Shown one piece after another: positions 1 through 64,000 of a stretch of DNA of 64,000 bases; positions within the stretch are counted from its first letter, which is position 1, and each line of letters opens with the position of its first letter. The position numbers were made by a program, and so were the translations under genes. The notes beneath the pieces are model-generated. The model had not been told where the DNA came from, did no database searches, and saw only the letters and a program-made list of their open reading frames with translations. The DNA comes from Natronosalvus hydrolyticus (GTDB lineage Archaea; Halobacteriota; Halobacteria; Halobacteriales; Natrialbaceae): positions 310,001 through 374,000 of the forward strand of contig JAOPJZ010000002.1 of the NCBI GenBank assembly GCA_025517525.1, read 5' to 3'.

Positions 1-1
1 A

Positions 2-859
2 GTTATGGGTCACGAATACGCTGGAGAGATCGTGGAGACCGGGTCCGCGGTCACCGAATTCGCCGAGGGTGATCGTGTTGTTGAAAATCCCACCCGCACG
101 TGTGGAACGTGTTTCCAGTGTCTGAACGAACAATCCAACGTCTGTCAGAACTTCTCAGTGAAGGGAATGCACAGGGATGGGTCCTACGGCGAGTATACCG
201 TTGCTAACCCCGACAAACTGCATACGATCCCTGATAGCGTATCCATGGAACACGCTGCCATTACGGAACCGCTCAGCGTCGCTGCTCGAGCCGTTCTTTC
301 CCGATCGACGGTCACTCCCGGAGATACGGTACTCGTTGAAGGTCCCGGTCCGATCGGCGCACTCGTAGCCGCAATCGCCGATTCGATCGGCGGCCGGGTT
401 CTCGTCTCCGGGTTGCCACAGGATGAACAGTATCGCCTCCCGCTACTCGAGGACCTGGGCATCGAGACGGCCGTTAGCGGGGTAACACTCGATTCGAAGG
501 CGCAGGAGATTACGGACGGCATCGGCTTTGACGTCGTCTTCGATACAACGGGTCATCACTCCGGTGTTGAACTGGCGGTGGACACCGTCCGAAAAGGTGG
601 CCAGGTCGTGGTCGTCGGCCTCCCAGGTAGCGCCAGTGAGATACCCATGTCAACGATCGTTCGGGGTGAGGTCGACATCAAAACGTCATACGGGTCGAAA
701 TGGGCTAATTTCGAGCAAGCACTCAGCCTCATGGCGGAAAACACCATCAGTCCGGAAGGAATTATCGATGACAGGTATTCATTTTCGGATCCGTCGGCGG
801 CTTTCACGGCATTTCTCGATTCAGAGACGTGCAAGCCAGTATTTACCTTCGATGAATAG
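2..859 (+). CDS. Zinc-dependent medium-chain alcohol/polyol dehydrogenase (5' end outside window)
   Basis: The reading frame enters from the left edge, so roughly the first 50-60 residues are missing. The visible part opens with the GHEYAG motif that carries a catalytic zinc ligand. The structural zinc site C-x2-C-x2-C-x7-C follows (CGTCFQC and the C of SNVC). A Rossmann nucleotide site, GPGPIG, lies near residue 115 of the visible part. The family oxidises secondary alcohols of sugars, polyols or threonine with NAD(P). The layout is closest to sorbitol/threonine dehydrogenase-like members; the substrate cannot be read from the sequence. A sugar role would fit the glucan locus about 11 kb downstream, but it is not in that operon. 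Family call firm, substrate unknown. Confidence 0.85.
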   Translation, partial: VMGHEYAGEIVETGSAVTEFAEGDRVVENPTRTCGTCFQCLNEQSNVCQNFSVKGMHRDGSYGEYTVANPDKLHTIPDSVSMEHAAITEPLSVAARAVLSRSTVTPGDTVLVEGPGPIGALVAAIADSIGGRVLVSGLPQDEQYRLPLLEDLGIETAVSGVTLDSKAQEITDGIGFDVVFDTTGHHSGVELAVDTVRKGGQVVVVGLPGSASEIPMSTIVRGEVDIKTSYGSKWANFEQALSLMAENTISPEGIIDDRYSFSDPSAAFTAFLDSETCKPVFTFDE

Positions 860-1040
860 CAGGTATTGCAGGTGCGAATTGATCGGTCCCTTGAGCGGAG
901 TTGATTCGGCTGGTAACCAATCAAACTGACCTGGGGTTGGGACGCCATCTGGGTTGCTGTGCTCTGCTCAGAACAGATATGTGGGACAGTTAGCGGTCGT
1001 CGAGTTCGGCTTACACATCGGATCGGTATGAAGGCCGGTC

Positions 1041-1048
1041 TATTTACC
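1041..1048 (+). promoter_or_regulatory. TATA-like box for the amphi-Trp gene
   Basis: TATTTACC is centred about 26 nt before the ATG at 1070. That is the spacing expected for a leaderless archaeal transcript, and it supports this ATG over the upstream in-frame ATG at 959. Confidence 0.5.
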
Positions 1049-1069
1049 ATAGGTCGTGGTAGGCCCACT

Positions 1070-1372
1070 ATGGCAGACTCCGAGGATGAGCCCGAGAACG
1101 AAGCTGAACCGACTAACGACGAAACAGAACACGAAGGAGAGCGGGTGATGAGCCGGTCGGACGGCGCCGCGATCCTGCGTGAAGTCGCTGCCGGTGTTGA
1201 AGATGGGACGATCAACATCGAAGGAGAGAACGGGTTCACGGTTGCGATTCCAGAGCGCTTCGAACTGGAGTTCGAGTACGAGGAAAGCGACGACGAGGCC
1301 GAATTGGAAGTCGAACTTGAGTGGCGGATGGAAGACGGTGAAGCGATGTCGGTGGACGACAAAAACGATTGA
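1070..1372 (+). CDS. amphi-Trp domain protein
   Basis: A 100-residue acidic protein. An Asp/Glu-rich N-terminal tail of about 25 residues is followed by the amphi-Trp pattern: MSRSDGAAILREVAAGVEDG, then a beta-rich half with alternating acidic and hydrophobic residues that ends in LEWR. The family is widespread in haloarchaea and its biochemical role is not established. The start at 1070 is chosen because a TATA-like box sits 26 nt upstream and because an upstream in-frame start would add an Arg-rich segment untypical for this acidic family. It stands alone, with spacers on both sides. Confidence 0.8.
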   Translation: MADSEDEPENEAEPTNDETEHEGERVMSRSDGAAILREVAAGVEDGTINIEGENGFTVAIPERFELEFEYEESDDEAELEVELEWRMEDGEAMSVDDKND

Positions 1373-2625
1373 TCGAATCGGTTGCATCCTTACGAACAAG
1401 GGTATCCCCATACTGACACCGAGCGTTGGGACAGACTCTACAGAAAAGACAGGTCGTGTGCCTCGGGATCATTCGGAAGACCTCATCTTCCGTGATGACG
1501 AGAATCGAAAAATCCCGAACCACGTGACCTCGAGGCGGTTCACTCACGATCTCGTTTATATCTTCAAGAGTTACTACTGGCACATGATACGTCATCAAAA
1601 TAATATTATGGCTATTGTGGCTCAAGGTCAACATTCCCCTCGTATGCATTTTAATACCTATTGTTTAGTTATGAAATTTAAAAATCTATATTTTGGGGCT
1701 ATAAAATCGCGTAATGAGGGTTATCGTTCCATTTAAACGGGTTGCTCACGATATCGAATCTAACCAATAATTTATAAGTAAATATAATATCCGATGGGCC
1801 GACTCGAGGAGATCGTGATTAGTGGGAACTAATACGCGAACTCAGCTGCTGTATCGAGGCCTCGTTTCAAAAGCGGAGAATGTCGAGAATCAACATTGAG
1901 TACGTTGGTATTGCAAGTCAAGGACAAGACCAAATTGCACTTGGATTATCAAAATAGTGTTACAATCCGATACTTGTCAAGATTCTCTATTGTGATCTCT
2001 TATCACTTCTTGGAAAATTATGACAAAATTATATGGGGATTTGATGTGCATCTCGATATCGTACAGTCTTGAACTTGTAACAGTGTATGAGATTGTGGTT
2101 TAACGCAATCGCCGGGTAATGGTGACTGTACGCCACTGTCGAGTCTGGATAGTGAATTTTCGGTATAATTGGTCGAATTGAGGAGATTTGAACCGATTCA
2201 GGTCCAACCAGTGTTTCAAACCTCCTCGTATTGTACCTCGTTTGAGAGCGACAAAACAGCAACCACCGAAACGCGGATACAACATTTCGTATTTGACGAA
2301 AAAGCCCACACTGAACATTGCCTAAACAATCATTCAAAAAATATTTCGTTCCAGCTTTAGAAACCATGTTCATGATACGGCCTCAGTACTGGCGTCAGCG
2401 ACGGCGGGTAGCAGTCCCCAATTCGAGAGGTCACCAGCCTGGTTCGCCACGGAAGCGTCGACACCCTCTCCCGACCGTTACACTGGACCCAGTGCTCTCG
2501 AGGTACGGCATCATCCGAAGTCGGATGGATTCGATACCGCACGCAGACCATGGAGGGTTTATGACAGTTGACGTCAAACGATGCGGTGTGAGTCTTCGAA
2601 CGACTTGGTCAGCCACAGGGGTCCG
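1373..2625. other. 1.25 kb AT-rich spacer without a recognisable gene
   Basis: Base composition drops well below that of the flanking genes, especially 1560-2350. Open frames exist on both strands (for example 1236-1649 minus and 2029-2373 minus). Their products lack the acidic composition of haloarchaeal proteins and I recognise no family. It looks like old degraded DNA. A TTTATG box at 2558-2563 may serve the small membrane protein gene that starts at 2626. Confidence 0.5.
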
Positions 2626-2865
2626 ATGACTGTGGAAGAATCATCTCCTGACAAGGGCCGCTTCTGGGAAGTTATTTGTCAATACTCTACTATCTTCTAC
2701 CTGCTGTTGCTCGTCGTGACCGCCCTGTTTTTCCTTAACCTCGTAGCCATGCTTATCGATACCCAACCGGCGGATGCGTTTATCATCTCCATCATGAATT
2801 TCGCCCTGCTGGGTACCACGGCGACCGGAATCCTCTTGATCCTCTGGTACTGTCAGCGAAATTGA
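2626..2865 (+). CDS. Small two-helix membrane protein
   Basis: A 79-residue protein with a short charged N-terminus (about 15 residues, MTVEESSPDKGR) and two predicted membrane helices, near residues 21-44 and 53-75. It ends in WYCQRN. I do not recognise a family. The frame is open from 2581. The ATG at 2626 is preferred because the upstream 15 residues are basic and polar, but the TTTATG box at 2558-2563 would also suit a start at 2581. It stands alone, with an AT-rich spacer before it and the transducer gene convergent after it. Confidence 0.6.
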   Translation: MTVEESSPDKGRFWEVICQYSTIFYLLLLVVTALFFLNLVAMLIDTQPADAFIISIMNFALLGTTATGILLILWYCQRN

Positions 2866-3106
2866 GTACGGTCGGGTGTCCCTTTTTTGCCTCGTCAACG
2901 CACCATAGGGATCCTGTTGGTCTGGAGGGGGGATTGACAGGTATCTCCAGGCGATGGCGGTTGTTTGTTATCATGAGTAAGTGTCTGCAAGCCGCGTTTA
3001 TCGAGGGAACCTCGACAGGCTGTCAGACGTAGTCTGACAACGTCGTAGAGACAGGAAGTCCCTTTCTCAAGGAGGCCGCGTCAGCGGCCGAGTAGGCAGG
3101 GGTAGT

Positions 3107-5473
3107 TCACTCAGGGTGCACGTCCTTAGCATGATCGTCGCCGGTTTCGAGGGTGGAGTCGAAGTTAACAAAGTCGAACCCTCTGGTTTCCATGCCCCCG
3201 TCGATGTCGACGTCGGTGTCGAATCGGTCGAGTACCTCGGAGAGATGTGTTGCTTGCTCGGTGAGATCGGAGGCCGACCTCGATACTTCGGTGAGTGAAG
3301 TTGTCTGTTCTTCGGCTGCGGCGGCAACGTTCTCGGCCTCAGCGGTGGTCTCCTCAGAGACGGAGGCAGCCTGATCGACCATGGCGACGACCTCCTGGGT
3401 GGAGGCGGCCTGCTGTTCGGTGGCGGCGGAAATTTCCTGGATGCCGGAGTTGGTTTCGGCGGCGTACTGGGCTATCACCTCGAGCGCCTCGACGGCCTCC
3501 TGCACTCGGTTGCTGGCGTTTTGAAGGCGTTGGCTGGTGGCTTCGACCTCCGCGGCCGAGTCGCCGGTCTGCTCCCGGATCGATTCGAGGCGCTGTTCGA
3601 TTTCGTCGGCGGCCTGTTTGGCGTCGGTGGACAATTCCTTGACTTCCTGGGCGACGACGCCGAAACCGCCGTCGTCATTCGATGAGGCCCGGGAGGCCTC
3701 GATGTTCGCATTGAGTGCGAGCATGTTTGTCTGGCCGGCAATTTCCTGGATCTGCTCGACGAGTTCGTCGATCTGGGCGACCTCCTCTTCGAGGGCATGC
3801 ATCTCATTGAGGGCGGATCTGGCCTCGGTTTCGGTCGCACGCATACTGTCGATGGCCTCCTGTGCGGCTTCTTGACCGTCGCGGCCGGTTTCAGCGGTTC
3901 GTTCGGCGATATCGGCAACCTGGTTCGAGGAGGCAGCAATTTGTTGGGTGGTTGTAGACAGGTTCGACATCTCCGAATCGACGCTGCGCAAGGAGACGTG
4001 CTGTCGCTCGGCGCCATCGGAGATTTCCTGGACGGACTCGGCGACCTGCTCGGAGGCCGACCGGACCTCCTCGGAGGATGCGGTGACCTCCTCGGATGCG
4101 GTGGCAACCGCTGTGGCGAAGGTCTTGAGTTGCTCGACTGTCTGCTCGATCTGAGCAAGCATGTCGTTGAACTCGTCAGCTATCTCGGTCATGGCTTCGT
4201 TCTCGGTACTGGGGTCCATGCGAGCGGTGAGGTTGCCGTCGGCGGCACGTCGCATAACGGTGCTGTAGTCGTCTGCGGCCCGCTCGAGTTCTTGATTGAT
4301 TTGCTGGACGCGCTGGCGCTCGGCATCGGCCTCTTCGCGGGCGGACCGTGCAGCCTCGATCTGCTTCTGTAAAGAGAGGCGCATGCTGTCGAAAGCCTCG
4401 TAGAGTCGGCCGATCTCGTCGGTTTGAGTGGTTTCGAGATCAACGTCGAGGTCCCCATCCTCCATCGCCTGCGTCTTGGCCTGGAGGCGACGGATTGGCG
4501 TCACCGTTTGGCGGCCGAGGACGACGCCCATGATGGCGAGCGTGATGAGTCCGGTAGCGATGATCGACAGGACGCTCAGTCCGACGGTGTTCCGGACTTC
4601 GAAGGCGTCATCAGCGGGAACGTTCGTTACCGCAATCCAGTCGCTGGTTCGGTCGCCCGCCCCGACCGGGGTGTATGCACGGATCATCCCCTCGTGTCGT
4701 GTAAACTGCACCTCTCGATCATCGGCGGCGCGCTGGATCGCTTCGAGCTGGCGATCGTCGTCGATGGCGCCCCCTTCAGTGGCGTCCAATTCGTCGTCCT
4801 CCGCACGGAGGACGTACTCCCCGTTCGTGTCGATGATCTCGGTGAACTGGGACTCACCGCCCTGGTGGAGTTGGCCGATGCGGACATCGATCGCTCCCTC
4901 GAGAACAACTACTCGGTCCTGCCCTGCCTGGGTAACGAAGGCGACGACGGCGCGGTCGGGGTTTCCGCTCGACTGATACGTTCGGGGTGAAATCCACACG
5001 TTGTCGCCGTGGGCCTCCCGGAATACGCTCTCGTCCGCCCACGGATCGTCGATGTCGTCGATGTGCGTTCCCTCGGGGTTACGATCCCCCTCGGTGGAGC
5101 TAGCGACCACTTCGCCCGAATCGATCTCAACGACGTAGAGCGACGCGGCATCGTCGAGTCGGGCAGGACGTTCGTAGGCGAATCGAGCCTCGATCTGTGA
5201 TGTGTCTCCCTGTTGGATCTCATGGCGCTCGCTCAGTAAATGAGCCTGGGAGGACATTTTATTGGTCCACTCGTCGAGTGAATCCGCCTGCATCACGGAC
5301 ATCGAATGGAGTCCGTCTTCGACGTCCTGCTCGAGAGTCTCGTTTACGTCTACGTAGCCGACCCCACCGACGAGCCCGATGGCAATCAACACGAAGAGTA
5401 TCGACACGACGAACTTCGCAGCGTATCGCCGTTTGATAAACGACGGGACGAGTGATGAAAAGATGGATCTCAT
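3107..5473 (-). CDS. Halobacterial transducer (methyl-accepting chemotaxis protein) with extracellular Cache-like sensor
   Basis: A 788-residue membrane receptor. Membrane helix 1 (residues 20-42) is followed by an extracellular sensor of about 250 residues that looks like a Cache/PAS-like domain. Membrane helix 2 (297-320) leads to a HAMP linker with the TPIRRL motif, a second HAMP-like segment near 400-455, and a long coiled-coil methyl-accepting domain. The conserved hairpin tip GQTNMLALNANIEASR is at about 580-595. It would report an external ligand to CheA/CheW and so bias the archaellum. The ligand is unknown. The gene stands alone, divergent from a DyP-fold protein. A second transducer of the same architecture lies at 32457-34880. 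Confidence 0.93.
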   Translation of the reverse strand: MRSIFSSLVPSFIKRRYAAKFVVSILFVLIAIGLVGGVGYVDVNETLEQDVEDGLHSMSVMQADSLDEWTNKMSSQAHLLSERHEIQQGDTSQIEARFAYERPARLDDAASLYVVEIDSGEVVASSTEGDRNPEGTHIDDIDDPWADESVFREAHGDNVWISPRTYQSSGNPDRAVVAFVTQAGQDRVVVLEGAIDVRIGQLHQGGESQFTEIIDTNGEYVLRAEDDELDATEGGAIDDDRQLEAIQRAADDREVQFTRHEGMIRAYTPVGAGDRTSDWIAVTNVPADDAFEVRNTVGLSVLSIIATGLITLAIMGVVLGRQTVTPIRRLQAKTQAMEDGDLDVDLETTQTDEIGRLYEAFDSMRLSLQKQIEAARSAREEADAERQRVQQINQELERAADDYSTVMRRAADGNLTARMDPSTENEAMTEIADEFNDMLAQIEQTVEQLKTFATAVATASEEVTASSEEVRSASEQVAESVQEISDGAERQHVSLRSVDSEMSNLSTTTQQIAASSNQVADIAERTAETGRDGQEAAQEAIDSMRATETEARSALNEMHALEEEVAQIDELVEQIQEIAGQTNMLALNANIEASRASSNDDGGFGVVAQEVKELSTDAKQAADEIEQRLESIREQTGDSAAEVEATSQRLQNASNRVQEAVEALEVIAQYAAETNSGIQEISAATEQQAASTQEVVAMVDQAASVSEETTAEAENVAAAAEEQTTSLTEVSRSASDLTEQATHLSEVLDRFDTDVDIDGGMETRGFDFVNFDSTLETGDDHAKDVHPE

Positions 5474-5493
5474 GTTTTACTGCTTACTCGTGT

Positions 5494-5508
5494 CTGAATA
5501 AGTAATTA
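5494..5508 (-). promoter_or_regulatory. TATA-like box for the transducer gene
   Basis: Read on the minus strand, TAATTACTTATTCAG is centred about 28 nt before the ATG at 5473, consistent with a leaderless transcript. Confidence 0.45.
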
Positions 5509-5745
5509 GAGCAGCACATATTAAATATATCGGCTGAGTGAATATCGTGGCCGCACGAACGGCCTCCCTCGAGCGGAAACTCGATATATTCACTTCATCC
5601 GGTGGTACTTTCAGCGGATCTGGACACGGTCGGCCTTCCTGCCCCCTCCCGGTCGTTGATGTAGAGGTCGACCGTGGCGAGTTCGCGATACCTCAAATGG
5701 GATCTGAACCCCAAAGTTTTCTTTCGTGACTTCCAACACGTGGCT

Positions 5746-7059
5746 ATGCCACTGGAGCCGAACCGAGCGATCCCAAGAAGAGAATTTGTCAGAAGCGCCG
5801 TCGCAATCGGCGGCGCAAGTGCGCTCTCGGCGTGTCTGGACGCAGAGGCGGATGAAGATGTCGCCGATCCGGGAGAGCCGAAGTTTCCCCAGGGGCGTGA
5901 AGATTTCTCGGCGCTGCCCGAGCGCCAGCACGCCTGGAACGATTTTATGGTCCGCGAACCGAGCGGGGATACAATTTTGCCACAGCAGCAGCTGCTGTTG
6001 TTCGTCGAGTACACTGGATCCGTCCCTCCAACCGATGACGAGCGTGCCGCTGTCGAGGACACACTTCGGTCGGTCGAACGCGCCTACCAGCGAGGAACGG
6101 GTGGAACTTCGGGTGCCACGTTCTTGGAGGGATTACTCTTCCTGATCGGATATGCTCCAGCCTTCTTTGACCGGTTCGACGCGGACCTTCCGCCTGGCAT
6201 CGACCTGCCTGATCCAGCCACCGTCATCGAGCAGCTCGAAGAGGATGCTACCCCCGAGTCCGTCGACGCGGTCCTCGTGCTGAACAGCGATTACGGCTCC
6301 GTCCTGCTCGGGGTCGAAGAGGCGCTATTCGGCGACGTCGATCGCCTCAACGGCGTTGCGGTGGAAGGGGACTTCTCGAGCGTGTTCAAGAAGGTCGAAC
6401 GCCGACCCGCCGTCGTCGGCCGAGGAAACCCGGCCAAGGAACTCGACCACGACGCCATCGACGAGGACGCCCCGATGTCGATGGGGTATAAGTCCGGCTT
6501 CGACGACTCGAACCCCGCAGAGAGCCGGGTTACCTGGGACGACGGCCCATTCGCCGGCGGTACGACCTTGCTGGCTTCTCGACTCGGCATCGACCTCGAC
6601 AGCTGGTACGAGTTCGACGAGGAGACGCGTGTCGGGCAGATGTTTACGATGGACCACACGCCAGAGGATATCGGCCGGACGGGGGAGGCACTCGGTGCCG
6701 ACAGCGGTATCACCGAAGAGAGCGTCGAGAACCTCGAGAAGCACGCCCGCGAGCACGGATGCGTCGGTCATTCGGCGAAAGCCGCTCGCGCTCGCGACGA
6801 CGATTTCGAGCCGCTAATCCTCCGCCGTTCGGAGGGGAATATCTCGGACCCCGCCCACGACGCCGGTATGAACTTCACCTCGCTCCAGTCCGGCATCGAG
6901 GATTTTCTCGAGACACGCAAAGCGATGGACGACCTCGCCGACGTCGAAGCACACAAGAGCGGAATCGTCGACTTCCTCACGACCGAGCGGCGAGGCACGT
7001 TCCTCGTGCCACCCCGATCTCTGCGGGCACTTCCATCACCACGTCCGGATGAGGAGTGA
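5746..7059 (+). CDS. DyP-type peroxidase-fold Tat lipoprotein (DUF7405-like)
   Basis: A 437-residue exported protein. Residues 10-30 form a Tat signal with RR at 11-12 and a lipobox-like LSAC ending at Cys30. The body follows the dye-decolourising peroxidase fold: IGYAPAFFDRF at 134-144 matches the family motif GFGPxxFDRF, and GFDDS at 251-255 sits where the GxxDG distal-haem motif lies. GGTTLLASRLGIDLDSW follows at 271-287, a C-terminal segment LILRRSEGN at 358-366, and FLVPP near the end. The final Gly of GxxDG is Ser, and His342 is a possible proximal ligand, so haem binding and peroxidase activity are plausible but not certain. The start at 5746 keeps the Tat signal N-terminal. No operon partner. 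Confidence 0.75.
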   Translation: MPLEPNRAIPRREFVRSAVAIGGASALSACLDAEADEDVADPGEPKFPQGREDFSALPERQHAWNDFMVREPSGDTILPQQQLLLFVEYTGSVPPTDDERAAVEDTLRSVERAYQRGTGGTSGATFLEGLLFLIGYAPAFFDRFDADLPPGIDLPDPATVIEQLEEDATPESVDAVLVLNSDYGSVLLGVEEALFGDVDRLNGVAVEGDFSSVFKKVERRPAVVGRGNPAKELDHDAIDEDAPMSMGYKSGFDDSNPAESRVTWDDGPFAGGTTLLASRLGIDLDSWYEFDEETRVGQMFTMDHTPEDIGRTGEALGADSGITEESVENLEKHAREHGCVGHSAKAARARDDDFEPLILRRSEGNISDPAHDAGMNFTSLQSGIEDFLETRKAMDDLADVEAHKSGIVDFLTTERRGTFLVPPRSLRALPSPRPDEE

Positions 7060-7152
7060 GTTCGTCGACATCGAGCCCGGTCTGTTATCTCACTCGAGGC
7101 CGCTTCGACGTGCCCGCCTAGAGGTTTCTGTGACTGGTCACGTCGGATGCTG

Positions 7153-8829
7153 TTACTCCTCGTATTCGATGGTCGCTTCGATTCCATCGGGAGTCAGAAG
7201 AATTCGTTGGCCCGTTTCGACGTCCTCGAGGGTGCGTTCGGTACCGTCGGGCCAGACTACCCGAAGTTCGTCCACGCTCTCGGCGTCGCCTGTCCCAACG
7301 TGGAGCACGCGCGAATCCTGCGATTGGTAGTCAGCCCGAGCGTTGTGAAACCGGTGCTGGGTGGTCTCGTCGACGGTGGCAGTAACCTCGGCGCCGATAG
7401 TAGTGTGGCCGAGCGTCTCGGCCCCGCCGACGACGACCTGGAGGCTGTTGCCCTGGTCGGCGTCATTTCGGTAGAGGCGGTACCGGTCGTCGTAGGTTGC
7501 GATGGCCACGTCGAGAGCCCCGTCGATCCGGTAGTCCATTCGGACGACACCCCGGTCGTCGGTGAGCTCGATCCCGGTCGCCGAGGCATCCTGTCTATAG
7601 AAATCGCCGTCGTGTTGAACCCAGACCATCGGTAGGGCGTAGACCGGATTCTCCCTGTCGAAGTAGACAACATCCTGGGTCCCATGGAACGCGTCAAGTT
7701 GGCCGTCGCTGTCGAGATCCGCCAGCACGACGGCCCAACCCCATCCCCCCTCGGCGATGCCGAGGTCTGACCCCACGTCGGTGAACCCATCGTCACGGTG
7801 GGCAAGGAGATTGTTACCCTGCATTCGCTTCCCCAGCCGGTTGTCGAAGAACTGCCCGATCAACGTGCGCTGTTGCTCGTCGAGCTCGTCGAGGCGATCG
7901 CGCGGGAAGTAAATGTTCGTGACGAAAATCTCCGGCTGGCCATCGGCGGTCACGTCTCCGATCGTGGAGGACATCCCGTTTCGATCGGTCTCCTCGCCAA
8001 GGTACTCGCGAGTGAACGTTCCGTCGCCGCGGTTGAGATAGACGGTATCGTTGTAGTAGTCGTTAGCGACGTGGATGTCGGGATTCCCGTCACCGGTGAG
8101 GTCCGCGAACGTCGCGGCCATGCTCCAGTGGGGGCCCGCCTGACCGGGGCCAATCCCGGCGTTGTCGTCGCGCTCGAAGGTACCACAACTTCCGCGGTAG
8201 AGGGCGTTGGGATTGCCGTTGTCCTCATCGAAGAACGCAGACGTCCAGGCTTTCGGGGTTGTCCGGGTCCAATCGCCGTAGTCGGCGACGAAGACATCCA
8301 GACAGCCGTTACCATCAGCGTCGGCGGCGGTGGCGGCGACGGGCACTGCAAACTCGTCGTCGAACCCAACGTCTCGCTCGACGAACTCCCCGCCCTCGTT
8401 CTCGAGGAAAACGGGGGTGTCACCGCGGCGCAAAAGCAGGAGGTCTTCCCACCCGTCGTTGTCGTGGTCGAGCCAGAGGGCACCCTGAACGCGTCCATCG
8501 ATATCGGGAATCGCATTGGTTCGCTCGAATCCATCTCCCGTATTCATAAACAGGATGGGACTGTCGCCCTCGTCGTCGCCGATAGCCAGGATATCCTCGC
8601 GAAGATTATTGGTGTAGTCCGCGACGTAGAGTCCGTCGTTGCCGTTGCCAGCGTCGCGCTCCGTCGATTCGTACTCGAGACCGACATCTGCCGCAACTTC
8701 GGTGAACGACAGTTCAGTTTCGGTCGGGGTGTCGTTCCCTGCGCCACCGAAGTCGAACGGTCCCGTAACGACGAAGCCAGCACTCACCACGAGGAGGACG
8801 AACAGCCCGAGCACTACCGCCCTATTCAT
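7153..8829 (-). CDS. CRTAC1-type FG-GAP/VCBS beta-propeller protein with ASPIC/UnbV domain (copy 1)
   Basis: A 558-residue surface or secreted protein. An N-terminal hydrophobic helix (residues 3-25) acts as signal or anchor. Several FG-GAP/VCBS repeats follow, each with a calcium-binding D-x-D-x-D-G loop such as DADGNGCLDVF, DLTGDGNPDIH and DLDSDGQLDAF. The C-terminal ASPIC/UnbV domain ends in VVWPDGTERTLEDV. Proteins of this type form seven-bladed propellers, and the calcium-rich surface suggests extracellular binding or adhesion. The exact role is unknown. The neighbouring gene at 8903-10573 is a close paralogue in the same orientation, and each has its own promoter. Confidence 0.9.
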   Translation of the reverse strand: MNRAVVLGLFVLLVVSAGFVVTGPFDFGGAGNDTPTETELSFTEVAADVGLEYESTERDAGNGNDGLYVADYTNNLREDILAIGDDEGDSPILFMNTGDGFERTNAIPDIDGRVQGALWLDHDNDGWEDLLLLRRGDTPVFLENEGGEFVERDVGFDDEFAVPVAATAADADGNGCLDVFVADYGDWTRTTPKAWTSAFFDEDNGNPNALYRGSCGTFERDDNAGIGPGQAGPHWSMAATFADLTGDGNPDIHVANDYYNDTVYLNRGDGTFTREYLGEETDRNGMSSTIGDVTADGQPEIFVTNIYFPRDRLDELDEQQRTLIGQFFDNRLGKRMQGNNLLAHRDDGFTDVGSDLGIAEGGWGWAVVLADLDSDGQLDAFHGTQDVVYFDRENPVYALPMVWVQHDGDFYRQDASATGIELTDDRGVVRMDYRIDGALDVAIATYDDRYRLYRNDADQGNSLQVVVGGAETLGHTTIGAEVTATVDETTQHRFHNARADYQSQDSRVLHVGTGDAESVDELRVVWPDGTERTLEDVETGQRILLTPDGIEATIEYEE

Positions 8830-8850
8830 TTACTCAAAGAACCTGCTAGT

Positions 8851-8860
8851 AATAGATAAG
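8851..8860 (-). promoter_or_regulatory. TATA-like box for CRTAC1 copy 1
   Basis: The minus-strand CTTATCTATT lies about 27-30 nt before the ATG at 8829. The paralogue has a similar CTTATG box at the same spacing. Confidence 0.4.
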
Positions 8861-8902
8861 TGTATTGCCCTCGATCCGGGTATAACAGGGCGTCTGCGGT
8901 CG

Positions 8903-10573
8903 TCACCCTTCATACTCGATGCGGTCTTCGATTCCATCGGGAGTGAGGAGGATTCGCTGGCCCGTCTCGACGTTCTCGAGGGTGCGTTCGGTGCCGTCGG
9001 GCCAGACCACATGCAGTTCCTCTACCGTCTCGGCGTCACCCGTCCCGATGTGGAGCACACGCGAGTCCTGTGATTGGTAGTCAGCCCGGGCGTTGTGGAA
9101 TCGGTGAAGGGTTTCGCCGTCTACGGTGGCGGTAACCTCGGCGCCGATGGCAGTGTGATCGAGTGTCTCGGCCCCACCGACGACGATCTGGAGGCTGTTG
9201 CCCTGGTCGGCGTCATTGCGGTAGAGGCGATACCGATCGTCGTAGGTCGCGATGGCCACGTCGAGAGCGCCGTCGATCCGATAGTCCAACCGGGCGACGC
9301 CGCGGTCGTTACTGGGCTCTATCCCAATTTCTTCGACGTCCTGCTCGTAGAACTCGCCCCCATGCTGGACCCAGACCGCCGCCTGGGGACGCAGTGGATC
9401 TGCACGATCGAACCGCAGGAAGTCCTGGGTCCCCTGGAACACGTCGAGCTGACCGTCGCTGTCGAAATCCGCCAGCACGACAGCCCAGCCCCAACCGCCT
9501 TCGACGACGCCACGTTTCGATGCTTCGTCCACGAAGTTTCCATCACGATAAACCAGCAGGTTGTTTCCCTCAAGCCGATCGGTCCGGTGGTTGAAGTACG
9601 AGTCGACTAAATCTCGCTCGCGGTCGGTCAGTTCGCTAAGGCGATTCTCCTGGTACTTGATGTTCGTGATGAAGATCTCCGGTTGGCCGTCGCCGGTTAC
9701 GTCTCCGATCGTAGAGGACATCCCGTTTCGATCGGTCGCCTCTCCGAGGTACTCGCGCGTGAAGGTACCATCGCCCTGGTTGCGATACAGGACGTCGTTG
9801 TAGTAGTCGTTGGCGACGTGAATATCGGGGTTGCCGTTACCGGTGAGGTCCGCGAACGTTGTGGCCATGCTCCAGTGGGCGCCCTTTTGACCGGCCCCGA
9901 TTGCGGCGTCGTCGCGCTCGAAAGAGCCACAGTTCCCCCGATAGAGGGCATTGGGGTTCCCGTTGTCCTCGATGGCGTCCGGAGAGAGCCACCTCGCCGG
10001 TGCGTTTTCGGCCCACTCGCCGTAGTTGGCAACGAAGACGTCCAGACAGCCATCACCGTCGGCATCAGCGGCCGTGGCGGCGACGGGCACTGCAAACTCG
10101 TCGTCGAACCCAACGTCTCGCTCGACGAACTCCCCGCCCTCGTTCTCGAGGAAGACGGGGGTGTCACCGCGGCGCAAAAGAAGAAGATCCTGCCATCCGT
10201 CGTTGTCGTGATCGAGCCAGAGCGCACCCTGGACGCGTCCGTCGACGTCGGGAATCGCGTCGGTTTGCTCGAATCCATCTCCCGTATTCATAAGCAGGAT
10301 GGGACCGTCGCCCTCGTCGTCGCCGATGGCCAGGATATCCTCGCGAAGATTATTGGTGTAGTCCGCGACGTAGAGTCCGTCGTTGCCGTTGCCTACCTTG
10401 TGCTCGGACGACGCATATTCGAACCCGACGTCAGTCGCGACTTCGGAGAACGATAGCTCGGTCTCGGAGGGCAGATCTTCGTCCACTCCACCGAGGTCCG
10501 GCGGTACAGACACGACAAAGATGACACCTACTACCAGCAAGCCCAGGAGACCCGCAAGGACAACCAAACGCAT
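8903..10573 (-). CDS. CRTAC1-type FG-GAP/VCBS beta-propeller protein with ASPIC/UnbV domain (copy 2)
   Basis: A 556-residue tandem paralogue of the 7153-8829 product with the same order: N-terminal helix, FG-GAP/VCBS repeats with DxDxDG loops (DADGDGCLDVF, DLTGNGNPDIH, DFDSDGQLDVF), and an ASPIC/UnbV end (VVWPDGTERTLENV). The two copies are nearly identical through the early repeats and the C-terminal quarter. They differ clearly in the leader and around residues 180-200 and 300-390. This mosaic suggests a recent duplication kept partly homogeneous by gene conversion. Exported; function unknown. Confidence 0.9.
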   Translation of the reverse strand: MRLVVLAGLLGLLVVGVIFVVSVPPDLGGVDEDLPSETELSFSEVATDVGFEYASSEHKVGNGNDGLYVADYTNNLREDILAIGDDEGDGPILLMNTGDGFEQTDAIPDVDGRVQGALWLDHDNDGWQDLLLLRRGDTPVFLENEGGEFVERDVGFDDEFAVPVAATAADADGDGCLDVFVANYGEWAENAPARWLSPDAIEDNGNPNALYRGNCGSFERDDAAIGAGQKGAHWSMATTFADLTGNGNPDIHVANDYYNDVLYRNQGDGTFTREYLGEATDRNGMSSTIGDVTGDGQPEIFITNIKYQENRLSELTDRERDLVDSYFNHRTDRLEGNNLLVYRDGNFVDEASKRGVVEGGWGWAVVLADFDSDGQLDVFQGTQDFLRFDRADPLRPQAAVWVQHGGEFYEQDVEEIGIEPSNDRGVARLDYRIDGALDVAIATYDDRYRLYRNDADQGNSLQIVVGGAETLDHTAIGAEVTATVDGETLHRFHNARADYQSQDSRVLHIGTGDAETVEELHVVWPDGTERTLENVETGQRILLTPDGIEDRIEYEG

Positions 10574-10597
10574 GTTTCACAGACTACGTGGCCGAAC

Positions 10598-10605
10598 ACA
10601 TAAGC
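10598..10605 (-). promoter_or_regulatory. TATA-like box for CRTAC1 copy 2
   Basis: The minus-strand GCTTATGT is centred 28 nt before the ATG at 10573, matching a leaderless start. Confidence 0.4.
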
Positions 10606-10650
10606 GTATCGTACAATTCCCCCGTGTCGAAGGGTAATCACTAGTGGTCG

Positions 10651-10718
10651 GTCAAGCCTGAAGGTGTAAGCCGAACCGATAGCAGTTGTCTGGTTCGGTT
10701 CACACGTCGACGCTTGAC
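10651..10718. repeat. Palindromic intergenic element, family A copy 1
   Basis: The outer stem GTCAAGC (10651-10657) pairs with GCTTGAC (10712-10718). An inner stem, GTGTAAGCCGAACC (10664-10677), pairs with GGTTCGGTTCACAC (10692-10705) at 12 of 14 positions. GGGTACTAG follows directly. A related element lies at 12065-12132. The rest of the 443 bp spacer (10574-11016) holds only the two divergent promoters. Confidence 0.6.
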
Positions 10719-10985
10719 GGGGTACTAGTATCCTCCCAAACGTCGAGTGATACGTGGAAGCGTGCTAACCGAGATGTGTAACACGAAGCGGGAACGATTC
10801 CGGCCGTACCCTGCCGACTCTACGATCTGTTCACCCGATCAGACGCCCTTCCAGGACAGTCGTTATGACTTTCCCTCCATTCTCCTCGACAATCCACGCA
10901 GTCGACGAGGAACGATTCTGCCGACGCCTACTGACCGGCCGTGCAGACGGCGTCCATCCAAATAGCGTACTGAAATGAACCGGGG

Positions 10986-10993
10986 GATATTTG
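10986..10993 (+). promoter_or_regulatory. TATA-like box for the HEAT-repeat gene
   Basis: GATATTTG is centred 27 nt before the ATG at 11017. This favours that ATG over the in-frame ATG at 10975, which lies upstream of the box. Confidence 0.4.
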
Positions 10994-11016
10994 TTCTCGA
11001 AGACCAATGCCCTGAT

Positions 11017-11958
11017 ATGTCCAAGACGTCTCACCCTGTCAGGGACCTCTTTGAACAGTCCAAGGAGAACCCGGACGCCATCGATCTCGATGAAGTAGTC
11101 GAGTATCTCGATCACGAAGACTGGGGACAGGCTCGAGAGTGGGCACTCCAGACGATTACCCACGTATCGGCGGCTGACCCGGATCGCCTCGAGACCGTTA
11201 TCGACGACGTTCGACCGCACCTCGAAGACGAGTTCCTCGTGGCACAAAACACGGCAGCACTGCTGTTCGCTAGACAGGCTCGACACGATCCCGAGCCAGT
11301 TCGCAAGTCCGTCCCGGAGTTGCTCGCGTTACTGGATCAGGATCCACCGATCCTCCGCTTTCGGGCGGCTGGCGCACTCGCTCCGTTGCTGGCCGATTAC
11401 GTTGACGTCTTCGTCCCCCACACGGATCGACTCGTCGAGGTGCTCGTCGATTCCCCGACCGTCACGCTAGTTCCCGAGGATGAAGCGCTCGAAGATGTCG
11501 AAGCGGAGACGGTAGAGATGCTCCAGGAGCTCGCAAACGACCGAGAGGAACAGTACGAACGCGACCGCAAGCGCTCCCAGGGTGTTCGCGAATTCGCCGC
11601 CAACGCCATCGTCGAGGTCGCCGAGATAGAACCCAAAAGAGTTGCCCCCCACGTTCGAGTACTCGCCACCACGATCAACGACGACCGACCCATCGTCCGA
11701 ACCGCACTACTCGATACGATGGCCATCATCGCTCAGGACGACCCCGAGGCCGTTCAGCCGGCGATACCGGCCATTCGAGAGCGACTAAACGACGAGGTGG
11801 ATTACGTCCGGGCCCACGCTGTTCGGGCGCTCGGCTACGCCGAGGCCACTGAAGCCATCGAGGACCTCCGAGAGCTGGCTGGCCAGAATGTCGACGAAAA
11901 TCTCAGTGGACTGGCTGCAGATACGGCAGATTGGCTCGCCGACTGCCTCGAGGCGTAG
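11017..11958 (+). CDS. HEAT-repeat protein
   Basis: A 313-residue, all-alpha acidic soluble protein built of HEAT-like helical pairs. Recognisable units are at about 85-120 (PVRKSVPELLALLDQDPPIL), 195-230, 232-265 (PIVRTALLDTMAII) and 270-300 (VDYVRAHAVRALGYAEA). Such repeats form protein-binding solenoids. I cannot name a partner. No membrane segment or signal is visible. The start at 11017 is chosen from the TATA spacing. The gene is convergent with the opp operon, with a family A palindrome between the two. Confidence 0.8.
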   Translation: MSKTSHPVRDLFEQSKENPDAIDLDEVVEYLDHEDWGQAREWALQTITHVSAADPDRLETVIDDVRPHLEDEFLVAQNTAALLFARQARHDPEPVRKSVPELLALLDQDPPILRFRAAGALAPLLADYVDVFVPHTDRLVEVLVDSPTVTLVPEDEALEDVEAETVEMLQELANDREEQYERDRKRSQGVREFAANAIVEVAEIEPKRVAPHVRVLATTINDDRPIVRTALLDTMAIIAQDDPEAVQPAIPAIRERLNDEVDYVRAHAVRALGYAEATEAIEDLRELAGQNVDENLSGLAADTADWLADCLEA

Positions 11959-12064
11959 CTCCGAGCGCACAGCAGTGGCGGCCGTACGAAACCTGATTAT
12001 GCGTTTGGAGACAGTCGCAGAATAACATGACGAACACCCCAATTGTGGGGATCGCTGTTGGCTT

Positions 12065-12132
12065 CTCAACCCTGAACGGATGAGCCGAACCAATCGGTTC
12101 GGCTCACCCGACGACGTTTGGGAGGGTACTAG
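12065..12132. repeat. Palindromic intergenic element, family A copy 2; possible bidirectional terminator
   Basis: A perfect 11 bp inverted repeat, TGAGCCGAACC (12081-12091) and GGTTCGGCTCA (12096-12106), is followed by TTTGGGAGGGTACTAG. The final CTA is the stop codon of the ABC ATPase gene read on the minus strand. Upstream CTCAACCCTGAA and downstream GGGTACTAG match copy 1. The position between convergent genes fits termination. Confidence 0.6.
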
Positions 12133-13223
12133 TCGTCGGCTGCTTTGAACAGTTCTGCATCGGTGTCCTCGAGCTGTTGACTCGACCAGTACTCGTGGGT
12201 GTCGTCCTCCCGGAAGCACTGAACGGTGTGCAGCTCATCGTAGGTGTACTCGGGCGGGATCTGCTTCGTACAGGTTTCACGGGCCTCGGGACACCGCGTG
12301 TGGAACCGACATCCGGACGGCGGGTTCTTCGGATCCGGAATGTCGATCTTGCGCACAGGGGGTTCCCCACCGCCGCTTCCGGGATTGAGATCCGGCGTTG
12401 CCCACCGTAACACCTTCGTGTAGGGGTGCTGGGGATCGTTGATGATCTGCTCGGCAGGACCAACCTCGACGAGCTGGCCGAGGTACATCACCCCGATTCG
12501 CCCCCCGGCGTGGGCGGCGAAATAACGGGCGTTCGAGAGGTCGTGAGAGATGAACAGGAACGAAGTGTCGTAGCGCTTCTGGAGATCGAGCATCAGATCC
12601 ATCATCTCGACGCGTAACGAGACGTCGAGCGCGCTGATCGCCTCGTCGGCGAGGATCAGATCGGGGTCCATCAACAGCGCACGCACGAGCGCGACGCGTT
12701 GTTTCTCCCCGCCGGAAAGCTGGTGGGGATACCGTCCGGCGTAGTCTTCCGGTGGTGACATGCCCACCTCCTGGAGCATCGACAGTACCTCGCGACGGCG
12801 GTCGCCGGCGCTCATCTGGCTCTGCCAGCGCTTCAGTGGCACCTCGAGTATCTTCATCACTCGACGATTCGGATTCAGTGAGGATCCGGGGTCCTGATGG
12901 ATGATCTGCAGGGATCGCCGGATGTCGCCGAAGGGTATTTCAACGTCACCCCGGCCGTCCCGTGCGTTCCAGATGTCCTGGCCGCGGTAAGAGACGCTGC
13001 CGCCTGTGGGGCGCTGGAGTCCGATAGCGGTCTTGCCGAGTGTCGTCTTTCCACAGCCGGATTCGCCGACCAGTGCGACGACGTCCTGCTCGAAGACATC
13101 GAGCGAGACCCCGTCGACAGCGCGAACCACGTCGGGTTCGCTCCGGAAGTCGAACAGTCCAGTGCTCTCCTCGAAGTGAACCTCGACGTCCTCCATACTG
13201 AGGAGTGGTTCTTCACTGCTCAT
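12129..13223 (-). CDS. oppF: Opp/Dpp-type ABC importer ATPase, second (OppF-like), first cluster
   Basis: A 364-residue cytoplasmic ATPase. Walker A is GESGCGKTT, the signature is LSGGEKQRVALVRALL, and Walker B is DLILADEAISALD, followed by an H-loop (FISHDL). The C-terminal oligopeptide/dipeptide ABC motif with paired Cys (CRFHTRCPEARETC) may hold a metal cluster. Walker B reads ADEA where most relatives have DEP; the catalytic Glu is kept. It is the last gene of a five-gene minus-strand operon and overlaps the preceding ATPase gene by 4 bp. The family imports peptides, nickel or, often in archaea and Thermotogales, beta-linked oligosaccharides. The adjacent GH81 and GH3 genes favour a sugar. 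Confidence 0.92.
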   Translation of the reverse strand: MSSEEPLLSMEDVEVHFEESTGLFDFRSEPDVVRAVDGVSLDVFEQDVVALVGESGCGKTTLGKTAIGLQRPTGGSVSYRGQDIWNARDGRGDVEIPFGDIRRSLQIIHQDPGSSLNPNRRVMKILEVPLKRWQSQMSAGDRRREVLSMLQEVGMSPPEDYAGRYPHQLSGGEKQRVALVRALLMDPDLILADEAISALDVSLRVEMMDLMLDLQKRYDTSFLFISHDLSNARYFAAHAGGRIGVMYLGQLVEVGPAEQIINDPQHPYTKVLRWATPDLNPGSGGGEPPVRKIDIPDPKNPPSGCRFHTRCPEARETCTKQIPPEYTYDELHTVQCFREDDTHEYWSSQQLEDTDAELFKAADD

Positions 13224-14296
13224 GGCTCATCCTCCTGGACGACCGCCTGATCGTGTGTCAACGGGATCGCCTCCACCGCGTCGTCACAGTGGAAGCATGC
13301 GGCCACGTGTTCTTCTGTTATCTGCTGGTACTCGGGATCCGCCTCAACGCACCGATTATTCGCTACCGAACACCGCGGGTGGTACGAACAGCCCTTCGGC
13401 ACGTTCACAGGGTCAGGTGCCGACCCTTCGATAGGGCGCATCTCAGAGAGCGGCGCATCGAGGTTCGGTGTCGCGTTGAGCAGCGACCGCGTGTACGGGT
13501 GACCCGCATTCTGCAGGATCTCGTTGGTCGGTCCCTGCTCGATCAGTTCGAAGGCGTACATCACCGCCAATCGGTCCGAGAGCTCGGCGACCAGTGGCAG
13601 ATCGTGCGTGATGAACACCATCGTGAGATCGTATTTTTCTTTGAGTGACTCGAGCAGGGCGAGAATCGATCGCTGCATCAGCAGATCCAGCGCCGCGGTC
13701 GGCTCGTCCATTACGAGTACGTCCGGCTCGAGCAGAACCGACAGCGCGATCAGTGCGCGCTGGCGCATTCCACCGGAGAGTTCGTGTGGGTACGAGTCCA
13801 TCACGCGCTCGGATTCGAGATACAGATCCGAGAGGATCTGGTGTCCTCGCTCCATGCCTTCCTCGATGTCGAAGTCGTGGGCATCTAAGGTCTCCTCGAA
13901 GTGTCCACGGATGGACATCGTGGGGTTGAACGAGGTCATCGCGCCCTGGAAGACCATCGAGATGCTTTCCCAGCGAAGCTTTCTGAGCTCTTCGTCGCTG
14001 AGCGAGAGGACATCGATGGGGTCGCCGTTCTCGGGGTAGTACGTGATCGATCCGGAGAGGATGCCCGGATCGACGACGGCATCGAGAATTGCCGAGGCGA
14101 GCATCGACTTGCCGCTGCCACTCTCACCGACGATACCGAGGATCTCGCCGCGTTCGACCGTGAGGTTCACGTTGTCGAGGACGCGAGAGACGCCGCGGTC
14201 CATCTCGAAGACGACTTCGGCGTCTCGGATCTCGATAATCGGGTCGGATACGCCGTGCAGTTCGGTTTCCGAAGTGAATGTGTCGTTCAAACTCAT
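13220..14296 (-). CDS. oppD: Opp/Dpp-type ABC importer ATPase, first (OppD-like), first cluster
   Basis: A 358-residue ATPase. Walker A is GESGSGKSM, the signature [13 protein letters not shown], Walker B DVLVMDEPTAALD, and the H-loop FITHDLPLV. The C-terminal Opp motif GCSYHPRCSVANNRC contains its cysteines. It pairs with the OppF-like ATPase to drive the two permeases. It overlaps both neighbours by 4 bp, the usual ATGA-type coupling, so the five genes are almost certainly cotranscribed. Substrate not readable; inferred beta-glucan oligosaccharide from context. Confidence 0.92.
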   Translation of the reverse strand: MSLNDTFTSETELHGVSDPIIEIRDAEVVFEMDRGVSRVLDNVNLTVERGEILGIVGESGSGKSMLASAILDAVVDPGILSGSITYYPENGDPIDVLSLSDEELRKLRWESISMVFQGAMTSFNPTMSIRGHFEETLDAHDFDIEEGMERGHQILSDLYLESERVMDSYPHELSGGMRQRALIALSVLLEPDVLVMDEPTAALDLLMQRSILALLESLKEKYDLTMVFITHDLPLVAELSDRLAVMYAFELIEQGPTNEILQNAGHPYTRSLLNATPNLDAPLSEMRPIEGSAPDPVNVPKGCSYHPRCSVANNRCVEADPEYQQITEEHVAACFHCDDAVEAIPLTHDQAVVQEDEP

Positions 14297-15441
14297 TTTA
14301 CAGGCCCGTGGATCGTATCTTCGTCCTCCGCTTCACTCTTCGTTGCTCCCTCGTGGCGTGTTCGGACTCGCGGGTTGAACAGCCTGTCCGTCCCCTGGGA
14401 GAACAGGATGAACCCGAAGGAGACGATGACGACAGGCGCCATCGGTACCAGAAGGAGGTACATCCGCCCCGGTACCTCGAAGGCGCCCATGACGGCGTAT
14501 GCCATGTTCATCATCACTCCCCAGTTACCGATCCCATCGTATGAGAGCACCCCCAGGAAGTACAACGCGACACTTGCGTAGATCACTCCCCGTGCGGCGA
14601 ATGTGAAGTTGATCATGATGTACGGCATCAGATTTGGCAGGATATCCTTCCGCAGGATCCCCGACGTGCCGACGCCCATCGTCCGCGAAGCCTCGACGTA
14701 GGAGTGCTCACGGAGCGACAGGACCTGGGAGTGAATCGACCGTGCGAGGCCCGCCCACGCGTTGATGGAGAGAATAATCCCGAGCAAGAACGGATTCGTG
14801 GTATCGATAAGCGCGACGATTACGATCACCAGCGGCAACCCGGGAATCGTCATCGCGATATCGGTGAGGGTCATTAGTACCGTCTCGGTGTTTCCTCGCT
14901 TGTACCCGGCGGTGGTTCCGATGACAGTGGCAACCACCGTCACGAACACCCCTGCCGCGATGACCATCTGTATCATCTGGGGGGTCGCCCAGAAGATCCC
15001 CGAAAGCAGATCCCGCCCCATCATGTCAGTTCCCAGTGGGTACTGCCATGACTCGAAGGGGCGGAGGAAGCGTTCCGGTGCCTGCTGGGCCCGGGGCTCA
15101 CCGAGTTGCCAGGGCATTCCAACCGCGGCGAGTGCGCCGTTGAACCACTCGTAGCCGTGTCTGTGTAACGACGTGACCGCACCCATGAAGAAAAACAGGG
15201 AGATGATGATCATCCCTATCTTTGTCCGCCAGTCCGACCACGCGATCTTCGTCGGTTGAACGATCGACTCGTCGACCACTTCTGCGAACTGCTGGGTCCG
15301 GGTGACCTCGGTCACCTCGGTGTCGTCGAACATACGGGCCGTTTGCCCACCGTCCGAGAGAAGCCTGGAGGTGTACTCCGAGTCTCGACCGTCACTCGTC
15401 TCGTCGAACGCAGTATCGTCCTCAGTACGCTTCACCTTCAT
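14293..15441 (-). CDS. oppC: Opp/Dpp-type ABC permease (OppC-like), first cluster
   Basis: A 382-residue membrane permease. A cytoplasmic N-terminal stretch of about 75 residues precedes the first helix (near 80-100), and five more helices follow. The OppC landmark FILGTDMMGRDLLSGI is present here as YPLGTDMMGRD, near 155. The EAA-type loop that contacts the ATPases is SYVEASRTMGVGTSGILRKD. The frame opens with GTG at 15444; the ATG at 15441 is preferred. It overlaps the end of the OppB-like gene by about 20 bp. The C-terminus has a charged tail. N-terminal extensions like this are common in haloarchaeal OppC. Confidence 0.9.
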   Translation of the reverse strand: MKVKRTEDDTAFDETSDGRDSEYTSRLLSDGGQTARMFDDTEVTEVTRTQQFAEVVDESIVQPTKIAWSDWRTKIGMIIISLFFFMGAVTSLHRHGYEWFNGALAAVGMPWQLGEPRAQQAPERFLRPFESWQYPLGTDMMGRDLLSGIFWATPQMIQMVIAAGVFVTVVATVIGTTAGYKRGNTETVLMTLTDIAMTIPGLPLVIVIVALIDTTNPFLLGIILSINAWAGLARSIHSQVLSLREHSYVEASRTMGVGTSGILRKDILPNLMPYIMINFTFAARGVIYASVALYFLGVLSYDGIGNWGVMMNMAYAVMGAFEVPGRMYLLLVPMAPVVIVSFGFILFSQGTDRLFNPRVRTRHEGATKSEAEDEDTIHGPVK

Positions 15442-16453
15442 CACCCGATTTAATGCGTGGATCCAGTTTCCCGTAGGTCAGATCTCCAAACCAGATTGCA
15501 ACCACCATGGCTGCCGTGAGGACGATAAACGTCCCCATCATCAGTGGCATGTCGTTGGCTTCGATTGCCTCGAGCATCCAGTAGCCAACCCCATGATAGT
15601 TGAACAGTTGTTCCAGAATCACGGCTCCGCCGAACATGGTTCCGATGGAGATGATGAGCCAGGTGTAAAGCGGGAGGACGGCGTTACGACCCACGTATCG
15701 CAGAGCGATTCGTCGGTCAGGGAGTCCTCGAAGCCTCGCGACCCGGACGTAGTCCTCTCCAAGCGTCTGGATACTGTTCCCCCGCATCGCCAGTGCGGTC
15801 AGGCCATAGCCCGTGACGATGAACGAGAGCGCCGGAAGGAGCGCGTGCCTGAACGCACCCGAGACGAATTCGAACGTCAGGCCGACTGCGACGCCGTCCG
15901 GAAGCCGGTTTCGAGCCGGAATCATTTCGAGGAACAGGAAATCGCTGAACCCGATGTACTTGATGAACACCACCGCCGCGACGTAGTAGGGAATCGACGC
16001 GGCAACGATCGCCACAGCGGAGTTCGAGTAATCGAAGGCCGACTGCTCACGGTAAGCCATGATTGCGCCGAGCGCCAGGGCAAGAGCAAACATCCCGAAC
16101 GTCGCCAGCGACATCACCCAAATCGTCCACGGCAGCGCTCCGGCGATGATCGCGGAAACCTCTTCGCCGGATCGAACCCCGTACGTCGTCCCCAGATCTC
16201 CTTGCATGACGCTCATCATGTACTGGACGTACGCCTCTGTTATCGAGGCATCCGGGTCGATCATCAACATATCCTGGACCTGGCGACGGAGCATATCTCG
16301 GTTCTGAGCGAGATTCGGGTTCTGCTGAATCAGCTCAGCGACCACGATGTCCTCCGCGCTCCAGGGAAGCATTCGAACCATCACGAACGACAGCGTAACC
16401 ACTGCCCACAGCGTGAAAAGCGCCTGTCCTGCCCGTTTGAGGTGCCAGTTCAT
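15422..16453 (-). CDS. oppB: Opp/Dpp-type ABC permease (OppB-like), first cluster
   Basis: A 343-residue permease with six predicted membrane helices. The first (residues 8-30) is the typical OppB N-terminal anchor. The conserved GDLGTTYGVRSGEEV region is at about 90-105, and the EAA loop DYVRVARLRGLPDRRIALRY near 235-255. The end (DPRIKSGDEGEAY) matches the standard OppB terminus. It starts 7 bp after the binding-protein gene and overlaps the OppC-like gene, so it lies within a tight operon. Confidence 0.9.
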   Translation of the reverse strand: MNWHLKRAGQALFTLWAVVTLSFVMVRMLPWSAEDIVVAELIQQNPNLAQNRDMLRRQVQDMLMIDPDASITEAYVQYMMSVMQGDLGTTYGVRSGEEVSAIIAGALPWTIWVMSLATFGMFALALALGAIMAYREQSAFDYSNSAVAIVAASIPYYVAAVVFIKYIGFSDFLFLEMIPARNRLPDGVAVGLTFEFVSGAFRHALLPALSFIVTGYGLTALAMRGNSIQTLGEDYVRVARLRGLPDRRIALRYVGRNAVLPLYTWLIISIGTMFGGAVILEQLFNYHGVGYWMLEAIEANDMPLMMGTFIVLTAAMVVAIWFGDLTYGKLDPRIKSGDEGEAY

Positions 16454-16460
16454 GAAGTGC

Positions 16461-18260
16461 CTATCGTCCCGTACACTTCATTAGACCGGGGGTGTCAGCA
16501 CCTGAAAGCGAGTCCTCAGTCCGCGGAAGCTGGTACATCGGCCAGAACACCCGCATCCGTGGGTGATCGTCGACCTCGTCTGGGAACTCCCAGAACTCGC
16601 GGTCGATGAAGTGCTGCTCGTATTTTTCCATGACGACTATCATCGGCAGATCCTCGTTGACGAGTCGGGTGAGCTTTTCGACGAGCTCCTGGATCTCGTC
16701 CTCGTCCTGGCTAGATGCGAGTTTTGGAACCTCCTCACTGAGATCAATCTCCTCGCCCTCGAATTCGACCGTGTCGGGGTAATTGAACCACGAACCCGGC
16801 GGATGCTCCCTGTTGAGGAGTTTGTGACGAAGCGCGAAGAACGGGATGAACGCGTCGGTTCCCCAGTTGTGAGGGTAACAGAGGAGTTCGAAGTCGCCGC
16901 TCCCCATGAGTCCCCAGTACGCGCCACCGAGCGTGTTCAGGCTGGCCTCGAAACCGGCCTGAGAGAGATTGTCGACGACGGTGCTGGCACCGATAACCCA
17001 GTCGGACCAGCCCGCAGGGACGATGACCTCTGCAGGAACGTCGGCAGGTTCGAGCCCGACCTCGTCGAGCAGTTCGGCGGCGCGGTCGGGGTCGTGCTCG
17101 TACTGGTTGTATTCGTCGACGTAGTCCTCGCCCAGCCACCCCTCGTTGACGGCCTCTGGGAGCCCCGTGTAGGCGGGATGGTGTACCTTGGTGTCCGGGC
17201 CCACGTTCTGGATGACCGTTTCGCGGTCGAAGGAATGGGCGATGGCCTGGCGAACCTCCCGCTGGCCCAGTGCCCCCTCGTCGTGGTTGGGCGTCAGACC
17301 CATCCCAAACGCGCCGGGGATCTGGATCTGCTCGAGGGAGTCGGGGAACTGTCCAAGGACCCCGGGGCCGGCAAACAGGCTGATGATGCCGTCGAGTTCT
17401 TGCTCGATGAACGACTGATGGGCAGCCTGGTTGCTCCCTCGATTCCGCATCCGGTAGCCGCCCCAGTTGTAGTTGTCAGCGTGGGGGTGGCCCTCCTCGC
17501 GTGGTTTGAGCTGGTGATACGCGTCCGAGACGTCGTCGAGCTCGAACGGACCGCTCGGAATCGGCTCGTCGGCGTCGATGTCGACCGCAGAGACGTCGTC
17601 GTTTTCGGCCGCTTCCTCGAACTGAGCAGGCGGGTTGTTCGCGTAATTCCCGAGGATAGCCTGCTGGATGATATCCGGGTTCGCACCATCGGGATAGCGG
17701 AACGTGAGTTCGTAGTCGCCCGTTGCCTCGACCTCTTCGACGAAGTCGAAGGCTGCGGCCTCTCGTTCCTCGAGAATAGTCCACTGCACCATGAGGCTCT
17801 CGGCGTCGAGGGGAGTTCCGTCACCCCACTCGATGTCATCGCGTAATTGAATCGTCCCTTCCGTCCCGCCGAAGTCCCAGTCCTCGGCGAGTGCGGGAAC
17901 CCACTCGTCTGCAACGGTGTCATAGAGCGCGTAGGGCTCGTAGACGAGTTCGAGCTTCGAGGAGGTTCCGTCTGGGGCGTACGGATTGTAGGTGAATCCT
18001 TCGACGGGATTCCCGACTTCACACATATTGAAGTACACGTCGGGGTGATCCTCGTTGATGGCTTCGTCTACGCCGGCATCCCCATTGGTGTCGCCATTGG
18101 TATCGCCATTACCATCGTCCTGATCACCGGGGCTGTCATCGTCATCGTCGCCTCCCATACAGCCGGCGACTGCAGCAGCTCCGGTGGCACCTGTGAGCGT
18201 TACGAAAGTCCGTCTTGAGAGTACATCGCTGTAATCTCTCTGTGAGTGGCTGTCAGCCAT
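16461..18260 (-). CDS. Family 5 (Opp/Dpp) extracellular solute-binding Tat lipoprotein, first cluster
   Basis: A 599-residue surface lipoprotein. A Tat signal with SRRTFVTLTG (residues 15-24) ends in a lipobox whose Cys34 is in AGCMGG. An Asp/Asn/Gly-rich linker (about 38-65) tethers a family 5 binding domain. The start at 18260 is supported by a TATA box 28-32 nt upstream; the longer frame from 18287 would overlap that box. It heads the operon and would capture the ligand for the OppB/OppC permeases. Binding proteins of this family that sit beside beta-glucanases in archaea and Thermotogales bind cello- or laminari-oligosaccharides. Here that is inference from the neighbouring glycosidases. 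Confidence 0.9.
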   Translation of the reverse strand: MADSHSQRDYSDVLSRRTFVTLTGATGAAAVAGCMGGDDDDDSPGDQDDGNGDTNGDTNGDAGVDEAINEDHPDVYFNMCEVGNPVEGFTYNPYAPDGTSSKLELVYEPYALYDTVADEWVPALAEDWDFGGTEGTIQLRDDIEWGDGTPLDAESLMVQWTILEEREAAAFDFVEEVEATGDYELTFRYPDGANPDIIQQAILGNYANNPPAQFEEAAENDDVSAVDIDADEPIPSGPFELDDVSDAYHQLKPREEGHPHADNYNWGGYRMRNRGSNQAAHQSFIEQELDGIISLFAGPGVLGQFPDSLEQIQIPGAFGMGLTPNHDEGALGQREVRQAIAHSFDRETVIQNVGPDTKVHHPAYTGLPEAVNEGWLGEDYVDEYNQYEHDPDRAAELLDEVGLEPADVPAEVIVPAGWSDWVIGASTVVDNLSQAGFEASLNTLGGAYWGLMGSGDFELLCYPHNWGTDAFIPFFALRHKLLNREHPPGSWFNYPDTVEFEGEEIDLSEEVPKLASSQDEDEIQELVEKLTRLVNEDLPMIVVMEKYEQHFIDREFWEFPDEVDDHPRMRVFWPMYQLPRTEDSLSGADTPGLMKCTGR

Positions 18261-18285
18261 ACGAGTATCGATTTTTCTCCAACCC

Positions 18286-18297
18286 ATATAAGTATTT
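18286..18297 (-). promoter_or_regulatory. TATA box of the first opp operon
   Basis: The minus-strand AATACTTATATG lies 26-37 nt before the ATG at 18260, so the operon mRNA is probably leaderless. Confidence 0.55.
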
Positions 18298-18431
18298 CCT
18301 ATATGGCTGTTATAGTCAACGATAATTTAATTCATGGAGTGCCATCTTTCTCTTGAATCCGATTCGAATCAATGTAGTGACGACGTTACGCAGACTGGTG
18401 AAAAACATCGGGACGAAGGAGCCAACGGGTC

Positions 18432-18516
18432 TGATACGGTCTACTGTAACTGTTTACCGGTGATTGCCCATACCGGGTCGACAATCACCGATAAGAGACT
18501 ACAGTAAACCGTATGA
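18432..18516. repeat. Palindromic intergenic element, family B copy 1
   Basis: An 85 bp imperfect palindrome begins TGATACGGT and ends ACCGTATGA. Inner arms are CGGTGATTG and CAATCACCG, and outer-stem arms are CTACTGTAA and CTACAGTAAA. A second copy lies at 52321-52403, with base changes that keep the stem. The remaining spacer up to 18810 is AT-rich around 18640-18720 and holds no gene I can support. Confidence 0.7.
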
Positions 18517-18810
18517 GTCCGTGACCGGTTCACCAACGAGGGTGAGTAACCGAAGAAGTCGCAAATACGAACGGGCTGTTCCACATCCTCCTTGGACGGG
18601 CCGCGGGCCAGCAACGACCGGAGACACTCCACTTGGTTCGGGTTTACATTATTCCAAAACCGATATAATAAATCCGAGAAAGATGGGAGTGGATTGGTGT
18701 TCCCCTGCTATCAAAAACGCGAACTCACTCAAGTCAGACATGGACGTGAGTCCGTGTCAGGGAAAATTCACCTCCTATGCCTGGCGGATACCCAAGCACA
18801 TCAGATGTCT

Positions 18811-19782
18811 TTACCGCAGATCCCACTCGTCAAACCCGTAAGACTCGATGGCATCTAGCCGCTCGCGCTCGGCGTCGGTGAAGTCGATCGCGGCCGCCTC
18901 AAGGTTGGCCTCCAGCTGCTCGACCGTTGAGCAGCCGATGATCGGCACGGTAAACTGGTCGCGAGCGAGCATCCATGCCAGGGCGACGGCGTTGCCATCG
19001 ACGCCCTTGCGCTCGGCGAGGTCCTCAGTCACTTCCATTTTCAGACGATTCTCCGACCGGACGTATCCCTCGGAGATCGGGCGGTCGTCGCGGCCATAGG
19101 CGCCCTGCAGCGTTGGCGAGTACGGCAACAGGGTGAGGTCGTGCTGGTTACAGTAGTCGACCAGTTCATCGGTGGCCGGGAGCTGTCCGCCGAAGCCGGC
19201 GTCGCGGTCGGGGATAAGGTAGGAAAAGCGAGGCTGGACGCACTCGAAGCGGGACCACCCGCTATCTGCGGCGATGCGGTTGGCTCGTGCCACCCGCCAG
19301 GCCGGGAAGTTCGAGGCGCCCAGATGACGAACCTTTTCCGCCTCCACCACGTCGGCGAACGCCTCCATGTACGCTGTCTGGGGCGTGTCGGGATCGTCGA
19401 CGTGGGCGTACAGCAGGTCGATCGTCTCGATCCCGAGGCGATCAAGGCTCTCGTCGACCGACCGCCGGATCAGATCGGGGTCGAGACTGCGCTCCTTCAG
19501 ATGTGGCGGGTTGAACCCAACTTTCGTCGCAACCGTCACGTTCTCGCGCACGCCACGCTCTTCGATCCACTCGCCCAGGAAATACTCGCTCTCGGGCTCG
19601 TCGTAGCCATCAAGCCACGTCGGGTAGTTGTTGGCGGAGTCGAAAAAGCGCCCACCCGCTTCGTAGTACGTGTCGAGTATATCGGCGGACGTCTCGGCGT
19701 CGATTGTGCTGCCGAAGTAGATCGTCCCCAGCGCCAGTTCGCTGACTGATTCCCCTGTCTGTCCTAGCAGAGTCGTCTCCAT
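18811..19782 (-). CDS. Aldo/keto reductase
   Basis: A 323-residue soluble NAD(P)H-dependent oxidoreductase with the TIM-barrel pattern. The catalytic tetrad is visible: Asp48 (FFDSANNYP), Tyr53, Lys87 (ATKVGF) and His127 (LLYAHVDD). The cofactor end carries PIIGCSTVEQLEANLEA near 275-292. The frame continues upstream to 19803, but METTLLGQTG at 19782 is the standard AKR N-terminus. The gene lies between the opp operon and the GH81 gene and may reduce or oxidise a sugar. The substrate cannot be read from sequence. No binding partner in an operon. Confidence 0.9.
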   Translation of the reverse strand: METTLLGQTGESVSELALGTIYFGSTIDAETSADILDTYYEAGGRFFDSANNYPTWLDGYDEPESEYFLGEWIEERGVRENVTVATKVGFNPPHLKERSLDPDLIRRSVDESLDRLGIETIDLLYAHVDDPDTPQTAYMEAFADVVEAEKVRHLGASNFPAWRVARANRIAADSGWSRFECVQPRFSYLIPDRDAGFGGQLPATDELVDYCNQHDLTLLPYSPTLQGAYGRDDRPISEGYVRSENRLKMEVTEDLAERKGVDGNAVALAWMLARDQFTVPIIGCSTVEQLEANLEAAAIDFTDAERERLDAIESYGFDEWDLR

Positions 19783-20280
19783 ATGTGGACGAAAACGGCC
19801 CACATCAAAAGGTTGATGATTTTGCTCAAGTCAGCGAAAAGAATCAATTATAGAGAAAGCGCCCGCCGAATGCTGTCGATGATCCATAATTCATTGATTA
19901 CTTCGCCGCCGATGTTTTTCACCAGTCTACGCCGGGGCGTGCAGGGATATGGAGGGCACTCGAGCGCCCTGGTCGATCAGGGTTTGTTTTGAACACCTGG
20001 TATAGGAGTGATCGCTCGAAACGTCTCGTTCAGCAGATTCAACGGCTGAACGTAGTTTTTAGGGGTCCATAGGCTCCACAATTTATATTCACCAAAAAAT
20101 TAATTATCGGTCCTGGATAAGCTATCAGTTGTCACGCCACAATTTGACGAGCAAATGGACATAGCCACGGCCAGTAGGTATCGAGATCCGATACTATCCG
20201 ATCACGTCGTGGGAGGTGTCTAACCGGCCGACTGGAGACGCCTATCAAGTCATGAACGCGTGATAATACAGAGTAAACAT
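19783..20280. other. 498 bp divergent spacer between the aldo/keto reductase and GH81 genes
   Basis: AT-rich at 19800-20100, no supported gene. It must contain the promoters of both divergent genes, but I see no box at the canonical distance from either start. A TATCAAG sequence at 20243-20249 lies 32-38 nt before the GH81 start. Confidence 0.4.
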
Positions 20281-22962
20281 ATGACACGGAATGATGATAG
20301 TTGCGGAAGTTTCGACCTTTCACGTCGAACGTTCGTCGCGGCGACTGCACTGACGGGCGGCCTCGGTGGAACGATTTCGACCACTGCTTCGGCCTCGGAT
20401 AACGACATCGTTCAGGTAGGAAGTGGTAGTTACACGACGACGCTTCCCGATGGAATGGATGAACCACCGGAATCGATCTCCGTCACGTCGAGCGTCGAGG
20501 GCCCTATCGACTCGAACGACTGGTGGAGTAGCCTCCTTTGGGAGGACTTCTCTGAGAACCTGTTCGTCCACCCACTGTATGCGGACGCGTCCGAGGATGG
20601 CCTCGACGTTGGCTTCCCCACGGAGTGGACATTCAGCCGCGAAGGTAGTCTCGACCACGTCACCGCGATGATGGAATTAGAAACCGATCTCACCATCGGT
20701 CATACGGGCACGACCTTCGACGACGCGCGGGTCGATGGCTGGGGAGACTGGTCGGTGAGTGCCGTCTGGGGGGCCGATTCGTCGACCAGGCTCCGCGTGA
20801 CGATGGCACAAGGGTCGCCGTTCGTCTACTGTGAGTACGAAGGCGGTGGCGCCGAGTTATCGTTCCCGAGCACACCCGACGTCGACGACGAAGGGAACGT
20901 CCTCCGCATCCAGAGCAACGGTAACGTCTACGGCGTGTTCGCCCCCGAAGGTGCTACGTGGAACGGCATCGGCTCCGACACATTGACGACCGACCTCGAT
21001 GGCGAAGGATACCTATCGGTGGCACTTCTCCCGGACGACTCCGAGGACACACTGTCGACGTACGCCGACTACGCGTACAACCGGATCGTCGATACACGCG
21101 TCGACTGGGTCTACGACGAACACGAAGCGACGGTCGAATCGACCTTCTCTTTCGAGACCGTCGATCGCCCCGAGAGCGGTTCCGACGGCGTGTTGACGAC
21201 GCTGTACCCCCACCAGTGGAAGTACAGCAACGCCTCGACTGAAGCCTGGAGTTACACCGCCCAGCGTGGCGAACAGCGCGTGTACACCGGCTCGTCCTTC
21301 TCCGTCACCTACGAGTACCGCGGTATGCTCCCGTACCTCCCCAATGTAGGGGACTACGATCCAGACGAACTCGAGAGTTACGTCCAGGAGGTAGCTGACG
21401 AGGACGAGTTGATTCGCCCTGGACCGGAGGATCCGGGAGACGACACGTACTGGACCGGGAAGAACTTCGAACGTCTCGTCCAGTTGCTCCCGATAGCTGA
21501 GGCTGTAGGGGCGACTGACGCCCGCGACCGATTCGAGAACGCGATGCGCGACGAACTCGAGATCTGGCTCGACGCGACAGTTTCCGGCGATACCGATTCG
21601 CCGGACGTGTTCTACTACAACGACAACTGGCGCTCGCTTTTGGGCTACCACGATAGCCATGGATCCGCAGACAACCTCAACGACCACCACTTCCACTACG
21701 GCTACTACGTGAAGGGGGCTGCGGCGATCGCACGGACGGATCCCGACTGGGCAGCTCCCGACAACTGGGGTGGTATGATCGACCACTTGGTCCGGGACTA
21801 CGCTGGCTACGACCGGTCGGACGACAAGTATCCGTTCCTCAGGAACCACGACCCCTACGCTGGTCACTCCTGGGCAAGCGGCAACGCACTGTTCGAAGAG
21901 GGGAACAACCAGGAGTCGTCCTCAGAGTCGCTGAACGCCTACGCCGCGATGATCGAGTGGGGCGAGTACACTGGCAACACCGAACTCAGGGACGCGGGCA
22001 TCTTCCTCTATACTACGGAGCTTCACGCCGTCCACGAGTACTGGTTCGATATTGATGGGGACAGTCACCCTCCGGAGTGGAATCACGACTATTCATCGAA
22101 CGTCTGGGGTAACGGTTACTGGTACAAGACGTGGTGGACGCTCGACATCGAGGCAATCCACGGGATCAACTTCATGCCACTCGACGGCTATTCACATCAC
22201 CTCGGCTGGGACGACGAGCACGCTGAGGCGAACTATCAGGAAATCGTCGAGAATCGAGGTGGTGACGACTTCGATTACTATCCCGACCTCATGTGGATGT
22301 TCCGGGCGTTCTCGGACAGCCAGGACGCTCTCGACCTCTGGGAAGCGAATAAGGACGATTATGACGTCGAGTTCGGCATGTCCCGGGCTCAGACGTATTA
22401 CTGGCTCACCGCGCTCGACGCAACCGGTTCGCCGGAGCCGTCGATTACGGCCGATCACTCGATGTACACCGTGTTCAGTGCCGACGATGGGACGTTGACC
22501 TACGCAGCGTACAACCCGGGTGATTCCTCGATAACCGTCTCGTTCTCCGATGGGACATCGCTCGAGGTCCAGGCGAACGCTATGGCGGTTACCACGGACG
22601 ACGACAACGGTGATGATGACGGCGGTGATGATGACGACGGTGACGACGACGATGAAGCGGAATCGTCACCGAGCATCGATCAGTTCGACGTCACGGATAC
22701 GAGCGCCGGTCCGTGGACTCGATTCAACGTCGAGTGGGCTGTCTCCGATCCGGATGGTGATCTGGACCTTGTCGAGATTGAGATGATCGACGACGGCGGG
22801 AGCGTGGTCGACTTGGCGTCGATAAATGTGAGCGGAGACAGCGCCTCTGGAGAGGACTCCGTTCGCGAAAGAAACGGTGGAGGTGAGTACGACATCAAAC
22901 TCACCGTCTATGATGAATTGGGTAACAGCACTACCGATACACAGTCTGTGACCGCGTCCTGA
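20281..22962 (+). CDS. Secreted GH81 endo-1,3-beta-glucanase with Ig-like C-terminal domain
   Basis: An 893-residue exported enzyme that would cut beta-1,3-glucan such as laminarin outside the cell. A Tat signal carries SRRTFVAAT (14-22). The N-terminal GH81 beta-sandwich spans about 60-330 and the helical catalytic barrel about 380-715. Key motifs are NDHHFHYGYYVKG (467-479, candidate general acid Asp468) and EEGNNQESSSES (539-550, Glu545/Glu549). RNHDPYAGHSW (521-531) is also typical. An Asp-rich linker (773-792) leads to a C-terminal beta domain (about 798-893), which recurs in the cyanophycinase at 39508-41169. The start at 20281 keeps the Tat signal near the N-terminus. It precedes a TrmB regulator and faces a GH3 gene, so a glucan-use locus is likely. 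Confidence 0.92.
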   Translation: MTRNDDSCGSFDLSRRTFVAATALTGGLGGTISTTASASDNDIVQVGSGSYTTTLPDGMDEPPESISVTSSVEGPIDSNDWWSSLLWEDFSENLFVHPLYADASEDGLDVGFPTEWTFSREGSLDHVTAMMELETDLTIGHTGTTFDDARVDGWGDWSVSAVWGADSSTRLRVTMAQGSPFVYCEYEGGGAELSFPSTPDVDDEGNVLRIQSNGNVYGVFAPEGATWNGIGSDTLTTDLDGEGYLSVALLPDDSEDTLSTYADYAYNRIVDTRVDWVYDEHEATVESTFSFETVDRPESGSDGVLTTLYPHQWKYSNASTEAWSYTAQRGEQRVYTGSSFSVTYEYRGMLPYLPNVGDYDPDELESYVQEVADEDELIRPGPEDPGDDTYWTGKNFERLVQLLPIAEAVGATDARDRFENAMRDELEIWLDATVSGDTDSPDVFYYNDNWRSLLGYHDSHGSADNLNDHHFHYGYYVKGAAAIARTDPDWAAPDNWGGMIDHLVRDYAGYDRSDDKYPFLRNHDPYAGHSWASGNALFEEGNNQESSSESLNAYAAMIEWGEYTGNTELRDAGIFLYTTELHAVHEYWFDIDGDSHPPEWNHDYSSNVWGNGYWYKTWWTLDIEAIHGINFMPLDGYSHHLGWDDEHAEANYQEIVENRGGDDFDYYPDLMWMFRAFSDSQDALDLWEANKDDYDVEFGMSRAQTYYWLTALDATGSPEPSITADHSMYTVFSADDGTLTYAAYNPGDSSITVSFSDGTSLEVQANAMAVTTDDDNGDDDGGDDDDGDDDDEAESSPSIDQFDVTDTSAGPWTRFNVEWAVSDPDGDLDLVEIEMIDDGGSVVDLASINVSGDSASGEDSVRERNGGGEYDIKLTVYDELGNSTTDTQSVTAS

Positions 22963-23167
22963 TACCGTCTGTTGTGCCGGTGTTCGGGATCACCTCGTAC
23001 CAGCATCGTTGATACGGGCACCGACTCACAACAGGCTGTATAAATACCTCTTTGTCGTCGTGGTTCACGGGACTGGCCTGTGCATTACACACTCCTCTGT
23101 AGTCGGTCGCTTTCGATATTAGACGGAGGAAATGTATCGGGTATTACTGACGTCGCGAGCAGTCGGT

Positions 23168-23176
23168 CTTATTACA
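23168..23176 (+). promoter_or_regulatory. TATA-like box for the TrmB gene
   Basis: CTTATTACA is centred 27 nt before the ATG at 23198, consistent with a leaderless transcript. Confidence 0.45.
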
Positions 23177-23197
23177 GATGACCCGTAACACGAGGGT

Positions 23198-24277
23198 ATG
23201 GAGCGAGACACGATCCAAACGGCGCTGGAATACGCGGGCCTGACTACCTACCAGGCCGATGCGTATCTGACGCTACTGGAGATGGGCCGGTCCCCGGCCA
23301 TCGAGGTTGGGCGGAACTGCTCGGTACCGGTCTCGCAGATCTACGACGTGCTTCGGAGCCTCGAGGAGGCGGGCCACGTCGAAACGATGGAACAGGAGAA
23401 GCTCTACGTCCGCCCGCGCGAGCCGGACGAACTGCTCGAGGACCTCACTGACAGGGGAGAGCTCCTACAGGACGCCGCAGAAGACATCGAAAACCGGTAT
23501 CAGCAGCCTGCACGGATGGATTATCGCATCAGTGTCGCCACCCACATGGAGACCGCCGTCAAGCAAGCGACCGAACTTATCGACGAAGCGGAAACATTCG
23601 TCGAGGTTTCGGCGAGTGCCGATCGGTTGGCGAGCATGCGGGAGGCGCTGGAGGCCGCTCGAGAAAGAGGTGTTATTGTACGGGCGGGAGTGTATGTAGA
23701 TGCTGCCACCGATTCGAAGGAAGAATTCGATCCCGAGGGCGCCGTATCCGAATTACGTGCGATCACGATTCCGGGGCCGTTTCTGGTCGTTATCGACCGC
23801 AACCGCACATTCTTTGCGCCGGGGGGTCGGTTCGACGACAGCTACGGCGTCCTGATCCGGGACCGCTTCCTCCCACTGATCTTCCACTGGTACTTCCAGA
23901 CCTCCCAGTGGGACCTCTACGACCCGATTTATACCGACGCTCCAGCTCAAGCGAGGTACGTTAGCATAGAGGAGTTCGTCCGCGACACCTGGCCACTCTA
24001 TCGTGATGGCTACGTCCTCGCGGTCGATATTCAGGGGGTGGAGACGGAAACCGGTGTCGAGCGGACAATCTCGGGGACAGTCACGGGAATGCAGTATCCT
24101 GGAGCGGATCGGCGGGGATGTGCGCTGACCCTGATGGACGTGGCCACCTACGTCACAGTCATCGTCGACACCGGTGACGACTTCGTTACCGTGGGAGGCT
24201 GGGGCGCCGTCTTTGAGGATATAGAGGCCCACCGTATCGATCTCGTCGGAATCGACGTCGACGGGGAAATCGTGTGA
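23198..24277 (+). CDS. TrmB-family sugar-sensing transcription regulator
   Basis: A 359-residue cytoplasmic regulator. The N-terminal winged helix (about 1-75) reads AGLTTYQADAYLTLLEMG then VSQIYDVLRSLEEAGHVE, the TrmB arrangement. A helical linker (80-115) and a PLD-like/TrmB sugar-binding half follow (about 115-250). The C-terminal beta-barrel has YVTVIVDTGDDFVTVGG. TrmB proteins repress or activate sugar transport and hydrolase genes, and release or bind DNA on sugar binding. The position between GH81 and GH3 suggests it controls the glucan locus. I could not identify a shared operator in the neighbouring upstream regions by eye. Confidence 0.9.
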   Translation: MERDTIQTALEYAGLTTYQADAYLTLLEMGRSPAIEVGRNCSVPVSQIYDVLRSLEEAGHVETMEQEKLYVRPREPDELLEDLTDRGELLQDAAEDIENRYQQPARMDYRISVATHMETAVKQATELIDEAETFVEVSASADRLASMREALEAARERGVIVRAGVYVDAATDSKEEFDPEGAVSELRAITIPGPFLVVIDRNRTFFAPGGRFDDSYGVLIRDRFLPLIFHWYFQTSQWDLYDPIYTDAPAQARYVSIEEFVRDTWPLYRDGYVLAVDIQGVETETGVERTISGTVTGMQYPGADRRGCALTLMDVATYVTVIVDTGDDFVTVGGWGAVFEDIEAHRIDLVGIDVDGEIV

Positions 24278-24458
24278 AGAGAAATTCTGGGGACCGACGG
24301 CTAAAAACGCATAATATCGATCACAACGGAACCGGGAAATCGTGGTAATCTCGACGGATTAGCGTCCAGAAACGGATCGGTCACTGGATCGACGAACCAC
24401 GAACGAATCATCGATGAGAGTGAGGCAAGCGGTATCCCAACGGAGCCAGTCCAAGTTA

Positions 24459-24538
24459 GTACGCCCAAACGTTGACGGGTGGATTAAATCGATCGACGAC
24501 GAATGATTTAATTAACCAGTTCAGGTTTGGGAAGCCAC
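24459..24538. repeat. Palindromic intergenic element, family C copy 1
   Basis: About 80 bp from GTACGCCCAAACGTTGAC to GGTTTGGGAAGCCAC, with a central stem of GGATTAAATC and GATTTAATTAACC. It directly abuts the TAA stop codon (24539-24541 on the minus strand) of the GH3 gene. A second copy is at 41170-41252, with shared ends and a different but still complementary stem. The rest of the 24278-24458 spacer has no visible feature. Confidence 0.65.
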
Positions 24539-26740
24539 TTAGTCCTGGATCTGCACACTCGTCGAGTGCTCACCACAGGACAGTTCGACAGTTCCGGGTT
24601 CAACACGGGCGTCGCCATCGGGACCGACGACCGCGAAACGGTCGGCAGATATCTGGACACGGACGGTTCGCTCTTCGCCAGGATCGACGTGGACGCGGTC
24701 GAACCCGACAAGTTCGCGCACCGGCGTTACGACTGAACTGTAGGGTCGGCTGGCGAAGATGTCGACCGGCTTGGCACCCGTGCGGGTTCCGCGGTTCGCG
24801 AGGGTGACTTCGACGCTAACCGTCTCGTCAGCGGTGAGTCGCTCGGGAGTTGCCGACAGGTCGCGGTACTCGAACTCGGTGTACGAGAGCCCGTGACCGA
24901 ACGGCCAGAGGGGATCGTAGGTTTCACCGTGTTCCTCTCGCCCGATCGGATAGGGGTGCGAGAGGTGGTTGTGGCGCGTGGGCAGGTGGCCGGTCGATCG
25001 CGGTACAGAGATCGGCAACGCACCGGAGGGATTGACCAGTCCGAACAGTGTCTCAGCGACGGCGAGACCACCCTGTGCCCCCGGATAGTAGGCGTAGGCG
25101 ATAGCCGGCACGGTCTCGGCGATCCGAGGCAGCGGCGTCGGACGCCCCGAGATGACTACGACTGCAGTCGGTGTGTCGGTTGCAGCGACGGCTTCAACGA
25201 GGTCGCGTTGTGGAGCGGGAAGCCCGAGTTGTGTCCGATTTGGGAAGGATTCGGACGGGCCAGCGACCTCTTCGGGTCCGAACTCGTGGAGGTACCAGTT
25301 CTCTCCGACGACGACGATTGCGGCGTCTGCGTCGGCCGCTGCGTCGACGGCCGCGTCGACGTCACCGGGTTCGCTGATCCCCGCGCCAGGCTCGAAAGTC
25401 ACCTTTGTGTCCGCCGCTACGACGGATTCAACACCCTCGCGGACCGTAATTCCCGAGAGATCCTCGGCGGTCTTGCAGCTCCAACCGCCGACCTGATGAT
25501 CGAGCCGATCCCCGTTCGGCCCGGTGACGAGTACCTCCCCGATGTCGGGGTCGAACGGGAGCGCCCCATCGTTCTGCACGAGGGTTATCGAGGACCGGGC
25601 GGCCTCGAGAGAGACCTGTTGATGGTCGTCGGCCCCGACGACCGTCCGAGTCTCCGAGACGTCGACGTACGGGTCTTCGAACAACCCCAGGTCCGCTTTC
25701 AGTGAGAGTACCCGGTGGACGGCATCGTCGAGCAGCGCCTCGTCGACGGTGCCGGCCTCGACGAGCGCCTCGAGGTATTCGACGTGCTTCTCCTCGCCCA
25801 AGGAGTGAACGTCTACTCCTGCTACTAACGATTGTCCGACGGCGGCCTCCATCGACTCGGCCGTCCCGTGATTCTCGTGGAGCATTCCGATCCCGTTCCA
25901 GTCGGAGGCCACGTAGCCCTCGAAGCCGAGCTCCTCTCGAAGCACCGTCCGCAGGAAGAACTCGGAGCCGTGGGACGGTACGCTATTGATCGAGTTGTAA
26001 CACGGCATGATCCCTTCGACCCCAGCATCTATCGCTGCTTCGAATGGCGGAAGGAAATCGCGATAGATCGATGACATCGAGCGATCAACCGGCGCTGTGT
26101 CCTCACCCTGTTCGGGTTCACCATAGGCCGGAAAATGCTTTGCGACCATGCCGATATCGGCATCGGCATCGTGAACTCCGTCGGCTTTGGCCGCCGCGAG
26201 TTCACCACAGAGACGGGGGGAAGCGCCGAAGGTCTCGAATGTTCGACCCCAGCGCGGATCTCGAGCGACATCGCAGGTCGGTCCGTAGGTGATCGCGGCC
26301 CCGGTCGCCGCGACCTCCCGCGCGGTAACCGTCCCGACCCTTTCAACCAGCTGCTGGTCCCGGGTGGCCGCCATGCCGAGGTTATGCGGGAACACCGTTG
26401 CACCAGCCATGTACGCGTGGCCGTGAACTGCATCGACGGGGATGGCGATGGGGATCCCTAGGCGGGTCTCCTCGATCGCAATCCGTTGGAGTTCGTTGGC
26501 GAACCGCGCGGACTCTACTGGATCCGTATAGGCGGCTGCACCGTAGCCGAACGGTGTTGCGAATCCCAGGCCATACTCAGAGACCAGCTTCCGAGCTTCC
26601 TCCGGTGTTCGCTGTTCGTCGAGTTCGCCGACGTACGTGCCGGCAAGCTGTGCAGCTTTCTCGCGGACGGTCATTCGTTCGAGCAATGGTTCGATGGTCT
26701 GTGATGCGTCGGTCGCCGATTCGAAATTTTCAAATGACAT
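24539..26740 (-). CDS. GH3 beta-glucosidase
   Basis: A 733-residue enzyme without a signal peptide, so probably cytoplasmic. The N-terminal TIM barrel carries DPRWGRTFETFG (161-172), the substrate-binding KHF (201-203) and the nucleophile Asp280 in GYVASDWNG. A C-terminal alpha/beta sandwich follows, and an FnIII-like domain near 640-725 (YTEFEYRDLS onward). It would release glucose from short beta-linked oligosaccharides brought in by the first Opp-type importer, completing the pathway opened by GH81. It is convergent with the TrmB gene. Specificity (beta-1,3 versus beta-1,4) cannot be read from sequence. Confidence 0.92.
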   Translation of the reverse strand: MSFENFESATDASQTIEPLLERMTVREKAAQLAGTYVGELDEQRTPEEARKLVSEYGLGFATPFGYGAAAYTDPVESARFANELQRIAIEETRLGIPIAIPVDAVHGHAYMAGATVFPHNLGMAATRDQQLVERVGTVTAREVAATGAAITYGPTCDVARDPRWGRTFETFGASPRLCGELAAAKADGVHDADADIGMVAKHFPAYGEPEQGEDTAPVDRSMSSIYRDFLPPFEAAIDAGVEGIMPCYNSINSVPSHGSEFFLRTVLREELGFEGYVASDWNGIGMLHENHGTAESMEAAVGQSLVAGVDVHSLGEEKHVEYLEALVEAGTVDEALLDDAVHRVLSLKADLGLFEDPYVDVSETRTVVGADDHQQVSLEAARSSITLVQNDGALPFDPDIGEVLVTGPNGDRLDHQVGGWSCKTAEDLSGITVREGVESVVAADTKVTFEPGAGISEPGDVDAAVDAAADADAAIVVVGENWYLHEFGPEEVAGPSESFPNRTQLGLPAPQRDLVEAVAATDTPTAVVVISGRPTPLPRIAETVPAIAYAYYPGAQGGLAVAETLFGLVNPSGALPISVPRSTGHLPTRHNHLSHPYPIGREEHGETYDPLWPFGHGLSYTEFEYRDLSATPERLTADETVSVEVTLANRGTRTGAKPVDIFASRPYSSVVTPVRELVGFDRVHVDPGEERTVRVQISADRFAVVGPDGDARVEPGTVELSCGEHSTSVQIQD

Positions 26741-28773
26741 TTTGGCTTCGATGTTGTAGCATACCCGGGTGTGGATTGCGCTCGATCAATCGCGTCATTG
26801 TATACGCGGTCGGGAGCGAATCCGAATGCGGGCGTTTTCGACGCCTGAGGCGGCTACGGGTGCTTTGCCGAGGGACTATCGATGAACTTCCGCAGTGCAC
26901 TCGTGATTCGTTTCGGCGGAACTACCCGCTTGCTTCAGGCTTGGCAATTAAAGAGTTGGAGAGTTCATGCATAAAACTAACTTAATAAGAATTACACTAA
27001 CTGAGGTCGCTTCCCTACGGGGTGATCAGTAGCGGCCACGGCACTCGATTGTTAACTCATAACAAACATAATGGATCCGATTAGTATGATAATATTATAC
27101 TTTGAGAAAAATCGACAGACTGGGAAAGGATGATATTTTGAGAGGGACTTTGTATCTAGGAACAAGAAAATCTTCCACACAATCTAATAATCTGGTAAAA
27201 GACTTAAAGAGAAAATCTCCGATAACGTAGATTGCCAGACTAACTACTTGCTGTCTATCGATTCAAAAATCATTCTGTAAAATATATCATCTCATAACAA
27301 TTGACAGCTACAGATAACTCCATTAAAGTCACACACAACCCAATTTCACGTCGATCGGTGCCCCGTCAGGACTGCGCGACAAAACGGCAGACTTCGTGGC
27401 GTGATTCCTGTGCGTCATGCTGAGCATGTTCCCGCTTCGAAAAGATGATTACACCCCTATGCGTGTAATGGGAGAATGTCCGTTTACGGCAAAACGTAAT
27501 TTGCATACTGACAGTGGAATGAACAGCTTCGAGTCGTTCAATAACCAGTGCTGTCTGCGAAGGAATCGCTGGCACGTTATTGGTAATATCTCCTGTCGAA
27601 CTTTCCCTATAGTAACAATTGAAACGATTTCCACACCCAACGACGATACCGCTGGCAATCAGGTGAGCATTAGCCTGCAATGGCTACAATTACTTCCTTA
27701 CCATCACCACGAGACAAATAACACTGGTACTGGCATGATACGTTATACACACTGACGCAATACCTTGCGAGCGCTCACCACTCGAGGACTGAAACGATAC
27801 AGCAAAAGAACCTCGGCTGACGTTTGTATAGTCCAAACGCGCTGTGAAGATATTCTTGCATAGTAGAACAGAGAGGTACACTAATGAGCGTACTTACAAG
27901 GGCGGTGAAAGGTAACCAAGAGCCTCCGAACTCGTCTTTCTGCATGAAAACAGCTGGTCATCCTCAGTTGATCGACCCTGCCATATCCAAAAGGACACTG
28001 AGAGACCAGGACGCCAACTAAAACACGTTTTCAATAAATCCGGCACGCCCATCTTGTACCAATACCCCATCCAGAGAACAGAACGAACGGGCTGTTTTGC
28101 CTCGCAACAGAAGAGGAGAGATATCCACTCCGACTCGATCCGAGGTGCCATCGCCTCTTTGTGATTCGGCTGCTAAAGTAGCCATTGAAACGATTTACAC
28201 TCATATCACGATACTGCCTTTCATAAGGTGGGCGATGACTTCAATGACCACTATGATTGTGAAGGCAAGGATGACCCGGAGACGGTGAATTATTGGATCC
28301 CCGATGTTTCCTATCGGTGTAAACGACAGCGAGACGGCCGTCAAATTTGTATTTGTTATGTTCAAATGTATATTCCGACAAATATTGTGGTTGCGGAGAA
28401 ATATTCGAGTTATATCCATCTGGTGCAATCGGTTTGGAATCGTGCTCTAAACGAAGAATGCCATATAACACAGACGTAGTGGAACACTATACACATCTGG
28501 CTACCGTCTGCGAGGGGAGTTCGATGCACAAGTACTGAAAAAAGGGGCGATGTATATCATAGATATCCATCAAACCGCTTTGATTCCCTCGAGAGACATC
28601 GAATTTACATATTCTCTATTCCAATACTACCTGAAATAAGTGCTATTTGGACATTTCAAATGATACTCGTACTCTTTTATACGATAAAGACACCCCACCA
28701 CTGCCTCAACAGCCGCTATCTCGCTTGTGGTACCGTGCTAACTGCGGTGACGAGCCCGTAGGAACTGCTGTCG
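26741..28773. other. 2 kb gene-poor AT-rich gap
   Basis: Base composition is low in GC, with no acidic protein-like frame. Frames at 27366-27680 (minus) and 27417-27755 (plus) overlap each other and match no family I recognise. The sequence ATTGAAACGATTT occurs at about 27618 and again at about 28184, each time followed by ACAC or CCACAC. This suggests remnants of a repeat. It separates the glucan locus from the amino-acid island. Confidence 0.45.
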
Positions 28774-29064
28774 TTACGGTCCGCACTCCGAACGAAGCGA
28801 ATAAATTCGTTTGCGAGCGTCAACGACACTTGAGCGAGAGTTGACGAGTGAGTTCTCCTCGAGTTTATCTAGCGCGTGATGGACCGTCCGACGAGGCAAC
28901 AGCGTTTCTTCGACGAGTTCAGTTTGTGTCATTTCGGTGTGTTGGCCAAGAATGATGGCGACGAGCTTTGCACTCGGCGGTTGTTCGCGAAGGCGTTCTC
29001 GGACGTTCGCGTCAGTTGGTGGCCATACCAGTGTCTGGTCGCTATCGCTCGCTGCGGCGGGCAT
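28774..29064 (-). CDS. Winged-helix (MarR-like) transcription regulator
   Basis: A 96-residue DNA-binding protein. After a short tail of about 25 residues comes a compact winged helix: PSAKLVAIILGQHTEMTQTE, then the recognition helix LPRRTVHHALDKLEENSLV, and a wing with RKRIYSL. No ligand domain is present, so it is a small autonomous HTH of the kind common in haloarchaea. It is divergent from the aminotransferase gene and is the best local candidate for regulating it. A strong TATA box 28 nt before its ATG supports the start. Confidence 0.8.
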   Translation of the reverse strand: MPAAASDSDQTLVWPPTDANVRERLREQPPSAKLVAIILGQHTEMTQTELVEETLLPRRTVHHALDKLEENSLVNSRSSVVDARKRIYSLRSECGP

Positions 29065-29086
29065 ATACGTTTCCCATGACCGACCA

Positions 29087-29097
29087 ATTATAAATAT
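29087..29097 (-). promoter_or_regulatory. TATA box in the regulator/aminotransferase spacer
   Basis: ATTATAAATAT, nearly symmetric, is centred 28 nt before the regulator ATG at 29064. Read the other way it would start transcripts near 29119, giving the aminotransferase mRNA a leader of 48 to 80 nt. A regulator bound here could affect both genes. Confidence 0.55.
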
Positions 29098-29199
29098 CTA
29101 TGGACCTGGCCGCGTCACGCAACTCCGTTCGGTAACCCGATTCGTGCAGCAACGGCACGAGCCTCTATGCTTATTCCCCTGGATTCCTGTTTTCGTCTC

Positions 29200-30552
29200 A
29201 TGGACCGCGATTCCGTTACGCCAGACGTATCCAGGATTCCGGCCGAGCGTGCCGAGCGCTGGGTCTCACAACATCACGAATTTGCCGCACCAAGCACCTA
29301 CGTCTACGAGTTCGTCTGGGACGTCACCGAAGACGCCATCGGTCCGTTCTGTACCGACGTCGACGGCAACGTGTTGCTGGACTTTACCAGCCACGTCGCC
29401 GCCGCTCCACTGGGGTACAACAACCCAACGATTCGGGAGCGAATGGACGCCTTCGACCTTCCCGAACCGTCGAAAATCGCCGGCCAAGATTTCTACGCCA
29501 GCGGTGGCGGTACCCCAGACAACACCGACTTCCCTGGTCCCACACAGTTGATGGATCGACTCACCGATGCGACGAGTCACTACGATATGGATACCGTCTT
29601 TCTGTCGAACACTGGCGCCGAAGCCGTCGAAAACGCGATTAAAATCTGTTACACCAACGGTGGACACCGGGGAGTGACGTTCGACGGCGGTTTCCACGGG
29701 CGGACCCTCGGAGCGCTCTCGTTGAACCGATCGAAAGCCGTTCACCGGCGTGGCTTCCCCGAAATCCCGGGTATCGTGAGCGTTCCGTACTGTACTTGCA
29801 CCGACGAGTGTACCTGCGGGTGGGAAACCGACGGCCCAGGTGGCAACGTGCTCGCCGATAGACTCCATCCCGAACGTGGCGACCTCCCCGCCGACGAAGT
29901 CTCGTACATCATCCTCGAGCCAGTTCAAGGGGAAGGCGGTTTCAGAGCGCCTTCGCCGTCGTTCGCCGCAGATATCGAGAAGATTCGACACGAACACGAC
30001 ATCTCCGTTATTAGCGACGAAATTCAGGCTGGCATCGGCCGAACCGGCGAGTTCTGGGGAATCGATCACACGCCCATCGAACCCGACGTAATCACCTGCG
30101 CGAAGGGGCTTCGTGTCGGTGCGACCGTAGCCAACGAGGACGTTTTCCCAGACGTGGAAGGCCGACTCTCCTCGACATGGGGGGCAGGTGACTTGCTCTC
30201 TTCCCTCCAGGGAACGCTCACCCTCGAGATCATCGAAGAAGAAAAACTGCTTGCTAACGCCACCACTCGAGGCAGACACCTGATCGAAGCTCTCGAGGAC
30301 GCCACCTTGCCAGGCAGTGTCGATGTCCGTGGACGGGGATTGATGGTCGCCGTCGAGTTCGATACCAAAGCGCGCCGTGAAGCGATCGTGCAGGCCGCAC
30401 TGGAGCGGGGACTCTTGTTGCTCGGTTGTGGCTACAAGACGATCCGATTCCTCCCGCCGCTCGACGTGACTGCTCGAGAGATCGACCTCGCGGTCTCACT
30501 GTTCGAAGAAGCGACTCGAGGGGTCGAAAGCCCGATGCAAACTGCAGACTGA
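29200..30552 (+). CDS. Class III (GABA/ornithine-type) PLP aminotransferase
   Basis: A 450-residue fold-type I PLP enzyme. SNTGAEAVENAIKI (136-149) binds the cofactor phosphate, FDGGFHGRTLGALSL lies at 161-175, and SDEIQAGIGRTG has Asp273 for the pyridine nitrogen. The Schiff-base lysine is Lys302 in CAKGLRVGA. The family transfers amino groups from omega-amino acids such as GABA, ornithine or acetylornithine, usually to 2-oxoglutarate. A Cys-rich insertion has C198, C200, C204 and C206 and is unusual for the general family; a structural metal is possible. The frame opens at 29167, but MDRDSV at 29200 is the more usual length. It lies beside glutamate dehydrogenase, fitting nitrogen collection on glutamate. 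Confidence 0.85.
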   Translation: MDRDSVTPDVSRIPAERAERWVSQHHEFAAPSTYVYEFVWDVTEDAIGPFCTDVDGNVLLDFTSHVAAAPLGYNNPTIRERMDAFDLPEPSKIAGQDFYASGGGTPDNTDFPGPTQLMDRLTDATSHYDMDTVFLSNTGAEAVENAIKICYTNGGHRGVTFDGGFHGRTLGALSLNRSKAVHRRGFPEIPGIVSVPYCTCTDECTCGWETDGPGGNVLADRLHPERGDLPADEVSYIILEPVQGEGGFRAPSPSFAADIEKIRHEHDISVISDEIQAGIGRTGEFWGIDHTPIEPDVITCAKGLRVGATVANEDVFPDVEGRLSSTWGAGDLLSSLQGTLTLEIIEEEKLLANATTRGRHLIEALEDATLPGSVDVRGRGLMVAVEFDTKARREAIVQAALERGLLLLGCGYKTIRFLPPLDVTAREIDLAVSLFEEATRGVESPMQTAD

Positions 30553-30788
30553 CCCTTTCGAGGGTCGTATCGTGAGCAAATTACACAACTAATTTCGGTC
30601 CGAGTCTGGTGATTTTGATGGCTGAATCGTTGAGTGAACGCCGGTTGGACCAATTTAGCTCATAGACGGGACTGGAGAGCAACTGAGTATTGTCCACCCG
30701 GACAGTACCGACTGGTTGGAGCAAGCAAAAATTAGGACCGGTCAGGGAGTTCCGAGGAACCGTTTTGTCTGCGAATGGAGTAGCGACA

Positions 30789-32084
30789 TCAGGGCCACAG
30801 GCCGCGCAGATCTTTTGCCTCCGCCACTCTCGAGAGCGCAACGACGTAGGTGGCGTCCCGCCAGGTCAACTCGCGTTCGTCGCGTTCGCGGGCAACCTGT
30901 TCCCAGGCGTCGACCATCTCGTCTTCGAGCGTCTCACGAACGCGCTCGAGCGGCCACGATCGGCGATTGATGTGCTGGAGCCATTCGAAGTAACTGACGG
31001 TAACGCCGCCCGCGTTTGCGAGGATGTCGGGAATCACGGGGAGATTTCGCTGGTCGAAAATTTCGGCTGCCCCGGTCGTCGTCGGCCCGTTGGCCCCTTC
31101 GACGATAAGCGAGGCGGACACATCAGCGGCGTTCTCTCGAGTGAGCACGTTCCCGACGGCGGCCGGAATCAACACGTCGACGTCGAGCTCGAGAAGTTCT
31201 GCGTTCGGCATGATTTCTCCGCCATCGTACGCTGTAACCGCTCCAGGTTGCTCATCGTACGTCGGGATGTCCATCGTCTGGAGTCCAGACGGATCGTAGA
31301 TGGCACCGTTGACGTCGCTGACGGCTACGATGTTAGCGCCCCAGGAGTCGAGGAGGCGAGCGGCATTGGCACCGACACTACCGTAGCCCTGAACGGCCAC
31401 CGAAAGCTCATCCATCGGCATGTCGTAGTATGCCGCTGCCTCTCGAGCGATGATAGCCACGCCACGGCCAGGCGCTTCTTCCCGGCCCGGACAGCCACCG
31501 ATTGCGGTGGGTTTCCCGGTGACGACGCCAGGAATCGTCTCGCCTTCTTGCATGCTGCAGGCGTCCATCAACCAGGCCATCGTCTGTTCGTCCGTGCCCA
31601 TATCGGGTGCCGGAATATCTTTCGTCGGACCGATTGCACCCTGCAACGATTCGGCAAAGCGTCTGGTGAGGCGTTCGCGTTCTTTCTCAGTCAATTCGTC
31701 CGGGTCGACGACGATGCCGCCTTTGGCACCACCAAACGGCAGATCCATCACCGCACACTTCCAGGTCATCCACATCGAGAGAGCAATGCACTCGTCTTCG
31801 GTAACGCCTGGTGCGTAACGTATACCGCCCTTGTAAGGCCCACGGACGTCATCGTGTTGCGCACGATATCCCGTGAACACCTCGGTCTGTCCGTCATCCC
31901 GTTCGACTGGCAGACTGACGCGATACACCGTCGTCGGATGTTTGAGCCGTTCGAACATCCCCTGGTCGACGTCGAGCAGTTCAGCGGCTCGCTCGAGTTG
32001 ATCGACGGCCATTTCCACCGGCGAGTGATCCTCGTTCGATTCGCTATTCGTCGATTCCGTCGTTTCTGGTGGCGTTGTAGTCAT
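30789..32084 (-). CDS. gdhB: Glutamate dehydrogenase
   Basis: A 431-residue cytoplasmic enzyme interconverting glutamate with 2-oxoglutarate and ammonium. The substrate site reads [12 protein letters not shown] (83-94) with lysines 109 and 121 ([18 protein letters not shown]). The Rossmann motif [10 protein letters not shown] lies at about 233-242. The frame extends upstream to 32165, but MTTTPPE at 32084 gives the normal haloarchaeal length, and the upstream codons belong to another gene. It starts one base after the stop of a 37-residue zinc-ribbon gene, so the two are cotranscribed. Coenzyme preference is not readable here. Confidence 0.92.
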
Positions 32085-32085
32085 C

Positions 32086-32199
32086 TCAATCAGCAGGGTA
32101 CTGTTCGACCCAGTCACACTGGGCGCAGTGAAAGCGGCTATCCGTCGGCTTTCCCGAGCCGCCACAAAGCGGGCAGCGTTCGCGCGTGTCTCGAGCCAT
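32086..32199 (-). CDS. 37-residue CPxCG-type zinc-ribbon microprotein
   Basis: [16 protein letters not shown] opens the peptide. A second pair, FHCAQCDW, follows after 14 residues, giving a four-Cys zinc ribbon. The frame ends TGA one base before the glutamate dehydrogenase ATG. An ATG at 32202 directly before would add one Met. Such CPxCG microproteins are common in haloarchaea and some affect stress, swarming or biofilm phenotypes. This one's role is unknown; the coupling suggests a function or coregulation with glutamate metabolism. Confidence 0.72.
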
Positions 32200-32456
32200 C
32201 ATACAGCGATTCGGGCGACACCCCGTTTTCGCGGCTGTGCATTCGATTGTCTCATCACGTCAGTGTGGACGTGCAAGGAGGGTAAGATGCTAGTGGTCCG
32301 TGCAATGGTGGCACGGAGATCCGTCTCCTCAGGAACGAACCGCCATCTCATCTGGAACCGTCCCTCACTCGTTCCCGAGTGACTGAAGCGAGCCAAGGCG
32401 TGTTCGAACTATCCACAGTGGACGGGCGGTTCAGGCCACCTGTAATAAACACCGGC

Positions 32457-34880
32457 TCAGAGGGTGTCCGAGTGGCTCGAGTCGGCGTTCGTCGGCTCCG
32501 CAAATTCGAACACCTCACCTGTGTCTGACTTGTCGGTGGGTGTATTCGGGGCCAACTCATCGTTTGGACGCTGGCTCTCTCCCTCGAGGTCGATGTTTGT
32601 CTCGAACCGGTCTAACGCACTCGAAAGTTCGCTCGCCTGTGTCGTCAGTTCACTGGCACTGCCCGAAACTTCCGTCAGGGCAGTCGTTTGTTCTTCGGCG
32701 GCCGCCGCAACGTTTTCGCTTTCCGCGGTGGTTTGCTGTGAAATCGTCACCACCTCTTCGACCATCGCGACGACCTCCTGCGTCGAGGCGGCCTGCTGTT
32801 GACTCGCTGCCGAAATCTCTTGAACGCCGGTATTCGTCTCCGCCGCATAGCCGGCAATCTCCTCGAGTGCGTCGACAGCCTGGCGCACCGAATCGGTGTG
32901 CTCGGTGACGCGCTGGCTCGTTAGCTGGACTTCGGTGGCCGTGTGTTCGGTCTGTTCGTGAATACGCTCGAGGCGAGCCTCGATGTCTTCGGCAGCGTCT
33001 TTCGTCTCTGCGGCGAGTGCTTTGACCTCACTGGCAACGACCGAAAAGCCCGCATCATCGGCATCCGTCCTCGAGGCCTCGATGTTGGCGTTGAGCGCGA
33101 GCATATTGGTTTGTTCTGCGACCTGGGTGATGAACTCCGTGAGCTCGTCGATCTGTGCCATCTCCGCTTCGAGCGCTTCGATGGCGTCGACGGCATCCGC
33201 GGACTCGTCTTCGATTTCGTTCATCCCGTCGATAGCAACCTGCGCGGCTTCTCGCCCGCGTTCTCCTGCATCCGCCGTTCGCTCGGCGATATCGGCTACC
33301 TGATTCGAGGAGGCCGCGATCTGTTCGGTCGTCGTCGAGAGACTACTCATCTCCGCGGTAACCGACTGCAATCGGTCGTTCTGGCGGTCCGCCCCGTCGG
33401 AGATCTGTTGTACCGATTCGGTCACCTGTTCGCTCGCCGAGCGAACCTCTTCGCTCGAGGCTGTCACCTGCTCGCTGGCCGTCGCGACCTCTTCGGCGAA
33501 GGCTTTGACCGCCGCCGTCGTCGACTCGAGGTCACACACCATGTCGTTGAACTCGGTTGCAATCGCGCACATCGCCTCGTTCTCGCTATCGACGGCCATT
33601 CGAGCGGTGAGATCACCATCGGCACACGCTTGCATCACCTCGCTGTACTCATCGGCTTTTGACTCGAGGTGTCGATTCATCGCTTCGGTTTGCTCCCGTG
33701 CGATTTCTGCCTCATCGCGAGCGTTTTCGGCAACCTGAATCTGGGTGCGTAACTGGGATTGCATCGAATCGAACCCATCGTACAACTGCCCGATATTGTC
33801 GATTCGCGGGTTGTCGAACTCGACGTCGAGATCGCCGTCTTCCATCTGTTTCGCTTTCGCAGTCAGTCGGTCGATCGCCGTCGCCGTGTTACGACCGAGC
33901 ACCATACCACCGATGGCAATGACGAACACGCCGAATCCGGTCGCATACAGGCCGTACTTGGTGACTGTCTCCACGAAGCCGTAGGCTTCGGACGTCGGTG
34001 TATGGACCAGTACCACCCAGTCGGTGTGTTCCGATTGAGCGGAGCCGACGACGTATGGCGACGTCGGATACGAATACCCCGGCGAAGCGAGTGCGCCCGA
34101 TGGGTCGGCGTCGAGTTGACTCGAACCCCGATCGTCGGTGCGAGCAGCCTCGAGCGTCGACGCCGGTTCGTACGCGGCGTGGAAGGCACCCGATTCGCTG
34201 AAACCGACGTCATCCATCACCACTCGGTCGCTGTCGTCGACGGCGAACGTGAGTTGTGTATCGGTCCCTGCGCTCTCGAACTGATTCGCGTAACTCGAGA
34301 GCGTGGCCGTGTAGATAATGACGCGATCGGGTTGGTCACCGACGAGTTGCACAAATGCCAGTACCGGTTCCTCGGAGTCGTCAGTCGTGTCGACGTAGCT
34401 GTCGGAGAGGTGTACCCTGTCGGCGTCGAGATCGGATCGAATCCAGTTTTCCCCATCCGGAACGTTGAGGTCAGCAAGTTCAGTCCCAACGGTTTCTTCG
34501 TTAGTACTTGCCGTCACTTGGTTTCGATTGAGATCCACGTAGTGAACGTGATGTGTTCCTTCCGGAAGATCATCGTGCCAGTTTTGCAGATATCGATCGA
34601 TTGCCTCGTTGTCGCGGTCCTGGACGACGGCCGACTGAGAGATCATCCGCGTCGTCCACTCGTTGCGTTCGATCCAAGCATCGAGCTTTTCAGCCTCCTG
34701 CTGAGCGCCAGTCGCCGCCTCCTCGTTTGCGTTTTCGGTAACCTCGCTTTCGATCTGTGCCGTTCCCGCGATACCGACGAGGCCGATTGCGAGGCCAATT
34801 ACCAACAGGACGATACCAAATTTGAGTGCGTAGCTACGCCGAATAGCTTTCGGCACCAACTGTCGCAACGTGCCAACCAT
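32457..34880 (-). CDS. Halobacterial transducer (methyl-accepting chemotaxis protein) in the amino-acid island
   Basis: A 807-residue receptor of the same architecture as the one at 3107-5473. Membrane helix 1 spans 19-41, an extracellular Cache-like sensor about 45-300, helix 2 308-330, then HAMP, a second HAMP-like segment and the methyl-accepting coiled coil. Its tip EQTNMLALNANIEASR lies near residue 600. The sensor half is clearly diverged from the first transducer while the signalling half is similar. The ATG at 34880 is preferred over the GTG at 34886 on TATA spacing. It sits between glutamate dehydrogenase and the ureohydrolase, so an amino-acid or arginine-containing ligand is an attractive guess. 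The sequence does not prove it. Confidence 0.92.
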   Translation of the reverse strand: MVGTLRQLVPKAIRRSYALKFGIVLLVIGLAIGLVGIAGTAQIESEVTENANEEAATGAQQEAEKLDAWIERNEWTTRMISQSAVVQDRDNEAIDRYLQNWHDDLPEGTHHVHYVDLNRNQVTASTNEETVGTELADLNVPDGENWIRSDLDADRVHLSDSYVDTTDDSEEPVLAFVQLVGDQPDRVIIYTATLSSYANQFESAGTDTQLTFAVDDSDRVVMDDVGFSESGAFHAAYEPASTLEAARTDDRGSSQLDADPSGALASPGYSYPTSPYVVGSAQSEHTDWVVLVHTPTSEAYGFVETVTKYGLYATGFGVFVIAIGGMVLGRNTATAIDRLTAKAKQMEDGDLDVEFDNPRIDNIGQLYDGFDSMQSQLRTQIQVAENARDEAEIAREQTEAMNRHLESKADEYSEVMQACADGDLTARMAVDSENEAMCAIATEFNDMVCDLESTTAAVKAFAEEVATASEQVTASSEEVRSASEQVTESVQQISDGADRQNDRLQSVTAEMSSLSTTTEQIAASSNQVADIAERTADAGERGREAAQVAIDGMNEIEDESADAVDAIEALEAEMAQIDELTEFITQVAEQTNMLALNANIEASRTDADDAGFSVVASEVKALAAETKDAAEDIEARLERIHEQTEHTATEVQLTSQRVTEHTDSVRQAVDALEEIAGYAAETNTGVQEISAASQQQAASTQEVVAMVEEVVTISQQTTAESENVAAAAEEQTTALTEVSGSASELTTQASELSSALDRFETNIDLEGESQRPNDELAPNTPTDKSDTGEVFEFAEPTNADSSHSDTL

Positions 34881-34904
34881 GCTCACTGTCTGGGAGCGTG
34901 ATGG

Positions 34905-34913
34905 TTAAATAAT
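34905..34913 (-). promoter_or_regulatory. TATA box for the second transducer
   Basis: The minus-strand ATTATTTAA is centred 28 nt before the ATG at 34880. Confidence 0.5.
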
Positions 34914-35090
34914 TTACTCCACCTCGAAGAGGAAAATAGAGAGACGGAACGCTCGAGAGAGGAACGAAACGCCCCCCGAAGCCGTGCTGTGACCGGTTCA
35001 GTTCGGGGCCGGTGTGATCTCCCCCGTTACTCGAACCGCCGTTCGTTTTAGTTCAAGTTCGTTATTCCCAGCGACCTGCCAACAATGTGG

Positions 35091-36113
35091 TTAGACCGTG
35101 AAACGACGCTCGAGGAGCGTTATCAGCAAGAACGCGCCAAACTGCGCGGTTCGACCGGTTGGGTCGAACGAGGGTGCGACTTCCATCAGATCGGCGCCGC
35201 CGACAGCGTCGTACTCGCCGAGGATTTGCATCGTCTCGAGTGCCTGGGCAGCCGTGAGTCCGTCGGGACATGGCGTCCCGGTACCCGGGGCCACCGACGG
35301 GTCGATGGAATCGATGTCGAAGGTGACGTACACTGCATCGGTGTCTTCAGCGGCGGCCTCGACGGCATCGCGAACGACCGGCCCGATACCCCGTTCGTGG
35401 ACGTCAGCCATCGTAAACAGGTTCAGTCCCGTGTCCTCGACGAACTCCATGAAGCCGGGGCGTTCGTAGCCACGAATCCCGACCTGGCTGATGTGCTCGT
35501 AGTCGGAGTAGGTCGATTCTGCGATGTGTCGGGTACACGCGCCGTGATAGTGCGAATCGAAGAGGTCACTCTCTCCTGTCGTGTCCGTGTGTGCATCTAT
35601 CTGGACCAGACCAACGGTATCGTGCCCTGCGCCCTGGGCAAATCCACAGAACGCCGGGTACGTACACGAGTGGTCGCCCCCAAGGAGGAGCGGAAACGCC
35701 TGTTCGGAGACCGTCGCGAGATGGGCCTCGATCGCTTCTCGAGTCGTGGCCTCGTCGGCGGGAAACACCGGGATATCTCCGCAGTCGACGGTAGTGAGTT
35801 TGTCGTAGTCGGCGACTTCGCCGGTATACATGTTCGTCAGCCCGCCTTTGAAACTCGAGAGATATCCCCACCAGCTACTCGCTTCCCTGATCGCTTCGGG
35901 TCCGTAGCGAGCGCCCGGTCGATTGCTCACTTTGTGATCGTACGGCACGCCGAGAACACCGACGTCTGCTTCCTCGAGCGCATCGACGGGTCGATACTCG
36001 CCTTTGAGAAATGTGTTCAGCCCTGCATATGGGAGTTCGAGCGACGAACCGGCCGTCTGTGCCCGGAACTGGGCAGCATTGGTTGCTGGGGGAAGATGAC
36101 TTCCAGACATCAC
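35091..36113 (-). CDS. Ureohydrolase (agmatinase/guanidinobutyrase family)
   Basis: A 340-residue Mn-dependent enzyme that removes urea from a guanidino compound. The metal ligands are all present: His148 (GGDHS), Asp173, His175 and Asp177 (DAHTD), and Asp266 and Asp268 (DIDSIDP). HYHGACTRH (189-197) takes the place of the HGTPFR segment usual in agmatinases, so the substrate may be agmatine, 4-guanidinobutyrate or a related compound rather than arginine itself. It is divergent from the first cyanophycinase gene, whose polymer is half arginine. A GABA-type aminotransferase nearby would suit the guanidinobutyrate route. Family call firm, substrate open. Confidence 0.88.
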   Translation of the reverse strand: MMSGSHLPPATNAAQFRAQTAGSSLELPYAGLNTFLKGEYRPVDALEEADVGVLGVPYDHKVSNRPGARYGPEAIREASSWWGYLSSFKGGLTNMYTGEVADYDKLTTVDCGDIPVFPADEATTREAIEAHLATVSEQAFPLLLGGDHSCTYPAFCGFAQGAGHDTVGLVQIDAHTDTTGESDLFDSHYHGACTRHIAESTYSDYEHISQVGIRGYERPGFMEFVEDTGLNLFTMADVHERGIGPVVRDAVEAAAEDTDAVYVTFDIDSIDPSVAPGTGTPCPDGLTAAQALETMQILGEYDAVGGADLMEVAPSFDPTGRTAQFGAFLLITLLERRFTV

Positions 36114-36236
36114 CGTAACTGCACGGTCCAGCAGTAATAATTCTTCCCCTATACGTACCGATTGAACGAATCGGCAACAACGGCACAGACCACTCGAGTT
36201 TATCTCTCCTCGTTAATGTTTATATCTTGTACACTC

Positions 36237-37655
36237 ATGACACGGTATGAACTGCCAGATGTTGACAGAAGAACATTCGTGAAAACAACCGGGGCGGGAG
36301 CTATCGGCATGGCCGGTCTTTCCACGTCGAGTGCTGCAGACGCAGGGGCACAGACGCAGAGTGAAGGCGATTCGAACGGCGGAATAACGCCGCCTCCGGG
36401 CCCGGTAGTCCCAGTCGGGGGTGGCTTCGAACCGGAGAACGAAGCCCTCTACGTCGAGTTGCTCGAACTCGTCGGTAACGAACCGACGGTTGCGATAGTC
36501 CCGACAGCAAACAGCGACCCCGAAAACAGCATCGAAGTGATGTCCATCGATTTCCTCGAGTATGGCGAACAGTTGTACGGTGAAGGAGCCGTCACGATAG
36601 AGGAGATCGAAGTTGCACCCGCAGGCCCAGACGAATGGGAGGGCAACGAAGATGATCCGGATGTCGCCGAACAGATAGAAAACGCCGATCTCGTCTGGTT
36701 TTCCGGTGGGAATCAGCTCCGCATTACGGAAACGTTCTTCGACGACGATGGCGAGGAAGTCGCCGTCGCAACTGCGATACGCGAACACGTCGAAAACGGC
36801 GGTGCCGTCGCGGGTTCGAGTGCGGGTGCGGCGATCATGACTGACCCGATGATCGGCGCCGGCCAGAGCACGGGGTCGTTGCTCGATGGCGTCAGTTATG
36901 AAGATACGTACTACGACGACGATGACAACCGCGTGTATCTCACGAGAGGACTTGGCTATCTCGGCCACGGGATCGCCGACCAGCACTTTTACGAACGCGG
37001 GCGGTTCGGTCGACTCCTGCGAGCGCTGTGGCACGAAGGCGAAGAACTCGGCTATGGCGTCGGCGAAAACACGGGTCTGATATTCGAAGCAAACGAGCCA
37101 CACACACGTGTGTCCGGTGAAAACGGTGTCATGGTCATCGATCTCTCGGAGGCCCAGGAAGTGGAGAACGACAGTGAAGCTCTCGAACTCGAGGATGTGC
37201 GCGTTCACCACCTCTCAGACGGTGACGTGTTCGATTACGAAAGTCGGACCGTCGATCCGAACGATACGGACAAATTCGATGTCACGGATAATCCGTTTTA
37301 CACGACCAATCAGGACTCCTGGGACGTGTTCGGCTCACCACAGGCCGTCAAAGACCTCGTCACCGAAGAACTCGCGGTCAATGAACAAGCGAGCGTTCGC
37401 GGGACGGCCATCTCCGTCGAAGCCGAAGGAGACTACGAGCGCCGGACGGAAGTACGACTCCTGTTTTCGCAGGACGAGCGCACCGAAGGGTGGGAAGGTG
37501 AGTACGAAGTGCAAGAGATGGATTGGCGATACACGGCCATCGACGTCCATCTGGACGTCGAAATTGGGACCTTCGCACTGATCGACGATCACATCGACAC
37601 CGAGACGCTACGGGACGTGATTTCTGCCTGGCAAACCGGGGAACCCCTGAGCTAA
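36237..37655 (+). CDS. cphB: Secreted cyanophycinase (family S51), copy 1
   Basis: A 472-residue exported serine hydrolase. A Tat signal is visible, with DRRTFVKTTGAG (10-21) and a likely cleavage near residue 35. The S51 cyanophycinase landmarks are all present: PVGGGFEPENEALY (59-72), FSGGNQLRITE (155-165), and the nucleophile Ser195 in AGSSAGAAIM. DQHFYERGRFGRLLRAL has His250, and GYGVGENTG follows. The enzyme cuts multi-Arg-poly-Asp (cyanophycin) to beta-Asp-Arg dipeptides. The C-terminal 140 residues are extra to the core. The ATG at 36237 puts the Tat motif near the N-terminus; the upstream ATG at 36162 would bury it. It is followed 28 bp later by a PGF-CTERM protein gene, probably one transcript. 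S51 also contains other peptidases, but the DQHF-RGR motif favours cyanophycinase. Confidence 0.85.
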   Translation: MTRYELPDVDRRTFVKTTGAGAIGMAGLSTSSAADAGAQTQSEGDSNGGITPPPGPVVPVGGGFEPENEALYVELLELVGNEPTVAIVPTANSDPENSIEVMSIDFLEYGEQLYGEGAVTIEEIEVAPAGPDEWEGNEDDPDVAEQIENADLVWFSGGNQLRITETFFDDDGEEVAVATAIREHVENGGAVAGSSAGAAIMTDPMIGAGQSTGSLLDGVSYEDTYYDDDDNRVYLTRGLGYLGHGIADQHFYERGRFGRLLRALWHEGEELGYGVGENTGLIFEANEPHTRVSGENGVMVIDLSEAQEVENDSEALELEDVRVHHLSDGDVFDYESRTVDPNDTDKFDVTDNPFYTTNQDSWDVFGSPQAVKDLVTEELAVNEQASVRGTAISVEAEGDYERRTEVRLLFSQDERTEGWEGEYEVQEMDWRYTAIDVHLDVEIGTFALIDDHIDTETLRDVISAWQTGEPLS

Positions 37656-37683
37656 TGCTCTGCAATCGAACCGACACTCAGTC

Positions 37684-39186
37684 ATGATCCCCCAACGAAC
37701 CCAAATGAACGGGCAACGAGCCATCGTACTGGCAGCGATAATCGTCCTCACCGTTGCCGGTCTTTCGATGGCAATTGCTGGTACAGCCGCGAGCCCCGAC
37801 GCCCAGACACCGTCGATAACACCGGCAACAGAAGCGACGCAAGTGGCCGACGCTGACCGATCCATTGCCGATCAGGCGCTCGAGCCAGGCGAATCGACGA
37901 CGGTAACAGTAACGGTCGAGACGGATGCCACGACGGACCCCGCGCTCATCGAATCGTTCGATCCCGGGTTTGCCACCGTTGACGGCCTCGAAGCGACGCC
38001 CGAAACAACGACACAGGCCATCAAGGATGATCACGAAGCGCTCGTCGCTGTCTGGGAAGAAGCAGATAGGGTGACAGTGACCTATACGGTCAGTGTCGAC
38101 GAAGACGTCGAACCCGGTACTGTCTACACGCTCACCGGCGACGTGGAAACATCCGCCGGGAGCACCCCAGTTGCGGGCGACACGACGATAACTGTCGTCG
38201 AAACTAACCGGTCGATCGAGTCATTGGAACTCGAGCCCGGTGATTCCACCGAAGTAACGGTCACTGTGGCCACCCAGGCTGACTCGTCCGTGGCACTGCT
38301 CGAAACGATCGACACTGGCGTTGCCGAACTCGAGGTAACGCAATCCGACCCACTCCCAACCATCCAGGCGGTAAAAGATGACAACGACGCCGTCGTCGCA
38401 GTCTGGGAAACGGCTACGATGGTCGAATTGACCTACGAGATGACGGTCGATGAGTCAGCGACACCTGGGACGACGGTTACCATCGACGGGTCACTCGAGA
38501 CCGAACAGGGGACAATTCCGGTCTCTGAAGCGTCGACGATAACCGTCATCGAACCCACAGCCGATGACGACGAAGACGAAAGCGACCCACCATACGTGCC
38601 CAGCCCATCACCGGAACCTGCAGCGTTCGAACTGGACGTGTCACCGTCCCAAATGGCACTCTCACCTGCTGAAAAACAAACGGTCGAGGCTGAGTTGACA
38701 AACGTCGGAGAAACGACGGGCACGGCAACGCTGGCGCTGATGCTCGAGGGAGACCGGAGCGACGACCGGGAGATAGAACTTGACGAAGGCGAATCCAGAA
38801 CGGTTTCGTTCACGCTACGGGCACCCAAGGAACCTGGCACGTACGCGTATCACGTGCTGGTTGACGAAGATCAGTTTACGGGGACGCTCCAGGTTGAAGA
38901 CGATGACCACCAGGCAGGAGACGATGCGACGGACGATGGTGATGATGACTCTGTAGATATAGATGACGGCGATGACAGCGATGACTCGGTAGACGACCCA
39001 ACGGGAGAAGATGATCCCGTCGCAGACGATTCAGCTGATCCGGTCACGGGAGACGAAGACGATGGCCCCACAACTGACCCAGGGTCAGCTACCAGCACCG
39101 ATGATACTATTCCAGGATTTGGTGTCATTGTTGGTCTGATCGCTCTCGGTTTAGTTCCTCTGGCAGAATCACGCCGCCTCCGCTAA
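37684..39186 (+). CDS. PGF-CTERM surface protein with tandem beta domains and CARDB-like domain
   Basis: A 500-residue cell-surface protein. An N-terminal signal helix spans about 12-36. Two tandem related domains follow (about 58-170 and 175-275), each with LEPGxSTxVTVTV, then a segment with IKDDHEALVAVWE or VKDDNDAVVAVWE, and a final TITVxE. A CARDB/Ig-like domain spans about 318-410. An Asp/Thr-rich stalk (about 415-475) leads to PGFGVIVGLIALGLVPLAES and a basic end, the PGF-CTERM signal processed by archaeosortase A. Such proteins are lipid-anchored and glycosylated. It lies between two cyanophycinase genes, so it may hold substrate or enzymes at the cell surface. Binding activity is unproven. 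Confidence 0.8.
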   Translation: MIPQRTQMNGQRAIVLAAIIVLTVAGLSMAIAGTAASPDAQTPSITPATEATQVADADRSIADQALEPGESTTVTVTVETDATTDPALIESFDPGFATVDGLEATPETTTQAIKDDHEALVAVWEEADRVTVTYTVSVDEDVEPGTVYTLTGDVETSAGSTPVAGDTTITVVETNRSIESLELEPGDSTEVTVTVATQADSSVALLETIDTGVAELEVTQSDPLPTIQAVKDDNDAVVAVWETATMVELTYEMTVDESATPGTTVTIDGSLETEQGTIPVSEASTITVIEPTADDDEDESDPPYVPSPSPEPAAFELDVSPSQMALSPAEKQTVEAELTNVGETTGTATLALMLEGDRSDDREIELDEGESRTVSFTLRAPKEPGTYAYHVLVDEDQFTGTLQVEDDDHQAGDDATDDGDDDSVDIDDGDDSDDSVDDPTGEDDPVADDSADPVTGDEDDGPTTDPGSATSTDDTIPGFGVIVGLIALGLVPLAESRRLR

Positions 39187-39507
39187 CCCACCCGAGTATC
39201 CAACCAACGTGTCGGTACCATAGAAACGGGACAAGTTAATACGTATCTAGATATGTTTTTTCTATGAAAATAGTGTCGATGGGTACTGAGTCAATAAACC
39301 GGCTCGAATGGATATGAAACTCGGTATCGACAGTAGAGCGGCTTTTATCACCGTTTTACTTCAAGAAGCTGTATGCAACCAAGGAGTAGCTAATCAATCG
39401 GGGATAATCTAACGACGTTCGTCTTGGGAGGGAAACATCTGTTACTTACTGAACAAAAATTATAAATTATAGCCGATTACTGTTTTTTGTAGGGTAGTTC
39501 CCTAGTC
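39187..39507. other. Spacer with promoter of cyanophycinase copy 2
   Basis: An AT-rich 321 bp spacer with no gene. A clear TATA box, TTATAAATTATA at 39460-39471, is centred 42 nt before the ATG at 39508, implying a short leader of about 14 nt. This gives the second cyanophycinase its own promoter. Confidence 0.55.
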
Positions 39508-41169
39508 ATGGAATCACATAACAATTCGCAGGCGGTAGAGAAGCAACAGCGAACGGTCAGCCGACGACACCTCCTCGGTGTTACCGGTGCGGGACTGCTC
39601 GGTGCAACACTCGGTGTCCCAAGCGTCAGTGCTCGAGTGGACGGACCCGGTGTCTTGATGCCAATTGGGGGCGGTTTCGAGCCCGAAAACGAACGACTCC
39701 ACCAGGAAATTATCGATCTCGGCGGCGGCGAAGATTCGATATCGCTTGCCATCATGCCCACTGCAAGCGGAACGCCAACGACGAGCGCTGAAGCGTATCG
39801 AGATGATTTCATCGAGTACGGCGTTCCCGAGGAGCAGATCGAAATCATCGAGGTTGCGACCGAGGACGACCCGAACACCGACGAAGACGAATCGACCTGG
39901 ATCGAAAACGCGGACGACGAAGACTGGGCGGACACCGTTCGTGAGGCGAACGTAATCCTGTACACCGGCGGGAACCAGTTGCGCATCACCGAAGCGCTCA
40001 AACACGACGATGGGAGTCTAACTGCAGTGGCGCAAGCGATTCAGGACGTGTACGACGATGGGGGCGCAATAACTGGCTCGAGTGCGGGCGCGGCGATCAT
40101 GTCCGATCCGATGATCGGTGCGGGTCAGAGTTTCGGCGCACTAAAAGACGGCGTCAGCTACGAAGATACCTACTACGACGACGACGATAATCGCGTGTTC
40201 GTCACCGACGGGTTCGAGTACCTCGACGAGGGGCTCTGTGACCAGCATTTTATGGCTCGCGGGCGGTTCGGTCGACTCGTGCGGGCCATGTGGCACGAAG
40301 ATACCAACGCTGGAATCGAACGCAACGAGATTGGGTATGGGGTCGGAGAGAATACGGGGTTCATCTTTGATCCGAGCGACAACACCGCTCGTGTCTCCGG
40401 CGAGTACGGCGTCACCATTATCGACCTCTCCGAAGCGTACGAGGTCGATACCGGCACCGACGCCCTCCACCTCGAGGACATCATCGTTCACTTCCTGACC
40501 CACGGCGACGTCTTCCATTACGACGACGGAACAGTCACGCACGCGGATGAGAAAGATTGGAACTGTATCGAGGACCCATACTACAGCGGCAACAGCGACT
40601 CGAGCGATCTGTTCGCAGCCAACGAAATTCGGGACCTGATGACCGAAGAACTCGTCGACAACACCGAGTCGTCTGTCGGCGGGACCGCAAGCGTACAGGG
40701 TCGTGACCTCGAAATGGAGTTCTGGCAGGACGGGGACACGCGTGGCTTCTGGGGTCGAAGCTATCCCGAGGACGACCGCGGTCGGTACATGGTCTCAAAC
40801 GTTCGTGCAGCGGTCTGGCCGGACGAGCGTGATCACGACGACGGTGACGATGACAACGGTGACGATGATGAAGACAGCGGTACTGAAACGGAGCCAACGA
40901 TCGATCAGTTCGATGTACAGACCCGTTCGTCCGGTCCCTGGTCGCGGGCAACCGTCGACTGGGCCGTAAGCGACGATGACGGCGACCTCGAGTCGGTGAC
41001 CACGGAACTACTGGCCAACGGGACGGTTCTCGATGCCGAGACGAGTTCGGTCAGTGGCTCGAGTGCGACCGGCGAACACGAGCCTCGGACTCGAGATGAT
41101 CCTGATACCGTTCGTCTCACGGTTACTGACGAAGCGGGGAACGAGACCACGGACAGTAAGTCGTACTAA
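39508..41169 (+). CDS. cphB: Secreted cyanophycinase (family S51), copy 2, with Ig-like C-terminal domain
   Basis: A 553-residue exported enzyme. The Tat signal has SRRHLLGVTGAG (18-29) and cleavage is likely after SVSA near residue 42. The S51 core matches copy 1: PIGGGFEPENERLH (52-65), YTGGNQLRITE (152-162), nucleophile Ser192 in TGSSAGAAIM, and His247 in DQHFMARGRFGRLVRA. VSYEDTYYDDDDNRV is shared with copy 1. Beyond the core lie an Asp-rich linker (near 444-458) and a C-terminal beta domain starting IDQFDV near 465, which is homologous to the end of the GH81 glucanase. The two cyanophycinases differ in their C-termini, so they may differ in localisation or substrate form. Confidence 0.85.
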   Translation: MESHNNSQAVEKQQRTVSRRHLLGVTGAGLLGATLGVPSVSARVDGPGVLMPIGGGFEPENERLHQEIIDLGGGEDSISLAIMPTASGTPTTSAEAYRDDFIEYGVPEEQIEIIEVATEDDPNTDEDESTWIENADDEDWADTVREANVILYTGGNQLRITEALKHDDGSLTAVAQAIQDVYDDGGAITGSSAGAAIMSDPMIGAGQSFGALKDGVSYEDTYYDDDDNRVFVTDGFEYLDEGLCDQHFMARGRFGRLVRAMWHEDTNAGIERNEIGYGVGENTGFIFDPSDNTARVSGEYGVTIIDLSEAYEVDTGTDALHLEDIIVHFLTHGDVFHYDDGTVTHADEKDWNCIEDPYYSGNSDSSDLFAANEIRDLMTEELVDNTESSVGGTASVQGRDLEMEFWQDGDTRGFWGRSYPEDDRGRYMVSNVRAAVWPDERDHDDGDDDNGDDDEDSGTETEPTIDQFDVQTRSSGPWSRATVDWAVSDDDGDLESVTTELLANGTVLDAETSSVSGSSATGEHEPRTRDDPDTVRLTVTDEAGNETTDSKSY

Positions 41170-41252
41170 GTACACCGTCAAGCGTTGACCGTGGGTGAAA
41201 TCGAACGGCACCGCATGATTTTACCCACGGTTGGAGGTTTGGGAAGCCACAA
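41170..41252. repeat. Palindromic intergenic element, family C copy 2
   Basis: About 83 bp beginning GTACACCGTCAAGCGTTGAC directly after the TAA of cyanophycinase copy 2 and ending GGTTTGGGAAGCCAC. The central stem CCGTGGGTGAAATC pairs with GATTTTACCCACGG with one G-T position. It shares its ends with 24459-24538. It could act as a terminator for the upstream gene. Confidence 0.65.
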
Positions 41253-41309
41253 AGCCTCGAAAACCACCGAAGACCGGTTGTGCGACGACCGACGCGGAAC
41301 AGACGGCAC

Positions 41310-42653
41310 TTATTCGTCGAACGGCCACTCTCCCGACGCCTTCATGCCTTCGGCTTCACCTGACTCGAGCAATCCCGTTTTGATCGTCTCCTCGGATGCT
41401 GGCTCGAGTGAATCCGCGTCGCCAGTGAGTTCGAAGGCGATGTTCGTGACGCAAATAGCGATGTCACGGACGTCCCGCATATCGAGTTTTTCGAGCGTGT
41501 CTCCGTGGGTGTGTCCCCACCCGCGACCGGAATCGTCGGTTACCGAACGCAGTTGTGCGCCGGGGAGCCCCCGTTCGACGAACGGCCAGTGGTCGCTGTG
41601 TGGGGAGAACTCATCACGGACGTCAATCGGGCACTCGAGAACGTTTGCAGTCCGTTCGGCAGCCCTAGCGATCGTTTCGAATCCGTGGGTGATGACTGCC
41701 AGATTCCGCGATTGCCCCGCACTATCGATGTTGAGGACCCCCGCAATGGAGTCGAGGTCGGTGGTTTCGGCGTAGTGACGCGAACCGAGCAACCCGACTT
41801 CTTCAGCACCGAAGATGAGCAGACGGACGCGCGTCTCGAGGTGTGGTTCGACAGCAGCCAGCAGGCGGCCGACTTCGGCGACGAGGGCACAGCCAGCGCC
41901 GTTGTCCTGGGCACCCGTCGCGATGTCGTGAGCGTCGAGGTGTGCCGTGATCAGGAGTTCGCGGTCGGTGTCTGGCCCGAGGACGCCGGTGACATTTCTC
42001 GACTCGGCCCCTCCCGTTTCACAGTCGACGGTGAGCGTCGCGTCGCTTTCTTCGCGTGCGCAGTAGCGCTCGAGTTGGGCACCGACCTCTTTCGAGACGC
42101 CGACACCTGGGATGGCCGCGGGACCGTCGAGTTCGTTGATGCTGCCAGTCGGTGGGAGACAGCCCCCGACGTGGTTGCGGAAGACGAACCCGGCCGCACC
42201 AGCCTCGACGGCGTAGCCGTACTTTTCGATTCGGTGTCGCCATCGGTCGGCCGTGGGTGAACTCGCACTCGAGACCAGCGCGATGTTGTCCTCGAGGGGA
42301 GCGTCATCGAAATCCGCAGGCATACCGTACCCCACATCGACCAGCCTACCGGAAACAGTTCCCGCAGGCGACCCCGGCAGCGCAAGAATCTCGTGTTGGT
42401 GTTCGTACACTCGTACGCGTGAGGTGACCGACAGAGACGAGGAACCTCGCCACCAGCCGGGAATTTCGAACGGTTCCGTGGTAACGTCGCGACAGCCGAT
42501 TGCCGAAAACGTTTCCGCGAGGGTTTTGGCCGCCTCGTGTTCACCTGACCATCCAGCCATTCGCGGTGCACACTCGACGAGCGCCTCGAGCACGGTCGCT
42601 GGGTGGTCAGTAGTGTAGGCGTCGCCGATGACAGCATCTGGTAGCGTAGGCAT
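41310..42653 (-). CDS. M28-family metallopeptidase with inserted PA domain
   Basis: A 447-residue zinc aminopeptidase-type enzyme without a signal peptide. A PA-like insertion (about 90-205, with AGAAGFVFRNHVGG) is followed by the M28 core with its metal ligands: His238 (TAHLDAHD), Asp250 (GAQDNGAG), Glu284/285 (FGAEEVGLLGS), Asp310 (NIDSAG) and His383 (GHTHGD). M28 enzymes release N-terminal residues from peptides. In this setting a beta-Asp-Arg dipeptidase role is attractive, but no motif proves it. The frame extends upstream to 42752, and the ATG at 42653 fits the family N-terminus. It is divergent from the second transporter operon and convergent with cyanophycinase copy 2. Confidence 0.88.
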   Translation of the reverse strand: MPTLPDAVIGDAYTTDHPATVLEALVECAPRMAGWSGEHEAAKTLAETFSAIGCRDVTTEPFEIPGWWRGSSSLSVTSRVRVYEHQHEILALPGSPAGTVSGRLVDVGYGMPADFDDAPLEDNIALVSSASSPTADRWRHRIEKYGYAVEAGAAGFVFRNHVGGCLPPTGSINELDGPAAIPGVGVSKEVGAQLERYCAREESDATLTVDCETGGAESRNVTGVLGPDTDRELLITAHLDAHDIATGAQDNGAGCALVAEVGRLLAAVEPHLETRVRLLIFGAEEVGLLGSRHYAETTDLDSIAGVLNIDSAGQSRNLAVITHGFETIARAAERTANVLECPIDVRDEFSPHSDHWPFVERGLPGAQLRSVTDDSGRGWGHTHGDTLEKLDMRDVRDIAICVTNIAFELTGDADSLEPASEETIKTGLLESGEAEGMKASGEWPFDE

Positions 42654-42763
42654 TGGTCCTCGGTTTTTGTGCGGGCTAAATGGTCGTTTCGGCTCACACT
42701 GCCCGAAGAGTATGTTACGAACGACATTGTTTGGCCATCCCTGCCACTGCATAAAGGTTTAAG

Positions 42764-42774
42764 TGATATTATCA
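42764..42774 (+). promoter_or_regulatory. TATA-region palindrome before the second opp operon
   Basis: TGATATTATCA is a perfect palindrome around a central T, centred 30 nt before the ATG at 42799, where a TATA box belongs. It may be both the basal element and an operator. Confidence 0.45.
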
Positions 42775-42798
42775 TAAAGGACCATGCGTTAATCACAC

Positions 42799-44547
42799 AT
42801 GGCGATAGATAACGATGTGAACCGACGGCAGTTCCTGCGAGCTTCCGGTGCCGGGGCCGCAGTGGGTGCAACGATGTTGGCTGGTTGTATGGGTGGGGGC
42901 GATGATGATGGAAACGGTGGCAACGGTGGAAATGGCGGCGATGACGACATCACCGTTGACGACGATGACCAGACGACTTCCGAAGCCGAGGATATCGAAC
43001 GCGGCGGAACGCTCGTCGTCGGCCTCAGTCAGGACCCACGAACGTTGAATCCACACCTTGGGGACGACTCCGGGACCTCAGCGATTGCCGACCAGATCGC
43101 GAACCGACTCGTTCGAACCGACCAGACCGGGGAAATCATCCCTGACCTGGCACGTGACTGGCAAGTCAACGACGAACTCACCGAATACACGTTCCAGTTA
43201 CACGAAGGCGTCCAGTTCCACGGTGACTACGGCGAGGCTGACGCCGAAGCGGTCGTCGACAACTTCCACAAAATTATCCTGGACGAGGAGTACGGCGCGT
43301 TCGCCGCCTCCGATTACGAGGGAACGCTGTTTACCGTCGACGACGACGGAAATATCCAGGACCATCCTGAAGACACGGTTTACGCCAGCGGTGACTACGA
43401 AGTCACCTTCGACATGCTCGAGGCCGATGCCTCGTTCCTCTTTGCCCTGGCCGACTACCGCTCGAGCATCCTGCCCGTCGACGCGATCGACGAACACGGC
43501 GACGACTTCGGTTCGACGAGTGAGGGGACCTGGGCGACAGGTGCATTCCAGTTCGTCGAAGGTCAGGACAACAGTCACTATGAACTCGAGGCGAATCCCG
43601 ACTACTTTAAAGAGACCGACGCGGGCCAGCTCCCCTATCTCGACGGCGTTCGCTACGAGATTATCGTCGAATCCAGCGTCCGCAACACGCAGGTTCAGAC
43701 CGGCGAAATCCACCTCGACCACCAGGTCACAGCCTCGGACGTCGACGGACTGCAGGACGCCGACGACGTCGAAGTCCGGACCCGTGCGGGTACCGACCAG
43801 TCGAACCTCTACGTCAATACGCGAAACTTCGAACCGTTTACTGACGTTCGCGTTCGCCAGGCACTGTCTCATGCAGTCAATCGGGAGGCAATCGTCGAAG
43901 TCCAGTGGGACGGCCTCGCCGAACCCGCGTACAACATCTTCCCCGAGTGGCACTGGGCGTACGACGAAGACGCCGTCACTCGCTACGAGCACGACGTCGA
44001 ACGCGCTCAGGAACTGCTCGACGAAGCCGGCCACAGCAACCTCGAGTTCACCGCGCGCGTGACCAACGAGTCGCAGTTTACGGATCACGCGACGATTCTC
44101 CAGCAGAACCTCGCACAGGCTGGAATCGACATGAACATCGAAACTATGGAGAAATGGACGGCCTGGGGGCCGTTCCTGCCGGATTCCTGGGACAACGACC
44201 CCGTCGGACCGCCTGAAGACGACCACGCGCTCGTCGAATCCATCGGCTATGGGTTCGACGCCGACATGTACGCGTACCTCACCTACTACACGGGCGAGTT
44301 CTTCAACTCCTCGTTCTACAGCGACGAACAGGTCGACGAGTGGCTCGACGAAACCCGCCGTGTAGCCGACCAGGAACGGCGTGAAGAACTCTACTCGAAC
44401 GTTCAGGAGCAAGTCACCGAGGAGATTCCACAGATCTACACCATCTGGCAAAACCGCACGCACGCCATCCGAGAGGAGGTCAACGACTACATCCTACGAC
44501 CGAACGGGATGCCCGCCTTCGAAGAGATCTGGCTCACGCAGGAATAA
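42799..44547 (+). CDS. Family 5 (Opp/Dpp) solute-binding Tat lipoprotein, second cluster
   Basis: A 582-residue surface lipoprotein. The Tat signal NRRQFLRASGAG (8-19) ends in a lipobox with Cys32 (AGCMGGG), followed by a Gly/Asn/Asp linker. The family 5 domain includes GGTLVVGLSQDPRTLNPHLG and the signature region FTDVRVRQALSHAVNREAIVE near 350-370. It delivers a peptide-like ligand to the permeases encoded next. The ligand is likely a short peptide; beta-Asp-Arg dipeptide from the cyanophycinases is the working inference. A gap of 121 bp with a further TATA-like box precedes the permease genes. Confidence 0.92.
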   Translation: MAIDNDVNRRQFLRASGAGAAVGATMLAGCMGGGDDDGNGGNGGNGGDDDITVDDDDQTTSEAEDIERGGTLVVGLSQDPRTLNPHLGDDSGTSAIADQIANRLVRTDQTGEIIPDLARDWQVNDELTEYTFQLHEGVQFHGDYGEADAEAVVDNFHKIILDEEYGAFAASDYEGTLFTVDDDGNIQDHPEDTVYASGDYEVTFDMLEADASFLFALADYRSSILPVDAIDEHGDDFGSTSEGTWATGAFQFVEGQDNSHYELEANPDYFKETDAGQLPYLDGVRYEIIVESSVRNTQVQTGEIHLDHQVTASDVDGLQDADDVEVRTRAGTDQSNLYVNTRNFEPFTDVRVRQALSHAVNREAIVEVQWDGLAEPAYNIFPEWHWAYDEDAVTRYEHDVERAQELLDEAGHSNLEFTARVTNESQFTDHATILQQNLAQAGIDMNIETMEKWTAWGPFLPDSWDNDPVGPPEDDHALVESIGYGFDADMYAYLTYYTGEFFNSSFYSDEQVDEWLDETRRVADQERREELYSNVQEQVTEEIPQIYTIWQNRTHAIREEVNDYILRPNGMPAFEEIWLTQE

Positions 44548-44632
44548 CGTCTCCACCACACACTCGAGGGTCAGCGACGACAGACCCGGTGGCGAACCTG
44601 CTTCGCAAGAGTAAAGACCCATTACGGGCACA

Positions 44633-44642
44633 TTTTAACATA
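44633..44642 (+). promoter_or_regulatory. TATA-like box before the OppB-like gene, second cluster
   Basis: TTTTAACATA is centred about 31 nt before the ATG at 44669. The permease-ATPase genes could therefore be transcribed separately from the binding protein. Confidence 0.4.
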
Positions 44643-44668
44643 TCAAACAAACGTGATAGAATATACAC

Positions 44669-45640
44669 ATGGGATTAGGTAACTACGTACTCAAACGACT
44701 CCTCCTGTTGATACCGGTACTTTTGGGAGTGTCCGTCATCGTATTTTTATTGATGAAAATCACCCCAGGTGATCCAGTGACGACGCTCTTGCCGCCGGAA
44801 GCGCGGTCGCCGGAGAATATTCGTCGACTGGAACAACGTCTCGGTGTCGGGGATCCGCTTTATATCCAGTACCTGAGCTGGCTCGAGAACGCGATTCAGG
44901 GGGACCTGGGGCAATCGTACAGCACGCGTGAACCCGTCGTCCGGATGATCGCCATCTCGATCTGGCCAACGGTCCAGTTGGCAATCGTCGCGTTGGCCGT
45001 CGCGACACTCATCGCGATCCCAATGGGCGTCCTGGGTGCCGTATACAAAGACACCTGGGTCGACCACATTGGTCGCGTCTTTGCATTCCTCGGCATCAGC
45101 ATGCCGTCATTCTGGCTGGGCATCATGGTGATACTCATATTTTCGCTGTTCTGGCGCGGATGGTTCGGCTTCCAGTTGATTCCCTCTGGCGGGTACGCAG
45201 GCCCCTCGGACGGGATGGTCACCTGGATGCGACACGTCCTCCCGCCGGGAATCACGCTCGGTGTCGGCTACGCAGCGCTCACCGCCAGACTCACTCGCTC
45301 GTCGATGGTCGAGGTACTCAACGAGGAGTTCGTCGAGACCGCTCGAGCGAAAGGGGTCAAAGAGAAGTCAGTCATCATGATCCACACGTTCCGGAACTCG
45401 CTGATTCCAGTCGTCACCGTGATGGGGCTACAGATCGGATTTCTGATGAACGGCGCTATCGTCGTCGAGCAGGTGTTCCAGTGGCCCGGAATCGGGCTGT
45501 TGCTCTACGACGCCGTTATTTCAACTGACATTCCATTACTGCAAGGAGTCGTATTATTCGTCGCTGTCGTGTTCGTCGTTTCGAACCTCGTCGTCGACGT
45601 ACTGTATGCGTATCTAGACCCACGAATCAAATATGAGTAG
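44669..45640 (+). CDS. oppB: Opp/Dpp-type ABC permease (OppB-like), second cluster
   Basis: A 323-residue permease with six membrane helices, the first at 10-32. It has the OppB region GDLGQSYSTREPV near 77-89 and the EAA loop EFVETARAKGVKEKSVIMIH near 223-242. It ends DPRIKYE, the standard terminus. It is followed 35 bp later by the OppC-like gene. Together the two form the channel for the ligand captured by the 42799-44547 lipoprotein. Confidence 0.92.
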   Translation: MGLGNYVLKRLLLLIPVLLGVSVIVFLLMKITPGDPVTTLLPPEARSPENIRRLEQRLGVGDPLYIQYLSWLENAIQGDLGQSYSTREPVVRMIAISIWPTVQLAIVALAVATLIAIPMGVLGAVYKDTWVDHIGRVFAFLGISMPSFWLGIMVILIFSLFWRGWFGFQLIPSGGYAGPSDGMVTWMRHVLPPGITLGVGYAALTARLTRSSMVEVLNEEFVETARAKGVKEKSVIMIHTFRNSLIPVVTVMGLQIGFLMNGAIVVEQVFQWPGIGLLLYDAVISTDIPLLQGVVLFVAVVFVVSNLVVDVLYAYLDPRIKYE

Positions 45641-45675
45641 AGAGATACTAATCGAGACAACGGGGGTGTTCGCTC

Positions 45676-46587
45676 GTGTCGAGTGAAACACAAATTTACG
45701 AACAACCCTCCATCGGGGAACGGCTCTACCAACGGTGGGACTGGGCTACGTCTGTGTACGGACGGCTCGACCTATCAGCTAAGGTGTCGTTCTGGATCGT
45801 CCTGGCACTGGTCGTCATCGCAATCCTTGCACCCGAGATTGCGCCGTACGAACCGGCACAGGAACACTACGACCGGTCACTCGTCGGTCCCTCACTCCAG
45901 CATCCGCTAGGAACCGACCTCACGGGCCGAGACATCCTTTCGCGGATGATTTACGGAGCCCGTATCTCGCTGTTCGTCGGCATCTCTGCCGTCACCATCG
46001 CGATGGCGATCGGTATCCCGATCGGCTCGATCGCCGGTTACGTCGGCGGCTGGACTGACGAAGTCCTCATGCGAGCGATGGACATCCTCATCTCGTTCCC
46101 GGCGCTCGTCATCGCACTCGCGCTGGTCGGCACCCTCGGAGCGAGTTTACAGAACGTTATTCTCGTTATCGGAGTAGTGTACTCACCGCAGTATGCCCGA
46201 CTCATACGCGGGGAGGTGCTCTCTGTCAAAGAAGAGGAGTATGTCGAGGCAGCCAGAAACACCGGGCTCAGCAACACCAAAATCGTCACCAAGCACGTCA
46301 TTCCGAACTCGATGGCACCCGTGCTCGTGCAGGCCACGTTCCACGTCGCGACGGCGATTCTCTTCGAGGCTTCGCTCTCGTTCCTGGGCCTCGGTATTCA
46401 GCCACCCACGGCCACCTGGGGGGTTATGATCGCCGATGGTCGGAACTATCTGCCCAGTGAGTGGTGGATTTCGACGTTCCCCGGTATCGCCATCATGATC
46501 GTCGTGCTCGCGTTCAACCTGCTTGGCGACGGGCTACGAGACGAGTTCGACCCACGTGATGAGACCCAAGGAGGGCCAAATACATGA
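45676..46587 (+). CDS. oppC: Opp/Dpp-type ABC permease (OppC-like), second cluster
   Basis: A 303-residue permease starting at GTG, with an N-terminal cytoplasmic segment of about 38 residues and six membrane helices. HPLGTDLTGRDILSRMIYGA (76-95) is the OppC signature. The EAA loop EYVEAARNTGLSNTKIVTKH lies near 193-212. Its TGA overlaps the ATG of the next gene (ATGA), so the two are translationally coupled. Much shorter in its N-terminus than the OppC of the first cluster. Confidence 0.92.
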   Translation: MSSETQIYEQPSIGERLYQRWDWATSVYGRLDLSAKVSFWIVLALVVIAILAPEIAPYEPAQEHYDRSLVGPSLQHPLGTDLTGRDILSRMIYGARISLFVGISAVTIAMAIGIPIGSIAGYVGGWTDEVLMRAMDILISFPALVIALALVGTLGASLQNVILVIGVVYSPQYARLIRGEVLSVKEEEYVEAARNTGLSNTKIVTKHVIPNSMAPVLVQATFHVATAILFEASLSFLGLGIQPPTATWGVMIADGRNYLPSEWWISTFPGIAIMIVVLAFNLLGDGLRDEFDPRDETQGGPNT

Positions 46588-47687
46588 GCAGCGAGAACAA
46601 CGATCAGTCAATGACGAATCGAACCCGGGCGGAGGCAGGCTCGAGAGCCGATATGGGCAAACACGGCCGATACAGCACGCCACCTGAGGAAGGAGAGACG
46701 TCGTTGTTTGCCGACCCGGACGAGCCACTGCTCGCGGTTCGAGACGTGAGAACGTACTTCGATACGGACGAGGGGACAGTTAAAGCATCCGACGGCGTCT
46801 CATTCGATATTCAACCCGGAGAGATCGTCGGCCTCGTCGGTGAATCCGGCTGTGGCAAAAGCGTCACCAGTCGGTCGCTAATGCGGTTGATCCAGTCACC
46901 GGGGTACAATCCCAGTGGCAAACTCAACTTCGATGGTCTCGATCTGATGGACCTTTCGAAGGAGGAAATCCGACAGGTTCGAGGCAACCGCATCTCGATG
47001 ATTTTCCAGGAACCGATGTCCGCCCTGAACCCGGTGTTCGACATTGGTTGGCAGGTGGGTGAACCGCTTCGCGTCCACGAGGGGCTCAAAAAGAAAGCCG
47101 CCCGTGAGGAGGCAGTCGAACTGATGCGTAAAGTTGGGATTCCGAGTCCCGAAGAGCGCGTCGACGACTACCCACACCAGTTCTCCGGCGGAATGCGCCA
47201 GCGTGCGATGATCTCGATGGCGCTCGCGTGTAAGCCGGACCTGTTGATTGCCGACGAACCGACGACGTCCCTCGACGTGACGATCGAAGCACAGATTCTG
47301 GAACTGATCCAGGAACTCAACGAAAGGCAAGACATGGCCGTCCTGATCGTGACCCACGACCTCGGCGTCGTCGCCGAAACCTGCGACAAAGTCGCCGTCA
47401 TGTACGCCGGCCGGATCGTCGAGTACGCGGACGTCGAGACGATCTTTGCCGATCCGCGACACCCCTATACCAAAGGGTTGCTCAACTGCATCCCGGATCC
47501 CCGAAGTGACGACCAGGACCTCTCACCCATCGAGGGACAGGTCCCGGACCTCGCCGACCCACCGGAGGGATGTAACTTCGCCGATCGGTGCCCGTACGCG
47601 ACGCCAGAGTGTGAGACGACAGACCCACGACTCCGCGAAGTAGACGACAACCACCTCAGTGCCTGTATCTGGGAGGATCCACAATGA
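46584..47687 (+). CDS. oppD: Opp/Dpp-type ABC importer ATPase (OppD-like), second cluster
   Basis: A 367-residue ATPase. An acidic N-terminal tail of about 45 residues precedes Walker [12 protein letters not shown]. The signature is [15 protein letters not shown], Walker [14 protein letters not shown], and the H-loop IVTHDLGVV. The Cys-containing Opp motif is [15 protein letters not shown] near 330. It is coupled by 4 bp overlaps on both sides. It works with the OppF-like ATPase on the permease pair. Confidence 0.93.
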
Positions 47688-49057
47688 GCAGCGATGCACT
47701 CTTCGAACTCGAGAACGTCAGCAAGCACTTCATCGATAACGATACGCTGTTGAACAAACTGCATCCCAACCGGAGCCACACGAGCGTTCGGGCAGTCGAT
47801 GGAGTTAGCCTCACCGTCCACGACGGTGAAATCCTCGGTCTGGTCGGTGAATCCGGCTGTGGAAAGAGTACGCTCTCCCGAGTCGCCCTGCGCTTGCTCG
47901 AGCCCACCGGCGGGGACGTCTACTACAAAGACGAAAATATCACCGAACTGGGCAGCCGACAGCTAACGGAGTTCCGGAGCGAGGCACAGATGATATTCCA
48001 GGACCCGTTCGCCTCGCTGAACCCACGCTACACTGTCGCAAAGACGCTCACCGAGCCGATGCACGTTCACGGTATCGGGGATTCGAAGGCAGAGCGGCGT
48101 GCAAAGGCAGCAGACCTCATCGAACGCGTCGGCCTGAGCGCTCAGTTTCTGGATCGGAGTCCACACGAGTTCTCCGGCGGGCAGCGCCAGCGGATTTCGA
48201 TCGGTCGCGCACTGGCAGTAGAACCCCAGCTCGTGATCGCCGACGAACCGGTGTCGGCGCTCGACGTGAGCGTGCAGGCACAGATTTTGAACCTGCTCGA
48301 CGGACTCCAGGAGGAGATGGGACTCTCGATGTTGTTCATTTCCCACGACCTGAGTGTCGTCCGCCGAATCTGTGATCGAGTCGCCGTCATGTACCTCGGA
48401 GAAATCGTCGAGGTGGCACCGACGAAAGAGCTCTTCAGAAACCCGAAACACCCATACACGCAGGCGCTTCTCTCGAGCGTTCCGATTCCGGACCCAACGG
48501 TCGAACGAGAGGCGATCAAGTTGGTCGGTGACGTGCCGACGCCGATCGATCCGCCCAGTGGCTGTCGATTCCACCCACGCTGTCCGAAGGTGATTCCGCC
48601 GGAGGACTGGACCGGGTCACACGGCGCATGGCGGGCGCTCTTGCAGTTCAAAACGCGTCTGAAAGACGAGGAGGTCGAACCGAAAGCCGTCCGGGAACAG
48701 CTCGAGGCCAAACAGGGCTCTGTGAGCCACGACGACGTCGCGAAGGCTATCTATCGCGATAACATCCTCGAAAGCGAAGTGGCAGATGACGACACCAGTT
48801 TGCCTGACGAGGTCGACACCGCCGTTACCGATGCGATCGATGCCTTGCTCCACGGGGATCGAAAGCGAGCTGTCGGCCACCTCGAGGCCTACGAGAGCGT
48901 CTGTGAAACTCGCGAGCCGGCAGAAGTCGAGCGGTCGGCAACCGCGCGAGTGGCCTGCCACCTCGAAGACGATCAGGTGACCGTTCCGACCGCGGGAACC
49001 CCCGGGACGGCGAAAGACGAAGTCGCCATGGGGGCAGCCAGTGAAACCCATGACTGA
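47684..49057 (+). CDS. oppF: Opp/Dpp-type ABC importer ATPase (OppF-like) with long C-terminal extension
   Basis: A 457-residue ATPase, about 100 residues longer than the first cluster's OppF. Walker A is [11 protein letters not shown], the signature [15 protein letters not shown], Walker [14 protein letters not shown], and the H-loop FISHDLSVV. After the Opp motif [14 protein letters not shown] (near 290) comes a helical acidic extension to the end, without a recognised fold. It may regulate the ATPase or bind a partner such as the next gene's product, with which it overlaps by 8 bp. Similar tails occur in other haloarchaeal OppF proteins, so it may be a lineage trait. Confidence 0.92.
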
Positions 49058-50198
49058 CCCAGCACACGACGGCGGCCAGTCGAATGGCGACGAGAGTGAT
49101 GACGACATCGAGCCGGGAACTGGCGTCGCCGATAGCCTCTATCCGCTATTGTTTCGCGGCCTCGAAGCCGTCATCGGCCTCGGCGATGGCGAGACGTTTG
49201 CCGACGACGAGTCGAAGCAGGCACTTGAGGACGTTTACACCGACTCGGTCGCCCCCGATGAGCGAAAGGCGTTCGAAGACGCACTGGGGACCGAGACGAA
49301 TCCGGATCTGGTGCGGTCGGTGCTCGAGACCGTCCAATCGGCGCTCGAAGCAAAGAAGGCGACCATCACACTCGATCATCGAACGGTGCTCTCGCTGCCG
49401 ACCCGAGAAGCTTGTCTTTACTCCGTGCTGACCAATCCAACGCGGGACACCGCAACCGGTGTCGAGGAACTGGTAACTGACCGGGTTCGGGCAGCCATCG
49501 AACGTGGCCTCGAGGATGCACTCGATAGCGAGTACGAGTCGGCCGCAGCCCACTTCGAGGCGGCCCGTGAGGCCACGGTTGGGATGCCCACTTCGGACCC
49601 AGACGTCGACGACGCCGTGGTTTCCAGGGTGCTCGCCGCATGGGCGCACTTCCATCGCGGGGAGTCAGACCGCGCACTCGAGCGCGTCGCCGGTGCGTTA
49701 CAGTACGACGAAGATGCCTGGTCGCCGCGAATTATCGGCGTCGCAGCGAACCATCCGGAAAGCCAGGGCTTCCTCGAGGGACGACTCGGCGTTCGACTGT
49801 GCGTTCGGCACACGATCGAACAGCCATCGGGTTCCACAGTCGACGAAGCGTTCGGCTGTGTGCGAACTGAAGACGGGACCCTCGGCCTCGATGAACGGAG
49901 GGACTCTTCACTGGAGTCGGACGAGAACGCCGAAGACCGCCAGACTCCACCGCTTCACGGCCGCGACGACGTCGACTGGCTCAATCTCGAGAACCCGAGC
50001 GTTCTCTCCGAGGTTACGAGTGACACCATCGTCCGGCTTCGTCTGCAGGGGAACGCCACCGGCTTCCCGACCGTCCACGGCTACTACGTCGGCTTCGGTA
50101 TCGCCGACTTCGAACAAGGCGCAGTCACGGATATCATCGAACTCGTGCTCAGTGGCCCGGTCACAGCCACCGTAGACGAACGACTCGAGCTAGCCTGA
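49050..50198 (+). CDS. Uncharacterised acidic protein, last gene of the second opp operon
   Basis: A 382-residue soluble protein without signal or membrane segment. Residues 20-150 are helical. A TPR-like stretch of paired helices lies near 155-230 (SAAAHFEAAREATVG and VLAAWAHFHRGESDRALERVAGAL). The C-terminal 90 residues are beta-rich (SDTIVRLRLQGNATGFP onward). I do not recognise a family. The ATG at 49050 overlaps the OppF stop by 8 bp; a GTG at 49041 is an alternative. Tight coupling to the transporter implies an accessory role. Candidates are an ATPase partner or a ligand-processing factor. Confidence 0.75.
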   Translation: MTDPAHDGGQSNGDESDDDIEPGTGVADSLYPLLFRGLEAVIGLGDGETFADDESKQALEDVYTDSVAPDERKAFEDALGTETNPDLVRSVLETVQSALEAKKATITLDHRTVLSLPTREACLYSVLTNPTRDTATGVEELVTDRVRAAIERGLEDALDSEYESAAAHFEAAREATVGMPTSDPDVDDAVVSRVLAAWAHFHRGESDRALERVAGALQYDEDAWSPRIIGVAANHPESQGFLEGRLGVRLCVRHTIEQPSGSTVDEAFGCVRTEDGTLGLDERRDSSLESDENAEDRQTPPLHGRDDVDWLNLENPSVLSEVTSDTIVRLRLQGNATGFPTVHGYYVGFGIADFEQGAVTDIIELVLSGPVTATVDERLELA

Positions 50199-51105
50199 CC
50201 GGAATCAGGCCTGATTTCAGCTGTGCTGATAAAACCTGTCTCGACGAATCTAGATACCCCAAATCCAGTATTCTATCAGAATGCAATATATGATGGTTGT
50301 CGAATATTTAGGGGGTATTGGGTGGTGAGAACACATCCGCTGAACCGGGCTGAAACAGTCGGAGATGTAGCGATAGTGGGATTCTCGGAGATGTAGCGAT
50401 AGTGGGGTTCTCGGAGATGTAGAGACAGTGTGAGATGCACCGGTATCAGAGATGTTGCGACTGTGAGAGAGGTGTAGCAGTAGTTGGGATACACCACCAT
50501 AGCTCGAGTGAACCGAACCAATCGAGCAGTGTGAATGGCAGTTATTTCCGTCAAACACTGCCAAGGGCCACATTTGCCCAACTGGAACCGTCGTATGGAA
50601 TCTGGCTGACTACAACGGGTGACAGCGTTCAGGTGTCAGACCAAATAAACCGTTGGGAGCTGCTCTTTATCCTCATTTGCGTTGTCTGAATCCTGCTTCC
50701 AGAATTGGAAACCACCTGCGGGACAATGGACTGTCGTATGTGAACACACAGAACCAATCCACTGGTAAGCAGTTATATCCAAAACTCAATGATGATTCAC
50801 AACATACCTGATTTTTGTCTATTCTGCTATTAGACGTTCCCTCGAGTGGATGGCTGTTGGCCGATATAGCTACGATTATACTAACTACATGGTATTTATT
50901 TAGTAGTACTGGATATTTATCTCAGATCTACTGTGCATATTTTACGATGGCGATGGTTGAGTGTACCACCGAATCAATAGTCCCCGTGAAACGGGAATCA
51001 CCGCAAGCATAACCAGGGTGGCCAGCGTACTTTCAAATAGAAAATACGACTGGACATCCTCACCCCGACAGTATCGCCTCAGATCGACAGCGAAACCTTA
51101 CACCC
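50199..51105. other. 0.9 kb AT-rich spacer with short tandem repeats
   Basis: No supported gene. The segment carries the 26 bp repeats at 50359-50436 and low-GC DNA at 50790-51000. Short frames on either strand read through the repeats and match no family. No clear TATA box precedes the CBS gene that starts at 51106. Confidence 0.5.
50359..50436. repeat. 26 bp direct tandem repeat, three copies
   Basis: The unit begins TCGGAGATGTAG. Copies are 50359-50384, 50385-50410 (one base different) and 50411-50436 (diverged in its second half). A further decayed trace, GAGATGTTGCGACTGTGAGAG, follows to about 50475. No spacer separates the units, so this is not a CRISPR. Confidence 0.75.
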
Positions 51106-52323
51106 ATGGACATTGCCGATATCGTTTCGAAAGACTACGTCGAATTCACTCCTGGAACACCCGTCTCGAAACTGGTCGGGACGTTCACCGACGCCGACGT
51201 CAAAGGCGTCGTCATCTACGGTGACACGTACGAAGGCGTCATCACCAGGCGGCAACTCGCCACCTCACATCGACAGCCGGACGAAAAGCTCGGCTCCCTC
51301 GTCTGGCACGTGCCCCGGCTGACACCGCACCAGGACATCAGAAACGTCGCACAGCTTATGATCGACAGCGACTCACAACTGCTCCCCGTCTTCGAAGGAG
51401 AACAACTGCTCGGTGTCGTTACCGTCGACGCCATCCTCGAGAAGGTCGAATCCTTCCTCGACGCGGCAACTGTCGCCGAAGCCCACTCCTCAGACCTCGT
51501 CACCGTCGAGCCATCGACCACGCTCGGGAAAGCCCTCAAAACGCTCCGTGAACACCGTATCACCCACCTCCCGGTCGTGGAAAACGACAGTGCCTCGGGC
51601 ATCCTGAGTCTCTACGACGTCACGGACCTGGTCGTCCGTGCCGAGGTCCAGAGCCAGGGCGGCGACGCCGGCGGCACCGACCCCTTCGGCGGAGAGATCT
51701 CCTCGAGCACTGCTCGAGCACGTCGCGGTGGGTACGGCGCCCGAGAGGGGGAATCCGCCCGGATGCTCGAGATTCCGGTTCAGGACGTAATGGTCTCGCC
51801 TGTTCGGACCATCGAGCCTGCTGAAACGCTCGACGTGGCCGTCAACGAAATGGCCGCTATCGACGCCTCCTCGTTGATCGTGACCGATGATGGATCGCCA
51901 CACGGCATTCTCACGAAGACGGATATCCTCGAGTCGCTCACCTGGGAGGCCGGCGGTAACCGTGGCGTTCAGGTGTACGGCACGGACCTGATCGACGACA
52001 TCTCTTACGACGATATCGTCGCGATGGTCGAGAAGTTCGACGATCGCGACCACGGAATGTCCGTCCTCGACGCGAAGGTCCATCTCCAGGAACACAAGGA
52101 GACCCGGCGCGGTCGGCCGCTGTTGCTCGCACGCGTCCGGTTGTACACCGACAACGGACAGTACATCGCCTCGGGCGAAGGCTACGGCGCTCGACAGGCG
52201 CTTAACGAGGCTCGAGACATCCTCGAGCGACAGATTCGCGACGAGAAGACCTACGGCCGAACGAAGAAGCCACCAGGTGAAGCGTTCTGGGAGAAACGCT
52301 TCGGCTGGTTGCTCGAGGAGTGA
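51106..52323 (+). CDS. Four-CBS protein fused to an HPF-like ribosome-hibernation domain
   Basis: A 405-residue soluble protein. Four CBS motifs lie at about 1-55, 65-120, 125-180 and 222-280; the first pair and the second pair each form a Bateman module that binds adenosyl ligands. Between them (about 185-215) is a Gly/Ser/Arg linker. The C-terminal 110 residues (from DHGMSVLDAKVHLQEHKETR) resemble the S30EA/HPF beta-alpha fold, with ASGEGYGARQALNEARDILERQIR as the long helix. HPF-type domains bind the small ribosomal subunit in dormancy. The fusion suggests energy-state control of ribosomes. The TGA stop is the first codon of a family B palindrome. Confidence 0.85.
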   Translation: MDIADIVSKDYVEFTPGTPVSKLVGTFTDADVKGVVIYGDTYEGVITRRQLATSHRQPDEKLGSLVWHVPRLTPHQDIRNVAQLMIDSDSQLLPVFEGEQLLGVVTVDAILEKVESFLDAATVAEAHSSDLVTVEPSTTLGKALKTLREHRITHLPVVENDSASGILSLYDVTDLVVRAEVQSQGGDAGGTDPFGGEISSSTARARRGGYGAREGESARMLEIPVQDVMVSPVRTIEPAETLDVAVNEMAAIDASSLIVTDDGSPHGILTKTDILESLTWEAGGNRGVQVYGTDLIDDISYDDIVAMVEKFDDRDHGMSVLDAKVHLQEHKETRRGRPLLLARVRLYTDNGQYIASGEGYGARQALNEARDILERQIRDEKTYGRTKKPPGEAFWEKRFGWLLEE

Positions 52324-52646
52324 TACGGTCGGTTGTAACTATTTATCGGTGATCGTCTCGCCGGTGTAGCGATCACCGGCAAGAGACGACAATCAACCGT
52401 ATGACAGGGGTTGGTCCCCCGTCGGATCCCGATCGACCCCCATCGTCGACCCACCGAACGAATCACCGAGACGATGCTCGAGCCCGGATCGGCTATTTGG
52501 AGTGCGAGGGATGCGAATATCAGGATAACGTTCACTGCTGCGATGAAACCTGCAATCCCCGGACGACCCACTCCATAGATGAGCGTCGGGATGAATGCGA
52601 TCAATCCAACTGCGACTGCATGGCGCGGTGAAAGCTTCTCGTACAT
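52251..52646 (-). CDS. CbaD-like small ba3 oxidase-associated membrane protein, C-terminus altered by a repeat
   Basis: Residues 1-60 look genuine. MYEKLSPRHAVAVGLIAF starts a two-helix membrane protein like the small subunit found with haloarchaeal ba3 oxidases. The helices are near 9-25 and 30-50. From about residue 80 the frame crosses the family B palindrome (52321-52403) and then runs antisense into the last 73 bp of the CBS gene. The basic, Ser-rich tail there is unlike the acidic proteome. The natural stop may have been lost when the repeat arrived, or the true product may be shorter. It lies 182 bp downstream of CbaC on the same strand. Confidence 0.6.
   Translation of the reverse strand: MYEKLSPRHAVAVGLIAFIPTLIYGVGRPGIAGFIAAVNVILIFASLALQIADPGSSIVSVIRSVGRRWGSIGIRRGTNPCHTVDCRLLPVIATPARRSPINSYNRPYHSSSNQPKRFSQNASPGGFFVRP
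52321..52403. repeat. Palindromic intergenic element, family B copy 2
   Basis: An 83 bp palindrome from TGATACGGT to ACCGTATGA. Inner arms are CGGTGATCG and CGATCACCG. Outer arms are GGTTGTAACT and GACGACAATCAACC. It is homologous to 18432-18516. Its first three bases are the stop codon of the CBS-HPF gene, and it lies inside the frame of the CbaD-like gene on the other strand. Confidence 0.7.
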
Positions 52647-52828
52647 ATGAGATTCCACTGCACGCTGTGTTTTTAACCCCGATCACCGTTCCCCTCCTGA
52701 AACGGAGACTACATCGAATACCGTATTCTCTCGAGTCGTGACTCGAGACGGTCGTAATATGTGTCCGATCATCACCACTGTCGAGAGTGAGTTGGATCGA
52801 TACATCTCGTATGGGGTTGCTTCCCGGG

Positions 52829-53023
52829 CTACGGCTCCGTCGGTTCGTCGTTCCCTGGGCGTATCGCCCAGAGGACGAGCGCACTGATCACGAGGACGCC
52901 GGTGACGGCAATCCCGATCAAGGACACGTCAATGCCGAAGAAGGCAAACACCGTCCGTGCCTCGACGAGAATAACGATAAAAAAGGCGATCAGGAGCAGT
53001 AATTTGGCGAATGAGATCCGCAT
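52829..53023 (-). CDS. cbaC: CbaC-like small membrane subunit of ba3 oxidase
   Basis: A 64-residue protein with two helices (about 5-28 and 34-54) and the pattern VEARTVFAFFGID, typical of haloarchaeal CbaC. Its ATG directly follows the stop codon of the CbaA gene, so it is cotranscribed with the oxidase. The polar C-terminus (RPGNDEPTEP) is cytoplasmic or exported by topology; function beyond oxidase association is not known. Confidence 0.75.
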   Translation of the reverse strand: MRISFAKLLLLIAFFIVILVEARTVFAFFGIDVSLIGIAVTGVLVISALVLWAIRPGNDEPTEP

Positions 53024-54778
53024 TCAGATGACAACCATTCCGATGAGTTTGCTGCCGTACTCGAGCAGGATCATTGGGTCGGTGAAGACGGGGAACGGCC
53101 CGATGTCCGGCCCAAATAGTCCACCTCTAGTCACGATACTGGCGAGTGGGATCACGTAGGCGATTGCGACAAGGACGAGAGCGATTGCAATCCAGAGCCG
53201 CAGATTGTCGAGGACGCGTGGGGAATCTTCTGGGCCGGAAAGTGCTGGTGGAATCGTCCCATCAACGATCGGTTCGCTCTCGGAATTACGCCACGTCATG
53301 AATATGATGGCGAGAAAGAGCATGGCTGAGATAAATAGCAAGAAACCGCCGAGTGCGAGTTGAAAGTCGAGTTCGGTCATCGACCCGACGCCCACGTCGT
53401 ACTCAAAGGCGTACTGTGGTTCCGCCGTTCGTCGCGGAACGCCGACTAAGCCGGCACGATACATCGAGTTCGTCATGAACACGATACCGATGAACCAGAG
53501 GAGAACCTGTACGAGGGCGGCCTGTCGCCAGACGAGTCGGTTGCCTGTCAACTGTGGGATCAGCCAGTAGGAACCTGCCATGAACGTCAATGCAACGGCG
53601 GTACCGACCTGCGTGTGGATGTGGCCGGGAACCCACGCCGAGTTGTGGACGAGGTAATTGATGTTCATTCCGGCGTTGACGATTCCCGTAAACCCACCAA
53701 AGGCGAACACCAGACCGGCCAGTGCCATGCCAGTGAAGGCGGGGTTGCGCCAGGGGAGCGCATCGAGCCAGCCGAAGTAACCTTCGCCGCCGCGCTGGCG
53801 GGCCCCGTGTTCCATGCTCGCGACCACCGTAAACGCCGTCAACAGACTCGGAAGGAGCAAGAACATGGTGTTCGTCATGACAATGTACTTGAACCCCTCC
53901 GCGATACCGGGGTCGAGGTACTGATGGTGAATGCCGACAGGTGTCGAGAGCAGAATAAAGAGGATGAATACGACTCGCGCCAGCGGATCGCTGAATAAAC
54001 GACCGCCCGAGAGCTTCGGTAGAACGATGTACCAGAGGAGGTACGCCGGCAGTAACCAGAAGTATACGACTGGATGGCCAAAGTACCAGAACAGGGTTCT
54101 GGTCAGCGTCGGGTTGAGGCTGTCGATGAGCCCGAGACTCCACGGCAAGATGAACGCCAGTATGGCGACTGCAACGCCGATCGAAGAGATGTACCACATG
54201 ATCATCGTCGTCAGCACCATGAACGTCGGAAGTGGAATACGGGCCCCTGGGTTGTCTCCCTTCCAGGCCCACCAGGTGCGGAACCAGTCGACTCCTGCGA
54301 GCCACGTGCCAACCACGAAGAGGACGAGTCCAACGTAAAAGAGTGGGTTGCCCTGGAGGGGTGCGTAAAACGTAAAGAGGACATCCGCGCTCAACTGCGA
54401 ACCGAGAACCTCAGGCGGATCGTCGAGAAAGCCGGCGAGGATCGTGATTCCGGCGATGACAGTTCCGATCGACATCAACCAGTACCACGCCTTGGTGATT
54501 CGCATATCGACAGGACGTCGCTCGAGGCTGGTCGTGACCGCCCACTGATAGAGTCCTACGAGGAAGAAGATCGTGAATGTGATGACGAGAAAGACGCCGT
54601 GGGCTGTTAATACGGTATAGTACGTCGGTGACTCTACGATACGCAACACGTCCGTTCGATGGAGCGCCTGAATCAGACCGAAGAGCGCGCCGATTCCGAA
54701 CGCGGCGAACGAATTGAAGAACGCCAGCCTAACGAGACGCGCCTGATCAGGAAACCGTTCGACGAACAGTTGCGTCAT
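53024..54778 (-). CDS. cbaA: ba3-type cytochrome c oxidase subunit I (CbaA)
   Basis: A 584-residue, 13-helix membrane protein that reduces O2 to water and pumps protons. Ligand residues are visible: His60 for the low-spin haem, His235-x3-Tyr239 (GHPVVYF) with the cross-linked CuB pair, the His284-His285 CuB pair (GIHHQYLDP), and His386/His388 (PGHIHTQ) for the two haems. The numbering is within two residues of the Thermus ba3 enzyme, so this is a type B haem-copper oxidase. It overlaps the CuA subunit gene by 4 bp. Confidence 0.95.
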   Translation of the reverse strand: MTQLFVERFPDQARLVRLAFFNSFAAFGIGALFGLIQALHRTDVLRIVESPTYYTVLTAHGVFLVITFTIFFLVGLYQWAVTTSLERRPVDMRITKAWYWLMSIGTVIAGITILAGFLDDPPEVLGSQLSADVLFTFYAPLQGNPLFYVGLVLFVVGTWLAGVDWFRTWWAWKGDNPGARIPLPTFMVLTTMIMWYISSIGVAVAILAFILPWSLGLIDSLNPTLTRTLFWYFGHPVVYFWLLPAYLLWYIVLPKLSGGRLFSDPLARVVFILFILLSTPVGIHHQYLDPGIAEGFKYIVMTNTMFLLLPSLLTAFTVVASMEHGARQRGGEGYFGWLDALPWRNPAFTGMALAGLVFAFGGFTGIVNAGMNINYLVHNSAWVPGHIHTQVGTAVALTFMAGSYWLIPQLTGNRLVWRQAALVQVLLWFIGIVFMTNSMYRAGLVGVPRRTAEPQYAFEYDVGVGSMTELDFQLALGGFLLFISAMLFLAIIFMTWRNSESEPIVDGTIPPALSGPEDSPRVLDNLRLWIAIALVLVAIAYVIPLASIVTRGGLFGPDIGPFPVFTDPMILLEYGSKLIGMVVI

Positions 54779-55629
54779 GATAGTCGATCCTCCACTGTAC
54801 TGCTGGCGTCGTTTTCATCAGTGGTGTCCTCCCCATTCTCAGATCCATCATCGTTCTCGTCGGTATCGCTCGCGACTGATACCGTCCCGGTCTCCTCGTA
54901 ATCATCGACTGTAACCGTCCAGTCGTGATCGCCTTCGCCGAGGTCGTCCGCATCGACGGTGATCGACACGTCCTCCGATTCGTCGCCGCCGACGGTAACA
55001 TCCTCCTGGAAGGTTTCGTCGCCGATCTCGACAGTCACCGTCGCCTCGAGGTCGTCGATCAATCCGTTGGACACCGTGGCTGTGAGTTCGATCTCCGCAT
55101 CCGGTTCGACCGTATCTGGAGCGTCGACGGAGAGTTCAGTCAGGTCGAACTCGTCTTCTTCGACGACGATAAGCTCGGCTTCCATATCGTGATGTCCCAC
55201 ACCACAGTACTCGTTGCAGATGATACCGTACTCGCCCGGCTCGTCGAACTCGACGGTCATCACCGACACCTCCCCGGGAATTACCATCGTGTTCGTGTTC
55301 GTTCCGACGACGGTGAAACTGTGGATGACGTCCCGGCTAGTGACGTAAAACGTCACTTCGCTGTTGGCAGGAACTTCGATCGGATCGGGCTGAAAGAGGA
55401 AGGTCATCGCCACGACGTAGGCCTCGAACTCGTTTTCTCCCACCTGTTCGATGCGCGGATCCTCGAACCGTTCGTCTTCGTCGATATCGCCGGGTGAAAG
55501 CGTCTCTTCGCGGTCGTCGACCATCGTGATTCCGAGGCCGACGGTGCCGTAGGTAACTGTCGCGATGAAAGCGACGATGAGGATCATCGAAGCGACGAGC
55601 CACAACCGCTCGTAGACGTGAATTCTCAT
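54775..55629 (-). CDS. cbaB: ba3-type oxidase subunit II (CuA) with C-terminal Ig-like extension (CbaB)
   Basis: A 284-residue protein. One N-terminal helix (about 9-30) anchors a cupredoxin domain. The binuclear CuA site is complete: His103 (VIHSF), Cys138, Cys142, His146 and Met149 in CNEYCGVGHHDM. It accepts electrons from a small carrier and passes them to CbaA. A beta-sandwich of about 90 residues (162-250) and an acidic tail follow, which most ba3 subunits II lack. The ATG at 55629 overlaps the upstream small subunit gene; the longer frame from 55689 would be antisense-like and basic. Confidence 0.92.
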   Translation of the reverse strand: MRIHVYERLWLVASMILIVAFIATVTYGTVGLGITMVDDREETLSPGDIDEDERFEDPRIEQVGENEFEAYVVAMTFLFQPDPIEVPANSEVTFYVTSRDVIHSFTVVGTNTNTMVIPGEVSVMTVEFDEPGEYGIICNEYCGVGHHDMEAELIVVEEDEFDLTELSVDAPDTVEPDAEIELTATVSNGLIDDLEATVTVEIGDETFQEDVTVGGDESEDVSITVDADDLGEGDHDWTVTVDDYEETGTVSVASDTDENDDGSENGEDTTDENDASSTVEDRLS

Positions 55630-55790
55630 GCGACGACGAAGGGAGTTGGGTCGTTTCCGACGAATTCGACGAAGTACGTGAACACCCACATCAACATCAG
55701 TACAATGAAGTACAGTACGATCAACGCGAGCGTCCCGACGGGATCGAACTCGTCGTGGGTGATTTTGCGGGTTACCTGTGACTTGGCCAT
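55626..55790 (-). CDS. Single-helix small subunit of ba3 oxidase (subunit IIa-like)
   Basis: A 54-residue protein. MAKSQVTRKITHDEFDPVGT precedes one membrane helix, LALIVLYFIVLMLMWVFTYF, then a short polar end. Position and shape fit the small single-helix subunit of ba3 oxidases. Its TGA overlaps the CbaB ATG (ATGA). It is the first gene of the oxidase operon, and a TATA box 29 nt upstream supports the start. Confidence 0.75.
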   Translation of the reverse strand: MAKSQVTRKITHDEFDPVGTLALIVLYFIVLMLMWVFTYFVEFVGNDPTPFVVA

Positions 55791-55815
55791 GACGGTTCGC
55801 TCACCACGAACGCAC

Positions 55816-55823
55816 TATTAAAT
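55816..55823 (-). promoter_or_regulatory. TATA box of the ba3 oxidase operon
   Basis: The minus-strand ATTTAATA is centred 29 nt before the ATG at 55790, implying a leaderless operon mRNA. Confidence 0.55.
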
Positions 55824-56409
55824 GGAGCCCTCAACTGCATTCAGACATCCCACATTACGACAGAGTACTGATTGTTTGCGTGTGCCGTGGGCAGGTAGAC
55901 ATCTTCCCCTCGTAGTAATCCGCTCTTACTGGAGATAGCCAACAGGGCGAAAGGTCGCTGGTATCTCTTGAGGATCGCGGTCGGATTTTCGTGGCCAGTA
56001 GCGCCTCCATATCGACGGTTCGCTCGACGAGTAAAGGGGAAACCACGAGAACGAAAAGTCCGACTCACAGACAGCTCGGTTCGTCGTTCGCTTGCGTCCG
56101 GTCGAGAATCAGCAACGCGTCGTCATCGTCCACGTATCACCAGCCAAGCGTTGCGGACAGTGAACGGTGGACGAGAGAAAGCCCAACGAAACGGAGAAGC
56201 CGTGTGCGTGCGAGCGTTCGTAGAGAGTCGCGGTTGGATTCATCTCGCGAGCACCAATGATTTCCACACTTTGATTGTCGGTTGTGATCGTGTTCCTTGC
56301 GCCACGAGTTTGCCCCGCCGAAAGGAGTGTCGAAATCCGTATAGCCTGTTGAGAACTTCATCCAGACGACGAAGGGGTATTAAACCTGTCAATGGTGACA
56401 TATCGTCGT
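55824..56409. other. 0.59 kb spacer, possible gene remnant on the minus strand
   Basis: No confident gene. On the minus strand at about 55848-56068 a frame reads protein-like near its end (TAILKRYQRPFALLAISS, then GEDVYLPTAHANNQYSVVMW). A second frame upstream contains DDDDALLILDRTQ. The frames do not join, so this may be a decayed gene that I cannot assign. Confidence 0.35.
56378..56386 (+). promoter_or_regulatory. TATA box for the cupredoxin/HiPIP pair
   Basis: GTATTAAAC is centred 28 nt before the ATG at 56410. It supports that ATG over the one at 56392, which would be only 10 nt away. Confidence 0.5.
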
Positions 56410-56868
56410 ATGTACGGCAGTGAACGAATTTCTCGACGCAAGTTGCTCGTAGCCGGAGCGACGGCGAGCGCAGCCACGGTAGCCGGATGTCTGAACAATG
56501 ATAACGACGACAACGACGTTGACCTCGAGGAGTGGGAAGACATCGACGAATTTTATTTCGAGGGAGTGGTCGAACACTGGACCGGGATCGAACCGGACGT
56601 CATTGAGGACGAAGAGAACCCAACGTTGCATCTGATCGAGGGTCAGGAGTACGACTTTCGGTGGGTCAACGGAGATGGCGTCACACACAACCTCGAGATC
56701 TGGGACGAGGACGACGAGATTATCGACAACTACCAGAGCGACGACGTCGGGGAAGAAGGCGAGGAGACGACACTCGAGGGCGTCGCCGCGACCGAGGAAA
56801 TGGTGACGTACGTCTGCCAGTACCACCGGACAACCCAGGTCGGCGACCTCGAGGTTCACAACGAGTAA
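56410..56868 (+). CDS. Cupredoxin (halocyanin-like) Tat lipoprotein
   Basis: A 152-residue exported electron carrier. The Tat signal SRRKLLVAGAT (8-18) leads to lipobox Cys27 (AGCLNN). The copper-site order is that of a plastocyanin-like fold: His93 (VTHNLEIW), then Cys136 and His139 (YVCQYHRT). The axial methionine usual a few residues later is replaced in TTQVGD, so the site may be atypical, low-affinity or mononuclear with another axial ligand. The next gene, a HiPIP, starts 2 bp later. Both lie beside the ba3 oxidase, so it may donate electrons to CuA. Confidence 0.82.
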   Translation: MYGSERISRRKLLVAGATASAATVAGCLNNDNDDNDVDLEEWEDIDEFYFEGVVEHWTGIEPDVIEDEENPTLHLIEGQEYDFRWVNGDGVTHNLEIWDEDDEIIDNYQSDDVGEEGEETTLEGVAATEEMVTYVCQYHRTTQVGDLEVHNE

Positions 56869-56870
56869 CG

Positions 56871-57299
56871 ATGCCTCCGATCAACAGGCGGGAAATGCTA
56901 CAAATAGGAAGCACGACGTCACTGCTCGGACTGGCCGGGTGTGCCGAGTTTGTCGGCATCGAGGACGAAGATCCCGAACCGGAACCCCGCGAGCCAGACT
57001 GGTGCATCGAAGAGTACGACGAACCCGTCCCGGAGGCCCAGGAGACGGGAGAGAGCATCGATGGTATCGAGCGTGATCCAGACGACCTCAATTCGCGATA
57101 CGAGGTGGCCTATCAGTGTCACCCACAGGGATTCCAGCTCTGTGCGAACTGTCGGTACTTCATCCTGCCCGATGACGACGACGTGCCGATCGGCGCCTGT
57201 GCGATCGTCGATGGACGGGTACGCTCGCAGGATTGGTGTGGCCTCTACGAACACACGGAGCGGCTCGACGAGCCACCAGACCCAGCCCCGTTCGACTAG
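56871..57299 (+). CDS. High-potential iron-sulfur protein (HiPIP)-like Tat lipoprotein
   Basis: A 142-residue exported protein. A Tat-like signal NRREMLQIGS (5-14) is followed by lipobox Cys24 (AGCAEF). The HiPIP cluster pattern is CANCRYF with Cys91 and Cys94, then Cys110 (GACAIVDG) and Cys123 (DWCGLY), which would bind one [4Fe-4S] cluster. Two extra Cys (45 and 83) could form a disulfide. HiPIPs carry single electrons outside the membrane, commonly from a quinol-oxidising complex to a terminal oxidase. It is cotranscribed with the cupredoxin; both are membrane-anchored by lipid. Confidence 0.82.
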   Translation: MPPINRREMLQIGSTTSLLGLAGCAEFVGIEDEDPEPEPREPDWCIEEYDEPVPEAQETGESIDGIERDPDDLNSRYEVAYQCHPQGFQLCANCRYFILPDDDDVPIGACAIVDGRVRSQDWCGLYEHTERLDEPPDPAPFD

Positions 57300-57408
57300 G
57301 CTGAACCGAGCGAACTCGTGATCGGCTCCGCTTTCGGATCTATTGGACAGCTCGTCTGGATCACGCTCGAGAATCGAACCGAATCGTCGCCGAGGAAGCC
57401 GGATCCGA

Positions 57409-57840
57409 CTACAAGTCGTTCAGTTCAACATCCCCGCGCCGCGACTCGTGGAGATGAAGCCACTCGAGTCCAGTCAGAGTGTCGGACGTTTCCCGAAGCC
57501 ACACGCTGCTCGTGAGGGTACTCCAGTCGCCATCGATTCGTTCTCGTCGCTCGTAGGTCATCAGGTGAACGTCGTAGATCGATCCACGTCGTTCAACGGC
57601 ACGAACGTCGACGGTGTACGGAGGTGTGGAATCATCGTATTCGCCACTGGCATTACGCCACGTCTCGAGTGTATCCTCCCGGTCGTGGACGGTTCCATCC
57701 GGAGCCACGTAGGTGAACGAGGATGCCAGAGCGTCGGCGACCGGCGACGGATCCCCGCGGATTCCGCCGTACAGGTCCTCGAGAACAGTGTGTACGCGTC
57801 TGATCTCCCGACCAGTGTCGACGTTGGTTCGGTTCGTCAT
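57409..57840 (-). CDS. NTF2-like (SnoaL/DUF4440-type) protein
   Basis: A 143-residue soluble protein. An N-terminal helix pair (about 8-42, IRRVHTVLEDLYGGIRGDPS) and a curved beta sheet (TYVAPDGTVHDREDTLETW, then YDVHLMTYERRERIDGDW and SSVWLRETSDTLTGLEWLH) give the cone-shaped NTF2 fold. Such domains may be enzymes or adaptors, and no catalytic residue can be named here. The MTNRTNV start at 57840 is preferred; the longer frame upstream is antisense-like. It lies 32 bp downstream of the Mrp gene and may be cotranscribed. Confidence 0.7.
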   Translation of the reverse strand: MTNRTNVDTGREIRRVHTVLEDLYGGIRGDPSPVADALASSFTYVAPDGTVHDREDTLETWRNASGEYDDSTPPYTVDVRAVERRGSIYDVHLMTYERRERIDGDWSTLTSSVWLRETSDTLTGLEWLHLHESRRGDVELNDL

Positions 57841-57872
57841 GCGTCGGTGTATCTGTGCGCTTTCATTGTGGG

Positions 57873-58955
57873 TCACTCGGACACGGTTGGTTCGCCCGTC
57901 TTCACGCCGTGTTCGGACACACGCCGACGGTTCACGGCACCGATACGATCCGCTGTCTTCTCGACGAGGTCTCGGGTGGCGTCGTAGACCGGGCTTCCGT
58001 CGGCTTTCACGACGGGTGGGGCGCCCCCCTCGCCGCCGAAGTCGGGGTGGATCGGCAGCGTTCCGAGAGCAGCGACGTCGTACTCCTCGCAGATGGCTCC
58101 TGTGCCATCGCCCGCGAACAGTTCGTGTTCGTCCGCACAGGTCGGACAGTGGAACCGGCTCATGTTCTCGACGACGCCAAGTACGGGCGTCTCGTGTTTC
58201 TCGAACAGGCGCAGCCCCTTCCTGGCATCGTCGACGGCCAGTTCCTGTGGCGTCGTGACGATGACTACCCCCGTTACAGGGAGGCTCTGTAACAGGTTCA
58301 ACGACGCGTCGCCGGTGCCCGGCGGGAGGTCGACGATCAGGTAGTCCAGCGACCCCCACTCGACGTTCCTGTAGAAGTGCGTCATCACCTTATTGATCAT
58401 CGGCCCTCGCATGATCGCCGGATCGTCCCGGTTGTGAACGAGAAAGGCCATGCTCATGACCTTGACGCCGTAGGCCTCCGGTGGAACGAGTTTCTCGGTT
58501 CGTTCGGTGACGCCTGGTTCGTCCTCGACCGATAACAGTCGGGGGACGTTCGGACCGTGAACGTCGGCGTCGAGCAGTCCAACACGGGCGCCGAGGTCGG
58601 CGAGTCCGGCAGCGAGGTTGGCCGCAACGGTTGTCTTGCCGACGCCGCCTTTGCCGGAGGCAACGGCGACCACGTTTTTGATGCTGGGGAGAATTTCTTC
58701 GTCGAAGCCGTACCGCTCGCCGACGCTTGCGGTGAGTTCGGCCTCGAGTCCGACGTCGGTGACGATCTCCCTGATTCGGTCGCCGAGTTCCATCTCCGCC
58801 GGCGCGTACGGCGTGTTCAACGCGAGCGTTATCGAGGCCGTACCGTCGGCGATAGTCACGTCCTCGACGAGCCCAAGCGAGATGACGTCGTCGCCAAGGA
58901 TCGGATCGTCGGCATCGCGTAGCCGATCACGAAGTTCTTCTTCGGTTACCGTCAT
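57873..58955 (-). CDS. Mrp/ApbC-type Fe-S cluster carrier P-loop ATPase
   Basis: A 360-residue cytoplasmic protein. An N-terminal MIP18/DUF59 domain (about 5-85) is followed by the deviant Walker A GKGGVGKTT at 101-109 with Lys107, a switch region with DADVHGPN, and DLPPGTGD. CPTCADEH near 273 supplies the two Cys that hold a transient [4Fe-4S] cluster in the dimer. It would deliver clusters to apoproteins. The neighbouring FeS subunit and HiPIP are plausible clients. It starts 130 bp after the small membrane protein gene of the NrfD cluster on the same strand. Confidence 0.9.
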   Translation of the reverse strand: MTVTEEELRDRLRDADDPILGDDVISLGLVEDVTIADGTASITLALNTPYAPAEMELGDRIREIVTDVGLEAELTASVGERYGFDEEILPSIKNVVAVASGKGGVGKTTVAANLAAGLADLGARVGLLDADVHGPNVPRLLSVEDEPGVTERTEKLVPPEAYGVKVMSMAFLVHNRDDPAIMRGPMINKVMTHFYRNVEWGSLDYLIVDLPPGTGDASLNLLQSLPVTGVVIVTTPQELAVDDARKGLRLFEKHETPVLGVVENMSRFHCPTCADEHELFAGDGTGAICEEYDVAALGTLPIHPDFGGEGGAPPVVKADGSPVYDATRDLVEKTADRIGAVNRRRVSEHGVKTGEPTVSE

Positions 58956-59085
58956 GGGTGTTGGCGGTTGGGTTCGCGCCTCATTTGTTCAAACGTCGAT
59001 GCGTGCACGCGAAGTGAGTGATCTTCCATCATGTGAGCGTGTCGTCTCAGGTTGGCTTTCCGACCGATCCGGGAGCGAGGGACGA

Positions 59086-59292
59086 TCAAAAAAAGATCAC
59101 CCCGATTATGACCGAGAGGATGTACATCGGTATCCAGAGCAACAACACGAACGCTATCAGGTAAGCCAGCCCACGGAGGGCGGTCGAGACGTCCCGCGGC
59201 GCTCCGAAGAACCACGCAAGAACCATCACGTAGACGGGAACGAGGACGATTCCGAATATAAGCCACGTTCCCGGGCCAGGCAGCAGGCTCAT
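59086..59292 (-). CDS. Small two-helix membrane protein of the NrfD cluster
   Basis: A 68-residue protein with helices at about 9-29 and 40-66, of no named family. Its ATG overlaps the stop of the NrfD-like gene by 4 bp (59289-59292), so it is cotranscribed and translationally coupled. It is likely a small accessory subunit of the FeS/NrfD complex. The C-terminus is strongly hydrophobic (SVIIGVIFF). Confidence 0.68.
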   Translation of the reverse strand: MSLLPGPGTWLIFGIVLVPVYVMVLAWFFGAPRDVSTALRGLAYLIAFVLLLWIPMYILSVIIGVIFF

Positions 59293-60632
59293 TGGTTCAC
59301 CTCCCCGTCGCCCCGGTCGCTCCTAGCCTGTCCGTGCTTGTCCTCCACGACGTGTAACTCGACGACTGGAATTACCTTCGAAACCACGAGGAAGAACATC
59401 GCGACCATGGCGATTGTTCCGGCTAGCGTCGAAAGTTCGACGACACTCGGGAAGTACGAGCCAGGTACGGCCCGGTAAAGACCGAATCCGGGATACATCA
59501 TCCCCTCGACGATGAACAGCACCTTCTCGGTGAACGTCGCCGCGAGAATCGCGACGCTCGCGAGGACTGCCCGTTCCTTGCTAAACCACGCGGGACGAAC
59601 CACCGTGATAAACGAGAACGCGAGCACAAGGACAGCGAGCCCAATCGCGGCCCAGTAGAGCGGTTCACCGAGCATTGCATCCGTTGCGGCGGCCACGGCG
59701 ATGGGCGGCGCGAAGACGCCGGAGATGATCTGTTGAAGCTGGAGCCACAGGAACAACAGGACGAACAACCCGAGCCACATCGTCAGCCCCCGGAAAATGT
59801 CGTCCGTGAGCAGGTGCCCCCAGTCGTACCGCACCCTGAACGAGTATGAGAGGATGATCACCCCGCTGATCGCCGAGGAGAGCGCGATCGTCAGGAACTG
59901 CGGTCCCTGAACTGAATCGTACCAGCCCGGCATCGACGGCAGCAACTGGAACAACCAGGGGATGACGCCGCCGTGAAGAAGGAGGGGTGCGAGGATGATG
60001 ATCGCCAGCGCGAGCCACCAGACCATCCGCTGGACGACTGGATCCTCCTCCTCGGAGTACCCGAGTGTGAGCACCGTATAGACTGGGGAGAACCTATCAG
60101 GAAGGTCGTCCCGGAGCCGGGAGACGTCGTATCGGAGCGTCAACGCGAGATACGTCGCCGTGAGAACGAAATACATCGTGATGACGGTGACGTCCCAGAT
60201 CAGTGGCGACGTGTGAATCGTCCGTGGGAATGCCAGGACGACGCTCCAGACGACGCGGTCTGGTCGCCCGAGATGGACGATGATCATCAACCCCGCCATC
60301 ATCAGGGCGCCAATCGTCAGCAATTCGGCCAGTCTCGCGACTGGCTGGTAGCGCGTCAATCCAATGAGACGCACCGCCGCCGAGAGGATAATCCCGCCGT
60401 GAGCGATGCCGACCCACCAGATAAACAGGCCGATGTACATGCCCCACGTAACGCCACCGCCGGTTCCCCAGTCGGAAAGTCCAGTGACGATCAGGCCGTG
60501 GTAGAGCTGATAGATCCAGGCGATCGCCCAAATACCAGCGAAGAGGCTCGCAACCCCCAATGCGACGTAGTACGCCTTGGTCGTTCGCTGAATTGGGCGC
60601 AAGATGTCCGCTCGACTGACGTCGGAACTCAT
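59289..60632 (-). CDS. NrfD/PsrC-type quinone-interacting membrane subunit
   Basis: A 447-residue integral membrane protein with about nine helices. The frame starts with a short cytoplasmic leader (IQRTTKAYYVALG). Helices run through to near 435. Landmarks of NrfD/PsrC include GLFIWWVGIAHGGIILSAAVR near 78-98, where the His may contact quinone. The family oxidises or reduces quinone and passes electrons through an FeS partner. The FeS gene is immediately upstream (6 bp) and the small membrane protein overlaps downstream. No molybdopterin subunit follows, so the complex resembles PsrBC or the alternative complex III core rather than a complete reductase. Confidence 0.9.
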   Translation of the reverse strand: MSSDVSRADILRPIQRTTKAYYVALGVASLFAGIWAIAWIYQLYHGLIVTGLSDWGTGGGVTWGMYIGLFIWWVGIAHGGIILSAAVRLIGLTRYQPVARLAELLTIGALMMAGLMIIVHLGRPDRVVWSVVLAFPRTIHTSPLIWDVTVITMYFVLTATYLALTLRYDVSRLRDDLPDRFSPVYTVLTLGYSEEEDPVVQRMVWWLALAIIILAPLLLHGGVIPWLFQLLPSMPGWYDSVQGPQFLTIALSSAISGVIILSYSFRVRYDWGHLLTDDIFRGLTMWLGLFVLLFLWLQLQQIISGVFAPPIAVAAATDAMLGEPLYWAAIGLAVLVLAFSFITVVRPAWFSKERAVLASVAILAATFTEKVLFIVEGMMYPGFGLYRAVPGSYFPSVVELSTLAGTIAMVAMFFLVVSKVIPVVELHVVEDKHGQARSDRGDGEVNQ

Positions 60633-60638
60633 CGATTG

Positions 60639-62075
60639 TCAGTCCTCCTCGTTGGCAGCGGCACCGAGATCCAGGTGATCCTTACGCCGGTCGACCGTCC
60701 CAATGTCCTCGTACGCGACGGGCCCCTCGACTTGCTCTGCTTCGGGGCCCGGTTCGTTTCCGAGGTAAACGACGTTCGGTTCTGTACCAATCTCTTCGAG
60801 GAGTTTGTACGCCGAAAGCTGTGACTCGGGGCTCCCAGTGACGGCTTCCTCCCACTCTTCTTCCGGATCCTCGAACTTCTCGTCAGCGCGAGGTTCGACC
60901 TCCCGTCGCCGCTCTAAGTATCGGTTCGGACGGCTTTCGGGATCGTTCATGTCGCCGAAGTGGATGGCGCTCATTCCCGCGGCGTCACAGGCGTCCATGC
61001 AGGCGACCGTTCCGACCGCATCCTCGCCCATGTTACCATCCTGCCGAGAGGGACAGAACGTACACTTGCCCATCGTGCCCTTTCGCGGGCGGCTGTCCAC
61101 CTCCCGACCTCGCCCGTCACGGAAGTGATCACCGCTGCCCTCGAGGGTTTCCCGACGCTCCTCGGCATCCATTGCCTGTAGGTCGTCGGTGGATACGTCG
61201 ACTCGCTCGATGTCCTCCAACGGCGTGTCCGGTTCGCCCCACTGGAAGTAGTTGACGCCGTATGGGCAGGCGACTTGACAGTACCGGCAGCCGATACAGG
61301 TCTCGTAGTCGGTCAGCACCATGCCACCCTCCTCGCGAATGTGGCGGGCCTCAACCGGGCAGACTTTGGCACAGGGGGCGTTCGAGCAGTGCTGACACGG
61401 CCGGACGAGGAAGTTTTCCTCCTCGGTTCGCTCGTCCTCGTACGTCAATACGTACATCCAGTTTGCCCCGGTCGAGGTGTTGTTCTCTTCCATACAGCCG
61501 ATCACACACTGGAGGCAGCCGTCGCATCGTTCGAGGTCGATGACCATTCCCCATTGTGTCCCGTCGTTCTCGTCCTCCTGAGCGGCTTCTGTGTCGACGA
61601 AGGTCGGATCCTCGTCTTCACCGCTGCCACCGAAAACCCCGCTACCGAGTCCGACCGCCGCCGCTCCGAGCCCCATTTTCTTCATCGTCTCTCGACGGGA
61701 GATGTCGCCGTCAACGAGTTTCTCCAGGTGCTCGGCGAGACTCACGTCACCGTCTCGATTCGAGAAGGCGTTGGGCAGCGGTCGGTCGTCCGTACCGAAC
61801 TCTTCGGTGACTGCGTCGTGATACTCGGTGTGGAACTCCTCCTCAGTGATTTCACCAGCGACTAATCGCATGGCATCCTCAGCCATCTCCATCCCGAGAT
61901 CGGTGTCGTACTCGGTGTCGTCTAGCATCGCACGCATCTCCTTTTCCCACCCCTTGCCTATCGGGTGAAACGAGTCGCCACTCTCCCACGGGAGGGGCGC
62001 TGTCGACGCCTCGTCACCGGCCTCGGTGCTACAGCGGCATGTGTCACAGCCACATGACGAATCCTCAGTGCTCAT
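60639..62075 (-). CDS. Four-cluster FeS subunit (PsrB/DmsB-like) with N-terminal domain and internal Tat motif
   Basis: A 478-residue protein. The N-terminal 120 residues start with a Cys-rich CGCDTCRC (8-15) and form a helical domain. A Tat-like motif SRRETMKKMGLGAAA is at 126-140, unusually far inside. Four ferredoxin clusters follow: Cys184/187/190/194, Cys227/230/235/239, Cys260/263/266/270 and Cys338/341/359/363. This is the PsrB/DmsB 4x[4Fe-4S] pattern, and it would wire electrons to or from the NrfD subunit encoded next. The C-terminal 110 residues are acidic. No catalytic molybdopterin subunit is beside it in the window. Confidence 0.9.
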   Translation of the reverse strand: MSTEDSSCGCDTCRCSTEAGDEASTAPLPWESGDSFHPIGKGWEKEMRAMLDDTEYDTDLGMEMAEDAMRLVAGEITEEEFHTEYHDAVTEEFGTDDRPLPNAFSNRDGDVSLAEHLEKLVDGDISRRETMKKMGLGAAAVGLGSGVFGGSGEDEDPTFVDTEAAQEDENDGTQWGMVIDLERCDGCLQCVIGCMEENNTSTGANWMYVLTYEDERTEEENFLVRPCQHCSNAPCAKVCPVEARHIREEGGMVLTDYETCIGCRYCQVACPYGVNYFQWGEPDTPLEDIERVDVSTDDLQAMDAEERRETLEGSGDHFRDGRGREVDSRPRKGTMGKCTFCPSRQDGNMGEDAVGTVACMDACDAAGMSAIHFGDMNDPESRPNRYLERRREVEPRADEKFEDPEEEWEEAVTGSPESQLSAYKLLEEIGTEPNVVYLGNEPGPEAEQVEGPVAYEDIGTVDRRKDHLDLGAAANEED

Positions 62076-62820
62076 CGTCGTTCCCCTCTTGAACCGTAGA
62101 TTGCATGTGTCATTTTCGGATCACCGAAAGCTTTGCCGTCGTATCCGACCGAGTTCTATCACAACCTTACCCGCATGAACCAGCGGTTTCTCCTCTTCAC
62201 TCGGGAGCAGATACCAGTAGCCGTATGCGACCGAGTGTGTTAAAAATTGGCGTGCGTATTATTAACTAACATGGATTAGACACCTTCAGATAACCGTGAA
62301 GAACGAGTGGGTGAACGGGAATGAACTTGGCGCTGGCGACGCCCCACGTATCACCCCACGGCCGAAGGCGGGACAGCCCTTTGCTTGGATTTCATTCGAG
62401 CGTCGGTCGTTCGATGATTACGTCTTCAGGATCCAGCTGCAGCCTTGCTCCCAGCACTCCACAGTCGGTAGCTTTTCGTTGCGGTCGTCACTTTTTGTAT
62501 CACTGATATGTCACCCGAGAGCGTCTGTCGCCTCGTTGGACACGCGTGTCGCACTGTAGCCATTCACCGACGCGATGCACAGCCACTGATCGGTATGCGA
62601 CCCAATGCGTGTGATCCGGGCGACCCTGCTGAGCGACGAGAATTGGCACGAGTTCTTCGAAGTGGTCGACGCCAATGAGTGGGGCGCCATACAGGAAGCA
62701 CAGACCGGTGGCACCCCTCAACCCGTGGCACCGATCCAGAACGTATTAAGAAAATTGGAGTTCTTTATAATACACACATTCTCACTCAAGCTGACGGCTT
62801 CCCGATCAGTTCGATCCTGT
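62076..62820. other. Gene-poor spacer upstream of the FeS/NrfD operon
   Basis: The promoter region of the FeS gene may include TTAAAAATT at about 62240 or TATTATTAAC near 62257. A plus-strand frame from 62605 reads MRVIRATLLSDENWHEFFEV and is protein-like for about 50 residues, but it matches nothing I know. I read the segment as decaying DNA next to the transposase remnant. Confidence 0.4.
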
Positions 62821-63440
62821 TTAGTTTGTCTCATTGTTCCAGTGGGCGAAGGCTCGGAGCCACAAATTAGCCGTCTCTGGATCGACGTGCCTTAACGAGT
62901 ATGTGAACGAAGACGTTCAACGTTTTACCACTCTGTAAACACTTACAACGCTGTTTCGCTCACCGTGTCGCTCGTACCGAAACTCGAAACCGCAGCGGTA
63001 AAATGCAGTTTTCAGCCAGGGAGCCGAATCGATCAGAAAGACAGCGTCTTTGACGTCTCCACGAGTTTCGCAAGGAATATCTCGGTAATAGCGGTTGTAC
63101 GGGCCGAATACAGCCGAACGTGGAAGAATCGGTTGGTCACTTGATCTGCGGCGTACAGCCAGTCCTACTGACCATCGATCCAGATCACGGTTTCATCGAG
63201 TGCAACTTGCCCCGGACAGGCATCGTTTTTCGGTGCAAGATCGGCCCTGTGAACCCAATCATGGACCGCCTTTCAATTCCGCTTGACACCGTATTTCTCG
63301 AGTTATCAAACTGTATTTGAAAGTGATGGTTCGTCCAGGTGGAGGTGAATACCGAGCGCCATCAGCTCGCGCGGTGACCGTTCTCGCTACACAAATTCCA
63401 AGTCGATCCACCCACTAGATTCTCTGAGCTTGGCGCGCCA
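62821..63440 (-). pseudogene. Decayed IS6-type haloarchaeal transposase
   Basis: On the minus strand the translation follows the IS6-family DDE transposase through several in-frame stops and at least one frameshift. The order is WIDLEFV at about 63410, LEKYGVKRN, VHDWVHRADLAP, GQVALDETVIWIDG (first Asp of DDE), and RFFHVRLYSARTTA. ERHGERNSV near 62945 and LWLRAFAHWN just before TAA at 62821 complete it. Stops interrupt it at about five places. Terminal inverted repeats were not found. No intact IS lies in the window. Confidence 0.75.
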
Positions 63441-63509
63441 TAGGCACCAAAAACGGCCACCGTCTCACCACTTCATACGCAAACTAAACACCGCGATCAG
63501 TTCCATGAC

Positions 63510-63983
63510 TACAGTAATGAGGTTGACCACGTCATTCATGCTGGGGACTTCGGTTCAAAAGCGGCATTTGCGAATGTACATGAACTTACTGACGACCTAC
63601 CTTCGTCTATGGAATGGTCGACCCGGTCGATATTGATCTTCCAGCAGTTGCTTCGGTTACGGCCAACGGTAGGCCGTCGTCGTTTCAAATGGGATGATCA
63701 ATTTCGTCGAACGGGCCGTGTCGAGTTCGGAAGGTGTTGTTTTTAACCGCAACGACTGGCTCGACGCTGTCGGAGAAACGACACGGCAAGAGCTGATACG
63801 GACAGACCGGTTGTCGGTGTCAGCGGACATGGTCACGAAATTGAGGACGAGAGTCATAATGGTGTTCGAGTACTGAACCCGGGAAGTGCTACGGGTGTCG
63901 GCCCAGCTGATGGGACGGCAACCATGATGACTGCCGAGGTTTCTGACAGTAGAATTGACATAACCGTTCACGAGTCACGCTAG
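63510..63983 (+). pseudogene. Decayed, N-terminally truncated YfcE-type metallophosphoesterase
   Basis: The plus-strand translation follows the YfcE/MJ0936 phosphoesterase across frameshifts. DHVIHAGDFGSKAAFANVHE lies at about 63521-63580, and PVDIDLPAVASVTANG near 63625. FNRNDWLDAVGETTRQELIR follows around 63745. The end is GVSGHGHEIEDESHNGVRVL then NPGSATGVGPADGTATMM and VHESR with TAG at 63981. The N-terminal metal motif (SDTH) is missing; the transposase remnant lies just upstream. At least two frameshifts separate the pieces, so no functional product is expected. Confidence 0.7.
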
Positions 63984-64000
63984 ATTCGCTTGTTTCTCTT

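Follow-up and report, generated by a model that had tools for sequence, protein, structure and literature searches.

Two genes for exported-type S51 cyanophycinases in Natronosalvus hydrolyticus (genome 99% complete, 4.54 Mb) are probably part of a haloarchaeal locus for scavenging cyanophycin. They lie in a 21-kb part of the window (the whole 64,000-nucleotide stretch of DNA analysed), together with an Opp-type importer, an M28 peptidase and candidate genes for nitrogen recovery (Table 1). Judged from sequence, both proteins belong to the cyanophycinase family and have intact active sites and export-type leaders, no cyanophycin synthetase gene (cphA) was recognised, and the combination of cyanophycinase, M28 peptidase and this opp type recurs in a second family, in a distant haloarchaeon with a like neighbourhood. 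These features argue for scavenging rather than recycling of the cell's own store, as the first-pass annotation had proposed, and they also uphold the cutting and import core of its larger claim that sensing, cutting, import and nitrogen recovery are encoded in one locus; the extended island is less well supported.

The data support a reading in which the polymer would be cut outside the cell and the dipeptide imported. The two exported S51 enzymes would cut polymer released by cyanobacteria into beta-Asp-Arg dipeptides, the adjacent lipoprotein-fed Opp transporter would take these up, and the cytoplasmic M28 peptidase or an IaaA-like enzyme of the genome may split them inside the cell. Arginine could next be degraded to ammonium, by way of ornithine and glutamate, by the ureohydrolase, the class III aminotransferase and GdhB. 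In this scheme we infer the activity on cyanophycin, the Opp ligand, the dipeptidase and the entire intracellular arginine route.

Table 1. Annotated features of the locus, with positions in the window.
Feature	Position	Strand	Evidence
Class III aminotransferase	29167..30552	+	PF00202 255 bits; closest solved relative 7vno 228 bits
Glutamate dehydrogenase GdhB	30789..32165	-	NF041398 733 bits, above the cut-off of 620
Chemotaxis transducer	32457..34886	-	HAMP PF00672 and MCP signalling PF00015
Agmatinase-family ureohydrolase, divergent from cyanophycinase 1	35091..36113	-	PF00491 252 bits
Cyanophycinase 1 (S51), exported-type	36237..37655	+	TIGR02069 145.7 bits; triad and binding residues; DRRTFV leader
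CARDB surface protein, PGF-CTERM-like tail	37684..39186	+	PF07705 35.4 bits; TIGR04126 22.3 bits
Cyanophycinase 2 (S51), exported-type	39508..41169	+	TIGR02069 136.0 bits; PDB 7uqv/3en0/7uqw matches; SRRHLL leader
M28 metallopeptidase with PA domain	41310..42653	-	PF04389 123.8 bits
oppA substrate-binding lipoprotein	42799..44547	+	PF00496 (SBP_bac_5) 223.6 bits; Tat-type leader and lipobox
oppB permease	44669..45640	+	PF00528
oppC permease	45676..46587	+	PF00528, PF12911
oppD ATPase	46584..47687	+	PF00005, PF08352
oppF ATPase	47684..49057	+	PF00005, PF08352
TPR-like ORF, last of opp operon	49041..50198	+	17-bp overlap with oppF; no Pfam family at E<=0.001

Conserved neighbourhood of the cyanophycinase genes

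Pfam and NCBIfam profiles across the window bore out the gene positions of the first-pass annotation and its labels for the ureohydrolase, M28 peptidase, glutamate dehydrogenase and class III aminotransferase. The importer is complete as described, an Opp/Dpp-type system at 42799-49057 (+) in which a family 5 substrate-binding protein (SBP_bac_5) is joined by a pair of BPD permeases and a pair of oligo_HPY ATPases. Two labels were found to be weaker. A surface (CARDB) protein is indeed encoded between the cyanophycinases, starting 28 bp past the end of the first, but its score for PGF-CTERM (TIGR04126, E 7.6e-5) lies below the cut-off of 24.5. The transducer has HAMP and MCP domains but matches no Cache family at E<=0.001, a level at which a weak profile match could escape.

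Cyanophycinase is rare in haloarchaea: it exceeded the cut-off in three of 392 genomes at the level of the order, which represent two lineages from two families, Natronosalvus and Haloferax elongans. Relatives of OppA at E<=1e-100, a threshold chosen after the H. elongans score was known, were found in 10 of the 392 genomes, and the three that encode cyanophycinase are all among these 10 (hypergeometric p 1.2e-5; 4.7e-4 with the two Natronosalvus counted as one). In each of the three the rare OppA type is encoded next door to the cyanophycinase, and this repeated pairing with one particular Opp type exceeds chance.

The gene order in H. elongans, isolated from microbial mats of Hamelin Pool, Shark Bay according to the title of its paper, is cyanophycinase - IclR - M28 - oppABCDF - TPR-like ORF, with cyanophycinase and M28 within 3 kb. 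By hand arithmetic, a random gene would fall within 3 kb of an 8.6-kb cassette in a 4-Mb genome in about 0.4% of cases. Out of 35 window genes searched, a match in this vicinity was found for opp, the TPR-like ORF, M28 and cyanophycinase, as well as for an aldo/keto reductase at 35% identity. No match to the ureohydrolase, GdhB, the aminotransferase, the transducer or the PGF-CTERM protein was observed in the 60 kb around the H. elongans cyanophycinase (E<=1e-10). Of the island genes expected to travel together, therefore, M28 and opp do so beside this second cyanophycinase and these five do not. In the sister N. amylolyticus these five do recur, but only within a block that is syntenic over at least 36 kb, from a CBS gene to a second opp set at the end of the stretch fetched; the synteny takes in everything, including glucan-degradation genes, so that conservation there singles out no gene. 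On both these grounds the whole 21 kb was rejected as a single conserved unit.

A peptide-pattern scan of the contig collection returned one locus, that of H. elongans, which the profile had also found. Among plasmids, 26 records had a cyanophycinase-like match, of which 11 were inspected (N. amylolyticus and ten others). A cphA gene lies beside the cyanophycinase-like gene in six of the ten others, and no annotated M28 was found in the stretches inspected of these ten.

A less probable explanation, though a substantial one, is that the cyanophycinases came by accident to lie beside a general region for peptide uptake and amino-acid catabolism on an accessory replicon. Cyanophycin may still be their substrate, while their neighbours serve ordinary peptides and guanidino compounds. 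The N. amylolyticus block is carried by a 417-kb circular plasmid, and one further genome (G282) has an IclR-M28-oppABCDF-TPR-like ORF set close to that of H. elongans with no cyanophycinase match. The cassette is thus not specific to cyanophycin and looks like a general peptide-uptake module. An M28 or S15 hydrolase adjoins this oppA type in nine of ten loci, and a second, different opp set was found within the same 20 kb for 10 of the 13 other M28 relatives whose surroundings were compared, a sample that includes the 11 with the highest scores outside Natronosalvus. The ureohydrolase type occurs in 80 of the 392 genomes, and elsewhere it is adjoined by an NrpR-like regulator in 14 of 20 loci and has a sodium:solute symporter within 1.7 kb in 9 of 20. 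Generic Opp systems are common in the N. hydrolyticus genome, where 17 SBP_bac_5 proteins exceed the cut-off, so that an Opp system nearby means little alone. Against an accident stand the rare OppA type next door in all three cyanophycinase genomes of two families and the low chance of placement within 3 kb of the cassette.

The importer itself gives little indication of its cargo. By name, the closest solved relatives of OppA are binders of heme or AI-2, opines or peptides, the one named 'AgaA' presumably being an opine binder, and they scarcely indicate the ligand. The TPR-like ORF follows oppF in eight of ten loci of this opp type. Its model (pLDDT 79.6) was matched in structure comparison mostly by TPR proteins; the highest Z was 13.3, in a range common for helical repeats. 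Foldseek gave no match at E<=0.001.

Active sites, leaders and substrate of the S51 proteins

Both S51 proteins exceed the TIGR02069 equivalog cut-off of 126.6 bits, and their matches to cyanophycinases of solved structure score 64 and 59 bits. Twin-arginine leaders were found on both, and on OppA, by a simple motif and hydropathy scan, in agreement with the claim of two Tat-exported cyanophycinases. Alignment to 3en0 showed that the Ser/His/Glu triad and the CphB pocket residues Gln101, Asp172, Arg178, Arg180 and Arg183 (as listed in PMC3235067) are kept, and Q185, S220, D273, H275, R279, R281, R284 and E302 are invariant in all five aligned haloarchaeal sequences. Both proteins probably digest cyanophycin outside the cell.

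Export-type leaders were found on all three cyanophycinases scanned, two Tat-type in Natronosalvus and one hydrophobic Sec-type in H. elongans. The ORF of cyanophycinase 1 spans 36162-37655 and opens at TTG 36162; its leader requires the adopted start, ATG 36237, which stands directly before it. The N. amylolyticus counterpart has its annotated start 24 codons further in, which would cost it the leader; letter by letter, the leader is nearly identical in the two species. At its C-terminus cyanophycinase 2 carries an additional domain, about 93 aa long, in common with the GH81 enzyme of the window (50% identity over 96 columns with the C-terminus of the latter).

It is rather improbable that the S51 proteins only resemble cyanophycinases and have some other acidic or beta-linked peptide polymer as their substrate. 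Among solved structures the closest relative bears the title 'pseudo-CphB', so motif and fold are no proof of activity on cyanophycin. A low-confidence AlphaFold model of cyanophycinase 1 (5 sequences, mean pLDDT 42.9) had 7uqv and 7uqw as top Foldseek matches, at identities of 27% to 7uqv and 24% to the PCC6803 CphB 7uqw. In the tree, the haloarchaeal rows group together (91/96) and separately from the bacterial rows, but long branches meet and 6 of 12 inner branches are open. The equivalog score and the pocket-defining residues speak for cyanophycin, and so does H. elongans, which has Thr (DTHF) where the Natronosalvus enzymes keep Gln (DQHF), the same Gln-to-Thr swap as in extracellular CphE.

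Recycling of the cell's own cyanophycin is scarcely credible: cyanophycinase is usually clustered with cphA1 when a genome has both, according to PMC10206079, but a search of the entire genome, well beyond the window in which the first-pass annotation had seen no synthetase, recognised none (top score 43.8 bits, cut-off 850), and the leaders would put the enzymes outside the cell. Recycling would thus require a synthetase that belongs to a different family or falls in a gap of the assembly.

Candidate enzymes for the intracellular steps

The M28 ORF extends to 42752, and its start at 42653 was adopted from the N. amylolyticus annotation. The leader scan detected no export signal on the peptidase, which is therefore probably cytoplasmic. 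It adjoins oppA in H. elongans as well. M28 relatives at E<=1e-60 are present in 327 of the 392 genomes, and the Natronosalvus and H. elongans enzymes are not united in the M28 tree. Sharon & Schmeing leave open which enzyme fills in for the missing isoaspartyl dipeptidase of Firmicutes and Bacteroidota, and the portion of their paper drawn on here (PMC10206079) does not name the M28 family for this role. We put forward, as a tentative and somewhat doubtful suggestion, that the M28 enzyme could be a beta-Asp-Arg dipeptidase of a family new to that step, and so one more answer to that gap, and this Opp type a beta-aspartyl-dipeptide importer.

No IadA exceeded the cut-off in the genome, while an IaaA-family ORF (a single Asparaginase_2 match) lies on a different contig (C22) from the window (C12). 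Urease was rejected as a means of urea recovery, the sole match in the genome being a partial one of 25.6 bits in a 469-aa frame on contig C23. Only 1 kb from it, a frame of equal length gives a weak match to IadA, so the two are probably one amidohydrolase gene.

The ureohydrolase falls below the equivalog cut-offs for agmatinase (TIGR01230, 165.6 against 174.3) and arginase (107.4 against 227.6), and also for hutG. Among solved structures it is most closely related to 'agmatinase 2' (7esr, presumably a guanidine hydrolase), to proclavaminate amidinohydrolase and to agmatinases, with arginases ranking behind. Arginase was therefore rejected as a firm label. No relative of the ureohydrolase at E<=1e-60 was listed for the H. 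elongans genome. The closest solved relative of the aminotransferase, 7vno, is named a hypothetical 4-aminobutyrate aminotransferase (454 aa) and is presumably PH1423, an enzyme with ornithine delta-aminotransferase activity.

Comparison with known cyanophycin systems

The locus is a variant of the 'cyanophycin utilization locus' of bacteria, a term of Ben Hania et al. that Sharon & Schmeing 2023 (PMC10206079) cite. Such loci likewise combine cyanophycinase genes with a transporter, have no cphA1 and serve scavenging from the surroundings. The Natronosalvus cluster differs in being archaeal, with two Tat-type enzymes, a lipoprotein-fed Opp ABC importer, a cytoplasmic M28 in place of iadA/iaaA and arginine-catabolism candidates alongside. 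We describe it as working like these loci rather than as a member because iadA/iaaA are missing from the cluster. IadA, IaaA and an M14-type cyanophycin dipeptide hydrolase are described in the same source; the second step would call for an enzyme of this kind, and M28 is the local candidate. The S51 proteins resemble the extracellular CphE of Pseudomonas alcaligenes DIP1, an exported serine-type S51 enzyme with the same triad and Gln-Asp-Arg-Arg-Arg pocket, whereas CphE has Thr at the position of CphB Gln173 and a Sec leader (PMC3235067).

The published cluster survey (PMC10206079) covers bacterial genomes only, and searches of open full text brought up no paper recognised as describing a haloarchaeal cyanophycin locus, judged mostly from titles and abstract openings. 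If our reading is true, archaea would share in the turnover of a major cyanobacterial nitrogen reserve in hypersaline mats and soda lakes, and their transporter, perhaps also their dipeptidase, would differ from the known bacterial ones. Since both N. amylolyticus and H. elongans have been cultured, testing this prediction would cost little.

Two bacterial cases show partial likeness. A megaplasmid of Pseudoalteromonas shioyasakiensis (CP076682.1) encodes a 559-aa cyanophycinase not far from genes for a substrate-binding protein and an arginase-family protein; in its 16.6-kb stretch no cphA is annotated, as in Natronosalvus, and, unlike there, no opp set or M28. The ureohydrolases of the two share only 35% identity over 203 aa. 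The soda-lake Balneolaeota strain Omega, a bacterial satellite of cyanobacteria, is likewise an alkaline hypersaline heterotroph; it was grown on cyanobacterial cells, and two S51 peptidases of this strain are discussed as cyanophycinases in PMC6243061.

Locus layout and the cyanophycinases

The window covers bases 310001-374000 of contig C12 (552,768 bases) in a haloarchaeal genome of 4.54 Mb and 67 contigs that is 99% complete, and its counterpart in the sister genome of the same genus, N. amylolyticus, lies on contig C5, NZ_CP101160.1 (417,097). All of the genes named in the first-pass annotation were found in the window by profile searches. Ureohydrolase and cyanophycinase 1 stand head to head with a gap of 126 bp when ATG starts are taken for both, and M28 and oppA are likewise head to head. 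The core idea of that annotation, exported cyanophycinases combined with Opp import, holds as far as sequence can support it; cutting outside the cell followed by import through the island Opp set appears reasonably probable, and each intracellular step is less sure.

Locations of the features discussed (window positions unless a stretch or accession is named)
Feature	Location	Strand
Transducer, related to 32457-34886	3107-5473	
FG-GAP/ASPIC-UnbV proteins, tandem pair	7153-10573	
Second complete opp set	12129-18287	opposite to island opp
GH81, TrmB regulator, GH3	20260-26740	
Aminotransferase	29167-30552	rightwards
GdhB	30789-32165	leftwards
Chemotaxis transducer	32457-34886	leftwards
Ureohydrolase	35091-36113	leftwards
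Cyanophycinase 1	36237-37655	rightwards
CARDB/PGF protein		rightwards
Cyanophycinase 2	39508-41169	rightwards
M28	41310-42653	leftwards
oppABCDF	42799-49057	rightwards
TPR-like ORF	49041-50198	rightwards
Cytochrome oxidase subunits I and II, Mrp-type ATPase, NrfD, DsrO-like ferredoxin	53024-62075	
Neighbourhood of the cassette without cyanophycinase (G282)	L058:4092-6595	
S15/PepX_C hydrolases beside oppA	L063:7780-9837; L064:5566-7554; L060:11120-13093	
Ureohydrolase locus with a relative of an NrpR-domain regulator beside it (example)	L085:10487-11482	
P. shioyasakiensis megaplasmid locus (L111)	CP076682.1 249432-266061	

Cyanophycinases 1 and 2 score 145.7 and 136.0 bits, both above the TIGR02069 equivalog cut-off of 126.6, and both matched solved cyanophycinases in the structure-database comparison. 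In the alignment both enzymes keep every residue that PMC3235067 lists for CphB: the catalytic triad of Ser, His and Glu, and a pocket made up of Gln101, Asp172, Gln173, Arg178, Arg180 and Arg183. The H. elongans cyanophycinase has Thr at the Gln173 position and in this respect resembles extracellular CphE, where the same paper reports Thr in place of Gln173, whereas the window enzymes have Gln as in CphB. The closest solved relative is titled pseudo-CphB, so the motif is no proof of cyanophycinase activity. A Tat-type leader was predicted by the leader scan on both window enzymes, and a hydrophobic Sec-type leader in H. elongans. For cyanophycinase 1 this prediction depends on the start chosen, since the N. 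amylolyticus record places the start 24 codons later and thereby loses the leader, which is nearly unchanged between the two species despite that later annotated start. The final 93 or so residues of cyanophycinase 2 share 50% identity with the C-terminus of the GH81 enzyme, pointing to a common secreted-enzyme domain.

Cyanophycinases above the TIGR02069 cut-off were found to be rare in three overlapping genome samples: three of the 392 order genomes (the window genome, N. amylolyticus and H. elongans), one of 15 in the genus of H. elongans (H. elongans itself) and one of 246 phylum-wide (the window genome). With weaker S51 matches (E<=0.001), the count was 22 of the 392. The H. elongans gene lies on NZ_AOLK01000019.1 (341,465); the title of a cited work gives microbial mats at Hamelin Pool in Shark Bay as the place where this species was isolated. 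Cyanophycinase genes are noted in Bacteroidota of Guerrero Negro and Shark Bay mats in a 2025 paper (PMC12590107).

Association with M28 and the opp genes

When the window genes were searched at E<=1e-10 in 60 kb around the H. elongans cyanophycinase, M28 (46% identity), oppABCDF (46-71%) and the TPR-like ORF (30%) were found near it, with an IclR regulator between cyanophycinase and M28. Beyond these, only an aldo/keto reductase of the window (35%) gave a separate match in that stretch. Ten of the 392 genomes, including all three with cyanophycinase, have an OppA of this type (E<=1e-100, three best candidates scored per genome). The hypergeometric p value for this overlap is 1.2e-5, rising to 4.7e-4 if both Natronosalvus genomes enter as one; the test ignores relatedness, and both values are somewhat too small because the threshold was set post hoc, with the H. 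elongans match already known, and three neighbours (M28, OppA and ureohydrolase) were searched across genomes. In the OppA tree Natronosalvus, G282 and H. elongans are grouped (92/93). M28 relatives (E<=1e-60) are present in 327 of the 392 genomes, and in the M28 tree the Natronosalvus and H. elongans enzymes do not come out together.

The opp type also occurs without a cyanophycinase above the cut-off in seven genomes, although in one of them, G058, a different contig gives a faint S51 match (31.1 bits). The genome G282, without a cyanophycinase above the cut-off, has the same order as H. elongans (IclR-M28-oppABCDF-TPR-like ORF), with 74% identity in IclR and with OppA and M28 each grouping with the H. 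elongans protein at 100/100 in the trees. Over the ten loci, oppA is accompanied by M28 in six, by an S15/PepX-type hydrolase (S15 being the family to which cocaine esterase belongs) in three and by neither in one. These observations make the M28/opp cassette look like a general peptide/amide uptake module, which cyanophycinase seems to have joined twice or which seems to have lost it elsewhere. The extended pathway of the first-pass annotation is plausible as chemistry; apart from M28 and opp, its genes showed no independent association with cyanophycinase in the genomes searched.

The S15/PepX_C hydrolases that replace M28 were identified by Pfam at one locus and by tblastn at the other two. 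The surroundings of the G282 cassette include a gene of the M24 creatinase/prolidase type and a relative of GdhB (68% identity). The TPR-like ORF follows oppF in eight of the ten loci and is modelled as a helical TPR-like part and a beta part.

Candidate genes for dipeptide cleavage and nitrogen recovery

No IadA was recognised in the genome (best score 24.9 bits against a cut-off of 331). Contig C22 carries a complete Asparaginase_2 ORF of the IaaA family (305 aa, 213 bits); the stop flagged by the profile search leaves this ORF uninterrupted. The local dipeptidase candidate is M28, which is related to aminopeptidases and for which the leader scan found no leader in either lineage. According to Sharon & Schmeing (PMC10206079), 52 genomes have cyanophycinase with iaaA or iadA and no cphA1, the genes being clustered in 45 of them; they describe the enzyme that splits the dipeptide in Firmicutes and Bacteroidota as undiscovered, and they name as a dipeptidase candidate a neighbour of cyanophycin genes whose product weakly resembles cocaine esterase. 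The window cluster has neither iadA nor iaaA, and we class it as a variant form of the cyanophycin utilization locus of bacteria.

Ureohydrolase relatives (E<=1e-60) are found in 80 of the 392 genomes, H. elongans not being among them. Twenty contexts outside both cyanophycinase loci were compared among the matches listed: 14, including the tabulated example, have a relative of an NrpR-domain regulator (nitrogen repressor family) within 1.5 kb of the ureohydrolase, and nine have a sodium:solute symporter no more than 1.7 kb away from it (each partial in one context; one representative of each confirmed by Pfam). Neither was found in the window or in the 60 kb compared from each of N. amylolyticus and H. 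elongans, so the window ureohydrolase is out of its usual setting. The NrpR neighbour points to nitrogen control of the haloarchaeal agmatinase-family ureohydrolase. In G297, a genome placed in the same genus, the ureohydrolase has a gene of the ornithine cyclodeaminase family some 3.6 kb away. Such surroundings agree with a role in recovering nitrogen from a guanidino compound, with arginine not singled out.

The best solved relative of the aminotransferase is 7vno (228 bits), which we take to be PH1423. The Pyrococcus horikoshii PH1423 is an ornithine delta-aminotransferase according to PMC9986279. The GdhB assignment is firm. No urease was recognised in a genome-wide profile search, and urea may therefore be lost by the cell.

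Neighbouring genes and a possible parallel locus

The GH81, TrmB and GH3 genes adjoining the island belong by family to beta-glucan degradation. The second opp set is of a different type, its ATPases matching those of the island opp in N. amylolyticus at 36-40% identity. The first transducer of the related pair shares 47% identity with the N. amylolyticus counterpart of the other. None of the genes of the cytochrome oxidase region was matched in the N. amylolyticus stretch compared.

On the Pseudoalteromonas shioyasakiensis megaplasmid, genes for an arginase-family protein and a substrate-binding protein lie close to that of a long cyanophycinase, and no cphA is annotated within the stretch; the arrangement suggests scavenging in parallel to the window locus. 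For P. tunicata, PMC2536512 mentions a putative cyanophycinase that is secreted.
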